Part shown: positions 1 to 64,000 of the stretch, piece after piece
How positions within the stretch are numbered: position 1 is the first letter of the stretch
Layout of the letters: each line of letters starts with the position of its first letter
Assembly (NCBI GenBank): GCA_033398695.1
Contig: CM065802.1
Location: forward strand, 165,969,965 to 166,033,964
Origin: Orobanche coerulescens
Lineage: Eukaryota; Streptophyta; Magnoliopsida; Lamiales; Orobanchaceae
DNA length: 64,000 bases
Reading direction: 5' to 3'
Translations under genes and position numbers: made by a program
Notes under the pieces: model-generated
Database searches by the model: none
What the model was told of the DNA's origin: nothing
Seen by the model: the letters and a program-made list of their open reading frames with translations, nothing else

Positions 1-729
1 TTAAGCTGAGTTTCCATAGCACGATGAACTGATTTCCAAAAATGTGACACGAATCGCCCATCACGATCAGAAACACTCTTAGGAGTACCGTGCAATCTCA
101 CTATCTCTTTGATTAACAACTGGGCAAGTCTCTCGGGACCCCACGTATCCTTAATCTCAAGGAAATGAGCTGACTTAGTTAAACGGTCCACAATTACCCA
201 AATTGTATTCATGCCACGATGACTCGTCAGAAAACTCATGATAAAGTCCATTGAAATATCCTCCCACTTCCACTCTGGAATAGGGAGCGATTTCAGCATA
301 CCCGCCGGTCGCTGATATTCTATCTTGACTTGCTGACAAGTTAAACATCTCGAAACAAATTCTATGACTTCTCGCTTCATATTACTCCACCAGTAATTCT
401 GTTTCAAGTCCTTGTACATCTTGCTAGACCCCAGATGAATGGAATAAGGGGTAGCATGAGCTTCTATCAAAATTGAGTTTTTCAACTCGTCATTCGCCGG
501 TACGCATAATCGGTTCTGAAATCGCAAAAGGCCATCCTCGTGGACCACAAATCCAGGGGCTTTCCCCTGCGCCACATCCTCACGGATGCGCAACAAAAAT
601 GGGTCTGAACCCTGATTTACTCTGATTGCCTCCTCAAGTGGCGATGAAATCTCTAACATGCAAAGCTGCCCTTGCACTCGCTGTAACCAGACCTCGATCT
701 CGGGTCTAAGGAATTCCTTTTGAAGCTCA
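1..729 (-). pseudogene. Ty3/gypsy integrase fragment, partial
   Basis: The minus strand is open in one frame across the whole stretch and runs off the left edge of the window. Reading from 729 to 1 it gives the end of the RNase H-integrase linker, the HHCC zinc finger region (ending CLTCQQVK), the integrase core with VIVDRLTKSAHF (first catalytic Asp near 186-188) and SVSDRDGRF (second Asp near 66-68); the catalytic Glu lies outside the window. It closely parallels the integrase of element E at 40.8-41.6 kb, but keeps WKWED where E has a stop. One codon just before the second catalytic Asp is missing (SIVSD in E, SVSD here), and HPG reads HLG. The upstream part of pol is absent: at about 730 the sequence switches abruptly into the LTR of element A. 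I see a truncated polyprotein piece, not a complete gene; the Tekay/chromovirus assignment rests on similarity to E. Confidence 0.85.
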
Positions 730-742
730 TGCCACGTCATCT

Positions 743-983
743 CACGGTTGGATCAATCACTTGTTGTCTCCTGACCACATGATCGCATGTCATGTGTCAC
801 CGTATGTTCCATATACCACCGAGATCACTTGCCACATCATGTCACGGTTGGATCAATCACTTGTTTTCTCTTAACCACATGATCGCATGTCATGTGTCAC
901 CGTAGGTATCCCGAGGCTCTCACGGTTGGATCAATTACTTGTTGCATCCTGACCACATGATCACATGTCATGTGTCACCGTAG
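743..983. repeat. Tandem repeat in LTR A, three copies
   Basis: Three copies of a unit that starts CACGGTTGGATCAATCACTT and ends with CATGTCATGTGTCACCGTA. They start at 743, 843 and 921, so the spacing is 100 then 78 bp. The same array occurs in the other LTR at 6107-6346. It is not found in the LTRs of the other families. Confidence 0.85.
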
Positions 984-1880
984 ACCCCGCCCATATACAC
1001 ACATTCACACACATAACATAGCACGCCAAGGATATCCAAACAATTCACCCAAAGGTAGTAAACACATAGCACAACACAAGTGTCAAATCACAACACACCG
1101 AAATGAGATAATATATGTATATATATATTATCAAAGCACAACAACACCAAGCATATTCATAGGGTTCACTTTACCATTCACGAAAAATACCATTCACAAA
1201 ACACACGCATTTTGAAAGTGAGCCTTTAACGAGGCTAAACCGAATCTTTTGAAAGTTCATTTCAAACAACCAAACAAATACATTTAGACAATCACCGATC
1301 ATCATATCCACGAAACAGGAAATGTATGGACAAGGTTCTCGAATAACCACAAACACAGAGAATCGACCGAAGTAGGTTGGCACGAACCGACTACGAACCC
1401 GCCGACTCCACCGAACGCCAACTCGCTATGAAGGATAATAACAACAATGAAAATGAATTCCATAGCACGACTCAAAGCCGCTGAATTGGAGGAACAAACG
1501 ACAAAAGCTCAAGGGTTTCCCCCCAAATGGCCAAGAACACGAATCGACCGACCAAAACATGAAAACAAAATTCTAAATCGGAATATAGATATTCAATCCA
1601 TAGGATATGTTTAACAACATCATTTAACAACAATCGATTCATCAAAATCGGATGGAAAATGAGATCAAGAACAAAACTCCCCAAAAAGTCAACTCTAGGG
1701 ATTCAAGAAAAATACCTTGATTCAGCGAAGAACAATTGATTAGATGATGTTATAATCACCTAGGATACTCCAAAACGCCTTTGGATCGAGCAAAATCGGC
1801 CAAGATCATGATCCCTTGTCGCCCTTGACTCAACCCCGTGGCGAGGAGGAGAAATGAGGTGGAAATGATGTATCACGACT

Positions 1881-1908
1881 GTTGTCCAGTTTATATACAC
1901 TGGACAAC
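1881..1908 (-). promoter_or_regulatory. TATA box inside a perfect inverted repeat
   Basis: GTTGTCCAG (1881-1889) and CTGGACAAC (1900-1908) are perfect 9-bp inverted repeats. The 10 bases between them read TGTATATAAA on the minus strand, a good plant TATA box. Transcription of element A would run leftward from here. In the right LTR (near 7255-7277) the left arm has decayed. Confidence 0.6.
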
Positions 1909-2287
1909 TTAGCGTACGCTAATCTTTAAGATTAGCGTGTGCTATCGAGACACCGAAGTAAAACCTCCTGACAAAAATACACTGTTAGCATGCGCTAACC
2001 ACAAGTGTTAGCGTGCGATAACGGGACCTTCAGACCCAGTCCAGTAGCTCCTGGACTGCCCTGAACTACCAGGTAGCACGCGCTATCCTCACCCTAGCGT
2101 GCACTACTAATAAACTCTAGCGCGCGCTATGACACTAAATAGCGTGCTCTGATCAACGTCTTGACCTAGTCCAGTAGCCTGTGGACTGTTTCTGCACCAC
2201 CAGTTAGTGTGCGCTACCACACCCGTAGCGTGCGCTAATAACTGCACCTTAGCGCGCGCTAACCACTAAGTGTAGCGTGCGCTAACG
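1909..2287 (-). promoter_or_regulatory. Palindrome array in U3 of LTR A
   Basis: About a dozen copies of a 12-bp near-palindrome, TAGCGTGCGCTA on the plus strand (TAGCGCACGCTA in the sense of the element), with variants such as TAGCGCGCGCTA and TAGCGTACGCTA. They are separated by irregular 10-40 bp spacers. Two hairpins are interspersed, for example CAGTCCAG and CTGGACTG around a 6-nt loop near 2040. The array starts immediately upstream (in transcription sense) of the TATA box. Similar arrays occupy the same place in elements C, D, E and F. Function unknown. Confidence 0.8.
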
Positions 2288-2678
2288 ACTCATAAAGACA
2301 GCAACAGAACTCTCAGAAGTGGGCACGACGACGGATACCCACAACTTTGGGAAATTACAAAATGACCCCAAATGTCCGAAAATCACAATACGACAACAAA
2401 TAACCAAACCGAATCTCACAACACGTATAACAACGTTGAATGAACTTACGAGAAACCCGAAATAATAGTTTCGAACGAGATTCGCAAGAATCGAACTCAG
2501 GCGTGGAAAAGTCGCTTAAGAACACGGAATTCAACAAAATGACACCGGAATGAACGGATGTCAAAAAGTGCAGAATTAATCATTCTTAGAATGATGAAAC
2601 GGTCACAAGCGAGTCGTCAAAATAGACCCCCGCCGAAAAAAAAGAAAATTACCGGAAATCGAAATTGCGGATATTACA

Positions 2679-2695
2679 TACTACCCTCCTTAAAA
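2679..2695 (-). other. Polypurine tract of element A
   Basis: On the minus strand this reads AAAAGGAGGGTAGTA-like purine-rich sequence directly before the 3' LTR, preceded by TTTCGGGACGAAACTTC, a stretch found before the 3' LTR in several elements here. It is the expected primer site for plus-strand DNA synthesis. Confidence 0.7.
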
Positions 2696-3119
2696 GAAGT
2701 TTCGTCCCGAAACATAAAATAAGTAGGGAGGAGCAACATCCCACTAGGAAACACCCAACGAGATACACAAGAACCGAAAACTGGCACCCAACAATAAAAC
2801 GTTACAAGCAATGCAAGGAAACATACGGCGTGAAAACACGCTCCATGACGACCATCACAACTCCACAGGCAGAGACATAATAAAACCAACAAGTGACAAC
2901 CGACATCAAACGGATTGTATAATCGAGTCAATTATCCGAACAATCACAAAGCAAGAGGTACCAATATAAGAAAACATACACAGTCAAGAAAACAGAAAAT
3001 AAACACAAAACGATCCACAAGGACAACCATAATCTATTCGGACTACACCGAAATCCTCAAAAACCACACTAGGGATCTCCGTATCCTTTCGGAGCAGACA
3101 TGCAACCTCATCCCCAAAT

Positions 3120-4089
3120 CTCTTAGCTACCGTCTCGCAATGCACGGCTCGGTGACCCACCTATCCACACTCGAAACAGCTGACTAACGGTGAACGATAA
3201 TTCTTCACGGTATGGCCCGCTCGACTACAACTATAACACGTCTTCATGTTGCTCACATTACTCACTGCAGGGGTACTACTCTTCTGATCACGCGATCGAG
3301 GAACCTTCTTATGATGACGAAATGATGTCCCAACCTCAGGGGGACCACTCCCCTGATTTCCTGAAAAGTTCACAACGGTTTTCTATTTCTTCGAGTTAGA
3401 CATATTCTTGGTCGATAATCTGGATAGCTCATAGGCTAACGCCCTATTTTGATAATCTCTCAAGGAAGTACAAGTGAGACCTACCATGTACTGATGAATC
3501 TCTGGCATCATCCGCCTACTAAAATGACAGATCTTGTCCTCCTCCGTCCTTACTTGATCCTGCACATAGTTGAGTTGTTTGCTAAAATCAATAATAGCTT
3601 GAGACAGCGGTACATCTTGCGGTTTTGAAGAAAAGAATTCATTAATCCTCTGATTTCTGATCGGTTCCGGATAAAACTCATCTCTCATGAATCTCTGTAA
3701 TTCTGCCCACGCCACAACACGATCTCGAGGCTTAACAGTATCCCACCAACTAGCGGCATCTTTGTCGAGAAGATACTGAGCGACCGTTCTTCTGGACAAT
3801 CAACTACCTCGAATATCTTTTCCAACTGGTAAAGCCAACTATCCCAACCCAATGCATCTGCGGCAACAGCAAAACGAGGGGGATTCATATGAACCACTTC
3901 TCAAAGCCACTGATTTGCACCAATGTTCTGGGTCACATCTGTACTACGTTGAACTGCTTGAGTCAACTGAGTCATTTGTGCAGCTACCTGCTGCAGAATA
4001 GTAGCAACACCGATACCAACACCATCACTGGCAGCATGATCCTGATCATGCATCCGGTTGCCACAACCACGACCTCTGCCCCTCAGCAT
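3120..4089 (-). pseudogene. Gag of element A, broken
   Basis: Gag, the retrotransposon capsid/nucleocapsid precursor. It starts at 4089 with MLRGRGRGCG, an arginine/glycine-rich N-terminus, and continues through a Gln-rich helix. After an in-frame TGA (3901-3903) comes the capsid-like core with WLYQLEKIFEVVDCPEE. A frameshift near 3790 leads into the rest of the core (YLLDKDAASWWDTVKPRD, the Ty3/gypsy gag domain). An in-frame TAG near 3380 precedes two zinc knuckles: CYSCSRAGHTVKNY, whose last Cys is Tyr, and CFECG-stop-VGHRAVHC, with a TAG inside it. Gag is followed by about 440 bp without a recognised domain and then the PPT, so no pol ever appears. The homologous gag of element B has the same layout. 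The product is not functional as it stands. Confidence 0.8.
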
Positions 4090-5305
4090 ACTGAATGAGC
4101 AACCACTCAGTACAACAGAAAATCAGAACATGCAACACATACAATGATTACTATCATAAAACAACAAACATACCAACATCACAGCAACGACGGCATCGTT
4201 TGGCGATCTCAACGACCTGAACGATAACCAACACATGATCACAAAACATCATGAAACAATCACACATGTACACAAACGTACAAACCCAAGCTTTAATAGC
4301 TCGCACATGTGCGACAACACGCAATTCACCATGAGGTGACAAACATTAAATACCACATCACACCTCTCACAGAGGGCTAGTACAACAAATGCGTGGTGAA
4401 CGACTTAACACTCACACCACCAACTCAATCACAACTCGGAGAACTAACACCCTAATGACAATACTAACATCATACACACCTTCTCCGACCACAAGCAGGA
4501 AGTGACAGGTTTTAAAAACGAGAACCACCTTTTGAAAATAATTTTGGAAACATTAGTTGATCTTGAGTATCACCTTTCAAAAAGTAGTACAAACATCGTC
4601 ATCGAGACTTTTAAAACCATCTTGCTTTTGATAAAAATGTGGACACTTTTCTTTTAGTGAAAAACTTTCAGAATATTCGACCCTCGGGTCTAAGCAAAAG
4701 CGTTTCTAAATCATTGAAAATATCTCAAAATATTTTGGTCCTCAACTGGAATAATTTTGAAACATACTGTGGCACCTTGGAAGTACCGCGAGAAAATAAT
4801 TCATTTTAAACGTACGTCTCGAAATTTATTTTCTAAGATACTCAAGGTTTTCAAAAATCCAATAGGCCAGAATGCCCAAAAACTCACGTATCGACATCGC
4901 TTATACAAATAATAGTACACGCATAAATTCGTTCAAAATCAAGACAATACACGTCTTTTGCCTGAAAACAAACAGTCAAATATCACAGTCGAAAAGACAC
5001 AAGTAGCGACAACACTCCTCATATAAACGAAATATGAAAGTCAAATAAACACGCATCACGAAACCAAGAATCTACATAAAGATTCCATCCCTCAACAACT
5101 AACCATACAAGTAGCTCGAGCCGCATGAGGCACAACACAAAGAAGGGAGACTTACATCCACAGGTCGCACGAAGATGATGATCGATACTAATCACGACCA
5201 ACAAACTCAGACGACGCGTCACGACACGACTCAATCAGACAAAATCCGACGAGACAAAACTCAACAGACACCACTTAACCTGACAGCTTAAGTTTCGACA
5301 ACCTT
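4090..5305 (-). other. Leader of element A, non-coding
   Basis: Untranslated leader between PBS and gag. Blocks of it recur in element D (24790-25500 and 26450-26700) and, in the plus sense, in element C (31430-32520). I see no open frame with a recognisable domain. Confidence 0.6.
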
Positions 5306-5317
5306 GCTCCGATACCA
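5306..5317 (-). other. Primer-binding site of element A
   Basis: The minus strand reads TGGTATCGGAGC, one mismatch from TGGTATCAGAGC, the complement of the plant initiator tRNA-Met 3' end. It lies four bases from the LTR edge at 5322. Confidence 0.8.
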
Positions 5318-6106
5318 TTTATGTAACACCCCCAATCGTCTCAGGGATATTACACGCCGTAGAACCTTTCCTCAAGGATCTACCAGGCTGGTAACAACAT
5401 TGAATATCCCAACAATGCCTTTAAGGCTAAAATGACTCAGTAGGCCGATTTGGTCATTCAATAAATACATACAACTCAATCTCAATACATGCCCACGCAG
5501 GGGTCAAATACATATTTCTCCCGTGATTGGTATCGATCATCTTTCATCATCCTTCATGCCGACCCTGTGCTATTCACCTCAACACCTGAATGTAATACAG
5601 ACATCCACCTCCCGATTACTTGGGGGTTAGCAAAATTCCACTATATTGCTAGTGCAAGTATAAAGTGCAAAATACGAGTCATACAATTCAAGTTCCATGA
5701 ATAATAACAACCAGGAATCCTCAAAGATTCAAACACAACGAAAAATACCTCCCGAAGTAAGAGTTTGGGTAAAACATTCCAAAACCAAAAGATCACAATT
5801 TAAGGGAAACAATTTACAAAATGGTTTAATATACCATCGGGAGTTTTAATAGAAAACAATTTAGGATTATCGAATCCTTCTCTTTCCAAAATCAACAGGG
5901 TCACAGCCCAAAGGTTTTGTCTTCACAAATAGAAAATCAACTACAATTCACAGGGTCAAAACCCACGTCACGTGTCCTCGACGGACATAAAAATCAGCAA
6001 AACATAACCACCCAAGATATGAAATCTCGGTCACACCCAAGGTACTCGACCTGGTCAATACATCCAAAACATATACATAACACCGTGAACACATGCCACG
6101 TCATCT

Positions 6107-6346
6107 CACGGTTGGATCAATCACTTGTTGTCTCCTGACCACATGATCGCATGTCATATGTCACCCTAGCTTCCATATACCACCGTGATCACTTCCCACG
6201 TAATCTCATGGTTGGATCAAACACTTGTTGTTTCCTGACCACATGATCGCATGTCATGTATCACTGTAGGTATCCCGAGGCTCTCACAGTTGGATCAATC
6301 ACTTGTTGCATACTAACCACATGATCACATGTCATGTGTCACCGTA
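6107..6346. repeat. Tandem repeat in right LTR A
   Basis: The counterpart of the array at 743-983, again three copies of the CACGGTTGGATCAA... unit, with a few point differences between the LTRs. Confidence 0.8.
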
Positions 6347-7516
6347 GACCCCGCCCATATACACACATTCACACACATAACATAACACGCCAAGGATATC
6401 CAAACAATTCATCCAAAGGCAATAAACACATAGCACAACACAAGTGTCAAATCACAACATACCGAAATGAGATAATATATGTATATATTATCAAAGCACA
6501 ACAAAAACACCAAGCATATTCATAGGGTTCACTTACCATTCACGAAACACAACATTCACAAAACACACGCGTTTTGAAAGTGAGCCTTTAACGAGGCTAA
6601 ACTGAATCTTTTGAAAGTTCTTTTCAAACAACCAAACAAATACATTTAGACGATCACCGATCATCATATCCACGAAACAAGAAATATATGGACAAGGTAC
6701 TTGCCTCGAATAACCACAAACACGGAGAATCAACCGAAGTAGGTTGGCACGAACCGACTACGAACCCGCCGACTCCGCCGAACTCCAACTCGCGACAATA
6801 AACTATGAAGGACAATAACAAAAATGAAAATGAATTTCATAGCACGACTCAAAGCCGCTGAATTGGAGGAACAAACGGCAAAAGCTCAAGGGTTTCCCCC
6901 AAAATGGCCAAGAACACGAATCGACCGACCAAAACAGTAAAATGAAATTCCAAACCGGAATATGGAAATTAAATCCTTAGGATATGTTTAACAACATCAT
7001 TTAACAACAATCGATTCATCAAAATCGGATGGAAAATGAGATCAAGAACAAAACTCCCCAAAAAGTCAACTCTAGGGATTCAAGAAAAATACCTTGACTC
7101 GGCGAAGAACAATGGATTAGATGATGTTATAATCATCATTGATACTCCAAAACACCTTTGGATCGAGCAAAATCGGCCAAGATCGCGATCCCTAGTCACC
7201 CTTGACTCAACCCCACAGAGAGGAGGAGAAACGAGGTGGAAATGATGTATCACCCTAGTTTATATGCACTGGACAGCTTAGCGTGCGCTAATCTTTAAGA
7301 TTAGCATGCGCTATCGAGGCACCGAAGTAAAACTTCCTGACAGAAATACACTTTTAGCGTGCGCTAACCACAAGTGTTAGCGTGCGCTAATGGGACCTTC
7401 AGACCCAGTCCAGTAGCTCTTGGATTGCCCTGAACTACCAGGTAGCGCACGCTATCCTCACTCTAGCATGTTCTACTAATGCACTCTAGCGCGCGCTATG
7501 ATACTAAATAGCGTGC

Positions 7517-8631
7517 TGTCACGGGGTTGGGTTTGAGCACTCAAAAGCTCTTCGGACTCGTGCGCCACTAGACTAGAATTGCCTCGATCTAGCTAGTAAG
7601 CCTTAACTCACTCGGTTGCTAAGTATGAAAGGAGGGGTTTAAACACTTGGGAGTTCAGAGAAAACACTTCTATTACACAAACACTTTACAAGAATGTTGA
7701 GTCTTTGAGGGTTCGGAGCAAATGAGCCAACCTCAAGCCTATTTATACAACTCCTAAGAACCTAGAACCTTCTACTCCACCTCCTCATTTGGAGGGTTCT
7801 AGACCTATCTACATCATACCAATTCTAGAACCTATCTCTAGAATCATCCACACAAGTCTACATACACAAGGCTTACAAACACATTCTAGAGTATTCCACT
7901 AAGTACAATCTAGAATGCTCCACAATCTTCAAGTATTACATCCTTCTAGGAGGGTCCTAGAAGGTTCTTCCATCCACCCGGGTGCCCCGGCCCGTCTCTG
8001 TCCATCCCGGCCCGCATTGGTCCATCCCGGCCCGCACCGGCCCACATCGGTCCATCTGGGCCCATATCTGCAATGTTCCAGACTCTTCCCGAACCTCCTG
8101 GACCAAGCTGGTCCGCTTCTAGCTGCTTCCGGTCGAGTCTTCCCTGCTGAGTGACTCCTCAGCTTTTCAATGTCCACTGCCCCCACAAGGATTTTTCCGT
8201 CTAAGCCTATTATAGGGGGGAGGGTCTCTCTCGCACCACATGCACGCGCGCCCGCGCACGCCGGCCGCGCCCGGCATCCCACGCCCGCGTCCGGCCGCCC
8301 AGCTCGAGTCTTGTTCCCCGACTCGGCCTTGTCCTGTCGTACCTTGTCCCACACGACTGCTGCTCGTCCGGCCTTGCCCGCGCCCCCTACGCTACCGGAC
8401 AGTCCCGAACGTATCCCGTTCGCAATGCCCCTTGGGCGATCTACTTCCCACAGCGGCGTCCGTGCTCCCACGGTTTCCACGCGTGATTCTCCGTCCGATC
8501 ACGCCGTCCTGAAGGCTGACTCTTCACTTGCAGCCCGATGCCATCCTTGGCGTCCTGCTCGTGCCGGTCCCTCGGCACCCTGTGCGACTGTCTGCGCACA
8601 CATGTCTCGTTGTCGGCTGTCGGCCGTGACA
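7517..8631 (-). repeat. 3' LTR of the gag-protease element
   Basis: 1115 bp, from TGTCACGGGG to CCGTGACA. It has a GC-rich outer part (about 8220-8630) and a tandem of about 20 bp built on TCCATCCCGGCCCGCA (7984-8062). Long frames on both strands of this GC-rich part show no domain and I take them as composition artefacts. Confidence 0.9.
7738..7970 (-). promoter_or_regulatory. LTR promoter with heat-shock-element-like sites
   Basis: On the minus strand a TATA box (TTGTATAAATAGG, near 7738-7750) is preceded within 230 bp by GAACCTTC (7765-7772), TTCTAGAA (7823-7830) and GAAGGTTC (7960-7967), all inverted GAA/TTC pairs with a 2-bp gap as in heat-shock elements, plus several half sites. The same three sites and TATA box are kept in the other LTR (10736-10963). 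Heat response is an inference only. Confidence 0.45.
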
Positions 8632-8643
8632 TTCTCCCCCGCC
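8632..8643 (-). other. Polypurine tract of the gag-protease element
   Basis: The minus strand reads GGCGGGGGAGAA immediately before the 3' LTR. Confidence 0.75.
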
Positions 8644-8788
8644 TATTTCGTCGACGTCCTCGGCGATGTGGCGGCCCCTCGATGAACCGAACTGCTCCAA
8701 GGTGGTAACTCGGCTCCTCCTCAAGCTTCCTCACGTACTGGAGTGCCGACATAGCTCGTCCCGAAGGCTCTGTGGTCAAGCGTATTTC

Positions 8789-9370
8789 CTACAGCTTGGC
8801 TTGATCACACACGTATAGCGCCCTCTTGTGCGGAACTACGCCAACATTGTTCTTCCTCAGGAAGTCCATGCCCAGTATTATGTCCCGATCATCCATGCTC
8901 GTCGCCTTGAAGTGCACGCGCGGTTCGCTCGTGCCAATCTTTAGTCGCACCCCATTGGCGACTCCTGTAACCCGAACAGGTGGTGCATTATTCAACTTCA
9001 TCCAGCCCCGTCCCTCGATGACCTGAAGCCCCAACCTCTGTGCTTCAGCCTCGTCAATGTAGTTGTAATCGGCCCCTGTGTCGACCAACGCCTTGACGGG
9101 TTTCCCATTGACCAGCCCCGTCACATACATCAAATTTCCCTCAAGCGGTGCTCCGTCCCGCGATGCCATCCCTATGGATGAGTTCAACACTTGAAGCGCC
9201 ATCGATGTCCCATCACCCTCGGCATCGTCCCATGCCTTGGCGTACTCCATGGCGGCTACCCTCGGAAACTTCGAGTATTGCCTCGTCGAATGCTCCGTGC
9301 TCCAGCAAATCTCACATTTCTTCTTCTTCGGACATGCTGCTACGAGATGGTCTGCACTCCCGCACCCATG
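8789..9370 (-). pseudogene. Zinc knuckles and retropepsin of the gag-protease element
   Basis: This is in the same frame as gag, directly after its stop. It begins with knuckle 1 (HGCGSADHLVAACP, whose first Cys position is the stop codon itself) and knuckle 2 (CEICWSTEHSTRQY, last Cys replaced by Tyr). An aspartic protease domain follows with the active-site motif ALVDTGADYNYI and the C-terminal flap-side motif IILGMDFL. Retropepsins cleave the Gag polyprotein. The DTG triad is intact. The frame ends in TAG at 8789-8791, yet the same frame continues beyond with MSALQYVRKLEEEPSYHL, which resembles the protease-RT linker of Ty3/gypsy elements; this suggests that the TAG is a mutation and that the pol genes were deleted after this point. 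Translation would need readthrough of TGA or an internal start (Met at 9250). Confidence 0.75.
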
Positions 9371-10462
9371 TCAAGTCCGAGTCCACCCTGACTGCTTGCC
9401 GTCCCTGGGCCTGGCCATCCTCGCGCCCCTATCCGCATTACCCTGGTATGACTTATCATGCGTACCGATGCCGTCCTCCTCCCTCTTGGACTTCCGGCTC
9501 TCCCCGGCTGGTTTCAACTCAATCAGCCGCTCCGCTATCGCAATCGCCTCGGACACGTTCTGTGCCTTGGCCCTCTGCACCTCCAACTTTGCCCACAGTT
9601 TCAGTCCATCCACAAACGCGAACAAAGCTTCCTGCTCACTAAGGCTAGGCAACTCTAGCACGATCTCCTGGAACTCCTTCACATAGTCCTTGGTCGTCTT
9701 GCTGTGCGTCAACTCCTTCAACCTAGCCCGGACCTCAAACTCAACATTCTCTGGGTAAAACTTCCGCTTGAACTCAGCCTTGAAATCCTCCCATGTCTCC
9801 ATCCGACATATACCACGCGCGATCTCTGTTTCGCGCCTTTTCCACCATAGCAGCGCCATATCTGCTAAGAAGAATGGAGCCATCTGCAACTTGGTTCCAT
9901 CATCTGCTATCCCCGATGCACCAAAGTAACGCTCCATGTTCCACAGGAAGTCATCCACTTCCCTACCATTCTGCGATCCTTGGAACGAACACGGCCGGGG
10001 GATGTCGATTCGATGGGGTGCCACACCTCGCTGGTCCCTGCCGTGGGCCATCGCCCGCTCGTACAATGCTGTCCTTCCTTTGATAGTATCGATCCTCCCG
10101 ATGATCTCCTCTCGAAAGGCTGCGATCATGGACGGAACCTCCTTCCTGACAGCCTCAAGGATCTCTTCACACAAATCGCATCTCAATGCATTAAGGGTGC
10201 CCGTCACCCAATTCTCAAGCTCCTCCAACGACTCGCTCATCTTCGTCACCTGGTCGGCCACTCTGCTCCATGCCTCGAGAGCATCTTTGTGTCTACCCAT
10301 GGTTTCCTCCAGCTGAGCCACTCGTGCTTCCATGGCAACACCTCTTTCCATGGACTTATCCCTAGACCCTTTCCTGGACTTGTCCTTCTCCTGGCCGGGT
10401 TGAACTTTGGTGATGCTGGATGTAGTCTCCATCGGTCCTCCTTGCACAAAACCTCTCAGCAA
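9371..10462 (-). CDS. Gag of the gag-protease element
   Basis: 363 codons, uninterrupted, starting at Met 10462 and ending in TGA (9371-9373). The first 30-40 residues are basic. Residues about 45-130 look like coiled coil (VAQLEETMGRHKDALEAW and onward). The retrotransposon gag (capsid-like) domain follows, with PRPCSFQGSQNGREVDDFLW, LLWWKRRETEIARG and FKAEFKRKFYP, then a Lys/Arg-rich tail. Gag forms the virus-like particle in which reverse transcription takes place. The stop falls exactly where the first Cys codon of the zinc knuckle is expected (TGC or TGT to TGA), so the normal product was probably longer, with nucleocapsid and protease joined on. It is the only intact gag frame in the window apart from this stop. 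The alternative is that the TGA is a regulated readthrough site. Confidence 0.85.
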   Translation of the reverse strand: MLRGFVQGGPMETTSSITKVQPGQEKDKSRKGSRDKSMERGVAMEARVAQLEETMGRHKDALEAWSRVADQVTKMSESLEELENWVTGTLNALRCDLCEEILEAVRKEVPSMIAAFREEIIGRIDTIKGRTALYERAMAHGRDQRGVAPHRIDIPRPCSFQGSQNGREVDDFLWNMERYFGASGIADDGTKLQMAPFFLADMALLWWKRRETEIARGICRMETWEDFKAEFKRKFYPENVEFEVRARLKELTHSKTTKDYVKEFQEIVLELPSLSEQEALFAFVDGLKLWAKLEVQRAKAQNVSEAIAIAERLIELKPAGESRKSKREEDGIGTHDKSYQGNADRGARMARPRDGKQSGWTRT

Positions 10463-10497
10463 CGTCTCAATACGGAAGCTCCTTGAACTACTAGCGT

Positions 10498-10510
10498 GGC
10501 TCCGATACCA
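10498..10510 (-). other. Primer-binding site of the gag-protease element
   Basis: The minus strand reads TGGTATCGGAGCC, matching the initiator tRNA-Met 3' end with one mismatch, two bases from the LTR at 10513. Confidence 0.8.
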
Positions 10511-10512
10511 CT

Positions 10513-11631
10513 TGTCACGGGGTTAGGTTTGAGCACTCGAAAGCTCTTCGGACCCGTGCGGCACTAGACTAGAATTGCCTCGATCTAGCTAGTAAGCCTT
10601 AACGCACTCGGTTGCTAAGTATGAAAGGAGGGGTTTAAACACATGGTAGTTGAGAGAAAACACTTCTATTACACAAACACTTTACAAGAATGTTGAGTCT
10701 TTGAGGGTTCGGAGCAAATGAGCCAACCAAAAGCCTATTTATACAACTCCTAAGAACCTAGAACCTTCTACTACATCTCCTCATTTGGAGGGTTCTAGAC
10801 CTATCTACATCATACCAATTCTAGAACCTATCTCTAGAATTATCCACACAAGTCTACATACACAAGGCTTACAAACACATTCTAGAGTATTCTACTAAGT
10901 ACAATCTTGAATGCTCCACAATCTTCAAGTACTACATCCTTATAGGAGGGTCCTAGAAGGTTCTTCCATCCACCCGGGCGCACCGGCCCATCTCTGTCCG
11001 TCCCGGCCCACATCGGTCCATCCCGGGCGCACCGGCCCGTCTCGGCCCGACCATCTAGGCTCGTCTCTGCAATGTTCCATACTCTTCCCAAACCTCCTCG
11101 ACCAAGCCGGTCCGCTTCTAGCTGCTTCCGGTCGAGTATTCCCTGCTGAGTGACTCCTCAGCTTTTCAATGTCCACTGCCCCCACAAGGCTTTTTCCGTC
11201 TAAGCCTATTATAGGGGGAGGGTCTCTCTCGCACCTCGTGCACGCACGCCCGCGCACGCCGGCCGCGCCCGGCATCCCATGCCCACGTCCGTCTGCCCAG
11301 CTCGAGTCATGTTCCCCGACTCGGCCTTGTCCCGTCGTGCCTTGTCCCACACGACTGCTGCTCGTCCGGCCTTGCCCGCGGCCCCTGCGCTGCCGGACAG
11401 TCCCAAACGTGTCCCGTTCGCAATGCCCCTTGGGCGATCCGCTTCCCACAGCGGCGTCCGTGCTCCCACGGTTTCCACGAGTGATTCTCCGTCCGATCAC
11501 GCCGTCCTGAAGGCTGACTCTTCACTTGCAGCCCGATGCCATCCTTGGCGTCCTGCTGGTGCCGGTCCCTCGGCACCCTGTGCGATCGTCTGCACACACA
11601 TGTCTCGTTGTCGACTGTCGGCCTTGACAGT
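10513..11631 (-). repeat. 5' LTR of the gag-protease element
   Basis: 1119 bp, the partner of 7517-8631 with scattered point differences. It has the TATA region (10736-10746) and the same three GAA/TTC pairs (10761-10768, about 10819-10826, 10956-10963). This copy would drive expression of gag. Confidence 0.9.
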
Positions 11632-12322
11632 GCGCTGATCAATGTCTTAACCCAGTCCAGTAGCCTCTGGACTGTTTCTGCAGCACCAGTTAGCGTGCGC
11701 TACCACACCCGTAGCGTGCGCTAATAAACTGCACCTTAGCGCGCACTAATCACTAAGTATAGCGTGCGCTAACGACTCAGAAAGACAGTAACAGAACTCT
11801 CAAAAATGGGCACGACGACGGATACCCACAACTTTGGGAAATTGCAAAACGACCCCAAATGTCCGAAAATCACAATACGACAATGAATAACCAAACCGAA
11901 GCTCACAACACGTATAAGAATGTTGAATGAACTTACGAGAAACCCGAAACAATAGTTTCGAATGAGATTCACAAGAATCGAACTCAAGCACGGAAAAGTC
12001 GCTTAAGAACACGGAACTCAACAAAACGACACCAAAATGAACTCGGATATCAAAAAGTACAGAATTAACCATTCTCAGAATGACGAAACGGTCACAAGCG
12101 AGTCATCAAAATGGACCCCGCCAAAAAAAAGAAAATTACCGAAAATCAAAATTGCGGATATTACAGTGTTACTTATGAACTTGGGTTTTATTATTGCAGC
12201 GATGGTTCATGTATTCGTGTTATGAATCAAAGTGAATATTTGATTGTGCTGCTATTTGTTGTTCTATGTTGATTATGTGATGTTTGTTTTGTTATGCTAT
12301 TCTGAATGGTTGTCCATTCAGT

Positions 12323-13342
12323 ATGCCGAGAGGTCGAGGCCGAGGACATGGTCGTGGTAGTGGTCATAATCGGGAGCATGAGAGGGCAACTTGCTCGTTG
12401 TCGAGTGCCAATCGACCAATTAGCGCAGATGAATCAGACCGTGTACCTGGATGAGACCCATATGGGGATAACGGATTTAGTAAGTGGTTATGAGTTGTGA
12501 TGAGAATGCACCCACCCCATTTTGTAGGTTCTTCGGACTCGTTAGGCTAGAAGAGCTGGCTCTTCCAGTTGGACAGAACATTAGATGGTATAGCTTGTCC
12601 CGATGAAAGAAGGGTACCTATTTCTCAATACCTGCTCGACAAGGAAGCTGCAGACTGGTGGGAGGCCGTAGCGTCTAGTGATCGTACAGCTACTTGGCCT
12701 GAATTCAAGACTTCCATAGAGGCCGAGTATTGGCCACCGCCTATTAAAGAGCATAGAATTTTTGAGTTTTTCTCGGCTACACCCCAAGACGTGTCGATAT
12801 CTCAGGCAATAGTCGATTATATTTGACAATTGTGTTATGTTCGGGATCAAGTGCGAAGTTAGGCAGATAAAGTTCTTTATTTCGATATGCGTATGAAACC
12901 TCATGTTCGGCAGTGTATGGCTCCTTTTATGTGTACCACATTGAAGGACTATCAAGATCGAGCCTTAGCATTTAAGATAGCTGTATTGTCTATCGAGTCG
13001 TTATCTGTAGCAAAGAAACAGAGGATTTCTGATGACACATTAGAAAGCAAGAAAATTTCGGTTTTAAAACCTTAAACCTCATACCATATGAGTTTGGGAC
13101 CTTCTCGGTCAGCTAGAGAATCTAAAAGACCCAGGTCGGTGTCTTTAAGTTCAGGCAGTGCTCTAAGATGTTTCAACTGTAATATATTGGGCCACGAGCA
13201 TGCGGCTTATAAGAAATCGCCGGTGACTTATTATAATTGTGGATGCGAAGGACATCGAGACCAGTACTGCGAGACTGTTGCTAAGATGGTAGGGAACCGG
13301 GGTTTCGTTCATACTTCTGGAGGGCCCAGTGATGCCCAGTGA
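12323..13342 (+). pseudogene. Gag of element B, broken
   Basis: Gag-like coding sequence homologous to that of element A. It starts at ATG 12323 with MPRGRGRGHGRG, breaks after a short stretch, and continues in another frame with the capsid-like core (YLLDKEAADWWEAVASSDR and FEFFSATPQDVSISQAIVDY, about 12620-12825). After an in-frame stop it resumes at 12887 (CTTLKDYQDRALAFKI). A last block from 13088 holds two zinc knuckles: CFNCNILGHEHAAY, with Tyr as the fourth ligand, and YYNCGCEGHRDQYC, with Tyr as the first. The frame then ends at 13342. Several stops and frameshifts make it non-functional. The order and the GHRDQYCETVAK end match element A, so the gag-only layout is shared and older than either insertion. 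Confidence 0.8.
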
Positions 13343-13734
13343 TAATATTTTGTGTTTGTAGTACGGCTGGTCTCCCGTGTGAAGACTTATTATGTAATGT
13401 TTTTATGTTTGACCGTGGTGTTTTGTTTGATAGCGGTGTGATGTCTTTGTTTTATGTTTCGGGACGAAACTTATTTTTAGAGAGGTGGAATGTAATACCC
13501 AAGATTTTCGTTCCGGTTATTTTAGATTTTTTCTGGATATTTCTCGGTTGTCGAGTGTTGGTATTATTTTCTCGATGATTGACTTTTGTGTTTATATGGT
13601 CGTGTGTGATTATTTGTTGCATGATGTTGTCATTTCGGGTCGGTGATATTGTCCGCGAGCGTTTTTTCGAGTTCGTTCCATGCGTTTTTGGAAATTTGGG
13701 TCGTCGAGTCATGGCGGTTGGACACTGGCCGGCC

Positions 13735-13930
13735 AGGTGCGAACGAGCATGGCGCACGATCTGGGTGCACGATCTGGCGCTCGTGTTGCCTTGACTGCAC
13801 GCGCACGAGCAGATGCTCGTGCCCGGTGCTCGTGTGTCTCGGCAGATTCCTGACAGTGGCACGCACGACCCGGCGCATGACCGGCCGCTCGTGCGTGTCT
13901 GCCCGTGCATCGCTGGGCAGTATAAATATG
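13735..13930 (+). promoter_or_regulatory. LTR B promoter with GCACGAGC/GCTCGTGC repeats
   Basis: Upstream of the TATA box at 13921 there are repeated GCACGA and TCGTGC cores, including a perfect 8-bp inverted repeat, GCACGAGC and GCTCGTGC around AGAT (13803-13822). The TAGCGCACGCTA motif of the other families is absent. The position relative to TATA is the same. Confidence 0.5.
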
Positions 13931-14857
13931 ATCGAGTAGGCGGGTTTATACTCATTTTCTCATTTCTCTTCTTTCCTTTCCGCGATTGGGGCTTGGAGGA
14001 CACGAAGTCATGTTGCTCAACTATCAATCCACAAAGTTCTTGAATTTCTTACGTCGATTAATCATCTTATAACCTCCTCCGATCGACCGAATCAAGGTTA
14101 GATTTCCTAAAAATCTAGTTTGGGGAAATTGGGGATTTTGTTTGATTTCGTCCGTTTGATCCGTAATAACCTATATTAGTGATGGATTATTGATTATTAA
14201 GTTATATTTTACCATTTTCCTTGTTGTTCCATGGTTTGATTACTAAGGATTCGTCTTTTTGTCGAGTTCCTAATTGGCGCCTTGAAGGTGTCCGGTAAAA
14301 GGTCTTAGAGGGGGATTCGGGCGTTATACGATTATTATTCCTAGTACGACCGTTGATTTATCGATGACATATTTTAGGAATGAAATCTTTGTGAAGAACT
14401 CGAGTCGGATCCCTTCCGTTCGTTGTCTTCTTCGGGGTTCGAAGTTTCCTGGTTGAACCGTGTTCTTCGGAGTGTTCGGTATCGGTTATTGAGGCAATTA
14501 TCTACTTATACGATTTATGCCTTGTGAATAGAGTTTACGTATTGGATTTACGATGATTTAGTTTACCTTCGTGGATATGATTGGTGCGATTTGATTATTC
14601 GAACTTTTGTTGGTATTAATGATATTCTTGCTTGTTTAACGTTGTGAAGTGGTGTTGGTCATATTAATCGCGTGATCCGTGTTGGGCTTGATTGCTCGGG
14701 TTTGATGTCTCGTGTTGATTATGATTATTGTATTGGACTGATTATATACTTGGACATGTATTTAGGTTTATGATTGGATGCTCAAACGTATTTGTATTAA
14801 GGTGTGTTATTCGTGGTGATGTGTTGCGATTTTGATATGTGCTGGGAAGTGTGTGTG

Positions 14858-15177
14858 TGTGTGTGGTCCAGGTACGGTCCATCGTGACCTCTGGGGTTCG
14901 GTACATGAGGTGTACGAACAGTGTGTGTGGTCCAAGAACGGTCCGTCGTGGCCTCTGGAGTTCGGTACATGAGGTGTACAATCAATGTGTGTGGTTCAGG
15001 TACGGTCTGTCGTGGCCTCTGGAGTTCAGTACATGAGGTGTACGAACAGTGTGTGTGGTCCAGGTATGGTCCGTCGTGGCCTCTGGAGTTCGGGACATGA
15101 GGTGTACGAACAGTATGTGTGGTTTAGGTACGGTCTGTCGTGGCCTATGGAGTTTGGTACATGAGGTGTACGAACAA
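14858..15177. repeat. 64-bp tandem repeat in LTR B, five copies
   Basis: Five units containing GTGTGTGGTCCAGGTACGGT and TTCGGTACATGAGGTGTACG. The phase marker CATGAGG recurs at 14904, 14968, 15032, 15096 and 15160, exactly 64 bp apart. Confidence 0.9.
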
Positions 15178-15480
15178 TGAGTTAATAAATAACGTTTTGA
15201 TGTTAAATCTCGGATGTGATGATATCTTCACTAATGTGTTTTGAAACAAGAACCGGGCTGAGGCCTTAACGATTTTCGAAAGAGGTTTTGTAATTTGGGA
15301 CTCGAGGTCCAAAAGAATTTATACTATAAAAATTTCTGAGATGCCGAGTTTAATTTTAAATACTTCATCGCTTGTTTTCTAATTAATAAAACCTCTCGGG
15401 AATGTTTTGACAATTGAGTTTCGTACTTGATTCGTGATCGCTTTTGCTTAATACATTTCGTATGCTATTATACTTGCACT

Positions 15481-15524
15481 AGTAAAACAGTGGAGTTTTA
15501 CTAACCCCCGAGTAATCAGGGGGT
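15481..15524 (+). other. Conserved hairpin pair in LTR B
   Basis: AGTAAAAC and GTTTTACT pair around the loop AGTGGA (15481-15502), followed at once by ACCCCC and GGGGGT (15504-15524). The first stem differs from that of C (AGCAAAAC/GTTTTGCT) by a matched C-G to T-A change. Confidence 0.55.
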
Positions 15525-16823
15525 GGATGTCTGTTTTGCGTCCAGGTACAGGCAGGTTCATGGGAGCAGTCACATGATCGGCACATGAAGTCACGAGCTG
15601 CGATACTAATCAAGAGTTGAGAGTTTGGTCAATTAATGTTGTATCGACCGAGTTATAGTCAGACTCCCACTATTTTGTATCTTTACCCCTGTGTGGGTAT
15701 TCATTGTAAAGAGTTGTATTTTTCTGTTTGTGTCAGTCGTACGACCTCAACGGTCCGTGTAGTTGTTTATAATTGACCTTAATGGTCTGTATCATTGTAT
15801 TGCTTGCCCCGACTGGCAAACACTTGGTCGTTTTGTGATGTTTAGCCTGGTAGATCCTCGTGGAAAGGATCACGGCATGTAATATTTCCATACGGTTTTG
15901 GGGGTGTTACAATTTAAATATTTTTAGATGGAAAATATTTGGTTCCTCACTGAAAACCAATTATGATGGGGAGAACCATTAATTACTCATCAGCCTTATG
16001 CGAATTGACATTGCTGCATATAACATATATCAAGTTTCCTTTTGAGCCAGCATAACATGATAAATCATTCGGAAGAAACTTCTGGTTCTTCAATGAATGT
16101 CTACATTAATCTTTTATTATTTTTCGCATCATTAGTGAATCCGAATGGCCTAACCGGTTATGCAAAAACAATATAATTGTCAGTAAACTTCTGGTTTACT
16201 ATAACATGGGTGTTTAATCGTACACATTTCAGCATAGTAATTAGTGTTAATTTCTTCATAATATGTTTAGTGCCTTGGGAAATACTTCGATCAGAAGGTA
16301 TTCTATAGTTTCTTCATTTATTGTCTGAACATGATATCTGGATATCTTTAAAACTCGATAGATTTCTTTGAGACATTGGATGCACATCCATATTTTCACA
16401 TTTCATTCTCATAGGAAACTATATATCTACTCTTCCGGAGCTTATTTTCCCTTCAGAAGCTTATTTGCTCTTCAGGAGCTTAATCCTTTTACTACCTGAT
16501 ATAATATTCACACTAGTTTCTTTCATTGCATAAATGTTCACTATTCATTATTATTTGAAGTTGGGGGGAATTCACATTATCAGTAGACTTCTGGTCTACT
16601 ATAGCATATGATCCATATCTTCACTATTCATATTCTTCAAATGAATAACAATCACATACTTAAGTTTAATCATATCTCCATAATAACATATAATATCATA
16701 GTTCAAATTTGAAACCAATTCATAAAATCATATCTACTAATCATGCTTGTAATATCATGAATATGAAACCATGTTCATTAAATTCATAAAACAAAACCAT
16801 AAATCCAAAACAAAATTATCTGT

Positions 16824-17790
16824 TCACAAGATATTTTCTGTGTCATAATTATGATGTACAGAGTTACGATCGTGACAGAGTGAACTGAGCCTTATATTAT
16901 GTCGATTTTGTTTCCTTTTAGTTATGTCCTTCAGGGACAAAGTCAGCAATCTCAAAGTGAGTTGTTTTTCCATAGTTAAAATCATATTTTTCATCTTCAT
17001 ATGCGAGATTAGTCTCTTTCTTGCCATGTTTCAATGAGTGTTGATATATTTCAACAAAATATTTAGGTGTATGACAGGTACGAAACCAATGGCATTTTAC
17101 TCCACAACAGTAACATACATTGGTCACATCCTCACTATTATCTTTTTCTTGTTTGTGACCATATTTATTATCCGGCTTCTGGTGGGAATATGAGGTCTTG
17201 AAAGAACCACCTCGGTATTTACCTCGACCATATTAGTATTCTCGTCCACGTCCCAGGCTACTATTGTTAGCATGGTTCTTTTCTTTTCAAGTATATGATG
17301 TCACATTCACTTCTGGGAATGGAGCGGAACCAGTTAGACGGGATGTATGATTTTATTAATAGCTCGTTATTTTACTTAGCCACAAGTAGACAAGATATAA
17401 GTTCATAATATTTCTTAAATTCCATTTCACGATATTGTGTCTGCATGATAATATTATTTGCATGAAAAAGGTAGATTACATTCTTTCTAACATCTCTTCA
17501 TCAATAATTCTATCTTCACATAATAACAATTGTGAAGTGATTCTGAACATGGCTGAGTTATATTCACTAATAGGATTAAAATCCTGTAGTCTCAAATTTG
17601 ATCATTCAAGTCGAGCCTTTGGTAATATCATATTCTACTAGTGGTTATATCTATCTTCTAGATTTTTCAAAAGAACTTGTGGATCTTTAGATATTCTATT
17701 TCAATATTCGCATGGAGGCAATGACGAAGAAATATTATGAATTAAATATTATGGATTTTTCCTTGTTCTGGCTTGTTGTTTTATTTCCTT
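16824..17790 (-). pseudogene. Copia-type gag of element X, broken
   Basis: Recognised from pieces in shifting minus-strand frames. From right to left: IIFLRHCLHANIEIEYLK (about 17730), SEYNSAMFRITSQLLLCED (about 17550), LTGSAPFPEVNVTS (about 17320), an RG-rich stretch (GRGKYRGG, about 17230) and a single zinc knuckle CYCCGVKCHWFRTC followed by HTPKYFVEIYQHSLK (about 17040-17115). This order is typical of a plant gag family known from non-autonomous and copia-like elements. Multiple stops and frameshifts are present. I found no protease or reverse transcriptase beside it. In the knuckle the residue before His is Cys instead of the usual Gly. Confidence 0.65.
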
Positions 17791-19085
17791 CTTTACGATA
17801 TTGATGATATTTTATTATTTTGTACAACTTCTAGTTGTAACTTCTAATTTTATTTTATATTTTTATTTTTCATATTTAAATATTGTACAACTTCAGGTTG
17901 TAAATTTTCTAAAGTTTTAATTTTATACAACTTCTAGTTGTATTTTTTTAATCACAATTTCTGGTTTCATATTAAGTCTTTAAAAATTCACTTAAAAATA
18001 TCACAAGAACTAGTGATGACTACCAAATAAAAACTTATAAATATAGTCAACCATGTAATGTTCATGCAATGTTAAATTTCACAGTTGTATACTACCAAGT
18101 ACAAACAAAAATAGCAAATAGTAATTACAAGTAATATCGCCACACGTTTTAGGGATGTTATAAAAATTAGAATCCAAACATGTTGTATTAACAAATTATA
18201 TTCATATTCATCATCCTACTCGGATATTAGCTAATATTTTGGCAAAATAATCTAATCTTTTGAAAAATACTATATGAGGGACAATTTTATCAAAGTAATA
18301 TTTTCCGGAAAAAACTTAATATAAAGCATATTACAACTCTAAAAGCTCCTATATACACATTAATGTTTTAACATTTTATCATCCCAATATCAAAATTATA
18401 AATATGATCATATAACAGTGGTTGTGCCAACAGTCATAAATACTTGCTCCATATATTTATGTTCATACATATACTACTGTTTGCTGTTTACATGTAGTAT
18501 AACATTAGATAGTGTATGGCATGAATAAATATAAACTATATACAATAAGTTATTAGGTTTCATTTATAAATAAAAGATAACATGGAATAAAAGGGATATT
18601 TCAAAGTCTTAGTTACACTAGTATGTATATGCGATATGTGATTTCCTAGCATACTCTTTATAGGTTTTCACCAAGGTGTCTCCAACAAAGAATCAAAGAC
18701 ATATATCCCTATGCGGTTTAGAGAATAGAAATCATAGAGGAGTTTTGCCTGCCAACAAATTCTTCCACATACAACACCCAAGAATTGAAGCCTGGACAAC
18801 ATGCTAATCAATTTGTACTATTATTTAGTATGTTAATTTATCTCTTTATTATTGCGTATATGCTTCTGAACTGTTGCTTGTATTAATCATGTTGACCTGA
18901 TATAACTTCTTGACACATAATTTACATCAGGCAGCATAGTACGTTGCAAATAACATATGCATGAAAATTACATACCTTGGATACTTTGTAAATGAAATCA
19001 ACCCTAAAGTATTAATCGGAAGAGCCATTCGTCATCAATTCAATAGCAAAAAACAAACTAGTGTCTGATGCAATAACTAGAGCAA

Positions 19086-19143
19086 ACTCGAGCTGATAAC
19101 GTGTTATAAATCTACTAGAAATATAGAGAGAATTGAGTGAAAT
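19086..19143 (-). other. PBS region and LTR start of element X
   Basis: On the minus strand the order is LTR end TTATAACA followed by CGTTATCAGCTCGAG. The LTR edge is at 19102. Element C with its GAAAT duplication interrupts this LTR after 42 bp. Confidence 0.5.
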
Positions 19144-19703
19144 TGTAATATCCGCAAATCCGATTTCCGGTAAATTTTTTTTGACGAGAGTCCGTTTTGA
19201 CGACTCGCTTGGGACCGTTACATAATTTTGAGAATGATTAATTGTGCACTTTTTGTCATCCGAGTTCGTTTCGGTATTGTTTTGTTGAGTTCCGTGTTTC
19301 TTAATGACTTTTCCGCACTCGAGTTCGAGTCTTGTGAATCTCGTTCGAAACTACTGTTTCGAGTTTCCCGTAATTTCGTTTAACCTTGTTAGACGTGTTG
19401 TGAACTTCGGTTCGGTTATTCGCTCACGTATCGTGATTTTCGGGCATTTTGGGCCATTTTGTAATTTACTCAAAGTTATGGGTATTCGTATCTGTATTTG
19501 CTGTCTCGACTCTTTTCTTGGTCGCGTATGATTAATTATTGCATTATGTTTTCATTTCGGGTCGTTGATCTTTGTCATGAGCATTTCGTCGTGTTCGTTC
19601 CGCACGTTTAAATCGAGTCGTCGGGTCATGGAGGCCGAGCGGTGGCCGGACAGGTGCGGGACGCCGGAAGTCTTGGGCAGCCGGCGAGCACGCGAGAACC
19701 GGC

Positions 19704-20146
19704 GTAGCGCACGCTACGGCCGGAAGACTGCGCGCGCTAGCTCGACAGGTGTAGCGCACGCTGTCGACTGGCCCAGCGTACGCTATCCGGTCTGGGCAGA
19801 GAGGTTCTGAGATTCTAGACTCGGGTATGATCGGCAGGTAGCGCATGCTACTGTCGTTCGTGGCGCACGCTAACCGGCAGAGGTAGCGCATGCTGTCGGC
19901 CGACTAGCTTACGTTATCTGGGCGAGCTGTTTAGTCCAGAGGTTACTGGACAGGTCGGCTAGCGCGCGCTAGCGTCCGCGCAGCGCACGCTAGCGGGGGT
20001 TGGGCGGGCAGGTCATGATCGACAGGTTTGGTCGGCAGTGCCGGGTCGTGCGGGCCCTGGCCGAGGTTTCTGGGCCAATACTAGCCGATAGCGCACGCTA
20101 GTCCGGGAAGGCTAGCGCCCGCTAGTTCCGACCCAGTATTTATATG
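19704..20146 (+). promoter_or_regulatory. Palindrome array and TATA box of 5' LTR C
   Basis: About ten TAGCGCACGCTA-type copies, many degenerate, from 19704 to 20125, including ones reading GTAGCGCACGCTAC and CTAGCGCGCGCTAG. A hairpin GTCCAG/CTGGAC with a 6-nt loop lies near 19935. A TATA box (TATTTATATG, about 20137-20146) follows the last copy by some 12 bp. Confidence 0.75.
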
Positions 20147-21323
20147 ACAGAGCATCCTCATTTTCACTCATTTTTCATTTTTCTTCTTTTTGATCCGCGG
20201 CTGGAGCTTCGGAGGAGGCGAAGCCATGTTGTTAGATAACGAATCCATGAAGTTCTTGAGTTCATATCATTGATTGATCATCCTATATCATCCTTTGATC
20301 CAGCGAATCAAGGTAATCTCTTCTTAGAACCCTTGTTTCTTGAATTTTGGGATTTTTGGGTTTTTGTCTGATTCGTTCCAAACTCTTGATTAATCCATGA
20401 TGGGTATGATTAATCTTGGTAGTATTCTTGTGTTTAACATCATTTAATCCATTGTTCTTCATCGAATCAAAGTATATTTCTTGATTTCCTTCGAATCGAC
20501 TTTTTGGGGGATTTATTCTTGATCTCGTTTTCCATCCGTTTTTGATTGATCGATTGTTGTTAAATGATGTTTTTAAACATATCCTATGGATTGTATATCC
20601 ATATTTCGATTTGGATTTTCGTTTTTGAGTTTTGACGGGACGAATCGTGTTCTTGGCCGTTTTGGGGGAAACACTTGAACTTTCGTCATTTGTTCTTTGA
20701 ATTCAATGACTTTAAGTCGTGCTAAGGAATTCATTTCATTGTTGTTATTGTCCTTCGTAGTTTATTATCGCGAGTTGGCGTTCGGTGGAGTCGGCGGGTT
20801 CGTAGTTGGTTCGTGCCAACCTACTTCGGTCGATTCCCCACGTTGTTCTTATTAAAGGCAAGTACCTTGTCCATACATTTCTTGTTTTATGGATATGATG
20901 ATTGGTGATCGTCTTGGCATGCTTGTTTGTTTGTTTGAAATGAGTTTTCAAAAGATTCGGCTAGCCTCGTTAAAGGCTCTCTTTCAAAACGCGTATGTTT
21001 TGTAAATTGTGTCGGTTGTAAGTGACTACGTGAATCCTTTGGATATGTTTGGTGTTGATGTCACGCTTGATAATGTGTGTGTACGTATATTATCTCTTTT
21101 TGGGGCGTTATGGTTTGACGTGGTGTTTTGCTAAGTGTTTGATGCTTCTGGGTGAATTATTTGGATATCCTTGGTGTGATGTGTTATTTGTGCATGATTG
21201 TTTCGCTAGCCAGCTCGGGAGGGTCCTTCGAGGCCTCGAGTGGGATTTGTGGTTTCGTCCCGGTCCTAGGCGATGCCTGTGCGTGTATGTTTAGTAAATG
21301 TATTTTACTCACCTTGGGAGGGT

Positions 21324-21328
21324 CCGAC
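21324..21328. other. Left target-site duplication of element D
   Basis: CCGAC here is repeated at 30152-30156 on the other side of element D. Joining the outer flanks restores the LTR sequence of element C. Confidence 0.95.
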
Positions 21329-21892
21329 TGTAATACCCCCAAGATATTCGAGGTGTATTACAGCGCCGTGGACCCCTACATGGGATCCACCAGGCTAACA
21401 CAAGAAAACACCTCTCGACTAACCGTCTCGGTTAGCAAGGAAACAATCGTTAACAACAAGAATATAAATCAACACGCCCGGTACAACCGGCATAATAAAC
21501 ATAAACCGACAAATGCAATAACTCCAACGAACACCAATCACAATCCGAAAGGAAAAAGCCTAAGTACTCGCGAGTACAATCTATAAGTTTACAATTTGGA
21601 AAACATCCACATCAAAAGAGACAGTAGGAAATAACAAGACTCAATTGCACATGTCAACAACCTTGGCCAACATCCTCGTACCATCCCAGCGCCCGCTCGT
21701 CTGGCATTGAACATAACACGAAATCCATAACAAGAATTTCCCGACAACGGGTCCCCAAAGGGGTTAGCAATTACGCTAGTACAAGTATTCAAGGCAAACC
21801 AATCGCTTACACATTTCATAGTACATGCACCAATATCAATTCGAAAGTCAAAACCAGACATGTCTTTTCCGGAAACAAACAGTCAAATAATT

Positions 21893-22062
21893 TGCCTTGG
21901 GAACAGAGTAATATCATAGATTCCCGCACGAGGCCTCTAAGGACCCTCCCGCACTGGCTACATTACAAAACAAAACACGCACATGCATCGCCTTGGGAAC
22001 AGAGTAATATCATAGATTCCCGCACGAGGCCTCTAAGGACACTCCCGCACTGGCTAGCTAAA
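21893..22062. repeat. 96-bp tandem duplication in LTR D
   Basis: Two units beginning CCTTGGGAACAGAGTAATAT, at 21895 and 21991. The same pair is in the other LTR (28315-28484). Confidence 0.85.
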
Positions 22063-22725
22063 CAAACTCGTGAAATCCAGGGCGGCAGCATAGATTTCCC
22101 TCCTTGACCCCGTCGGGCCAACACGAGGTGAGTTACACACAAGTAATATACATCACCATTTCATGTTAAGCTTAAAGGTTTCCAAAAATACTTGCCTTGA
22201 ATTATTGACGACGCAACGAACGGAAAGGAAGTCACCGACGAACGCTAGGAACCAATGAAACCGAACCTAACGATTTGAAGAATACAATCACAACCATTTC
22301 TAAATGAATACGGAATTGGAATACACCCGAAAACCCGCCTACGATTCATGTATATTCGTATATAAACAACAACGAGGGCGGACCACAACCAAACCCTCTC
22401 GATTCCGTAAAAATCACGAAATATACCATGAATCCGTAGGGAAACTAAGAATACCAACAAGATTAATCATATTCATCATGAATTAATCGACAAAACGGAA
22501 CGAATCGGACAAAACGCGAAAATCCCCAAATCTACCCAAAAGTAGGGTTCTAAAGATCTAACCTTGATTATTTGGATCGAAGGATGTTATAGGATGATTG
22601 ATCAACGATATAACCTCAAGAACTTCATGGATTTGTTGTTCAACAACATGGTTTCGTCTCCTCCGAAACCTCACCAAGGGACCGAAGAGAAATGAAATGA
22701 AAATGACGAGAAAGTCGCCGGTTCA

Positions 22726-23160
22726 TCATTTATATATCGGGCCGGAACTAGCGTGCGCTAGCCTTCCCGCCTAGCGTGCGCTTATCGGCAAGATCGGCCG
22801 AGCACACTCGGCCATGGCCCGCACGACCCGGCACCACCGACCACCCCGCCGACCGTGACTCGACCGCCCGACTCCCGCTAGCGTGCGCTATGGCCGGAAG
22901 CCGCGCGCTAGCCGACTCCCAAAGAGCCACCGGACTAACAACTCATCCCAGAGCGACGCTAGTCGGCCGGCAGCTGCGGCGCTACCCTGCCGGTTAGCGC
23001 GCTACGACCGACAAGAGCGTGCGCTACCCGCCGATCCCGACCGAGTCGAACCTCGTAATACCTCTGTCTGTGCCCGATAGCGTGACGCTGGCCGACTCGA
23101 CAGCAGGCGCGCTTACATCGCTGAAGCTAGCGCAAGGCGTCCGGCCGAAGCGTGCGCTAC
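22726..23160 (-). promoter_or_regulatory. Palindrome array and TATA box of 3' LTR D
   Basis: CTAGCGTGCGCTAG and variants from 22748 to 23160, embedded in GC-rich sequence, with ATATATAAATG (minus strand) at about 22728-22738 just downstream in transcription sense. The partner array is at 29168-29580. Confidence 0.7.
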
Positions 23161-23729
23161 TCCGGTTCTGCCGTGCTCGCTCGGCGATGTCCAAGACTCG
23201 TCCGGCCATCCCCGCACCCGTCCGGCCAAGCCACCGCCACGACCCGACGCCTCGATTTCCGAAAACGCACGGAACGGACACGGCGAAAAGTTCGCGGACG
23301 ACGTCAACGACTCGAGATGAAAACGTAATGCAATAATTAATCATACGCGACCAAGAAAAGGGTCAAGACGACAAATACAGATATGGATACCCGTAATTTT
23401 CAAGAAATTACAAAATGGCCCAAAACGCCCGGAAATCACGATACGTGATCGAATAACCAAACCGAAGTTCACAACACGTCTAACAAAGTTAAACGGACTT
23501 ATGGGAAACTCAAACAATAGCTGGACGAGATTCGCAAGAATCGAACTCAAGTGCGGAAAAGTCGCTAAAAACCACAGAACTCAACAAAACAACACCGAAA
23601 CGAACTCGGATGACAAAAAGTGTAGAATTAATCATTCTAAGAATGACGAAACGGTCATGAGCGAGCCGTAAAAACGGACTCCGGCCGAAAAAAGAAATTT
23701 ACCAAAAATCGAAAATTGCGGATATTACA

Positions 23730-26700
23730 TTCTACCCTCCTTAAAAGAAGTTTCGTCCCGAAACTTAGAATAAGTAGGGAGAAGCAATATCCCTTGCCAG
23801 GAAACTCGATGAGATACACAAAAACCGAAGACTCGCGCCCGACGGCGAAACGCTGCAAGGAACGCAAAGAGACATACGGCGAGAAAATACACTCTAGGGC
23901 GACTAACACAACGTCACCGGTAGAGACATAATAAAATCAACGAGTGACAAGCGTCATTAAACGGATAATACAATCAAGTCAATTATCCGAACAATCACAA
24001 AACACAACGAACGAAAATCAATATGATTGACCAACCCAACAGTTCATCAATCAAAATGCGAGCCAAACGCTGAACAAATACGGAATTCCACCGCCTAAAG
24101 ATTGGAAGATCGAAAACGAGACAAATTTCCCGAACTTAAGGGAATTACGAAGGAGCCTGAACGCTCAACAATCACGAAACGAGAACAAAAACCGAACAAA
24201 CAAACGATTGAGACAACAAAAATCGAACAATCATGTCCGAAACACGTAGGATAATAAAATTCAAACAACAACTCCCGTGATGACTGGTGAGAACAAAGAA
24301 GACGTGCATTCCCACAATATCCACAGGAAAGGGAATAGCGATTGAAAAGCCACAACGACAAACGAGTTATTCCGAAACAATACCACCCTCGTTCGATCAA
24401 CAAAAGCAAGGGATAGGGAAAGTTCAGAAATGTTAACGAGCATAAACGAGTTGATAGAGCCAAAAATACAGAAGTTTAAAACCCGATCCACTTGAATAAA
24501 AGAACTATTAGAACCAAAAGATGTTACTTCCGAACAAGATTCACAATAGTCGAACCGAATTCGGAAAAGTCACAGCGATAACCAGATCGACTCAAAACCA
24601 GACATGTACTGCTCGAATGATGAAACCAAGGTATAGATCAAGTTCAGAAGGTATCAATGAACACGAGCGAATCGATAGACTGGAGAAAGAGAAGATATAG
24701 AAGTCAAAATAGTACGGGTATTACTTTTGACCTCGCTCCCGAAACTCACAACAACGGAACCAAGGTAACAATACAATAAGCAACCGACACGATGCGGAAC
24801 AATCACCGATGCACACAATCATACCAACCCGAGCTCTAACAGCTCGCATATATGCGATAACGCATAAACCGCTACGAGGCGACAACATCCAATACCAATA
24901 TCACACCCCTCACAGAGGCTACCACGACAACTGTGTGGCGAACTACTCAACGCTCACACCGCCAATTCAACAACAACTCGGGGTTAACACCCTAACGAGA
25001 GCACGGACATTACACATATATTCCCGGACCACAAATAGGAATGATAGGTTTTGAAAACGAAAACCATCTTTTGAAAATAACTTGCAAGCACCAGTTGATC
25101 TTGAGTATCATATATCAAAAAGTAGTACAAACATCGTCATCGAGACTTTTAAAAAAAATCATCTTGCGTTTAATAAAATAAAAAAAAATGAAGACACCTT
25201 TCGTTAAATTAAAACTTTTCAGCTATTTTCGACCTTCGGGTCTAAGCGAATGCGTTTCTAAATCATTAGAAATATTTCAAAATATTTTGATCCTCAAAGT
25301 AGAATAATTTTGAAACATAGCGTGGCACTAGTAGGCATCTTGAGAGCACTGTGAGAAAATAATTTATTTTAAAAGTACGTCTCGAGGTTTATTTTCTAAG
25401 ATACTCAAGGTTTTTCAGAAGTACAATAGGCCAAAATGCCCAAAATTCGCACGTATCAACATTTACTTAAACACATCATATCACACGCATCAAATCGCTC
25501 AAAATCACGACAGTGATATACAATCCTCAGGATATGTTTAACAACATCGTTAAAACAACAATCGGTTTATAAAAACTGGATGGAAAACGATATCAAGAAC
25601 AAAACTCCAAAAAGTCAACTCTAGGGATTCAAGAAAATACCTAGATTCGGCGAAGAACAATGGATTAGATGATGTTAAAAATCATCTAGGATACTCCAAA
25701 AAACCTTTGGGTGGAAGAAAAATCAGCCCAGATGCGAAACCGAGTCGCTACGTCTCAACTCATGGAGGAAGGAGAAGAAATGAAGAAAATGCAACTTCTA
25801 GACTGGTGTCTAGTATTTATACTGGACACAATTAGCGTGCGCTAATCATTAAGGTTAGCGTGCGCTATCACGGCACCAAACAAAACTCCTGACCAAAAAT
25901 ACACTGTTAGCGTGCGCTAACCCCAAGTGTTAGTGTGCGCTAACGAACTTCGCACTCCCCAAGAGCTCTGGATCGCCTCAACTACTGTGTAGCGTGCGCT
26001 ATCCTCCCCTTAGCGTGCTACCAACGCACTCTTGCGCGCGCTAGCTGCAAAACGTAGCGTGCGCTAACGACCCACAGAGACAACAACAGAACACACCAGA
26101 AAAATTACATGCCGTAAACCTTTCTCACAAGGATTTACCAGGCTAAGCACAATTTCCCATGTCATTTCGAAAATGCTAAAAAGACCAATGACGGTAATAT
26201 TTTTCCAAAGCTCACAAAATCATTTGTCAAACCATCATGAAATATTCAAGGCCAAAATGCCAAAACTTGATTCAAGGAATCGGTTTTACGAAATAAAACT
26301 CAATTTGCAAAATACCGAAAGCCGTTTGAAAGAACTCACGCAATGGATAAAATACGGTGCGAAAATACATCAAGAAAGGATTTACACTCCTCGTATAAAC
26401 CAAATACGAGAGTCTAATAAACACATATCGTGAAATCAAAATCCACGTAAGGATTCCATCATTTAACGACTAATCATACAAATAACTCGTGTCACACGAG
26501 GCACAACACAAGGAATGGAGTTTTACATCCATAGATCGCACGTAAGTGACGACCACCCTCGATACTAATCACGACCGATGATCTCAAACGACGGCGTCGC
26601 GATGCGACTAAGTCGACAAAATCCGACGAGACAAAACTCAACAAACACAACTTGACTCGATGACTAGGTTTCCCAGTGCTAACTGATTTTAAAATCGTAT

Positions 26701-27751
26701 AATTTAGTTATTCGAAAATAAAACCGATAAGTTAAAAATCGTTTTCAAGACCATATCAAATACTAAAAGGGATTAAAAGATGTGGCATTGTATAAAATGT
26801 CCTAAAACACTTTTAAACACGACCTTTAAATACCGACTCAAGGTTTTATTTGAAAATACAAGGTCGGCTCGCCCAAATTCATGTCACTTTCAAAACCCAC
26901 AATACGATCAAGTCTAAGAAATTTTCAAGCATGCACGCCGCATGTATTATTATTAATAGAAACACATTGGTTGTAAATAACAATAATTAGCCAAGTACCA
27001 ACAATTTCCGAACACACGCATATACGGCATTCAAAAATCACCAGTTCAATAAGCGCAACTCGGGAATACTAATTCCAAGCATATGTCAAACTATCTCTTC
27101 AAGTTTGACAGCGTAACCAAAGATCACCGATTTGGACGTATGTCGAAACCAGCTATGTGAGTTTCTCAACAAACTCTGCCATCAATACCTATACCGGAAC
27201 ATATCAATGTTCAAAACTTCTACATCATACTGCACCCTTCGGTGTCCAACTCATCAGTACATTCGGCTCAACATACATTTAGTATATCGCAATTACCAAA
27301 CACAGATTCCATCATACAACAAAAGACTAGAGACTAGAGAGTCAAGCCCTCTCACAATATACCAAGGAGCAAAATTTGGATCTTTCGATCACCAACGATC
27401 CCACCAGTGCTAGGAAATTTAGCGATGGAAGGCTCGCAAAACGACAAACGGTCAAGCCCAGAACGGCGCACATACTCCAGAGAGATAAAGGACTGTGCAA
27501 TACTAGAATCAAAAGTACACAACCGGATGGATCGAGAAACAACTCGACAATAAGTACGAGAGAGGCAATCACAGTTCAAGAAGTGGAATTTTAATACGAG
27601 AAAACAAGAGAATCGAGTAAGGAAAACTTACGAGCACTGGATGTACTGAGATGCCGGCAGCGGTGTGACAATGTGCAAAACAAAACACAACTAGACACAA
27701 ATAACCAACAAGCCTAGGTATCCATAAACCTAGAGCTCCGATACCATTTTC
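23730..27751 (-). other. Interior of element D, non-coding mosaic
   Basis: Next to the PPT (23730-23745) comes a block shared with A (2720-2950) and C (33300-33540). Then follow a block matching the leader of A (24790-25500), a piece resembling the LTR of A with its own palindrome array (25510-26105, array 25831-26067, TATA near 25815-25822), an LTR-end-like piece (26106-26160) and more leader (26450-26700). Gag is missing. I see no coding region in 4 kb. It looks like a patchwork of related elements. Confidence 0.65.
27733..27746 (-). other. Primer-binding site of element D
   Basis: The minus strand reads TGGTATCGGAGCTC, matching initiator tRNA-Met with one mismatch over the first 12 bases, five bases from the LTR. 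Confidence 0.8.
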
Positions 27752-30151
27752 TGTAACACCCCCAAGATATTCGAGGTGTATTACAACGCCGTGGACCCCT
27801 ACATGGGATCCACCAGGCTAACACAAGAAAACACCTCTCGACTAACCGTCTCGGTTAGCAAGGAAACAATCGTTAACAACAAGAATATAAATTAACACGC
27901 CCGGTACAACCGGCATAATAAACATAAACCGACAAATGCAATAACTCCAACGAACACCAATCACAATCCGAAAGGAAAAATCCTAAGTACTCGCGAGTAC
28001 AATCTATAAGTTTACAATTTGGAAAACATCCACATCAAAAGAGACAGTAGGAAATAACAAGACTCAATTGCACATGTCAACAACCTTAACCAACATCCTC
28101 GTACCATCCCAGCGCCCGCTCGTCTGGCTGAACATAACCTGGAATCCATAACAAGAATTTCCCCGACAACGGGTCCCCAAAGGGGTTAGCAATTACGCTA
28201 GTACAAGTATTCAAGGCAAACCAATCGCTTACACATTTCATAGTACATGCACCAATATCAATTCGAAAGTCAAAACCAGACATGTCTTTTCCGGAAACAA
28301 ACAGTCAAATAATTTGCCTTGGGAACAGAGTAATATCATAGATTCCCGCACGAGGCCTCTAAGGACCCTCCCGCACTGGCTACATTACAAAACAAAACAC
28401 GCACATGCATCGCCTTGGGAACAGAGTAATATCATAGATTCCCGCACGAGGCCTCTAAGGACCCTCCCGCACTGGCTAGCTAAACAAACTCGTGAAATCC
28501 AGGGCGGCAGCATAGATTTCCCTCCTTGACCCCGTCGGGCCAACACGAGGTGAGTTACACACAAGTAATATACATCACCATTTCATGTTAAGCTTAAAGG
28601 TTTCCAAAAATACTTGCCTTGAATTATTGACGACGCAACGAACGGAAAGGAAGTCACCGACGAACGCTAGGAACCAATGAAACCGAACCTAACGATTCGA
28701 AGAATACAATCACAACCATTTCTAAATGAATACGGAATTGGAATACACCCGAAAACCCGCCTACGATTCATGTATATTCGTATATAAACAACAACGAGGG
28801 CGGACCACAACCAAACCCTCTCGATTCCGTAAAAATCACGAAATATACCATGAATCCGTAGGGAAACTAGGAATACCAACAAGATTAATCATATTCATCA
28901 TGAATTAATCGACAAAACGGAACGAATCGGACAAAAACGCGAAAATCCCCAAATCTACCCAAAAGTAGGGTTCTAAAGATCTAACCTTGATTATTGGATC
29001 GAAGGATGTTATAGGATGATTGATCAACGATATAACCTCAAGAACTTCATGGATTTGTTGTTCAACAACATGGTTTCGTCTCCTCCGAAACCCCACCATG
29101 GGACCAAGAGAAATGAAATGAAAATGACGGAGAAAGTCGCTGTCTGTCATTTATATACTAGTAGGAACTAGCGTGCGCTAGCCTTCCCGGCCTAGCGTGC
29201 GCTATCGGCCAAGACGGGCCGAGCACACTCGGCCATGGCCCGCACGACCCGGCACCACCGACCACCCCGCCGACCGTGACTCGACCGCCCGACTCCCGCT
29301 AGCGTGCGCTACGGCCGAAGCTCAGGCGCGCTAGCCGACTGGCCCAAAGAGCCACCGGACTAACAACTCATCCCGTAGCGACGCTAGTCGGCCGGCAGCT
29401 GCGCTACCCTCGCCGGTTAGCGCGCTACGACCGACAAGAGCGTGCGCTACCCGCCGATCCCGACCGAGTCCGAACCTCGAATACCTCTGTCTGTGCCCGA
29501 TGGCACAGACACTGGCCGACTCGGCAGGCGCTACATCGCCGAAGCTAGCACGCGCAGCTGCCCCGGCCAGCGTGCGCTACGCCGGTTCTCGCCGTGCTCG
29601 CCGATGTCCAAAGACTCGCCCGGCGCCCCGCACCCGTCCGGCCACTCGGCCACCGCCACGACCCGACGCCTCGATTTCCGAAAACGCACGGAACGGACAC
29701 GACGAAAAGTTCGCGGACGACGTCAACGACTCGAGATGAAAACGTAATGCAATAATTAATCATACGCGACCAAGAAAAGGGTCAAGACGACAAATACAGA
29801 TATGGATACCCGTAATTTTCAAGAAATTACAAAATGGCCCAAAACGCCCGGAAATCACGATACGTGATCGAATAACCAAACCGAAGTTCACAACACGTCT
29901 AACAAAGTTAAACGGACTTGCGGGAAACTCGAAACAGCAGTTTCGGACGAGATTCGCAAGAATCGAACTCAAGTGCGGAAAAGTCGCTAAAAACCACAGA
30001 ACTCAACAAAACAACACCGAAACGAACTCGGATGACAAAAAGTGTAGAATTAATCATTCTCAGAATGACGAAACGGTCATGAGCGAGCCGTCAAAACGGA
30101 CTCCGGCCGAAAAAAGAAATTTACCAAAAATCGAAAATTGCGGATATTACA
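27752..30151 (-). repeat. Element D 5' LTR
   Basis: 2400 bp from TGTAACACCCCCAAG to TTGCGGATATTACA, nearly identical to 21329-23729. It ends directly at the second CCGAC duplication (30152-30156). Palindrome array 29168-29580. Confidence 0.92.
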
Positions 30152-30660
30152 CCGACGGGGCCTCGGGGGAATCTATGACTTCACTCTGGATTCACGAGTA
30201 AAAACTTCACAAGTTGGTGTGTATGTTTAGTGAATGTATTTTACTCACCTCGGGAGGGTACGACAGGGCCTCGGGGGAATCTATGACTTCACTCTGGATT
30301 CACGAGTAAAAACTTCACAGGTTGGTGTGTATGTTTAGTGAATGTATTTTACTCACCTCGGGAGGGTCCGACGGGGCCTCAGGGGAATCTATGACTTCAC
30401 TCTGGATTCACGAGTAAAAACTTCACAGGTTGGTGTGTATGTTTAGTGAATGTATTTTACTCACCTCGGGAGGGTTCGACGGGGCCACGGAGGGAATTCC
30501 AATGGCTTCACCCTGTATTCTCGAGTAAAAACTTCACGAGTGCGTGTGTATGTTTTGTGAATGTATTTTCTCACCTCGGGAGGGTTCGGCGGGGCCACGG
30601 AGGGAGTCCAATGGTTTCGCCCTGGATTCACGAGTGAAACATCACGGGTGCATGTGTATT
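30152..30660. repeat. 108-bp tandem repeat in 5' LTR C
   Basis: Units containing CACCTCGGGAGGGTCCGACG and TTCACTCTGGATTCACGAGT. Four to five copies lie here and the first, broken copy lies at 21300-21328 on the other side of element D. The 3' LTR has six (35690-36330). Confidence 0.85.
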
Positions 30661-31414
30661 TTATGTCCGTTGAGGACGCATGATGTGGGTTTTAACCTTG
30701 TGTATTGTGGTTGGTTTAATTTGTGAAAAAAAAAACCTTTGGGCTGTGACCCTATTGATTTTTGGAAAGAGAAGGATTTGATAATCCTAAGTTGTTTTCT
30801 ATAAAAACTCTCGATGGCATTTTAAACCATTTTATAAATTGTTTTCCCTTGATTTGTGACCTTTCGGTTTTAGGATGTTTTACCCAAACTCTTGCCTCGG
30901 GAAGTATTTTTCATTATGTTTGGATCTTTGATGATTCCTGGTTATTATTGTCCTTAGAACTTGTATTGTATGGCTCGTATTTGCACATTGTTCTTGCACT
31001 AGCAAAACAGTGGAGTTTTGCTAACCCCCGAGTATTCGGGGGGTGGATGTCTGTTTTTGCATTCAGGTTTGGGAGCATAACACAGGGTCGGCACGAAGGA
31101 TGATGAAAGATGAACGATACTAATCACACGAGGATCCGTATGATGTCATTGGTTTAGTTGTATTTTATTTCCGCTGCAATATTCTTTCCCATTGTACGGA
31201 AGTGTGTTATATTCGACCCCTGCGTGGGCATGACCCCTGCGTGGGCATGTAATGTGTTCGAGTGTATGTATTTATTGAAAGACCAAATCAGTCTACTGAG
31301 TCAGTTTAGCCTTAAAGGCATTGTTGAGATGTTCTATGTTGTTACCAGCCTGGTAGATCCTTGAGGAAAGGTTCTACGGCGTGTAATATCCCTGAGCGGA
31401 TTGGGGGTCGTACA

Positions 31415-33547
31415 TAAATGGTATCGAAGCTTTAGGTTGCGGAAACCTAGGATGTCGGGTTTAGTGATGTTTGTTGAGTTCTGTCTCGTCGGATTTTGTC
31501 TGACTGAGTCGTGTTGCGACGCGTCATCTGAGTTTATTGGTCGTTATTAGTATCGTGGGGCGATCATCATCTTCGTGCGACCTGTGGATGTAACTCTCCC
31601 TTCTTTGTGTTTGTGCCTCGTCTGATGCGTGTTACAGGTATGGTTATGAGTTAATTGACGGGATCCTCTTACAAACTTTGATTTCGTGTTATGTGGTTAT
31701 TTGACTCTCATATTTCGTTCATATGAGGAGTAGTGTTGCTGGATTGTGCATGTTGGACTATATTTCTTTTATCCACTGCGTGAGTTCTTTAGTAATGGCT
31801 TTCGGTATTTTGCCGACTGGGTTTTATTTCGAAAATCGATTCCCTAAATCGAGTTTTATCACTTTGGCCTTGAATGTTTGATGATGGTTTGATAAAGGAT
31901 TTTGTGAGTTTTGGGCATTCTGGCCTATTGAATTTTTGAAAACCTTGAGTATCTTAGAAAATTAAATTTCGAGACGTACTTTTAAAACGAATTATTTTTG
32001 AGATATTTTCAAATGATTTTCAAAGGATTTTCAAGGTGCTTTCTAATGCCGCAATACATTTCAATTTCCATTTGAGGACCAAAAATATTTTGAGATATTT
32101 TCAAATGCAGTTGCTTAGACCCAAGGGTCGAATATTTCTGAAAGTTTGTCACTAAAGGAAAAGTGTCCTCATTTTTGTTCAAACGCAAGATGGTTTTCAA
32201 AGTCTCGATAAGAGTGTTTGTACTAATTTTTGTAAAGTGATACTCAAGATATACCGGTGTTTCCAAATTCTTTTCAAAAGGTAGTTTTCGTTTTTTTAAA
32301 ACCCATCATTTCCCGCTTGTGGTCGGAGAATGTGTGTATGATTATGTACGTACGTGCTTGTTTCGTGATGTTTAGTAATTATATGTTGGGTATCATTCGG
32401 GCCGTTGTAATCATCGAACGATGCCGTGGTTGTTGTGGTTTTAGTATGTGTTGATATGTTATGCCAAGTTGGCATCTCAGGTTTGTTGTTTTGCGACGTT
32501 ATATTCCATTGTACCTAGCAGTTGTATATTCGGTATGCCGAGACGAGGTGTTTCAATCGTGGTGTGCCGGGGGCATGCACGTACCAATTGTCCTTCTCGC
32601 CAGTAATGCATTTTATGTGTGGATTCGAAAGACACGGGATCCAGTTTTACGAGTTGGGTTCCAAGTCTTTCAGGACATGAACTTTAGCACAAATATCAGG
32701 ATAGGCTCTAAGAGACCCATGGGGAATGTTTCCGTCGACTGCTTTTGTGTTGTTGCCTTGTTCTGTTATTGGGAGTTGCGGGGACGACCTTCTTTTATAA
32801 GAGGTTGAATGTAATACCCGTATTGTTTTGGACTTCTGTATTTTCTCTTTCTCAAGTCTATCGACTCGCTCGTGTTCGTTGACATTTTTTGAGCTTGTCC
32901 TGTCCCTTGTTTTTGTTGATCGAACAAGTGTGGTATTGTTTCAGAATAACTCGTTTGTCGTTGCGACTTTTCAATTGCTATTCCATTTCCTGTGGATCTT
33001 ATGTGAATGCACATCTTGTTGTTTTCGCCGGATCATATATTGTCTCGAGCCGAGACGTGAACCTGGGAGTTGTTATTTGAATTTTATTATTCTTCGTGAT
33101 TCGAACATGATTGTTCGATTTTTGTTGTCTCGATCATTTGATTGTTTGGTTTTTGTTGATCTCATTTCGTGATTGTTGAACGTTTAGGCTCCTTCGTAAT
33201 TCCCTTAAGTTCAAGAAATCAGTCTCGTTTTCGATCTTCTAACCCTTGGGCGGTGGAATTCCGTATTTGTTCAGCGATTGGCTCGCGTTTTGATTGATGT
33301 ACCGTTGGCTTGGTCAATCATATTGATTTTCGTTCGTTGGTTTTGTTATGTCTCTGCCTGTGATGTTGTGATAGCCGTCGCGGAGCGTGTTTTCACGCCG
33401 CATGTGTCTTCGAGTGGCTTGTAACGTTTCGCCGTTGGGCGCGAGTTTTCGGTTCTTATGTATCTCATTGAGTTTTTCCTGGCAAGATGTTACTTCTTCC
33501 TACTTGTTTTAAGTTTCGGGACAAAACTTCTTTTTAGGAGGGTAGTA
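31415..33547 (+). other. Interior of element C, almost non-coding
   Basis: It starts with a PBS reading TGGTATCGAAGC (31419-31430, two mismatches to the tRNA-Met complement). A leader related to that of A (31430-32520), a gag remnant and a long 3' untranslated block (32810-33530) follow, ending in TTTCGGGACAAAACTTC and a PPT (about 33530-33547). Confidence 0.7.
32535..32660 (+). pseudogene. Gag remnant in element C: start fused to knuckles
   Basis: The gag start codon (32535, MPRRG) is followed almost at once by a zinc knuckle remnant: C-F-N-R-G-V-P-G at 32549, then, after a 1-bp shift in a run of five G, H-A-R-T-N-C-P ending at about 32594. The second Cys is Arg. A second decayed knuckle follows (about 32608-32655, resembling CGCEGHRDQYC of B). 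The whole capsid domain has been deleted between start and knuckle. I infer this from alignment by eye with A and B. Confidence 0.55.
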
Positions 33548-34119
33548 TGTAATATCCGCAAATCCGATTTCCGGTAATTTTCTTTTTTGGCGAGAATCCG
33601 TTTTGATGACTCGCTTGGGACCATTTCATCATTCTGAGAATGATTAATTCTGTACATTTTGTCATCCAAGTTCGTTTCGGTGTTGTTTTGTTGAGTTCCG
33701 TGTTTCTTAATGACTTTTCCGCACTCGAGTTCGATTCTTGTGAATCTCGTTCGAAACTATTGTTTCGAGTTTTCCGTAAGTTCGTTTAACCTTGTTAGAC
33801 ATGTTGTGAACTTTGGTTCGGTTATTAGCTCACGTATCGTGATTTTTGGGCGTTTTGGGCTATTTTATAATTTACCCAAAGTTATGGGTATTCGTATCTG
33901 TATTTGCTGTCTCGACTCTTTTCTTGGTGGCGTATGATTAATTATTGCATTATGTTTTCATTTCAGGTCGTTGATCCTGTCCGCGAGCATTTCGTCGTGT
34001 TCGTTCCGTACATTTTCGGAAATCGAGTCGTCGGGTCATGGCGGCTGAGCAGCTGCCCGACAGGTGCGGCACTGTCGGAAGTGCTGGGCACTGTCTGAGC
34101 AGGCACGACAGGAACCGGC

Positions 34120-34562
34120 GTAGCGCACACTACGGCCGGAAGGCTGCGCGCGCTAGCTCGGCAGATGTAGCGCACGTTGTCGACCGGCCCAGCGTACGTT
34201 ATCGGGTCTGGGCAGAGGGGTTCCGAGGTTCTGGACTCGGGTAGGATCGGCAGGTAACGCATGCTACTGTCGGTCGTGGCGCACGCTAACCGGCAGGGGT
34301 AGCGCACGCTGTCGGCCGACTAGCGTACGTTATCTGGGCGAGCTGTTTAGTCCAGAGGTTACTGGACAGGTCGGCTAGCGCGCGCTAGCATCCGCGCAGC
34401 GCACGCTAGCTGGGGTCGGGCGGGCAGGTCATGGTCGGCAAGTTTAGTCGGCAGTGCCTGGTCGTGCGGGCCCTGGCCGAGGGTTCTGGGCCAATACTGG
34501 CCGATAACGCACGCTATTCTGGGAAGGCTAGCGCACGCTAGTTCCGGCCCAGTATTTATATG
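34120..34562 (+). promoter_or_regulatory. Palindrome array and TATA box of 3' LTR C
   Basis: The counterpart of 19704-20146 with the same order of copies. The copy nearest TATA reads CTAGCGCACGCTAG here but CTAGCGCCCGCTAG in the 5' LTR. Confidence 0.75.
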
Positions 34563-35689
34563 ACAGAGCAGCCTCATTTTCACTCGTTTTTCATTTTCCT
34601 TCTTTTCGATCCGCGGCTGGAGCTCCGGAGGAGGCGAAGCCATATTGTTAAACAACGAATCCATTAAGTTCTTGAGTTCATATCATTGATTGATCACCCT
34701 ATATCATCCTTTGATCCAGCGAATCAAGGTAATCTCTTCTTAGAACCCTAGTTTCTTGAATTCTGAGGTTTTTGGGTTTTTGTCCGATTCGTTCCAAATT
34801 GTTGATTAATCCATGATGGGTATGATTAATATTGGTAGTATTCTTGTGTTTAACATCATGTAATCCATTGTTCTTCGTCGAATCAAAGTATATTTCTTGA
34901 TTTCCTTCGAATCGACTTTTTGGGGGATTTATTCTTGATCTCATTTTCATCCGTTTTTGATGGATCGATTGTTGTTAAATGATGTTGTTAAACATATCCT
35001 ATGGATTGTATATCCATATTTCGATTTAGATTTCCATTTTCGAGTTTTGACGGGAAGAATCGTGTTCTTGGCCATTTTGGGGGAAACACTTGAACTTTCG
35101 TCATTTGTTCTTTGAATTCAACGGCTTTAAGTTGTGCTATGGAATTCATTTCATTGTTGTTATTGTCCTTCATAGTTTATTATCGCGAGTTGGTATTCGG
35201 TGGACGCGGCGGGTTCGTAGTCGGTTCGTGCCAACCTACTTCGGTCGATTCTCCGCGTTGTTCTTATTCGAGGCAAGTACCTTGTCCATACATTTCTTGT
35301 TTTGTGGATATGATGATTGATGATCGTCTTGGTATGTTTGTTTGTTTGATTGAAATGAGTTTTCAAAAGATTCGCCTAGCCTCGTTAAAGGCTCACTTTC
35401 AAAACACGTGTGTTTTGTAAATTGTGTGGGTTGTAAGTGACTACGTGAATCCTTTGGATATGTTTGGTTTTGATAATGCGTGTGTACGTATATTATCTCT
35501 TTTCGGGGCGTTATGGTTTGACGTGGTGTTTTGCTAAGTGTTTGATGCCTCTGGGTGAATTGTATGGATATCCTTGGTGTGTGTTATTTGTGCATGATTG
35601 TTTCGCTAGCCAGCTCGGGAGGGTCCTTCGAGGCCTCGGGTGGGATTTGTGGCTTCGTCCCGGTCCTAGGCGATGCCTGTGCGTGTATG

Positions 35690-36330
35690 TTTAGTGAATG
35701 TATTTTACTCACCTCGGGAGGGTCCGACGGGGCCTCGGGGGAATCTATGACTTCACTCTGGATTCACGAGTAAAAACTTCACAGGTTGGTGTGTATGTTT
35801 AGTGAATGTATTTTACTCACCTCGGGAGGGTCCGATGGGGCCTCGGGGGAATCTATGACTTCACTCTGGATTCACGAGTAAAAACTTCACAGGTTGGTGT
35901 GTATGTTTAGTTAATGTATTTTACTCACCTCGGGAGGGTCCGACGGGGCCTCGGGGGAATCTATGACTTCACTCTGGATTCACGAGTAAAAACTTCACAG
36001 GTTAATATGTATGTTTAGTGAATGTAATTTACTCACATCGGGAGGGTCCGACGAGGCCACGGGGGAATCTATGACTTCACTCCGGATTCACGAGTAAAAA
36101 CTTCACAGGTTGGTGTGTATGTTTAGTGAATGTATTTCACTCACCTCGGGAGGGTTCGACGGGGCCACGGAGGGAATTCCAATGGCCTCACCCTGGATTC
36201 GTGAGTAAAAACTTCACGAGTGCGTGTGTATGTTTTGTGAATGTGTTTGCTCACCTCGGAGGGTTCGACGGGGCCACGGAGGGAGTCCAATGGTTTCGCC
36301 CTGGATTCACGAGTGAAACTTCACGGGTGC
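35690..36330. repeat. 108-bp tandem repeat in 3' LTR C, six copies
   Basis: The marker CCTCGGGAGGG recurs at 35712, 35820, 35928, 36036, 36144 and 36254 (108-110 bp apart). The last two units have diverged (GGGCCACGGAGGGA). Confidence 0.9.
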
Positions 36331-36678
36331 GTCTGTATTTTATGTCCGTCGAGGACGCATGACGTGGGTTTTAACCTTGTGTATTGTGGTTGGTTTTATT
36401 TGTGAAAACAAAACCTTTGGGCTGTGACCCTATTGATTTTTGGAAAGAGAAGGATTTGCTAATCCTAAGTTGTTTTCTATTAAAACTCTCGATGGCATTT
36501 TAAACCGTTTTATAAATTGTTTTCCCTTGATTTGTGACCTTTCGATTTTAGGATGTTTTACCCAAACTCTTGCCTCGGGAAGTATTTTTTGTTACGTTTG
36601 GATCTTTGAGGATTCCTGGTTATTATTGTCCTTGGAACTTGTATTGTATGGCTCGTATTTGCACTTTGTTCTTGCACT

Positions 36679-36722
36679 AGCAAAACAGTGGAGTTTTGCT
36701 AACCCCCGAGTATTCGGGGGGT
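36679..36722 (+). other. Conserved hairpin pair in LTR C
   Basis: AGCAAAAC and GTTTTGCT around AGTGGA, then ACCCCCGA and TCGGGGGGT around GTAT. The same pair is in the 5' LTR at 31001-31044 and, with base changes, in A, B and F. Confidence 0.55.
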
Positions 36723-37033
36723 GGATGTCTGTTTTTGCATTCAGGTTTGGGAGCATAACACAGGGTCGGCACGAAGGATGATGAAAGATGAACGATACTA
36801 ATCACACGAGCATCCGTATGATGTCATTGGTTTAGTTGTATTTTATTTCCACTGCAGTATTCTTTCCCGTTGTACGGGAGTGTGTTGTATTCGACCCCAA
36901 ATTGGTCTACTGACTCAGTTTAGCCTTAAAGGCATTGTTGAGATGTTCTATGTTGTTACCAGCCTGGTAGATCCTTGAGGAAAGGTTCTACGGCATGTAA
37001 TATCCGTGAGCGGATTGGGGGTGTTACAGAAAT

Positions 37034-37390
37034 GAAGAGATCATTTCATTCATATATGTGTATATATTACATATCAAGAATATGGACTGTATGTAGGCTT
37101 ATGATTCAAGAGTTACAATAGAGATAAAATACCAAAGGTCTAGACTTGAAAAGTCAAACGGTGTATGTATTAATGGAGAAAGATGAAAGGTTAAAGGTCA
37201 TCCAATAATACATAACCTTTAGGCAATTATCTTTTATATTATTTTCTCATTTTCAATTTAAGTTGGAGGTTTCACTATTTTTCATTTTCTAAAATAAGTT
37301 TTTCATTTGAATATTTTATATTTTTATATCCAAACTATCCATACTTCACAAATTCCACAAAAAACACCATATTACTTTTTTTATCTTGTC
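37034..37390 (-). other. Rest of the LTR of element X and AT-rich flank
   Basis: Continues the LTR of X interrupted by C. The far end of that LTR is not clear but probably lies near 37240-37260. Beyond it is AT-rich sequence with no gene visible. Confidence 0.45.
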
Positions 37391-37466
37391 ATTCCGAGAC
37401 GTTATTTTTTAGCCACTTTGCCCAGGGACGTCATTTTTGAAGTCGTTCAACACTGGAGATTATTTT
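37391..37466. repeat. Minisatellite T, left stub
   Basis: Two to three degenerate copies of the GACGTCATTTTCGACC-type unit of about 30 bp, cut by element E at 37467. The array resumes at 49992. Confidence 0.8.
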
Positions 37467-40015
37467 TGTAACACCCCTAACTAGGTGGGTATTACAGTGC
37501 CGTGGACCTTCGACTGGGACCCACTAGGCAGATGAAAATTAATGAATTAAGTGATATGATTGTAGTACCGAACCACAGTATATCAATAATTACTCCGATG
37601 AGGAGTTTTATTACAACACACCCAAGAAAGTAATTGAATACAAGTATATTTTATATGGAGATAAAATATACAACACTGAATGAACTCAAAATCCAAACGG
37701 AAATCTGCAGCGGAAATAAAATAAGGAAACACGGTGAATGAAAGGACTGGGGCCCCCTACTAGTATCACAAGGACTCCTCGCCGTCAACGTTCTCTTCCC
37801 GTGCCTTAGTCTTGCCATGACCTGAAAATAATATCCCCCAACGGGGTCAGTTACACAGAACAACAATCCTCAAGAGTTGAATAAACATAATCATATAGGC
37901 TGTAAAAACCATAAGTTCGATCAAAATCTCAAACCATCGAACACATGCGATCAAAAGTGAATCGGTCAGATTAACCCAATCCTGTTGAAAACATACGCAA
38001 TCAAACATGCTGTATGAATCAACTAACGGTACGTCTCAAAGGGTGGCGCCACACTACGCCCGGGATGGAAATGTGTCCGTGCACAAGCCACCAACGAGTA
38101 TCGATCGAATACACGTGTGGTCTTGTACCTAATTAGTCTCACGAAGTAATTCTTCTCGTGTGCACAGTCCAATGTGAGGCCAACAACCAACACACGACTT
38201 AATATGTGCCCGACATGAACCTCCTACACATACCAACCGGCACGCCAGTATGACCCGGAATGCCACGAGATTACAAAAGTGACATCGAAATCAATAATGA
38301 GTCACCGAGATGAAATGACAGTGAAATGAATGATAGCTCAATGAAATGAGTGGAACCGTCATTCCTTGTGACTGAAGTGATTAATTGACAATTACAAGTC
38401 TCAATACGGTTAATACATTATGAATGAACTATAATTATGAATGAACAACAACGAAAGGAATGAATATCCTTTTAACCGAGTAAGAATTAACTTACACAAC
38501 GCCGATGAAGTATGTCCTTCCACGAACAACGTCCTAAATGAAATGTCGGTCGCTCGAACAACCTTAAATGACAATACCAACAATGCTCAATATACGAATC
38601 AAACACGATTATAACCGGCTCAAACGTCGATACAACAAAATCCAAACTCATTGAGGCATTCTAGCGAACATTTAGCAACAAACATCCTTTGATAATATCC
38701 AAATCCCGAATATATCAAAACCAACTCCAAAATGAGTATTTCAAATCAATAACAACTTCAATGATATCAATAATCCCATAGGAATCCATAATTCGAGTTA
38801 ACGACAACATCTAAACCGAAACCCCCAAAAATATCGAAGTCAACCCCAAAGTGTTGTTGAATCAAACCCCAAACAATTCATGAAATCCGAAATATATGCT
38901 ATTAAATCCGTAGGAATACATTTATCCAAGATAGATAATCCATATCTAACATATTCCAACAACAATCCAAGTTCATACAAAGAAAATGGAAGGAAAACCC
39001 CAAATATCCGAATTTATAGATTCAATAAATCATTACCTTTAATTTGATGTGTTGGGGACGATGAAATGAAGATTACTCTGGATTATAAGCTTGATGATGA
39101 TGATAGATAATTGCACCTCGAAGAACACTCTCCAATTCGTCCAAAATCGTCTAAAACCGCCGAAGAACCGAAGAGAAATGACAAAAGACGCTAAAGGACT
39201 GGACTGTCCTATATATAGAAAATCCCAGTTAGCGTGCGCTAGCTCCTGTGCATAGCGTGCGCTAACGGGTGTACTGGGTAGTCCAGTACCCTTTGTTCGC
39301 AACGGTAGCGTGCGCTACGTACCTCTTGTAGCGTGCACTATGACCATGTACTTAGCGTGCGCTAACTCAAAATGTTAGCGTGCGCTAACGAATTATCTGA
39401 TGCCCAGTTCTGGAGTCCAGAACCTTCTGTCCTTCTGACCTGATCGCGGTAGCGTGCGCTACAATCAATATTTAGCGTGCGCTACTACACCAATTGCGTA
39501 CGCTGAAAACCACTCGTAGCGTGCGTTATGAATTAATCTCGTTCAGTCCAGTAGCCACTGGACTCAACCTAATTCTACCTTAGCGCGCACTACACCGACA
39601 GTATAGTGTGCGCTACACCGACCTAATAGTGCGCGCTACTTACCATTCATAGCGTGCGCTACTTACAATCCCAACTGCAGTCCAGTGCCTTCTGGACTGC
39701 CTGCTGAACTACACTAGCATGCGCTAGTGTTGAGAGGTAGCGTGCGCTACCCGTACTCAATTAGAGCACGCTAAAGAGAGTACGTACCGTGTGCTACTCC
39801 TCACACACAGCACACTATGAAGATGACAACGGTGATAAACACGGCACGAAACTTCATCTAGGTTGATGATGAATGTCGATACAATTACTCTGAATAGTGA
39901 ATACAATGATTGAATATGAGTGACAAACGATCATTAATGAGTGAAAATTACTGAGTGACAATTACATAATGATAAGTACTGAATGATAATGATTGAATTA
40001 CAACCGGGTTTTACA
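37467..40015 (-). repeat. Element E 3' LTR
   Basis: 2549 bp from TGTAACACCCCTAACTAGG to CCGGGTTTTACA. TATA box TATATATA about 39210-39217, palindrome array 39229-39796. Its remaining part has no gene. Confidence 0.92.
39210..39796 (-). promoter_or_regulatory. Palindrome array and TATA box of 3' LTR E
   Basis: The densest example: about 18 copies of TAGCGTGCGCTA and variants in 568 bp, mixed with AGTCCAG/CTGGACT hairpins (near 39543 and 39672, the latter CAGTCCAG and CTGGACTG around a 6-nt loop). Flanking bases are often complementary (GTAG...CTAC, TTAG...CTAA, CTAG...CTAG). Confidence 0.8.
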
Positions 40016-40049
40016 TACACCACCCCTTAAAAGAGTTTCGTCCCCGAAA

Positions 40050-43000
40050 CTAAGGGTCAAACAACTCGGGATAACTCTCCCACATACTATCCTCGGTTTC
40101 CCAAGTAGCCTCTTCGACTCCGGGTCTAGACCACTGAATTTTAACCAAAGGAATCGTCTTGTTCCTCAACTGTTTGATTCGCCGCTCCAAGACTCGTATA
40201 GGACGCTCCTCATATGAATGATCATCGGCGATCCCGATTTCGTCGAACTGAAGTATGTGGCTCGGGTCGGCAACATACTTCCGTAATTGAGATACGTGAA
40301 ATACATTATGAATTCGGCTCAACGCCGGAGGTAGGGTGAATCGATAAGCTAACTCGCATACTCGATCCAAAATCTCAAACGGTCCAATGAATCTCGGACT
40401 CAACTTTCCCCTCTTCCCAAAACGGAAAATACCACGACTCGGGGATACCTTGACCAAAACATGCTCACCTGTCTCGAATTCTAATGGTCGACGACGAGTA
40501 TCTGCATATGATTTCTGTCGACTCTGAGCGGTCAACAAACGACTTCTAATCAAAGCTACCTTCTCACGGGCGGCTATAAGCATATCGGGCTCGGTGCCGA
40601 TTGATTCTGATAAGTCGTCCCAACACAAAGGAGATCAACAACGATGACCGTACAAGGCCTCGTAAGGTGCCATCTTAATCGAAGCATGCCAACTATTATT
40701 ATACATGAATTCGATCAATGGTAGTTGGGCTTCCCAATCGTATTTCCAATCGAGGACGCATGCCCTCAACATGTCCTCCAATGTCTTAAGAGTCCTCTCT
40801 AATTGTCCGTCGGACTGAGGATGAAAAGATGTGCTGAAATTAAGTTGAGTTCCCATGGCACGATGAACTGATTTCCAAAAATGAGACACAAATCGCCCGT
40901 CACGATCAGAAACGATACTCTTAGGAGTGCCGTGAAATCTCACTATTTCTTTGATGAACAACTGGGCAAGTCTCTCGGGACCCCAAGTATCCTTAATCTC
41001 GAGAAAATGAGCTGACTTAGTTAGACGATCCACAATTATCCAGATTGTATTCATGCCATGGCGACTCGTCGGCAAACGTGTGATGAAGTCCATTGAAATA
41101 TCCTCTCATTTCCACTCTGGAATAGGGATCGGTTTTAGCATACCTGCCGGTCGCTGATGTTCTATCTTGACTTGTTGACAGGTGAGACATCTCGAAACAA
41201 ACTCGGCGACTTCACGCTTCATATTACTCCACCAGTAATTTTGTTTCAAGTCTTTGTACATCTTGCTGGACCCCGGATGAATAGAATAAAGGGTAGCATG
41301 GGCTTCTCTCAAAATAGAGTTTTTCAACTCGTCATTCGCCGGTACACATAACCGATTCTTAAATCTCAAGAGTCCATCCTCATGGACCACAAAGCCAGGG
41401 GCTTTCCCCTGTGTCACATCCTCTCGAATGCGTAACAGAAATGGGTCCGAAACCTGATTCACCCTGATCGCCTCTTCAAGTGGCGATGAAATCTCCAGCA
41501 TACAAACCTGTCCCTGAACACGCTGTAACCAAACCTCGGTCTTATGCCTAAGTAATTCTTGCTGAAGTTCCTTCTGAACAGTTAATCGAGCAAGCATCTG
41601 CTCCTGAACGGACTTACGACTCAAGGCGTCAGCAACAACATTTGCCTTGCCCGGGTGGTAAAGTATCTCAATATCATAATCTTTGATTAGTTCCAACCAC
41701 CGTCTCTGTCGCATATTTAACTCCTTCTGAGTAAATATATATTTTAAACTCTTATGATCGGTGAATATCTGACAGGTAACGCCATAAAGATAATGACGCC
41801 AAATCTTCAATGCGAATACCACGGCTGCTAGCTCCAGGTCGTGGGTCTGATAATTAACCTCGTAAGGTCTCAATTGCCATGAAGCATAAGCAATAACTTT
41901 CCCGTTCTGCATGAGTACACATCCGAGACCCTGTCCGGACGCATCACTATAGACCACAAATCCTTCCGTCCCTTGCGGTAAAGAAATGACAGGTGCTGAA
42001 ATTAACCGGATCTTGAGTTCCTCCAAAATCTGTTGACACATGTCGGGCCACCTGTATTTCTTATCTTTCCTTAAAAGGTTCGTCATGGGTTGAGCGATTT
42101 TAGAAAATCCTTCCACAAATCGCCGATAATAACCAGCTAATCCGAGGAAACTTCGGATTTCCTTAACATTCTTTAGAGGTTGCCAATCTCAGATAGCCTC
42201 CGTCTTCTGAGGATCAACACGAACTCCATCTGATGAAATTACATGTCCGAGAAACGTCACTTCGGACATCCAGAATTCACATTTGGAAAACATCCCATAA
42301 AGTTGCTCTCGTCTCAACACGTCGAGCACCTGATGAAGGTGAAACTCGTGCTCCTCTCGGTCACGAGAATAAATTAAAATGTCATCAATGAAGACAACCA
42401 CGAACCGATCTAAATAGTCGATGAAAACCCGATTCATTAACTCCATGAATACCGCAGGTGCATTAGTTAACCCAAACGGCATTACCACAAACTCATAATG
42501 ACCATAGCATGTTCGGAACTCCGTCCTAGCGATATCCGACTCTCGGATCCGCAACTGATGATACCCAGATCTTAAATCGATCTTGGAAAATACTGAAGCT
42601 CCCTAAAGTTGATCCAAAAGATCATCCATACGGGGTAGGGGATATTTATTCTTGATCGTCACCCTGTTCAGCTCTCGGTAATCAATACACAAACGAAAAG
42701 AACCGTCCTTTTTCTTGAGAAATAATACCAGTGCTCCCCACGGAGACGCACTCAGCCGGATATAAACCTTCTCGGTCAAATCCTCCAATTGATTCTTTAG
42801 TTCTAGCATTTCGGTCGGGGCCATCCGATACGGTGCCTTCGATATTGGAGATGTACCAGGCTCCAACTCAATCGTGAATTCCACATCTCTCTGTGGAGGC
42901 AAACCAGGTAACTCGTCCGGAAATACGTCGGCATATTCTCTCACTACCGGAATATCTGCCAACATTATTGATGATTTCTCGGTCTTAGTCATATATCACC

Positions 43001-43475
43001 AATAACCGACACACCCCTGATTGAGTAATTTCACTGCTTTCATCAAGTTGATGACTCTCCCGGAATAGCTGGGATTACCTCCCTGAAAAACACATTCGAC
43101 CCCATCACCTGAAATGATAGAGACCAAACGCTTACGGACGCTAATGACGGCATCGTGACGATACATACAATCAATACCCAGAATGACGTCATCTCTTGGG
43201 AAATCTACCATGATTAGGTCTGCTAACCAATCACGGCCATGAAGCAGAATTGGACAATCCTTAATCTCACGATTCCCGATAATTCTTTTACCATCAGGTA
43301 GACCGATGACATAAGGCTCACAACTAGTAGCACTACCCAGACAGAGTCTACTCAAACATGATTCGGAAATGAAAGAATGTGATGCACTAGTATCAAAAAG
43401 GGTACACATAGGTTGAGATAGAATATCGAGTGTACCTGAGATCATCCGGGCCTCTGGATCGTCGGTCTTCTTCAT
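40050..43475 (-). pseudogene. Pol of element E, five premature stops
   Basis: One uninterrupted frame except for five stop codons: TGA 42996-42998, TAG 42603-42605, TGA 42189-42191, TGA 41106-41108 and TGA 40635-40637. In order: an aspartic protease with LFDTSASHSF (the usual DTG or DSG is DTS, Ser codon 43386-43388); reverse transcriptase with [24 protein letters not shown] and the catalytic VFIDDIL (Asp pair 42381-42386); RNase H with [28 protein letters not shown] and VVADALSRK; integrase with an HHCC finger (ending CLTCQQVK) and a D,D(35)E core (Asp near 41030, Asp and Glu 35 residues apart in SIVSDRDGRF and HPQSDGQLE); a C-terminal chromodomain-like part with IQWSRPGVEEATWE, ending at TAG 40050-40052. 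All five stops can arise by one C-to-T or G-to-A change. Pol would copy the element RNA and insert the DNA; this copy cannot. Confidence 0.92.
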
Positions 43476-44768
43476 CTCGTAAATTCAGGGCTTGCTGGCC
43501 CCCGAACCGGACGCTCCCGTCTGATAACTCTTGGCTCCGCCTTTGTTAGCTCCTGTCGTCTTAAACGACGCGGACTGAGTGGCCTGATTCGGAACCGATC
43601 GCTTTGGGGTGCGAGATGTCGCGAGTCGGTTTGGAGTCCTTCGCAAAACGGGCCCTATGCCCCGCAATTCCACAGTTATGGCATGTGACAGTCTGCCTCG
43701 GACACTTGGTACTGAAATGACCCTGTTCTTCACAGTTGAAACAGGTGATGGCCGAACTGGCCGCTCGGGACTGAGATTCCGCAGGTTTAGGCGTCATAGG
43801 AGGTCTCTCGGAAAAGTGGAGCCCGCACGTGGTTTCTTGAAAGTGGCCTGGCTGCCGCCAGACTGATTACGATTTTTAGACTTCTTGCCAGTAGATGAAG
43901 TTTGATTCTTAGCAATTTCCTCAGTGGTAAGCTCATACGTAAGAGTTTTCTCAATGACTTCGGCCAGGGTGGTGCAATGATGATTAAGCAACTGAAGTCG
44001 CATACGAGGCTTCAACCTCTTGCTGAAATATTTGATCTTGTCCGCCTCAGAATGAATAATGGACGAGGCGAAAAGAAGTAGCTCCTGAAATTTCTCGGCG
44101 ATGGTGAGAACATCGTCGTCCGCTGATGGGTCAGGAGTGAGTAATTCGGATAACTTAGCCTCTCTGAGTGGGGCTGGATAATACCTCTCCATCATGAGAG
44201 TCTTGAATTGTTCCCAAGTACAGAATCCGTTGGTAGGCTTCAACAATAACCACCATGAATGAGCGCTCTTACCCAGATAGTAAGCCGCAACTGAAACTTT
44301 GTGTCCCTCAGGACAGTCCACCATAGCAAATAGTTTCTCGAAATGCTCAAGCCAGTGAATGATATCTGCCGGTTCAGATGAACCCTCAAAGGTAGGTGGC
44401 CTTTGGCAAGAGATGTCGCCAATGATACTGCTCACATCCCTCTCTTGCCTCTGAGGTGGCGGCGGAGGAGCCTGTTGATTCTGCGTAGCTGAATTATGCA
44501 TCGTCTCCATCAGTTGTGCCATCTGCGTCATTTGGGCCATCATGCCCTGCATAAAAGCGAGTAGATCAACCCGAACACCTTCTCACTGAGCTGTGTCCCG
44601 GGTACGACTCCCTGATAATGAATGATTACGCCTAGGTGAATGAGTGGCAGCATCACTGCTCGATGAATTAGCATTATTCCTAGCATTCGCACGCGTATTC
44701 ACACGAGCTCTCGGGTTTCAGCCCGCACCGCGGCCTCTTCCCCCGCATCCTCTGCCAGCTCTTTCCAT
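43476..44768 (-). pseudogene. Gag of element E, broken
   Basis: Starts at ATG 44768 with MERAGRGCGGRGRG and has two in-frame TGA codons before the open stretch beginning MQGMMAQMTQMAQLMETM (44552). The capsid-like core follows (RPPTFEGSSEPADIIHWLEH, FCTWEQFKTLMMERYYP), then a basic tail. A frameshift near 43795 leads into two zinc knuckles, CFNCEEQGHFSTKC and CHNCGIAGHRAR, the second losing its last Cys to another frameshift that restores the original frame for the link to protease. Gag of this kind packages the element RNA. Apart from these breaks the length, about 430 codons, is usual for the group. It is related to the gags of A and B by the DCPE-type core but is clearly a different family. 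Confidence 0.85.
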
Positions 44769-45016
44769 ACTGAAGTGGGAAAGTAACAAAATGATTATAT
44801 ATCTTGCATGAATATCACATTATGATTACGTTATGAAATGATGGAAATGAGCACACGCGCTCAAACACAATGATTACATGAATGATCAACTAAGGTCACG
44901 TGATTATCTGATGAAATTCTTGAAATGATTATTTTGAACAAGTTAACACGATTAATGATACGATCCTCAAGATCAACAACTGAACAGTGAAGTGAACTGA
45001 GTGATTAATGAATTAA
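44769..45016 (-). other. Leader of element E, left part
   Basis: Untranslated leader upstream of gag, cut by the CACTA element and continued at 47252-47427. No gene visible. Confidence 0.6.
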
Positions 45017-45437
45017 CACTACTACAAAAATAGAATTTAACAGCGGTTCTCGAGCGCTTTTAACGGATTACGGAACCGTTGTTAAATGTCTCATTGTTAA
45101 ATTTAATGATTGTTAACAACATTGTTAAATTCATTTATTTTTTCAAATAATTTTTTTAATAATTTGAAATTATTTTTTTAATATATTATTTTTTTAAAAA
45201 ATATATATATTCCCTTGATCACTCCACCTTGACCCGACTCGCCCGCCCAAAGAACCCGCACATAATATGTATAAATGTGCATTTCCGCTACTCACGGGAT
45301 TCGAACATGTGACCTCAATGAGATGGAGGTGGGTATCAAACCAGTGAGCCAAAGTCATTTGTTGTTCAAATATTGATTTCTATTATATAAGTATACAATA
45401 AACCATATATATATATGTATATAAATATATATATAAA

Positions 45438-45471
<34 letters not shown>

Positions 45472-47251
45472 TATGTTTGTTAATATTTTCAGAATTATTT
45501 TCAAAATATATTAATATTTATTATATTACACATTTAATAACTAATGATCAATATAAGTATACAATAAACCATATATATATATATGTATATATTATAATTT
45601 TCAATATATAATGTAATATAATTTTTAATATTAATATATAATAAAATATATTAATATTCAATATATTCCACATTTGATATAATATAATTCATAAAATAAT
45701 ATGTATATATTATAATTTTTAATATATAATGTAATATAATTTTTAATATTAATGTATAACAAAATATATTAATATTCAATATATTCCACATTTGATATAA
45801 TATAATTCATAAAATAATATGTATATATTATAATTTTTAATATATAATGTAATATAATTTTTAATATTAATATATAACAAAATATATTAATATTCAATAT
45901 ATTCCACATTTGATATAATATAATTCATAACATAATATGTATATATTATAATTTTTAATATATAATGTAATATAATTTTTAATATTAATATATAACAAAA
46001 TATATTAATATTCAATATATTCCACATTTGATATAATATAATTCATAAAATAATATGTATATATTATAATTTTTAATATATAATGTAATATAATTTTTAA
46101 TATTAATATATAACAAAATATATTAATATTCAATATATTCCACATTTGATATAATATAATTCATAAAATAATATGTATATATTATAATTTTTAATATATA
46201 ATGTAATATAATTTTTAATATTAATATATAACAAAATATATTAATATTCAATATATTCCACATTTGATATAATATAATTCATAAAATAATATGTATATAT
46301 TATAATTTTTAATATATAATGTAATATAATTTTTAATATTAATATATAACAAAATATATTAATATTCAATATATTCCACATTTGATATAATATAATTCAT
46401 AAAATAATCTGTATGTATTATAATTTTTAATATATAATGTAATATAATTTTTAATATTAATATATAACAAAATATATTAATATTCAATATAATCCGCATT
46501 TAATATAATATAATTCATAAAATAATATGTATATATTATAATTTTTAACATATAATGTAATATAATTTTTAATATTAATATATAACAAAATATATTAATA
46601 TTCAATATATTCCACATTTGATGTAATATAATTCATAAAATAATATGTATATATTATAATTTTTAATATATAATGTAATATAATTTTTAATATTAATATA
46701 TAACAAAATATATTAATATTCAATATATTCCACATTTGATATAATATAATTCATAAAATAATATGTATGTATTATTATTTTTAATATATAATGTAATATA
46801 ATTTTTAATATTAATATATAACAAAATATATTAATATTCAATATATTGCACATTTAATATAATATAATTCATAAAATAATATGTATGTATTATAATTTTT
46901 AATATATAATGTAATATAATTTTTAATAATATATAACAAAATATCTTAATATTCAATATATTGCACATTTAACAATGGTTCTAGAAAGAACGGTTCTACA
47001 AGAACATTGTTAAATGTCTGATTAACTTGATTCTACAAGAACCCATTTGTTAAATGTACAGATTTAATGGTTTTCCTATAACATTGTTAAATGTGCAATT
47101 TAACAATGTTCTTAGGAACATTGTTAAATGTGCAGATTTAACAGCGGTTTCGCGGAAAACCGCTGTTAAATTGCAATCGTTTCATTTTAACAGCGGTTTT
47201 TTTAGAACCGCTGTTAAAATGCCGCAGTTAAATGCTGTTTTTGTAGTTGTG
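45017..47251. mobile_element. Non-autonomous CACTA transposon
   Basis: 2235 bp. The left end is CACTACTACAAAAA and the right end in reverse complement is CACAACTACAAAAA, so terminal inverted repeats of about 14 bp with one mismatch. The 3-bp target duplication TAA is at 45014-45016 and 47252-47254. Subterminal regions repeat TTTAACAGCGGTT and ACATTGTTAAATGT in both orientations, as usual for CACTA elements, where the transposase binds such repeats. No transposase is encoded; the centre is an AT-rich 118-bp tandem array. It would need a transposase in trans. Confidence 0.9.
45667..46964. repeat. 118-bp AT-rich tandem array inside the CACTA element
   Basis: About eleven units marked by TTCCACATTTGATATAATAT; the marker recurs at 45667, 45785, 45903, 46021 and 46139, each 118 bp apart, then more loosely to about 46964. 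Units are very similar in the middle and diverged at both ends. A diverged copy and TA-rich runs lie to the left (45370-45660). Confidence 0.92.
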
Positions 47252-47427
47252 TAACATGATCGACTTGATTACAAATGAAAATGATAAATGAGGAAATCTT
47301 ACTATTCTTTGGTCTGAAGGGCTCGGCTCTTGCACGGGTCACACGTGACGCGAAAGTCCAATGATACTAGTCTGATGAATGATGATTTCAAATGAAACAT
47401 GACTCGGAAGGTAGTATTCAAAACCAT

Positions 47428-47439
47428 GCTCCGATACCG
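47428..47439 (-). other. Primer-binding site of element E
   Basis: The minus strand reads CGGTATCGGAGC, two mismatches from the initiator tRNA-Met complement. The LTR begins at 47444. Confidence 0.6.
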
Positions 47440-47443
47440 ACTC

Positions 47444-49991
47444 CGTAACACCCCTAACTAGGTGGGTATTACAGTGTCCTGGACCCCCGACTGGGACCCA
47501 CTAGGCAGATGAAAATTAATTAATTAAGTGATATGATTGTAGTACCGAACCACAGTATATCAATAATTACTCCGATGAGGAGTTTATTACAACACACCCA
47601 AGAAAGTAACCGAATACAAGTATATTTTATATGGAGATAAAATATACAACACTGAATGAACTCAAAATCCAAAAGAAAATCTGCAGCGGAAATAAAATAA
47701 AGAAACACAGTGAATGAAAGGACTGGGGCCCCCTACTAGTATCACTGGGACTCCTCGCCGTCAACATTCTCTTCCTGTGCCTTAGCCTTGCCATGACCTG
47801 AAAACAATATCCCCCAATGGGATCAATTACACAGAACAACAATCCTCAAGAGTTGAATAAACACAATCATATATGCTGTATAAACCACAAGTTCGATCAA
47901 AATCTCAAACCGTCGAACACATGGGATCAAAAGTGAACTGGTCAGATTAACCCAATCCTGTTGAAAACATACACAATCACACATGCTGTATGAATCAACT
48001 AACGGTACGGCTCAAAGGGTGGCGCCACACTACACCCGGGATGGAAATGTGTCCGTGCACAATCCACCAACGAGTATCGATCGAATACACGTGTGGTCTT
48101 GTACCTAATCAGTCTCACGAAGTAATTCTTCTCGTGTGCACAGTCCAATGTGAGGCCAACAACCAACACACGACTTAATATGTGCCCGACATGAAAATCC
48201 TACACATACCAACCGGCACGCCAATATGACCCGGAATGCCACGAGATAACAAAAGTGACATCGAAATCAATAATGACTCACCGAGATGAAATGACAGTGA
48301 AATGAATGATAGCTCAATGAAATGAGTGAAACCATCGTTCCTTGTGACTGAAGTGATCAATTGACAATTACAAGTCTCAATACGGTTAATACATTATGAA
48401 TGACCTATAATTATGAATGAACAACAACGAAAGGAATGAATATCCTTTTAACCGAGTAAGAATTAACTTACACAACTCCGATGAAGTATGTCCTTCCACG
48501 AACAACGTCCTAAATGAAATGTCGGTCGCTCGAACAACCTTAAATGACAATACCAACATTGCTCAATATACGAATCAAACATAATTATAACCGACTTAAA
48601 CGTCTATACAACAATATCCAAACTCATTGAGGCATTCTAGCGAACATTTAGCAACAAACATCCTTTGATAATATCCAAATCCCGAATATATCAAAACCAA
48701 CTCTAAAATGAGTATTTCAAACCAATAAGAACTTCAATGATATCAATAATCCCATAAGAATCCACAATTCGAGTTAACGACTACATCTAAATCGAAACCC
48801 CCAAAAATATCGAAGTCAACCCCAAAGTGTTCTTGAATCAAACCCCAAACAATTCATGAAAATCCGAAATATATGCCATTAAATCCCTAGGAATACATTT
48901 ATCCAAGATAGATAATCCATATCTAACATATTCCAACAACAATCCAAGATCATATGAAGAAAATGGAAGGAAAACCCAAAATATCCGAATTTCTAGATTC
49001 AGTAAATCATTACCTTTGATTTGATGTGTTGGGGATGATGAAATGATGATTACTCCGGATTATAAGCTTGATGATGATGATAGATGATTGCACCTCGAAG
49101 AACACTCTCTAATTCGTCCAAAATCGCCTAAAACCGCCGAAGAAACAAAGAGAAATGACAAAAGACGCTAAAGGACTGGACTGTCCTATATATAGAAAAT
49201 CCCAATTAGCGTGCGCTAGCTCCTGTGCATAGCGTGCGCTATGAATTAATCTGGGTAGTCCAGTACCCTCTGTTCGCAACGGTAGCGTGCGCTATGTACT
49301 TCTTGTAGCGTGCGCTATGACTATGTACTTAGCGTGCGCTAACTCAAAATGTTAGCGTGCGCTAACGAATTATCTGATGCCCAGTATTGGAGTCCAGAAC
49401 CTTCTGTCCTCTGACCTGATCGCGGTAGCGTACGCTACAATCAATATTTAGTGTGCGCTACTACACCATTTGCGTACGCTAAAAACCACTCGTAGCGTGC
49501 GCTATGAATTAATCTCGTTCAGTCCAGTGGCCACTGGACTCAACCTGATCCGACCTTAGCGCGCGCTACACCGACAGTATAGTGTGTGCTACACCGACCT
49601 AATAGCGCGCGCTACTTACTATTCGTAGCGTGCGCTACTTACAATCCCAATCGCAGTCCAGTGCCTTCTGGACTGCCTGCTGAACTACACTAGCGTGCGC
49701 TAGTGTTGAGAGGTAGCGTGCGCTACCCGTACTCAATTAGCGCACGCTAAAGAGAGTACGTAGCATGCGCATCTCCTCACACACAACACACTATGAAGAT
49801 GACAACGGTGATAATCACGGCACGAAACTTCATCTAGGTTGATGATGAATGACGATACAATTACTCTGAACAGTGAATACATTGATTGAATATGAGTGAC
49901 AAACGATCAATAATGAGTGAAAATTACTGAGTGACAATTACAGAATGATAAGTACTGAATGATAATGACTGAATTACAACCGGGTTTTACA
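47444..49991 (-). repeat. Element E 5' LTR
   Basis: 2548 bp, the partner of 37467-40015; the first base has changed (CGTAACACC for TGTAACACC). TATA about 49187-49194, palindrome array 49206-49771. One unit differs by a local replacement (49235-49255) relative to the 3' LTR. Confidence 0.92.
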
Positions 49992-51082
49992 ATTTTCAAC
50001 CCGTTCCGCTTAAGGATGTTATTTTGACTCATTTCGTCACGTGATGTTATTTTTCGACTGTTTTCACCCATAGACATTATTTTCATTCTGTCCCGCACCA
50101 GAAGGTCATTTTCGATTGTTTTTGTCCCAGCACGTTATTTTTGACCTAATTTTCCACACACATTATTTCCGACGTGTTTCCCAAGGGCGTCATTTTCGAC
50201 CATAGTTCGTTGCGAGGCGACAATTTCGACCAGTTTCGTCACAAAATGTTGTTTTGGACCCGCTTCATCCAGGAACATTATTTCGACCAGCTTCGTCTAG
50301 GGACGTCATTTTCGACCGCTTCGCCCTGGGATGATATTTTCGATCAGTTTCGCTCTTTTCATCTACGGACATCATTTTTTACCAATTTTGTCTCGGGATG
50401 TCATTTGCGACCAATTTCTCCCCAGGACGATATTTTTTTCCTTTTTACCTCAGAGGATATTTTCGACCAGTTTCGTCATGGGATGTTATTTTCGATCAAT
50501 TATGCCCCGAGACATTATTTTCGACTCATTTCGCATCGTGAAGATATTTTCAGCCTGTTTCGCCCCGTGATGTTATTTTCAACTTGGTTTGCCCTGTGAT
50601 GTTATTTTCACCTCATAACGTTATTTTCGACCTGTCCCAGGATGTCATTTTCGGCTCGGAACATGGTTTTCGGCCTGTTTTGTCCCGAGACGTCATTTTT
50701 GACTGTTTTCACCTTGGGATGTCATTTTCAACTCGTTTCGACCCGAGACGATACTTTTGGCCTGTTTCGTCCCAAGACATCATTTTCGGTATGTTTCGTC
50801 ATGGGACGTCATTTTCGACCCATTTTGTTCCCATGCGTTATTTTCGAACTAATTTGTCCCATGACATAATCTTCGACTATTTTTGCCCCTAGGTGATGTT
50901 TTCGAGCCGAGTTTATTTTCGACTATTTCTACCTCAGGTCGTCATTTTCAATCTGTTTCACCCCAAGACGATATTTTTGACCCATTTATCCAATGAAGTC
51001 ATTTCGACCATTTCCGCCTCAGGACGTCATTTTCGACCGTTTCTCCCTGGGAAAACATTTTCGTCTCATTTTGCCCAGGGAT
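49992..51082. repeat. Minisatellite T, main block
   Basis: About 35 degenerate copies of a unit of 28-30 bp, of the form GACGTCATTTTCGACC followed by GTTTCGCCC and a short linker. Because 30 is a multiple of three, long frames run through it and translate as a ten-residue periodic peptide; I do not regard these as genes. Element E bounds it on the left and element F on the right. Confidence 0.88.
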
Positions 51083-51538
51083 TGTAATACCCGAGATTCT
51101 CGATTCCGGTTATTTTTGAATTTTTGTCGATTGCGCCGTTCATTTTGTTCTGTTGGCGATTTCTTGAGATTTTCCCCTATGTTGGGTACGGCACGATGTA
51201 CCGTGTTGTGGTGTTCGTCGGGTGCGACTTATCGCTGCGTAAGTCGAGCTAATAGTATGTCTTGCTTTGTTATGTGTTTGTTTTCGATTTGGATCGTTGG
51301 TGTTTTCCGTTAGTGTTTCGTTGCATGTTGAATAATTATTGTTTTGTCGAGGAGTATCATTTTTGTGCATTTGGTCGACTTTGTAAGATCACCACCGGCG
51401 CTTATAAAGTCTAAAAATTCTGAAACTTTACAATGTGATAGAGCATCAAATTAGCTTTCCAGTGGTTCAAACGGCGAGTCAATCGGAGTCCGGACGAAGG
51501 AGTTATGGCCGAACTAGCAAAGACTATGCAGTGTGTAA

Positions 51539-51664
51539 TTAGCGCACGCTAAATACATATATTAGCGCGCGCTAACGGATCTGGCAGAGGGTTCTGGATT
51601 GCATTTTACAGCCGTTAGCGCACGCTACACATACCTTAGCGTGCGCTAGCATTGATATATATAA
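51539..51664 (+). promoter_or_regulatory. Palindrome array and TATA box of 5' LTR F
   Basis: Four copies: TTAGCGCACGCTAA, TTAGCGCGCGCTAA, TTAGCGCACGCTAC and TTAGCGTGCGCTAG, then GATATATATAAG at about 51653-51664. The partner is at 56967-57098, where the last copy and the TATA flank differ. Confidence 0.75.
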
Positions 51665-52284
51665 GACTGCAGAGGTCAACTTTCGTCATTTCTTCCTCCC
51701 CTTTCTTCCTTCCGGTGATCTAGACGATCTTGAGGGTGTATAAGCATGGATTTTGGCCTGATATCATCACCCATCAATATCTTTGAGTTCCTAGTACGGA
51801 TTTAACAACATCCCAACATCTTTCGCCATTTTAATTAAGGTATTTTCTTCTTAAAACCCTACTTTCGGGATAATTGGGGGTTTATTGTGATTTCATGATT
51901 CCAATCCGAAATTGTTGATTCCCTTGTTGTTATCTAGTCTTGTTTATCTTAACCCCCAGTTTGGAGTTTCGTTTTCATGTTTTTATTGGGTTGATTTATG
52001 TTCTTGAGATATTTTGGGGTTTTTTCTTTTGATTTCAATTCTGGGCCGATTATGATGAATTGGTCATGTAATCCTTGTTGTATTGGTTGTAATCTACGGA
52101 TTAGTAACTCGTTTATCGACTTCATCTCACCCGGAACATGATTTTGGCTTTCTTGGAACGAACCCTTGAACCCTTGTAGTTTCTTAGTGTCGATTGAGAT
52201 TTCGTTTAGTGTTGTTGATTCGTAGCGGTGTTAATCTCGTGGTGATTGTGTTGTTATTGATTTCTCGTGAAGGTGGTCGGTTTT

Positions 52285-52380
52285 TGGGGCTGTTTCGGGG
52301 CTATTTTGGGGCTGTTTCGGGGCTGTTTTGGGGCTGTTTTGGGGCTGTTTTGGCCGGGCTGTTTCGGGATTGTTTCGGGG
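52285..52380 (+). repeat. G-rich short tandem repeat in LTR F
   Basis: Repeats of TTTTGGGGCTG/TTTCGGGGCTG, 11-12 bp, with runs of four G separated by 7-8 bases. The other LTR has fewer copies (57716-57800). Confidence 0.85.
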
Positions 52381-52930
52381 CCGTTTCGGCCGAGCCGCTT
52401 TCGTCGGAGTATTCACAAATTGATTTCGAGGCAAGTATCTTGCCCATACATTACGTGTTTTGTGGATATATTAGTTGGTAATTTTCGATACGTGATTTAT
52501 GAATGTCTATAATTAACTTTCAAAGGAATTGATATGCTTTTCAATACTTCCTTAAAAGATGACTCGTATGATTTCGTTGTTAAATATGCTTGTCTAAGTA
52601 TGTGTGGGGTATCGTTTTGTGTGATTATGACGTTGTAGATTTATAGCTTAACCTTTCCTTGAGATATGTATGGAACATATGCCTATTGATGATCCTGTGT
52701 CATTGTGTCGTTCGGCGTGGTTGCATAGGTATTTTCCCTCGTTACTATGTTATTGGTACTAGCTGCATCGTTGAAATTCTAGCATGAATCATATCGTTAC
52801 TTGGTCGTGAGTATATGTTGGATGAACTGGCCATTCTAGTAAGGTACCTCGACTATATATATACTGTGATTGACCTTCGAGGCTTGTGGTTTGCAACTGT
52901 GATTTTGGAACGTGTGTGTATGTGTTGTTG

Positions 52931-53147
52931 CTTCCACCCGGAGCATTCGACGGGACGTCTGGGGGTCGTTACTAAGGGGTACGGCCACGGAAGTGGACTT
53001 GGGTGCGTGTGTGGTTGAACTTCCACCCGGAGTGTCCGACGGGATGTCTGGGGGTCGATACTAAGGGGTACGGCCGCGGAAGTGGTTTCCCACCCGGAGC
53101 GTTCGACGGGGCGTCTGGGGGCCGATACTAAGGGGTACGGTCGCGGG
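52931..53147. repeat. Tandem repeat in LTR F, three copies
   Basis: Three units beginning CCACCCGGAGCATTCGACGG and ending ACTAAGGGGTACGGCC, starting at 52934, 53022 and 53090. The partner is at 58351-58567. Confidence 0.85.
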
Positions 53148-53649
53148 TTACCAGGTGTAGTTTTCATCTTGAGGATGACGTTGATGTTTTCGTTAATTGT
53201 GATATTGTCCGGAATATCACAATGCTTTGTGCTCGGGGTCGAGAGACATTATATATCGAGTCTTGGTGCTTGGCTAGAATGGCATAGGAATAATGTGTTA
53301 TGTGTAATGTGTCCTTGTAAGTGAACTGAAGTGGATGATCGGGTCGTGGACCCCGTGTTTTGTGACCGGAATGGTTGGGTCGTGGACCCCGTGTTTTGTT
53401 AACGGATTTACATTTTGGAAAATGAACTTTGGGGCTGTGACCCTAAATGGCTTTCGAGGAATTAAGAACTTTTCAATTTCTAATGTTTTCAAAACTCCCG
53501 AGATTTGGAAATGCTTTCAAAGTGGTTACTGGCTTCGTTTCTACTTTCAAGACTTGAACTATTTTTAACTAAAAATATCTCGGGAAGTCTTTCATTGTAT
53601 TCTCGGAATGTGTTGTGTATGGCTCGTTTTTGCACTTTATACTTGCACT

Positions 53650-53693
53650 AGCGAAACAGTGGAGTTTTGCTAACCCCCGAGTAATCGGGGGGT
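53650..53693 (+). other. Conserved hairpin pair in LTR F
   Basis: AGCGAAAC and GTTTTGCT (one G-U pair) around AGTGGA, then ACCCCCGA and TCGGGGGGT. In the 3' LTR the second hairpin is shortened on both sides yet still pairs: ACCCC 59093-59097 with GGGGT 59105-59109. Confidence 0.55.
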
Positions 53694-55886
53694 GGATATC
53701 TGTATTGTGTCCAGGTACATGCAGGTTTTCGGGAGCAAGTCACAGGATCGGTACGAGGGATGATGGAAGAGGAATGATACTAATCACACGAAGGCCAGTT
53801 TTGGGTTAAGTTAGTCGAAGTCCATTGTATTGTCTTTTCCGCTGTCTTATTGTTCATTGTTGCAAGTATTTTACCCTTGCGTGGGTATGAGTCTGGATGA
53901 GTTTATGTATTTTGATTTGTAAGTCAGTGAAGAAAGACCAAATCGGTCTATTGGTTCGTTATTTTGATTCGTCGGTATGTAATGTAATGTGTTGTTTTGA
54001 TGTCTAGCCTGGTGGATCCTCACGGAGAGGGTCTGCGGCGTGTAATATTCCCGATTCGATCTGGGGGTGTTACATTTATGGTATCAGAGCCTAGGTTGCG
54101 GAAACCTAGGCTGTCGGGTCCAGTCGTGTATTGTTGGGTCTTGTCTTGTCAGATTGAGTCTGACTGATGTCGTGTCGCGACGCGTCGTCTGGGATGTCGG
54201 TCGTGATTAGTATCATGATGCAACCATCATCTTCGTGCGATCTGTGGATGTAAGTCTCCCTACTACATGTTGTACCACGAGCTATACGAGCCGGTGTGAT
54301 TCTGTGTTATGTAGTAGTATTTGAAGGTGCATTGTGAGTAAGTGACATATATTTGTCGATTCTCGTTTTGTGCTAGAATGAAGAGTGATATTGCTAAATG
54401 TATCCTTGTATGAACTGTTTTTCTTGCAAGAGTAACAACCTTGGAATTTTAAGTTTTCGAAAGGCTTTCGGGGAGTCGTAATTTTTCTTAAAATGTTCTC
54501 CAAGGGAGGAAAAAAAATTTGATTTTTGTATGATGACCTCAAGGTCAAATTTTTTGAGACTTCAACTACCGATATTTCATTTTCATCTCATACTGTAAGT
54601 TTTCAAAACACGAGTTTTTAACTCAAATAAGGTCTACAAAATATACTCAAGACGTGACTCTTGCTTTTAACTTTTCAGTTTTGAATGACAATTGCCTATT
54701 GATGGTTGCTCATGAGGTGTTGTAATTATGTGAATCGATGGCTTTGAGATTCGAATATTGTTGTTGTTTATTTGTGACCTTCGATTCTATTAATGTCATA
54801 TATATGTTCACAATCATGTTGCTGAAATAGAACCATTAGCGCATGCTAAGTGTGAGGCTAGCACGCGCTAATGCAGTCTGGGTGGCGCACGCTAAATATT
54901 TGTTGTAGCGCACGTTAGTCAGTCTGGACAGAGGCTATGGAACTGCATATTTAGCCGTCAGGTCTATGTTTTGCACTCAATCATCTTCGACGGTATTCTA
55001 TGTGTGTTGAGCGATGCAACTGTTGTGTGAGAATAAGTGTTAGGACTTTTTGTAGCGCTAGGTGATAATTGATTTTGTTTAAATTATGTCTGTTGTGTGT
55101 GTGTTCGAAAACGTCACCCTGAAAATTTCATAAAGTTTCGACGATTCGATTAATCGGCGGCTCTGTGCGTACTTTGAAAATTATTTAGAATTAGCGAGCC
55201 GGCCTCGGATTCTCAAATAAAACCTCGACGGTATTTGAAAGAGTTGTTTTAAAGTACGCGTAGACATTTTATAAAATATTACCGTCGTTGGTTTTTGTGT
55301 AGTGTTGAGAGGATTTTTGAAAATGATTTTTGACGTATTGTTGTATTTTCAAATAATCCGAGTACATGATTTCAGAAATCTTTCACATCATAAAATCTTT
55401 ATTTTCAAAATTCAATACAATTTTTATTTTCAAAAATATACTGTGGAAGATAAAGAATCTTACTCGATTTAAAACTTCAAACTCGGGTTTAGAAAAGTTT
55501 TCTATACTGAGCCAGTTATCGTGCGTGATCTTGAATCACTCTATAATGATGATGTTAAAAAAATATATATTGTTTTGCAAGTGATGTCAAATGAGACGGT
55601 TAAAGTCCGTCGTTTACGGGTTTTGATGAAACAAACTGAGGTACCAAAAATACTTTCAAGATTTTTTGATGAAACAAACTGAGGTACCAAAAATACTTTC
55701 AAGATTTTATTTTGAATAGAGCACAAATCCAAGGATTTCCAAATGAAATCATTTAAAAGGATACCTCGTGGATTTTCTTATTTAGTTGTTATCAACTACC
55801 TTATGTGTTATGTCGTGCTGGGTTGGTACTTTAGCATATTATTTTCGTGAAGTTGCGCCATCGTATCGAGTGAGAATCCGCTTAGT

Positions 55887-56048
55887 ATGTCTAGGGATAG
55901 AGGATACGGTCGTGACCGCGGTATAGTTAGTCGTGGAGATCAGATACGGGACCAAGAGGATATGGCCGGGAAAGTTGCTACTCCAGCACTTCATTTTCGT
56001 TGTTTAGGTTTCGGGGACGAAACCTCTTTTAAAGGTGATATGATGTAA
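55887..56048 (+). pseudogene. Gag-start remnant in element F
   Basis: A 53-codon frame starting MSRDRGYGRDRGIVSRG, an RG-rich beginning like the gag starts of A, B and E, which passes straight into the conserved pre-PPT sequence (GFGDETSF, from TTTCGGGGACGAAACCTC) and ends in the first bases of a C-type LTR. It is what remains after deletion of nearly all of gag and pol. I do not expect a functional product. Confidence 0.5.
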
Positions 56049-56415
56049 TATCCGCAATTTTCGATTTTCGGTAAATTTCTTTTTTTGGCAAGAGTCCGTT
56101 TTAACGGATAAATGCGTGACGTTCGTCCTTCTGTGAATGTTTCATTCTACACTTGTTAACATCCGAGTTCGTTTCGGTGTCGTTTTGCTGAGTTCTGTGC
56201 TTTTTGGAGACCTTTCCGCATTTGAGATCGATTCTTGCGAATCCCGTTCGAAATTGTTGTTCGTATTTCCTCGTAAGTCCGTTTAACCTTATTAAATGTT
56301 TTGTGAAGTTCGGTTTGGTTATACATTTTCTTATCGTGATGTTTCAGGCGTTTGGGCCATTTTGTAATTTCCCAAAGTTTTGGGGTGGTTGCCTTCGTAT
56401 CGCCTTTCCCGATCT
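56044..56415 (+). repeat. C-family LTR piece inside element F
   Basis: Starts TGTAATATCCGCAATTTTCG and follows the first 370 bp of LTR C (19144-19510), then ends abruptly. No second LTR of this type flanks it, so it belonged to an older element captured in the interior of F. Confidence 0.65.
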
Positions 56416-56511
56416 TCAAGTTATCGGAATCATGTGTCATCTAGAGTTGCTCTGCCTAGATTGTTTCATGTTTTAAGTTTCGGGACGAAACTTCTTTTAA
56501 GGAGGGTAGAA

Positions 56512-59490
56512 TGTAATACCCGAGATTCTCGATTCCGGTTATTTTTGAATTTTTGTCGATTGCGCCGTTCATTTTGTTCTGTTGGCGATTTCTTGAGATT
56601 TTCCCCTATGTTGGGTACGGCACGATGTACCGTGTTGTGGTGTTCGTCGGGTGCGACTTATCGCTGCGTAAGTAGAGCTAATAGTATGTCTTGCTTTGTT
56701 ATGTGTTTGTTTTCGATTTGGATCGTTGGTGTTGTCCGTTAGTGTTTCGTTGCATGTTGAATAATTATTGTTTTGTCGAGGAGTATCATTTTTGTGCATT
56801 TGGTCGACTTTGTAAGATCACCACCGGCGCTTATAAAGTCTAAAAATTCTGAAACTTTACAATGTGATAGAGCATCAAATTAGCTTTCCAATGGTTCAAA
56901 CGGCGAGTCAATCGGAGTCCGGACGAAGGAGTTATGGCCGAAATAGCAAAGACTATGCAGTGTGTAATTAGCGCACGCTAAATACATATATTAGCGCGCG
57001 CTAACGGATCTGGCAGAGGGTTCTGGATTGCATTTTACAGCCGTTAGCGCACGCTACACATACCTTAGCGTGCGTTAACTGTTGACAGTATATATAAGAC
57101 TGCAGAGGTCAACTTTCGTCATTTCTTCCTCCCCTTTCTTCCTTCCGGTGATCTAGACGATCTTGAGGGTGTATAAGCATGGATTTTGGCCTGATATCAT
57201 CACCCATCAATATCTTTGAGTTCCTAGTACGGATTTAACAACATCCCAACATCTTTCGCCATTTTAATTAAGGTATTTTCTTCTTAAAACCCTACTTTCG
57301 GGATAATTGGGGGTTTATCGTGATTTCATGATTCCAATCCGAAATTGTTGATTCCCTTGTTGTTATCTAGTCTTGTTTATCTTAACTTGATTTGGAGTTT
57401 CGTTTTCATGTTTTTATTGGGTTGATTTATGTTCTTGAGATATTTTGGGGTTTTTTCTTTTGATTTCAATTCTGGGCCGATTATGATGAATTGGTCATGT
57501 AATCCTTGTTGTATTGGTTGTAATCTACGGATTAGTAACTCGTTTATCGACTTCATCTCACCCGGAACATGATTTTGGCTTTCTTGGAACGAACCCTTGA
57601 ACCCTTGTAGTTTCTTAGTGTCGATTGAGATTTCGTTTAGTGTTGTTGATTCGTAGCGGTGTTAATCTCGTGGTGATTGTGTTGTTATTGATTTCTCGTG
57701 AAGGTGGTCGGTTTTTGGGGCTGTTTCGGGGCTATTTTGGGGCTGTTTCGGGGCTGTTTTGGGGCTGTTTCGGCCGGGCTGTTTCGGGACTGTTTTGGGG
57801 CTGTTTCGGCCGAGCCGCTTTCGTCGGAGTATTCACAAATTGATTTCGAGGCAAGTATCTTGCCCATACATTACGTGTTTTGTGGATATATTAGTTGGTA
57901 ATTTTCGATACGTGATTTATGAATGTCTATAATTAACTTTCAAAGGAATTGATATGCTTTTCAATACTTCCTTAAAAGATGACTCGTATGATTTCGTTGT
58001 TAAATATGCTTGTCTAAGTATGTGTGGGGTATCGTTTTGTGTGATTATGACGTTGTAGATTTATAGCTTAACCTTTCCTTGAGATATGTATGGAACATAT
58101 GCCTATTGATGATCCTGTGTCATTGTGTCGTTCGGCGTGGTTGCATAGGTATTTTCCCTCGTTACTATGTTATTGGTACTAGCTGCATCGTTGAAATTCT
58201 AGCATGAATCATATCGTTACTTGGTCGTGAGTATATGTTGGATGAACTGGCCATTCTAGTAAGGTACCTCGACTATATATATACTGTGATTGACCTTCGA
58301 GGCTTGTGGTTTGCAACTGTGATTTTGGAACGTGTGTGTATGTGTTGTTCCTTCCACCCGGAGCGTTCGACGGGACGTCTGGGGGTCGTTACTAAGGGGT
58401 ACGGCCACGGAAGTGGACTTGGGTGCGTGTGTGGTTGAACTTCCACCCGGAGTGTCCGACGGGATGTCTGGGGGTCGATACTAAGGGGTACGGCCGCGGA
58501 AGTGGTTTCCCACGCGGAGCGTTCGACGGGGCGTCTGGGGGCCGATACTAAGGGGTACGGTCGCGGGTTACCAGGTGTAGTTTTCATCTTGAGGATGACG
58601 TTGATGTTTTCGTTAATTGTGATATTGTCCGGAATATCACAATGCTTTGTGCTCGGGGTCGAGAGACATTATATATCGAGTCTTGGTGCTTGGCTAGAAT
58701 GGCATAGGAATAATGTGTTATGTGTAATGTGTCCTTGTAAGTGAACTGAAGTGGATGATCGGGTCGTGGACCCCGTGTTTTGTGACCGGAATGGTTGGGT
58801 CGTGGACCCCGTGTTTTGTTAACGGATTTACATTTTGGAAAATGAACTTTGGGGCTGTGACCACTAAATGGCTTCGAGGAATTAAGAACTTTTCAATTTC
58901 TAATGTTTTCAAAACTCCCGAGATTTGGAAATGCTTTCAAAGTGGTTACTCGCTTCGTTTCTACTTTCAAGACTTGAACTATTTTTAACTAAAAATATCT
59001 CGGGAAGTCTTTCATTGTATTCTCGGAATGTGTTGTGTATGGCTCGTTTTTGCACTTTATACTTGCACTAGCGAAACAGTGGAGTTTTGCTAACCCCAGT
59101 GTCGGGGGTGGATATCTGTATTGTGTCCAGGTACATGCAGGTTTTCGGGAGCAAGTCACAGGATCGGTACGAGGGATGATGGAAGAGGAATGATACTAAT
59201 CACACGAAGGCCAGTTTTGGGTTAAGTTAGTCGAAGTCCATTGTATTGTCTTTTCCGCTGTCTTATTGTTCATTGTTGCAAGTATTTTACCCTTGCGTGG
59301 GTATGAGTCTGGATGAGTTTATGTATTTTGATTTGTAAGTCAGTGAAGAAAGACCAAATCGGTCTATTGGTTCGTTATTTTGATTCGTCGGTATGTAATG
59401 TAATGTGTTGTTTTGATGTCTAGCCTGGTGGATCCTCACAGAGAGGGTCTGCGGCGTGGAATATTACCGATTCGATCTGGGGGTGTTACA
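56512..59490 (+). repeat. Element F 3' LTR
   Basis: 2979 bp, nearly identical to 51083-54074. The differences are concentrated in the last palindrome copy, the G-rich repeat and the second hairpin. Confidence 0.92.
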
Positions 59491-60640
59491 GGGATGTCAT
59501 TTTCAACCCATTTCAACATGGGGCGTCATTTTCGACCCGTTTCCTCCAGGGATATCATTTTCGACCCATTGCATCTCGAGATGTATTTTAGTCCCGTGAC
59601 GTCATTTTCGACTCGTTTAGCACTAGGACGACATTTTTGGTCCGTTTCTCTATGGAGGTCATTTTTGATTTTTTCGCCCCTGGACATCATTTTCGATTCG
59701 TTTTGCCCTCAAGTGTTATTTTCGACCTGATTTGTCCCATAATGTAATTTTTGATTGTTTTCGTCACTGGTCATCATTTTCGACCCGTTTTGCACAAGGA
59801 CGTCATTTTCAATTATTTTTGCCATGGGACATCATTATCGACCCGTTTCGCCCCAGGACAACATTTTTAGCCCATTTCATCCGAGGGCATTTTTTTAGTG
59901 TGTAGGGCTAAGTACAATCAGTTTGATGGGGACAAACGAGTCCATAGATTTTACGTATGCAACCATGCAAGGGTTGGCCTATGCAATGAAGAATGACTAA
60001 CGTACTGATCGAAAATGACGTCCTATAGGAAAACGGGTCGAAAATAAAGTCTTATGATAAAGATGGTCAACAATGTCGTCACAGGGAAAAAACATGTCGA
60101 AATTGACATCCCAGAGTGAAAATATCGTCCCATGACAAAATGGGTTGAATATAACATCCCAGGTGAATCGAAAATGATTTCATAGGACAAAACAGATCGA
60201 AAATAGTTTCCCAAGACAAAACAGATAAAAAAATGACATCCACGGACAAAAATGATGGTCCGGGATGAAACGAGATGAAAAATGTTGCCCTGGGGTAAAA
60301 CAGATCGAAAATGACGTCCTAGGATGAAACAGAACGAAAATGACATCCAGGGCTAAAACGGGTCAAAAATGACACCATGGTACAAAATGGGCCAAATATG
60401 ATGTTTGATAACAAAATCGGTCGAAAATAACATCCCTATACGAAACGGGTTGAAAATAACATCCTTGAGTCAAAGGACCGAAAATGTCATCCTGTGAAAT
60501 AGAATGAAAATAATGTCATGGGTTGAAAATGGCGTCCCAGAGCACACAGGCTGAAAATGACATCCCAGTGCGAAGTAGGTTTAAATATAATCCCATTACG
60601 AAATGGGTCAAAAGTATGGTTATGCGGCAAAAAGGGTAAA
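59491..60640. repeat. Minisatellite T, right block with inversion
   Basis: 59491-59900 continues the array in the same orientation as 49992-51082. After about 110 bp of unrelated sequence (59900-60005) the units run in the opposite orientation (GGTCGAAAATGACGTCC) up to about 60640. Together the two halves form a large imperfect inverted repeat. Confidence 0.85.
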
Positions 60641-60644
60641 AAAT

Positions 60645-61240
60645 TATAATATCCGAGATTTTTGTTTCTAGTTGTTTTGAATTATTTGTCATTTTGTATT
60701 TAATGTTCCTTTATTAGGGATTATATTTTTTTCGTCGACTGCAATATTGAGACTGTGTTATCGTGTTGACGTTAACATGAATTCTTTGGCGTTAGTTTTG
60801 TGGTGATTCAGACGTGTGTTTGTGTTATTGTATGTTGTATGGTGTCGTTGATTCATTTTTATATCGGTTCGTCGACTCGCAGAAGCATTTTCGCCGATTC
60901 GGGAGGAACACAGCAGTAAACACGCCGTTGGTTGCGCTGTGTATTGGGCCGTTTGTGACACGATTGAGCAAGGGCTGAGTGTGCACCTCGTTTTGCGCAT
61001 CGTGTGTGTGTGTCTAGCATTTGACTCGCAAGGCACGACACGATTGAGACACACAAATGTGTATGTCATGCGTGTTGCGTTGTTTGTGAGAACACAACTT
61101 TGAACACGATGTTCGTGCACTCCCTTTAGGTATTCGCCAACATTCAAAACACAGCCGTCAACACGGTGATGTTTGAGTCGTTCCCTGGGCCGTTTGTTCA
61201 GATGTATAAATAATACGGCCGCATTCTTTAGCCGCATTTC

Positions 61241-61280
<40 letters not shown>

Positions 61281-61715
61281 TTTGTGCTATTTCACAAGGG
61301 TTTCTATCCTTGAACAAATTATCATAATATATTGAGGTCTTGCTCGTGATTAACATCATCCTTTTTTTATTATTTGACTATTTCGAGGTAATTCCCTGAA
61401 AATCTATATTTGTCTGTTTTTGGGATTTGCTTGACGGTTCGATTTCACCCGATTTTGATGAATCGGTTAGTGTTAGATGATGTTATTGACCGTGTTCTAT
61501 GAATCGTATATCCATATTTTGAGTTTGTTTAACTCGATTGGCGATTTGAGTGTTCTTGAAAAATTTTGGACCTTTAATGTTCGATTAAATATTTTATGAG
61601 TTTCCTTCAGGGGTTGGATATGTTTTCCGTCGCTATTAGTTATTATTCTCGTAGTGATTGTGTTGTTGGTTCTCGGGGTGAATTTAGGTTTTCGGGGCTT
61701 TTCGATCGAACCTGT
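60645..61715 (+). repeat. LTR remnant G
   Basis: Starts TATAATATCCGAGATTTTTG, a diverged LTR start of the F type with TG changed to TA, and has a TATA box (TGTATAAATAATAC, about 61204) and a pyrimidine microsatellite. The palindrome array is absent; instead ACACGATTGAG occurs twice (60958-61050). It is cut at 61716 by the start of LTR H. Confidence 0.6.
61244..61277 (+). repeat. (TC)17 microsatellite
   Basis: 34 bases of perfect TC repeat about 40 bp downstream of the TATA box of LTR G, in what would be the start of its transcript. Confidence 0.95.
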
Positions 61716-61935
61716 TGTAATACCCGAGATTTTCGTTTCCGGTTGCCTTGAATTTTTATCACTATAAGTGGATTGCATGATGTTTGTGTCTATATGATCA
61801 TGTGTCGTGCTTTGTCATGTGTTTCTTTGCGACTCGGATTGTTGGTGTTGTACGTTAGTTTTTTATCGCATGTTGTGTGATTGTCGTTCCGTTGAGAAGT
61901 ATCTTTGTTGTGTTGGGTTTTTTGTGCGATCCTAC
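61716..61935 (+). repeat. LTR remnant H, left end only
   Basis: Starts TGTAATACCCGAGATTTTCG, like LTR F, and is broken after 220 bp by the LTR of element K. The rest presumably lies beyond the window. Confidence 0.65.
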
Positions 61936-63418
61936 TGTTGGAATATAAAACGCAGCGGAAGCAAGTTTGTGGTGATAATTTAATAAAAGGTTTTATAAAC
62001 TAACCAACGCAAAAACCGGATCTATTTAGGCTTGTCAACCAATTAACTAAACAGATTAATAAACAATTAAATAAACATATTTACGCATGGGAGTCGGTAA
62101 TTTTTACCTTTGACGCGAAGTGGTAGAAAAATCAATTTTGATCGATTTATGTCCTCTTCGTGTTCCTCTCCGATCTTCTTGTATTTCTACCTCAAGATCT
62201 TCTAGAGTATATCCCGCCTACGTCCGGATGTCGTGTGGGCAACAATCTACCGGACTACTTGGGTGCAAAGGATCGGCAAAACTTTCCTCTCAAGAAACTT
62301 ACGATTTTTGTTCTCTCTATTTTTCTTGAATATTTTGAGTATTTTAGAAAAATATTGTGTTAACTAAATTATGGAATCCAAGACACAAGTCAAGATCCAC
62401 AATTAAAAAACACACAAAAAATCGATTTCTTGGGCAATTGTGAGTAGTAAAATCAGCCACCCTTAAGCATGTATTTATAGGTGTTTTGGGATACTCTAGG
62501 GACCTTAAGGAGGATATGGTAAGGACCCCCAATAGATATCTTCCTTCCATTATTAGGACTCTTCCTAATATGAAGACTCTGTTAATATCAACTTAGTCCA
62601 CTAATAAGTTAATATTGCACTTCCTACCAAAATCCCAAATTACGAAATTGGGCTCCTTTTTAAATTAATTATTTCCCGTGTTTAAGATATTCTATGCCCA
62701 TTAATTAATTTAAGCTACTGACAGCTTTTAATTAATTAATGTATTATACATGAGTATACCACTCGACCTTTATTATTATATCGGAAAATTAATTCCACCT
62801 GCAGGGTTTAATATAATAATCCTTTCGAGTGCCTCAAGGGATGTGATCAACCCGACTGGTCGGGACACGATTTCTAGCTATAATATTAATTATCATATAA
62901 ATAATAATATTGCCCAAAATATCGAGCATATTGAGTCAATCATTGTGGCTCTCACCCAAGATAAATCAAAGCACTAAATATTAAATATATATAATTAAAT
63001 ATTAATCACTAGAATTAAGAAATAATAATTATCCGAGATGTACGTTCTTCTTATAGTCGATCTGAGAAGAATCTATCTCACCTCGATCCTGTTCAACGTA
63101 TAACGAATACGCTAATATATGCTAATGGTCAAGACCAACCAATCTCAAGCATATACTACAACCTCTCACATAACGGTCTAATGTTATATAGGTTGTGAAC
63201 TAAATATTACTATATAAGGAACCGATAATGTGATCTTCTGTGTGACACTACACACCACATTGTCTATAATATAAAGTAATTTAGACTGCATTTGCATAAC
63301 CATAGCGTGAATAAATATGCAAAATATGTGATAAATGAATTAAATATTCTCATAGATAAAGACCGGAAAATTAGGTAATACAAGCATAAAGTATGGTTTG
63401 ACGTGTACAACCATAACA
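61936..63418 (-). repeat. Element K 3' LTR (Ty1/copia)
   Basis: 1483 bp from TGTTGGAATAT to CCATAACA, a typical TGTT...AACA pair. The adjacent bases to the right (63419-63436) read GAGTATAAGTGGGAGAT on the minus strand, the polypurine tract. No gene visible within. Confidence 0.85.
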
Positions 63419-63492
63419 ATCTCCCACTTATACTCAAAGCATGCTTTTGAAGTATACTAACTAGACTATGTCTATCTATCTCCCACTTATAC

Positions 63493-64000
63493 TCAAAGCA
63501 ATGCTGCCATACATCTCAACCCCATTCCTTCCACATGTCCTTCAAATGACTTTGAGGGCAACCCTTTCGTGAAAGGATCAGCTAGGTTGTCTTCAGATGC
63601 TATCTTGGAGACAATAATCTTCCTTCTCTTCACAAAATCTCGAATGATATGATATTTGCGCTTGATATGTTTGCTTGCTTTGTGGGCTCGTGGTTCCTTC
63701 GAATTTGCAACAGCACCGGTATTATCACAATACAGTGTAATACTCCTGGGCAAATTAGGAATCACACCCAAATCCTTTAGGAAGTACTTGAGCCATACCG
63801 CCTCTTTAGTTGCCTCTGAGGCTGCTACATATTCGGCTTCCATGGTAGAGTCTGCTATGCATTTCTGCTTCACACTCCTCCAACTGATAGCTCCACCTCC
63901 CAAAGTGAAAACATATCCGGAAGTTGATTTCGACTTTTCTTTGCCCGCACTGAAATCCGAGTCAGTGTAACCCAAAGGACAAAGCGTATTTGATTGATAT
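63493..64000 (-). CDS. Ty1/copia RNase H, C-terminal end of pol (partial)
   Basis: The frame is open from the right window edge to its stop at 63493. It covers most of the RNase H domain: [20 protein letters not shown] (first catalytic Asp), then [29 protein letters not shown] (catalytic Glu), [16 protein letters not shown] (catalytic Asp), [10 protein letters not shown] and [13 protein letters not shown]. The domain removes RNA from the RNA-DNA hybrid during reverse transcription. It is the last domain of copia pol, and the stop lies about 75 bp before the LTR, as expected. No stop or frameshift is seen, so this element may be young; its reverse transcriptase and integrase lie outside the window. 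Confidence 0.92.

What the first reader, a model, noticed from the sequence alone, without database searches (positions are those of the whole stretch)
1909..57098. One 12-bp near-palindrome, arrayed just upstream of TATA in several LTR families
TAGCGCACGCTA-type arrays (4 to about 18 copies) lie immediately upstream of the TATA box in LTRs of A (1909-2287), C (19704-20125, 34120-34541), D (22748-23160, 29168-29580), E (39229-39796, 49206-49771) and F (51539-51650, 56967-57078). Outside the array E in particular has a very different LTR and a different gag. The array therefore looks like a promoter module that was shared, exchanged or acquired by several families. The core contains CGCG/CGTG-type sequence, which CAMTA factors are known to bind, and alternating purine-pyrimidine GCGTGCGC, which can adopt Z-DNA; both links are only hypotheses.
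Basis: partly seen in the sequence, partly recalled or inferred. Interest (0 to 1): 0.82.

Follow-up and report, generated by a model that had tools for sequence, protein, structure and literature searches.

The report
Shared promoter array of broomrape retrotransposons
A broomrape-like plant genome carries over a million copies of one 12-letter near-palindrome; in the stretches examined they are packed in ordered arrays upstream of the start sites of very different jumping genes, which points to one shared on-switch.

Summary
All 110 copies of the 12-mer (up to 2 mismatches) in the window lie in LTR elements; shuffles give 1.67 hits against 173. The last copy ends 11-12 bp before TATA in 10 of 11 promoters. 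The host looks Orobanche-like. The 3.65-Gb genome holds 1,017,744 exact copies, against 56 for the reversed control, plus 292,098 with TA or CG centres. In a fixed-grid 200-kb sample, 189 of 192 sites are clustered.

New here: (1) a second motif, AGTCCAG-N6-CTGGACT, lies 31-33 bp from the 12-mer in the window; (2) the 12-mer has a polarity; (3) A, C, D and parts of F are kin, whereas E's LTR barely aligns with any other; (4) the same arrays occur in a Ty1/copia, Sirevirus-like element (L011), so the module crosses superfamilies; (5) D carries a second, A-type promoter in its internal region.

Best reading: a cooperative enhancer bound by a host protein, spread by descent plus exchange or convergence. 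Closest known: palindromic arrays of Sirevirus LTRs. CAMTA is not supported; Z-DNA is untested.

The parts
1910..2284 (-). box I array, 3' LTR of element A (12 copies)
1892..1897 (-). TATA box of A 3' LTR, 12 bp from the last box I
7279..7498 (-). box I array, 5' LTR of A, part 1 (6 copies), interrupted by nested element B
11691..11771 (-). box I array, 5' LTR of A, part 2 (4 copies)
7517..11629 (-). element B (gag and protease stretches, no array), inserted inside a box I copy of A, 4-bp duplication GTGC
19705..20124 (+). box I array, 5' LTR of C (12 copies); TATA-like box at 20137
34121..34540 (+). box I array, 3' LTR of C (12 copies); TATA-like box at 34553
22749..23159 (-). box I array, 3' LTR of D (5 copies)
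29169..29579 (-). box I array, 5' LTR of D (5 copies)
25515..26092 (-). A-type promoter block inside the internal region of D: 7 box I copies (25833-26066), TATA at 25816-25821, A-like downstream part
39230..39796 (-). box I array, 3' LTR of E (18 copies)
49207..49749 (-). box I array, 5' LTR of E (17 copies)
51540..51648 (+). box I array, 5' LTR of F (4 copies)
56969..57077 (+). box I array, 3' LTR of F (4 copies)
54837..54917 (+). box I array in the internal region of F (4 copies; no TATA seen by eye in the 80 bp printed after it)
2038..2057 (-). box II AGTCCAG-N6-CTGGACT (14/14), centre 33 and 32 bp from the neighbouring box I centres
2168..2187 (-). box II (13/14), 32 and 33 bp
19933..19952 (+). 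box II (13/14), 32 and 23 bp
39414..39433 (-). box II (12/14), 42 and 32 bp
39545..39564 (-). box II (14/14), 32 and 32 bp
39679..39698 (-). box II (14/14), 33 and 32 bp
40053..44582 (-). gag-pol of E in several open stretches (gag, protease, RT, RNase H, integrase)
13491..15911 (+). related LTR G (ends inferred) with a TATA but no box I array
56044..56384 (+). relic of an A/C/D-type LTR start inside the internal region of F

Best explanation
The arrays are a multi-site promoter/enhancer module of LTR retrotransposons. A host protein, probably binding as a dimer, recognises box I (sense TAGCGCACGCTA). Many bound copies spaced about two helical turns apart, with a second factor on box II placed about three turns away in some families, activate transcription from the TATA 11-12 bp downstream. 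Shown: sequence, copy number, spacing, TATA distance, better preservation of boxes than spacers between related promoters, and presence in both Ty3/gypsy and Ty1/copia LTRs. Inferred: protein binding, activation, and the identity of any binder. Within Ty3/gypsy the module spread by descent and also by movement of promoter blocks between elements. How gypsy and copia came to share it (transfer, or convergence on one host factor) is open.
For: Genome counts: 1,017,744 exact copies against 56 for the reversed control; TA centre 143,744 (control 48); CG centre 148,354 (control 4). Box I - 11/12 bp - TATAWA occurs 43,279 times, reversed control 0. In the window plus the 20-stretch sample, the first downstream TATAWA lies at 11-12 bp 16 times of 60, against 2 times over 13-27 bp. 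Conservation between related promoters: A against D-internal, boxes 84/94 identical, spacers 98/158; C against D, 116/136 and 191/286; between the two LTRs of E, which diverge only after insertion, 201/216 and 340/364. Spacing 21-24 bp in 38 of 55 gaps. Box II: 12 sites at 12 or more of 14, all in or beside arrays; 26 of 30 shuffles gave none and 4 gave one; 19 of 23 flanks at 31-33 bp, the other four 23 or 42 (one flank across nested B left out). Copia: L011 has copia-type gag, the Sirevirus polypurine tract, the same arrays, and a half box II with box I centres 21 bp upstream and 32 bp downstream; in the TATA-proximal long gap of E and F the best box II-like site (10/14 and 9/14) has 22 and 31.
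Against: No expression, binding or methylation data exist here. Copies within a family are not independent, so the shuffle statistics overstate the evidence. Polarity is weaker at the TATA-proximal copy genome-wide: 43,279 in sense against 16,506 reversed. Box II is not general: its consensus was taken from the window arrays; in the 20-stretch sample only 1 full box II was found, with flanks 23 and 93 bp, none at 31-33, and of 9 half boxes near box I there, 5 have the downstream box I at 31-32 bp, 2 at 30, 2 elsewhere at 52 and 60, with one more at 23 counted among the nine only if the L029 site at 60 is dropped (one search lists 23, 30, 30, 31, 31, 32, 32, 52, 60). The TATA-proximal long gap of A and of D-internal has no clear box II (8/14 and 6/14). 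In L011 and L015 TATA lies 41-43 bp away; D has few clear boxes and no clear box II; L018 has an array of TA-centre copies only. LTR G has a TATA and no array. Between LTRs of one element boxes are ahead of spacers in 4 of 6 comparisons, by 2-10 points, so the contrast with the between-family pairs is not clean, and sites were chosen by match, which favours boxes. Off-spacing genome-wide controls (TATA at 14-15 bp; half box II at 19-21 bp) did not complete.
Confidence: 0.7

Rival explanations
1. The palindromes matter as structure: the arrays fold in RNA or extrude in DNA, feeding small-RNA production or silencing, as I recall having been proposed for maize Sirevirus palindromes (recalled; that paper was not found or seen).
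For: Array RNA folds far better than shuffles: z -9.29 for E and -5.62 for A, against +1.35 for a neighbouring E control.
Against: Any palindrome array folds. Of 62 changed arm pairs (550 arm-pair cells in 110 copies), none was changed on both sides into another Watson-Crick pair, though the 2-mismatch limit leaves few chances for that. A fixed distance to TATA is not needed for folding.
Confidence: 0.15
2. Neutral tandem-repeat expansion in LTRs that all descend from one ancestor; the 12-mer has no function.
For: A, C, D and parts of F are homologous beside the array; faint signs that E is distant kin; unit spacing is regular and copy number varies from 4 to 20 in arrays of four or more.
Against: Spacers decay while boxes stay between related promoters; the same box recurs in E and in a copia element whose flanks do not align with the gypsy LTRs.
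Confidence: 0.05
3. Gypsy and copia LTRs reached the same array independently, by convergence on the same abundant host factor, without transfer of DNA (a variant of the best explanation, not an alternative to the enhancer reading).
For: Flanks of L011 and L015 do not align with the gypsy LTRs and their TATA distance differs (41-43 against 11-12 bp). Sireviruses often bear palindromic arrays (PMC2829016, section 9 read).
Against: Two different motifs and their spacing (box I; half box II with 21-22 and 31-32 bp) coincide in L011, L015 and, with weaker box II sites, in E and F, which is much to reach twice.
Confidence: 0.4
4. The factor is CAMTA or another named family such as BZR/BES.
For: BRRE CGTG[CT]G is inside 35 of 62 copies (definition seen in passages of PMC12668046).
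Against: CAMTA sites are in 10 of 62 (VCGCGB) and 1 of 62 (MCGTGT). BRRE explains only 6 of 12 conserved positions and not the outer TAG and CTA.
Confidence: 0.1

Closest known systems
Palindromic repeated motifs (RM) of Sirevirus LTRs (Ty1/copia), PMC2829016
   Same: Short palindromes with dyad symmetry, many copies per LTR, clustered upstream of a conserved TATA; some elements have extra copies in the internal region (section 9 read; passages).
   Different: There most elements have their own motif, mostly with a CGG-CCG core, and the paper calls the RM Sirevirus-specific. Here one 12-mer of another core serves Ty3/gypsy elements and a Sirevirus-like copia element of the same genome, has a polarity, and in several families keeps a set distance to a second motif.
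Tekay-type chromoviruses of Orobanche (PMC4381496, passages only)
   Same: Ty3/gypsy elements abundant in broomrapes (Tekay 9.74-12.7% of diploid Orobanche genomes in the passages seen).
   Different: The passages seen describe abundance; 'promoter' and 'palindrom' have 0 occurrences in its main text. Assignment of the window elements to Tekay is recalled, not tested.
Arrays bound by element-encoded anti-silencing proteins (VANDAL/VANC; recalled, no call)
   Same: Short motif repeated in arrays within mobile DNA.
   Different: The 14 open stretches of the window scanned against Pfam gave only gag-pol parts or nothing; other stretches were not scanned, so this is weak.

Membership tests
Sirevirus repeated motif (RM) | host element is Ty1/copia | tested here: not met
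   Window element E is Ty3/gypsy by gag, RT-RNase H-integrase order; but L011 has copia-type gag PF14223, so met there
Sirevirus repeated motif (RM) | CGG-CCG core (12 of the 13 RMs of the paper) | tested here: not met
   Consensus TAGCGCACGCTA
Sirevirus repeated motif (RM) | dyad symmetry | tested here: met
   Arms TAGCG/CGCTA; only the two centre bases break symmetry
Sirevirus repeated motif (RM) | clustered upstream of TATA in the LTR | tested here: met
Sirevirus repeated motif (RM) | at least eight copies, counted as 3' LTR plus internal region | tested here: met
   A 12, C 12, D 5+7, E 18, F 4+4, at up to 2 mismatches (rule)
Sirevirus repeated motif (RM) | forms CpG island | tested here: inconclusive
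   CpG o/e 1.11-1.52 in arrays, but 1.13 in the whole window
Sirevirus (L011 element) | PPT AGGGGGAG starting 10 bp before the 3' LTR | tested here: met
   LTR start taken as TGTTGG; feature seen
Ty3/gypsy | gag, protease, RT, RNase H, integrase of gypsy type | tested here: met
   E: (integrase core PF00665 only 18.6 bits, below its cutoff of 32.6; zinc-binding part PF17921 above)
Chromovirus (Tekay) | chromodomain at integrase end | tested here: inconclusive
   PF00385 E 0.0052, 17.1 bits, below the cutoff of 25.1
CAMTA target | VCGCGB or MCGTGT in the motif | tested here: not met
   10 of 62 and 1 of 62 copies
BZR/BES target | BRRE CGTG[CT]G | tested here: inconclusive
   35 of 62 copies
Z-DNA element | left-handed DNA in vivo | not testable with these tools
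   alternating purine-pyrimidine tract GCGCACGC is only 8 bp

The most novel reading that the evidence does not exclude
One promoter module (box I array, with box II at a set helical distance) has been handed between Ty3/gypsy and Ty1/copia retrotransposons of one genome, and its roughly 1.3 million exact sites make the binding factor a genome-scale shared dependency: the elements compete for, and are all controlled through, one host regulator.
Probability: 0.3. Interest if true: 0.88.

Novelty: new variant of a known kind. Interest (0 to 1): 0.75.

Why it matters
If the arrays bind one host factor, a single protein governs a large share of the mobile DNA of a 3.65-Gb parasitic plant genome, and over a million decoy sites would have to be buffered by the host. 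It makes two questions testable: whether mobile elements of different superfamilies can trade promoters, and how a host regulator copes with being targeted by much of its genome's mobile DNA. It also extends the Sirevirus palindrome design to Ty3/gypsy elements.

Tried and rejected
CAMTA, FBS, G-box and E2F consensus sites: few or none inside the copies (FBS, G-box and E2F consensus recalled). Complementarity of flanking bases: first base outside the box complementary in 24 of 62 against 16.3 expected (p 0.018, one LTR per family) and 47 of 110 against 29.1 in all copies, bases 2-4 not; too weak to build on. Helical phasing of the long gaps: R 0.64 at 10.6 bp, 0.5% of random sets reach it, but the period was chosen after looking. 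The D LTR pair differs mainly around the array (74 of 94 differences in 600 alignment columns); this looked like gene conversion, but many differences are small shifts in GC-rich sequence, so sequencing or assembly error is as likely. One search clustered E with the others through 495-498-bp matches; I take these for masked N stretches aligning with each other, since the unmasked comparison gives only 60 and 71 bp (L027) and 142 bp reaching from the array over TATA (L029); (flanks cut apart, no masking) replaced it. The near-global scores gave E against A z 12.9, G 8.8, C 4.7, D 4.5, F 1.7, while B controls ran from -1.2 to 3.8; so very distant kinship of E to some LTRs stays possible. The pol search listed 120 of 7989 proteins, plant where named (Tanacetum, Sesamum, Prunus and others; none named Orobanche); host assignment rests on gag alone. 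Pair pattern of two box I copies: 0 hits in viral contigs with the CA centre, one viral contig with any YR centre, one bacterial contig; each is a single pair, not an array, taken as unrelated operator-like pairs. The E array has no match in plasmids; the window has no Rfam match at gathering score and no tRNA.

The 12-mer and variants in print: 8 papers hold the letters; listing and starts of abstracts seen only, and by these none is about retrotransposons. Searches for palindromic LTR arrays or their context. I found no description of this array, within that library only.
Full report
WHAT IS THERE. The window lies in a 3,646,015,169-bp genome at G000:C2:165969965-166033964. The pol piece of E found plant proteins where named, none named Orobanche among the 120 listed. 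Six LTR elements were bounded by self-comparison and, for C, D, E, F and B, by duplicated target letters: A (-, its 5' LTR split by B; its 3' LTR cut at 728), B (-, gag and protease stretches, no array, GTGC), C (+, GAAAT, its 5' LTR split by D), D (-, CCGAC), E (-, ATTTT, with gag-pol in several open stretches), F (+, GGGAT). Of the 14 stretches scanned against Pfam, RT, RNase H or integrase parts lie only in E and in an E-like fragment at the left edge (3-752).

THE 12-MER. I call it box I. Of 110 copies with up to 2 mismatches to one of four centre variants, all 110 lie in A, C, D, E or F; B and the related LTR G have none. Chance gives 1.67 hits per shuffled window against 173. Read in the sense of the element, the centre is CA in 79 of 110 and TG in 5; counting one LTR per family, 45 CA and 2 TG of 62 (p 1.6e-11 if copies were independent, which they are not). 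The near-palindrome therefore has a direction. Genome-wide at the TATA-proximal copy the bias is milder: 43,279 sense against 16,506 reversed.

SPACING AND THE SECOND BOX. Neighbouring copies are 21-24 bp apart in 38 of 55 gaps. Many longer gaps in the window hold a second near-palindrome, AGTCCAG-N6-CTGGACT (box II, consensus taken from these arrays): 12 sites match at 12 or more of 14 arm positions, all in or beside arrays of A, C and E; of 30 dinucleotide shuffles 26 gave none and 4 gave one. Its centre lies 31-33 bp from the nearest box I centre in 19 of 23 flanks, and 23 or 42 bp in the other four (one flank across nested B left out); random placement in the same gaps never reached this in 20,000 trials, with the caution that LTR pairs are counted twice. 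The TATA-proximal gap series is 23-53-23 in A and E, 23-52-23 in the D internal array and 21-53-23 in F; C begins 24-108 and D 24-107 or 23-107. In that 53-bp gap E and F have a weaker box II (10-11/14 and 9/14) 22 bp after the upstream and 31 bp before the downstream box I; A and D-internal have no clear one (8/14, 6/14). In the 20-stretch sample only one full box II was found (13/14, flanks 23 and 93 bp), so the full form marks some families only.

CORE PROMOTER. The end of the last box I is 11-12 bp from TATA in 10 of 11 promoters (7 in F 5' LTR), and TCATTTY follows 21-41 bp after the TATA start in all 11. In the window plus sample, the first downstream TATAWA falls at 11-12 bp 16 times of 60, against 2 times over 13-27 bp; the other peak, 15 times at 34-35 bp, fits the next box I.

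SIGNS OF SELECTION. Between related promoters boxes are kept better than spacers, gap columns left out: A against the D internal array 84/94 and 98/158; A 5' LTR against the same 75/80 and 99/154; C against D 116/136 and 191/286; the other C-D pair 110/136 and 208/282, a small difference. Between the two LTRs of one element, which diverge after insertion: E 201/216 and 340/364; A 82/92 and 139/151, and 49/52 and 82/89; C 136/144 and 267/292; F 47/48 and 68/73; D 58/60 and 310/358. Boxes are ahead in four of these six, behind in two; the excess is 2-10 points, against 7-29 between families. Sites were picked by match, which biases towards boxes.

DESCENT OR EXCHANGE. E is set apart: with boxes masked no match to another window LTR below E = 0.05, and its flanks join none of 22 other array flanks; but near-global scores (A z 12.9, G 8.8) and a 71-bp match of its 3' end to sampled LTR L027 (73%, E 4e-5) leave distant kinship open. 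Two cases of exchange are visible. D holds, between stretches that are contiguous in C (C internal 500 and 489), an extra block of about 580 bp that is 77-79% identical to the promoter of A and has no match to the LTR of D itself at E 1e-4. F holds, upstream of its own 3' LTR and polypurine tract, the first 329-341 bp of an A/C/D-type LTR. Exchange between E and the others stays an inference.

THE GENOME. The exact 12-mer occurs 507,111 + 510,633 times; read backwards without complement it occurs 33 + 23 times. Perfect palindromes: TA centre 143,744 (control 48), CG centre 148,354 (control 4); together 1,309,842 exact copies. A fixed grid of 20 stretches of 10 kb on C1 and C2 held 192 sites in 13 of 20 stretches, 189 of them in clusters of two or more within 150 bp; 72 were exact, against 55.8 predicted from the genome count; the 3 isolated ones all had 2 mismatches, and six shuffles of the same stretches give 6-13 sites. 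Thirteen clusters had 6 or more copies. Twelve of them had a CA or TG majority: TATA lay only on the side predicted by the polarity in 10, on both sides in 1 and was not recognised in 1. The thirteenth (L018) consists of TA-centre copies.

ACROSS SUPERFAMILIES. The arrays in L011 (two LTR copies, 92.6% identical) and L015 belong to an LTR that does not align with the gypsy LTRs (the single L015-A link there is a piece of an E-like element next to both). Between the L011 LTRs lie gag pieces that match Pfam PF14223, gag-polypeptide of LTR copia-type, at 6e-17 and 2.2e-11, and the polypurine tract AGGGGGAG starting 10 bp before TGTTGG, the Sirevirus hallmark described in PMC2829016 (passages). 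L011 and L015 also hold the half box CTACTGGACT, with box I centres 21-22 bp upstream and 31-32 bp downstream, close to the layout in E and F. Of 25 half boxes (up to 1 mismatch) in 264 kb, 22 lie within 200 bp of a box I; downstream distances in the nine from the sample are 23, 30, 30, 31, 31, 32, 32, 52 and 60. Genome-wide the half box at this distance from box I occurs 14,666 times, reversed control 0; the off-spacing control did not complete.

MECHANISM. I favour a cooperative enhancer bound by a host protein: fixed distance to TATA, near-constant spacing, a second motif at a set distance in several families, a polarity, and box-over-spacer conservation between families all fit protein binding. 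Folding of the arrays as RNA is strong (z -9.29, -5.62; control +1.35), as for any palindrome array, so a small-RNA role remains possible. The binder is unknown; CAMTA sites are rare in the copies (10 and 1 of 62) and BRRE is in 35 of 62.

COMPARISON. Sirevirus repeated motifs (section 9 of PMC2829016 read) are the closest kind: palindromic, many copies, upstream of TATA, sometimes also in the internal region. That paper calls them Sirevirus-specific and lists a different motif for most elements. Here the same 12-mer serves elements of both superfamilies in one genome. I file it as a new variant of that kind, not as a member, since host superfamily and core differ for the window elements.

Noticed in passing
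window 7517-11629: Element B is inserted exactly in a box I copy of A with a 4-bp duplication (GTGC); PMC6911290 (passages) reports only a slight preference of LTR elements for palindromic targets.
   Followed up: partly
window 21329-23729 and 27752-30151: The two LTRs of D differ about 12% in the 600 bp around the array and about 1% elsewhere; gene conversion or sequencing error in GC-rich palindromes.
   Followed up: partly
window 1-64000: CpG observed/expected is 1.13 in a transposon-dense plant window, not depleted, although CpG sites make 30-57% of transitions between LTR pairs.
   Followed up: no
window 1880-1909: In the 3' LTR of A the TATA box sits in the loop of an inverted repeat with box II-like arms (GTCCAG ... 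CTGGAC); a less perfect one in the D internal promoter; the second arm is lost in the A 5' LTR.
   Followed up: no
window 45581-46970: About 12 copies of a 118-bp AT-rich satellite inside the internal region of E.
   Followed up: no
window 30153-30639 and 35683-36342: 108-bp tandem repeat array in both LTRs of C, 4.5 and 6.1 copies.
   Followed up: no
window 50150-51048 and 59490-60530: Degenerate 29-bp tandem repeats (TTTCGACC-type) flanking F on both sides.
   Followed up: no
L018 1150: Array of 9 copies all with the perfectly palindromic TA centre, TATA at 12 bp; a family-level variant of box I.
   Followed up: no
L001 396-429 and L002 12696-12730: Single pairs of the same 12-mer 22-23 bp apart in a bacterial and a viral contig, operator-like; taken as unrelated.
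   Followed up: partly
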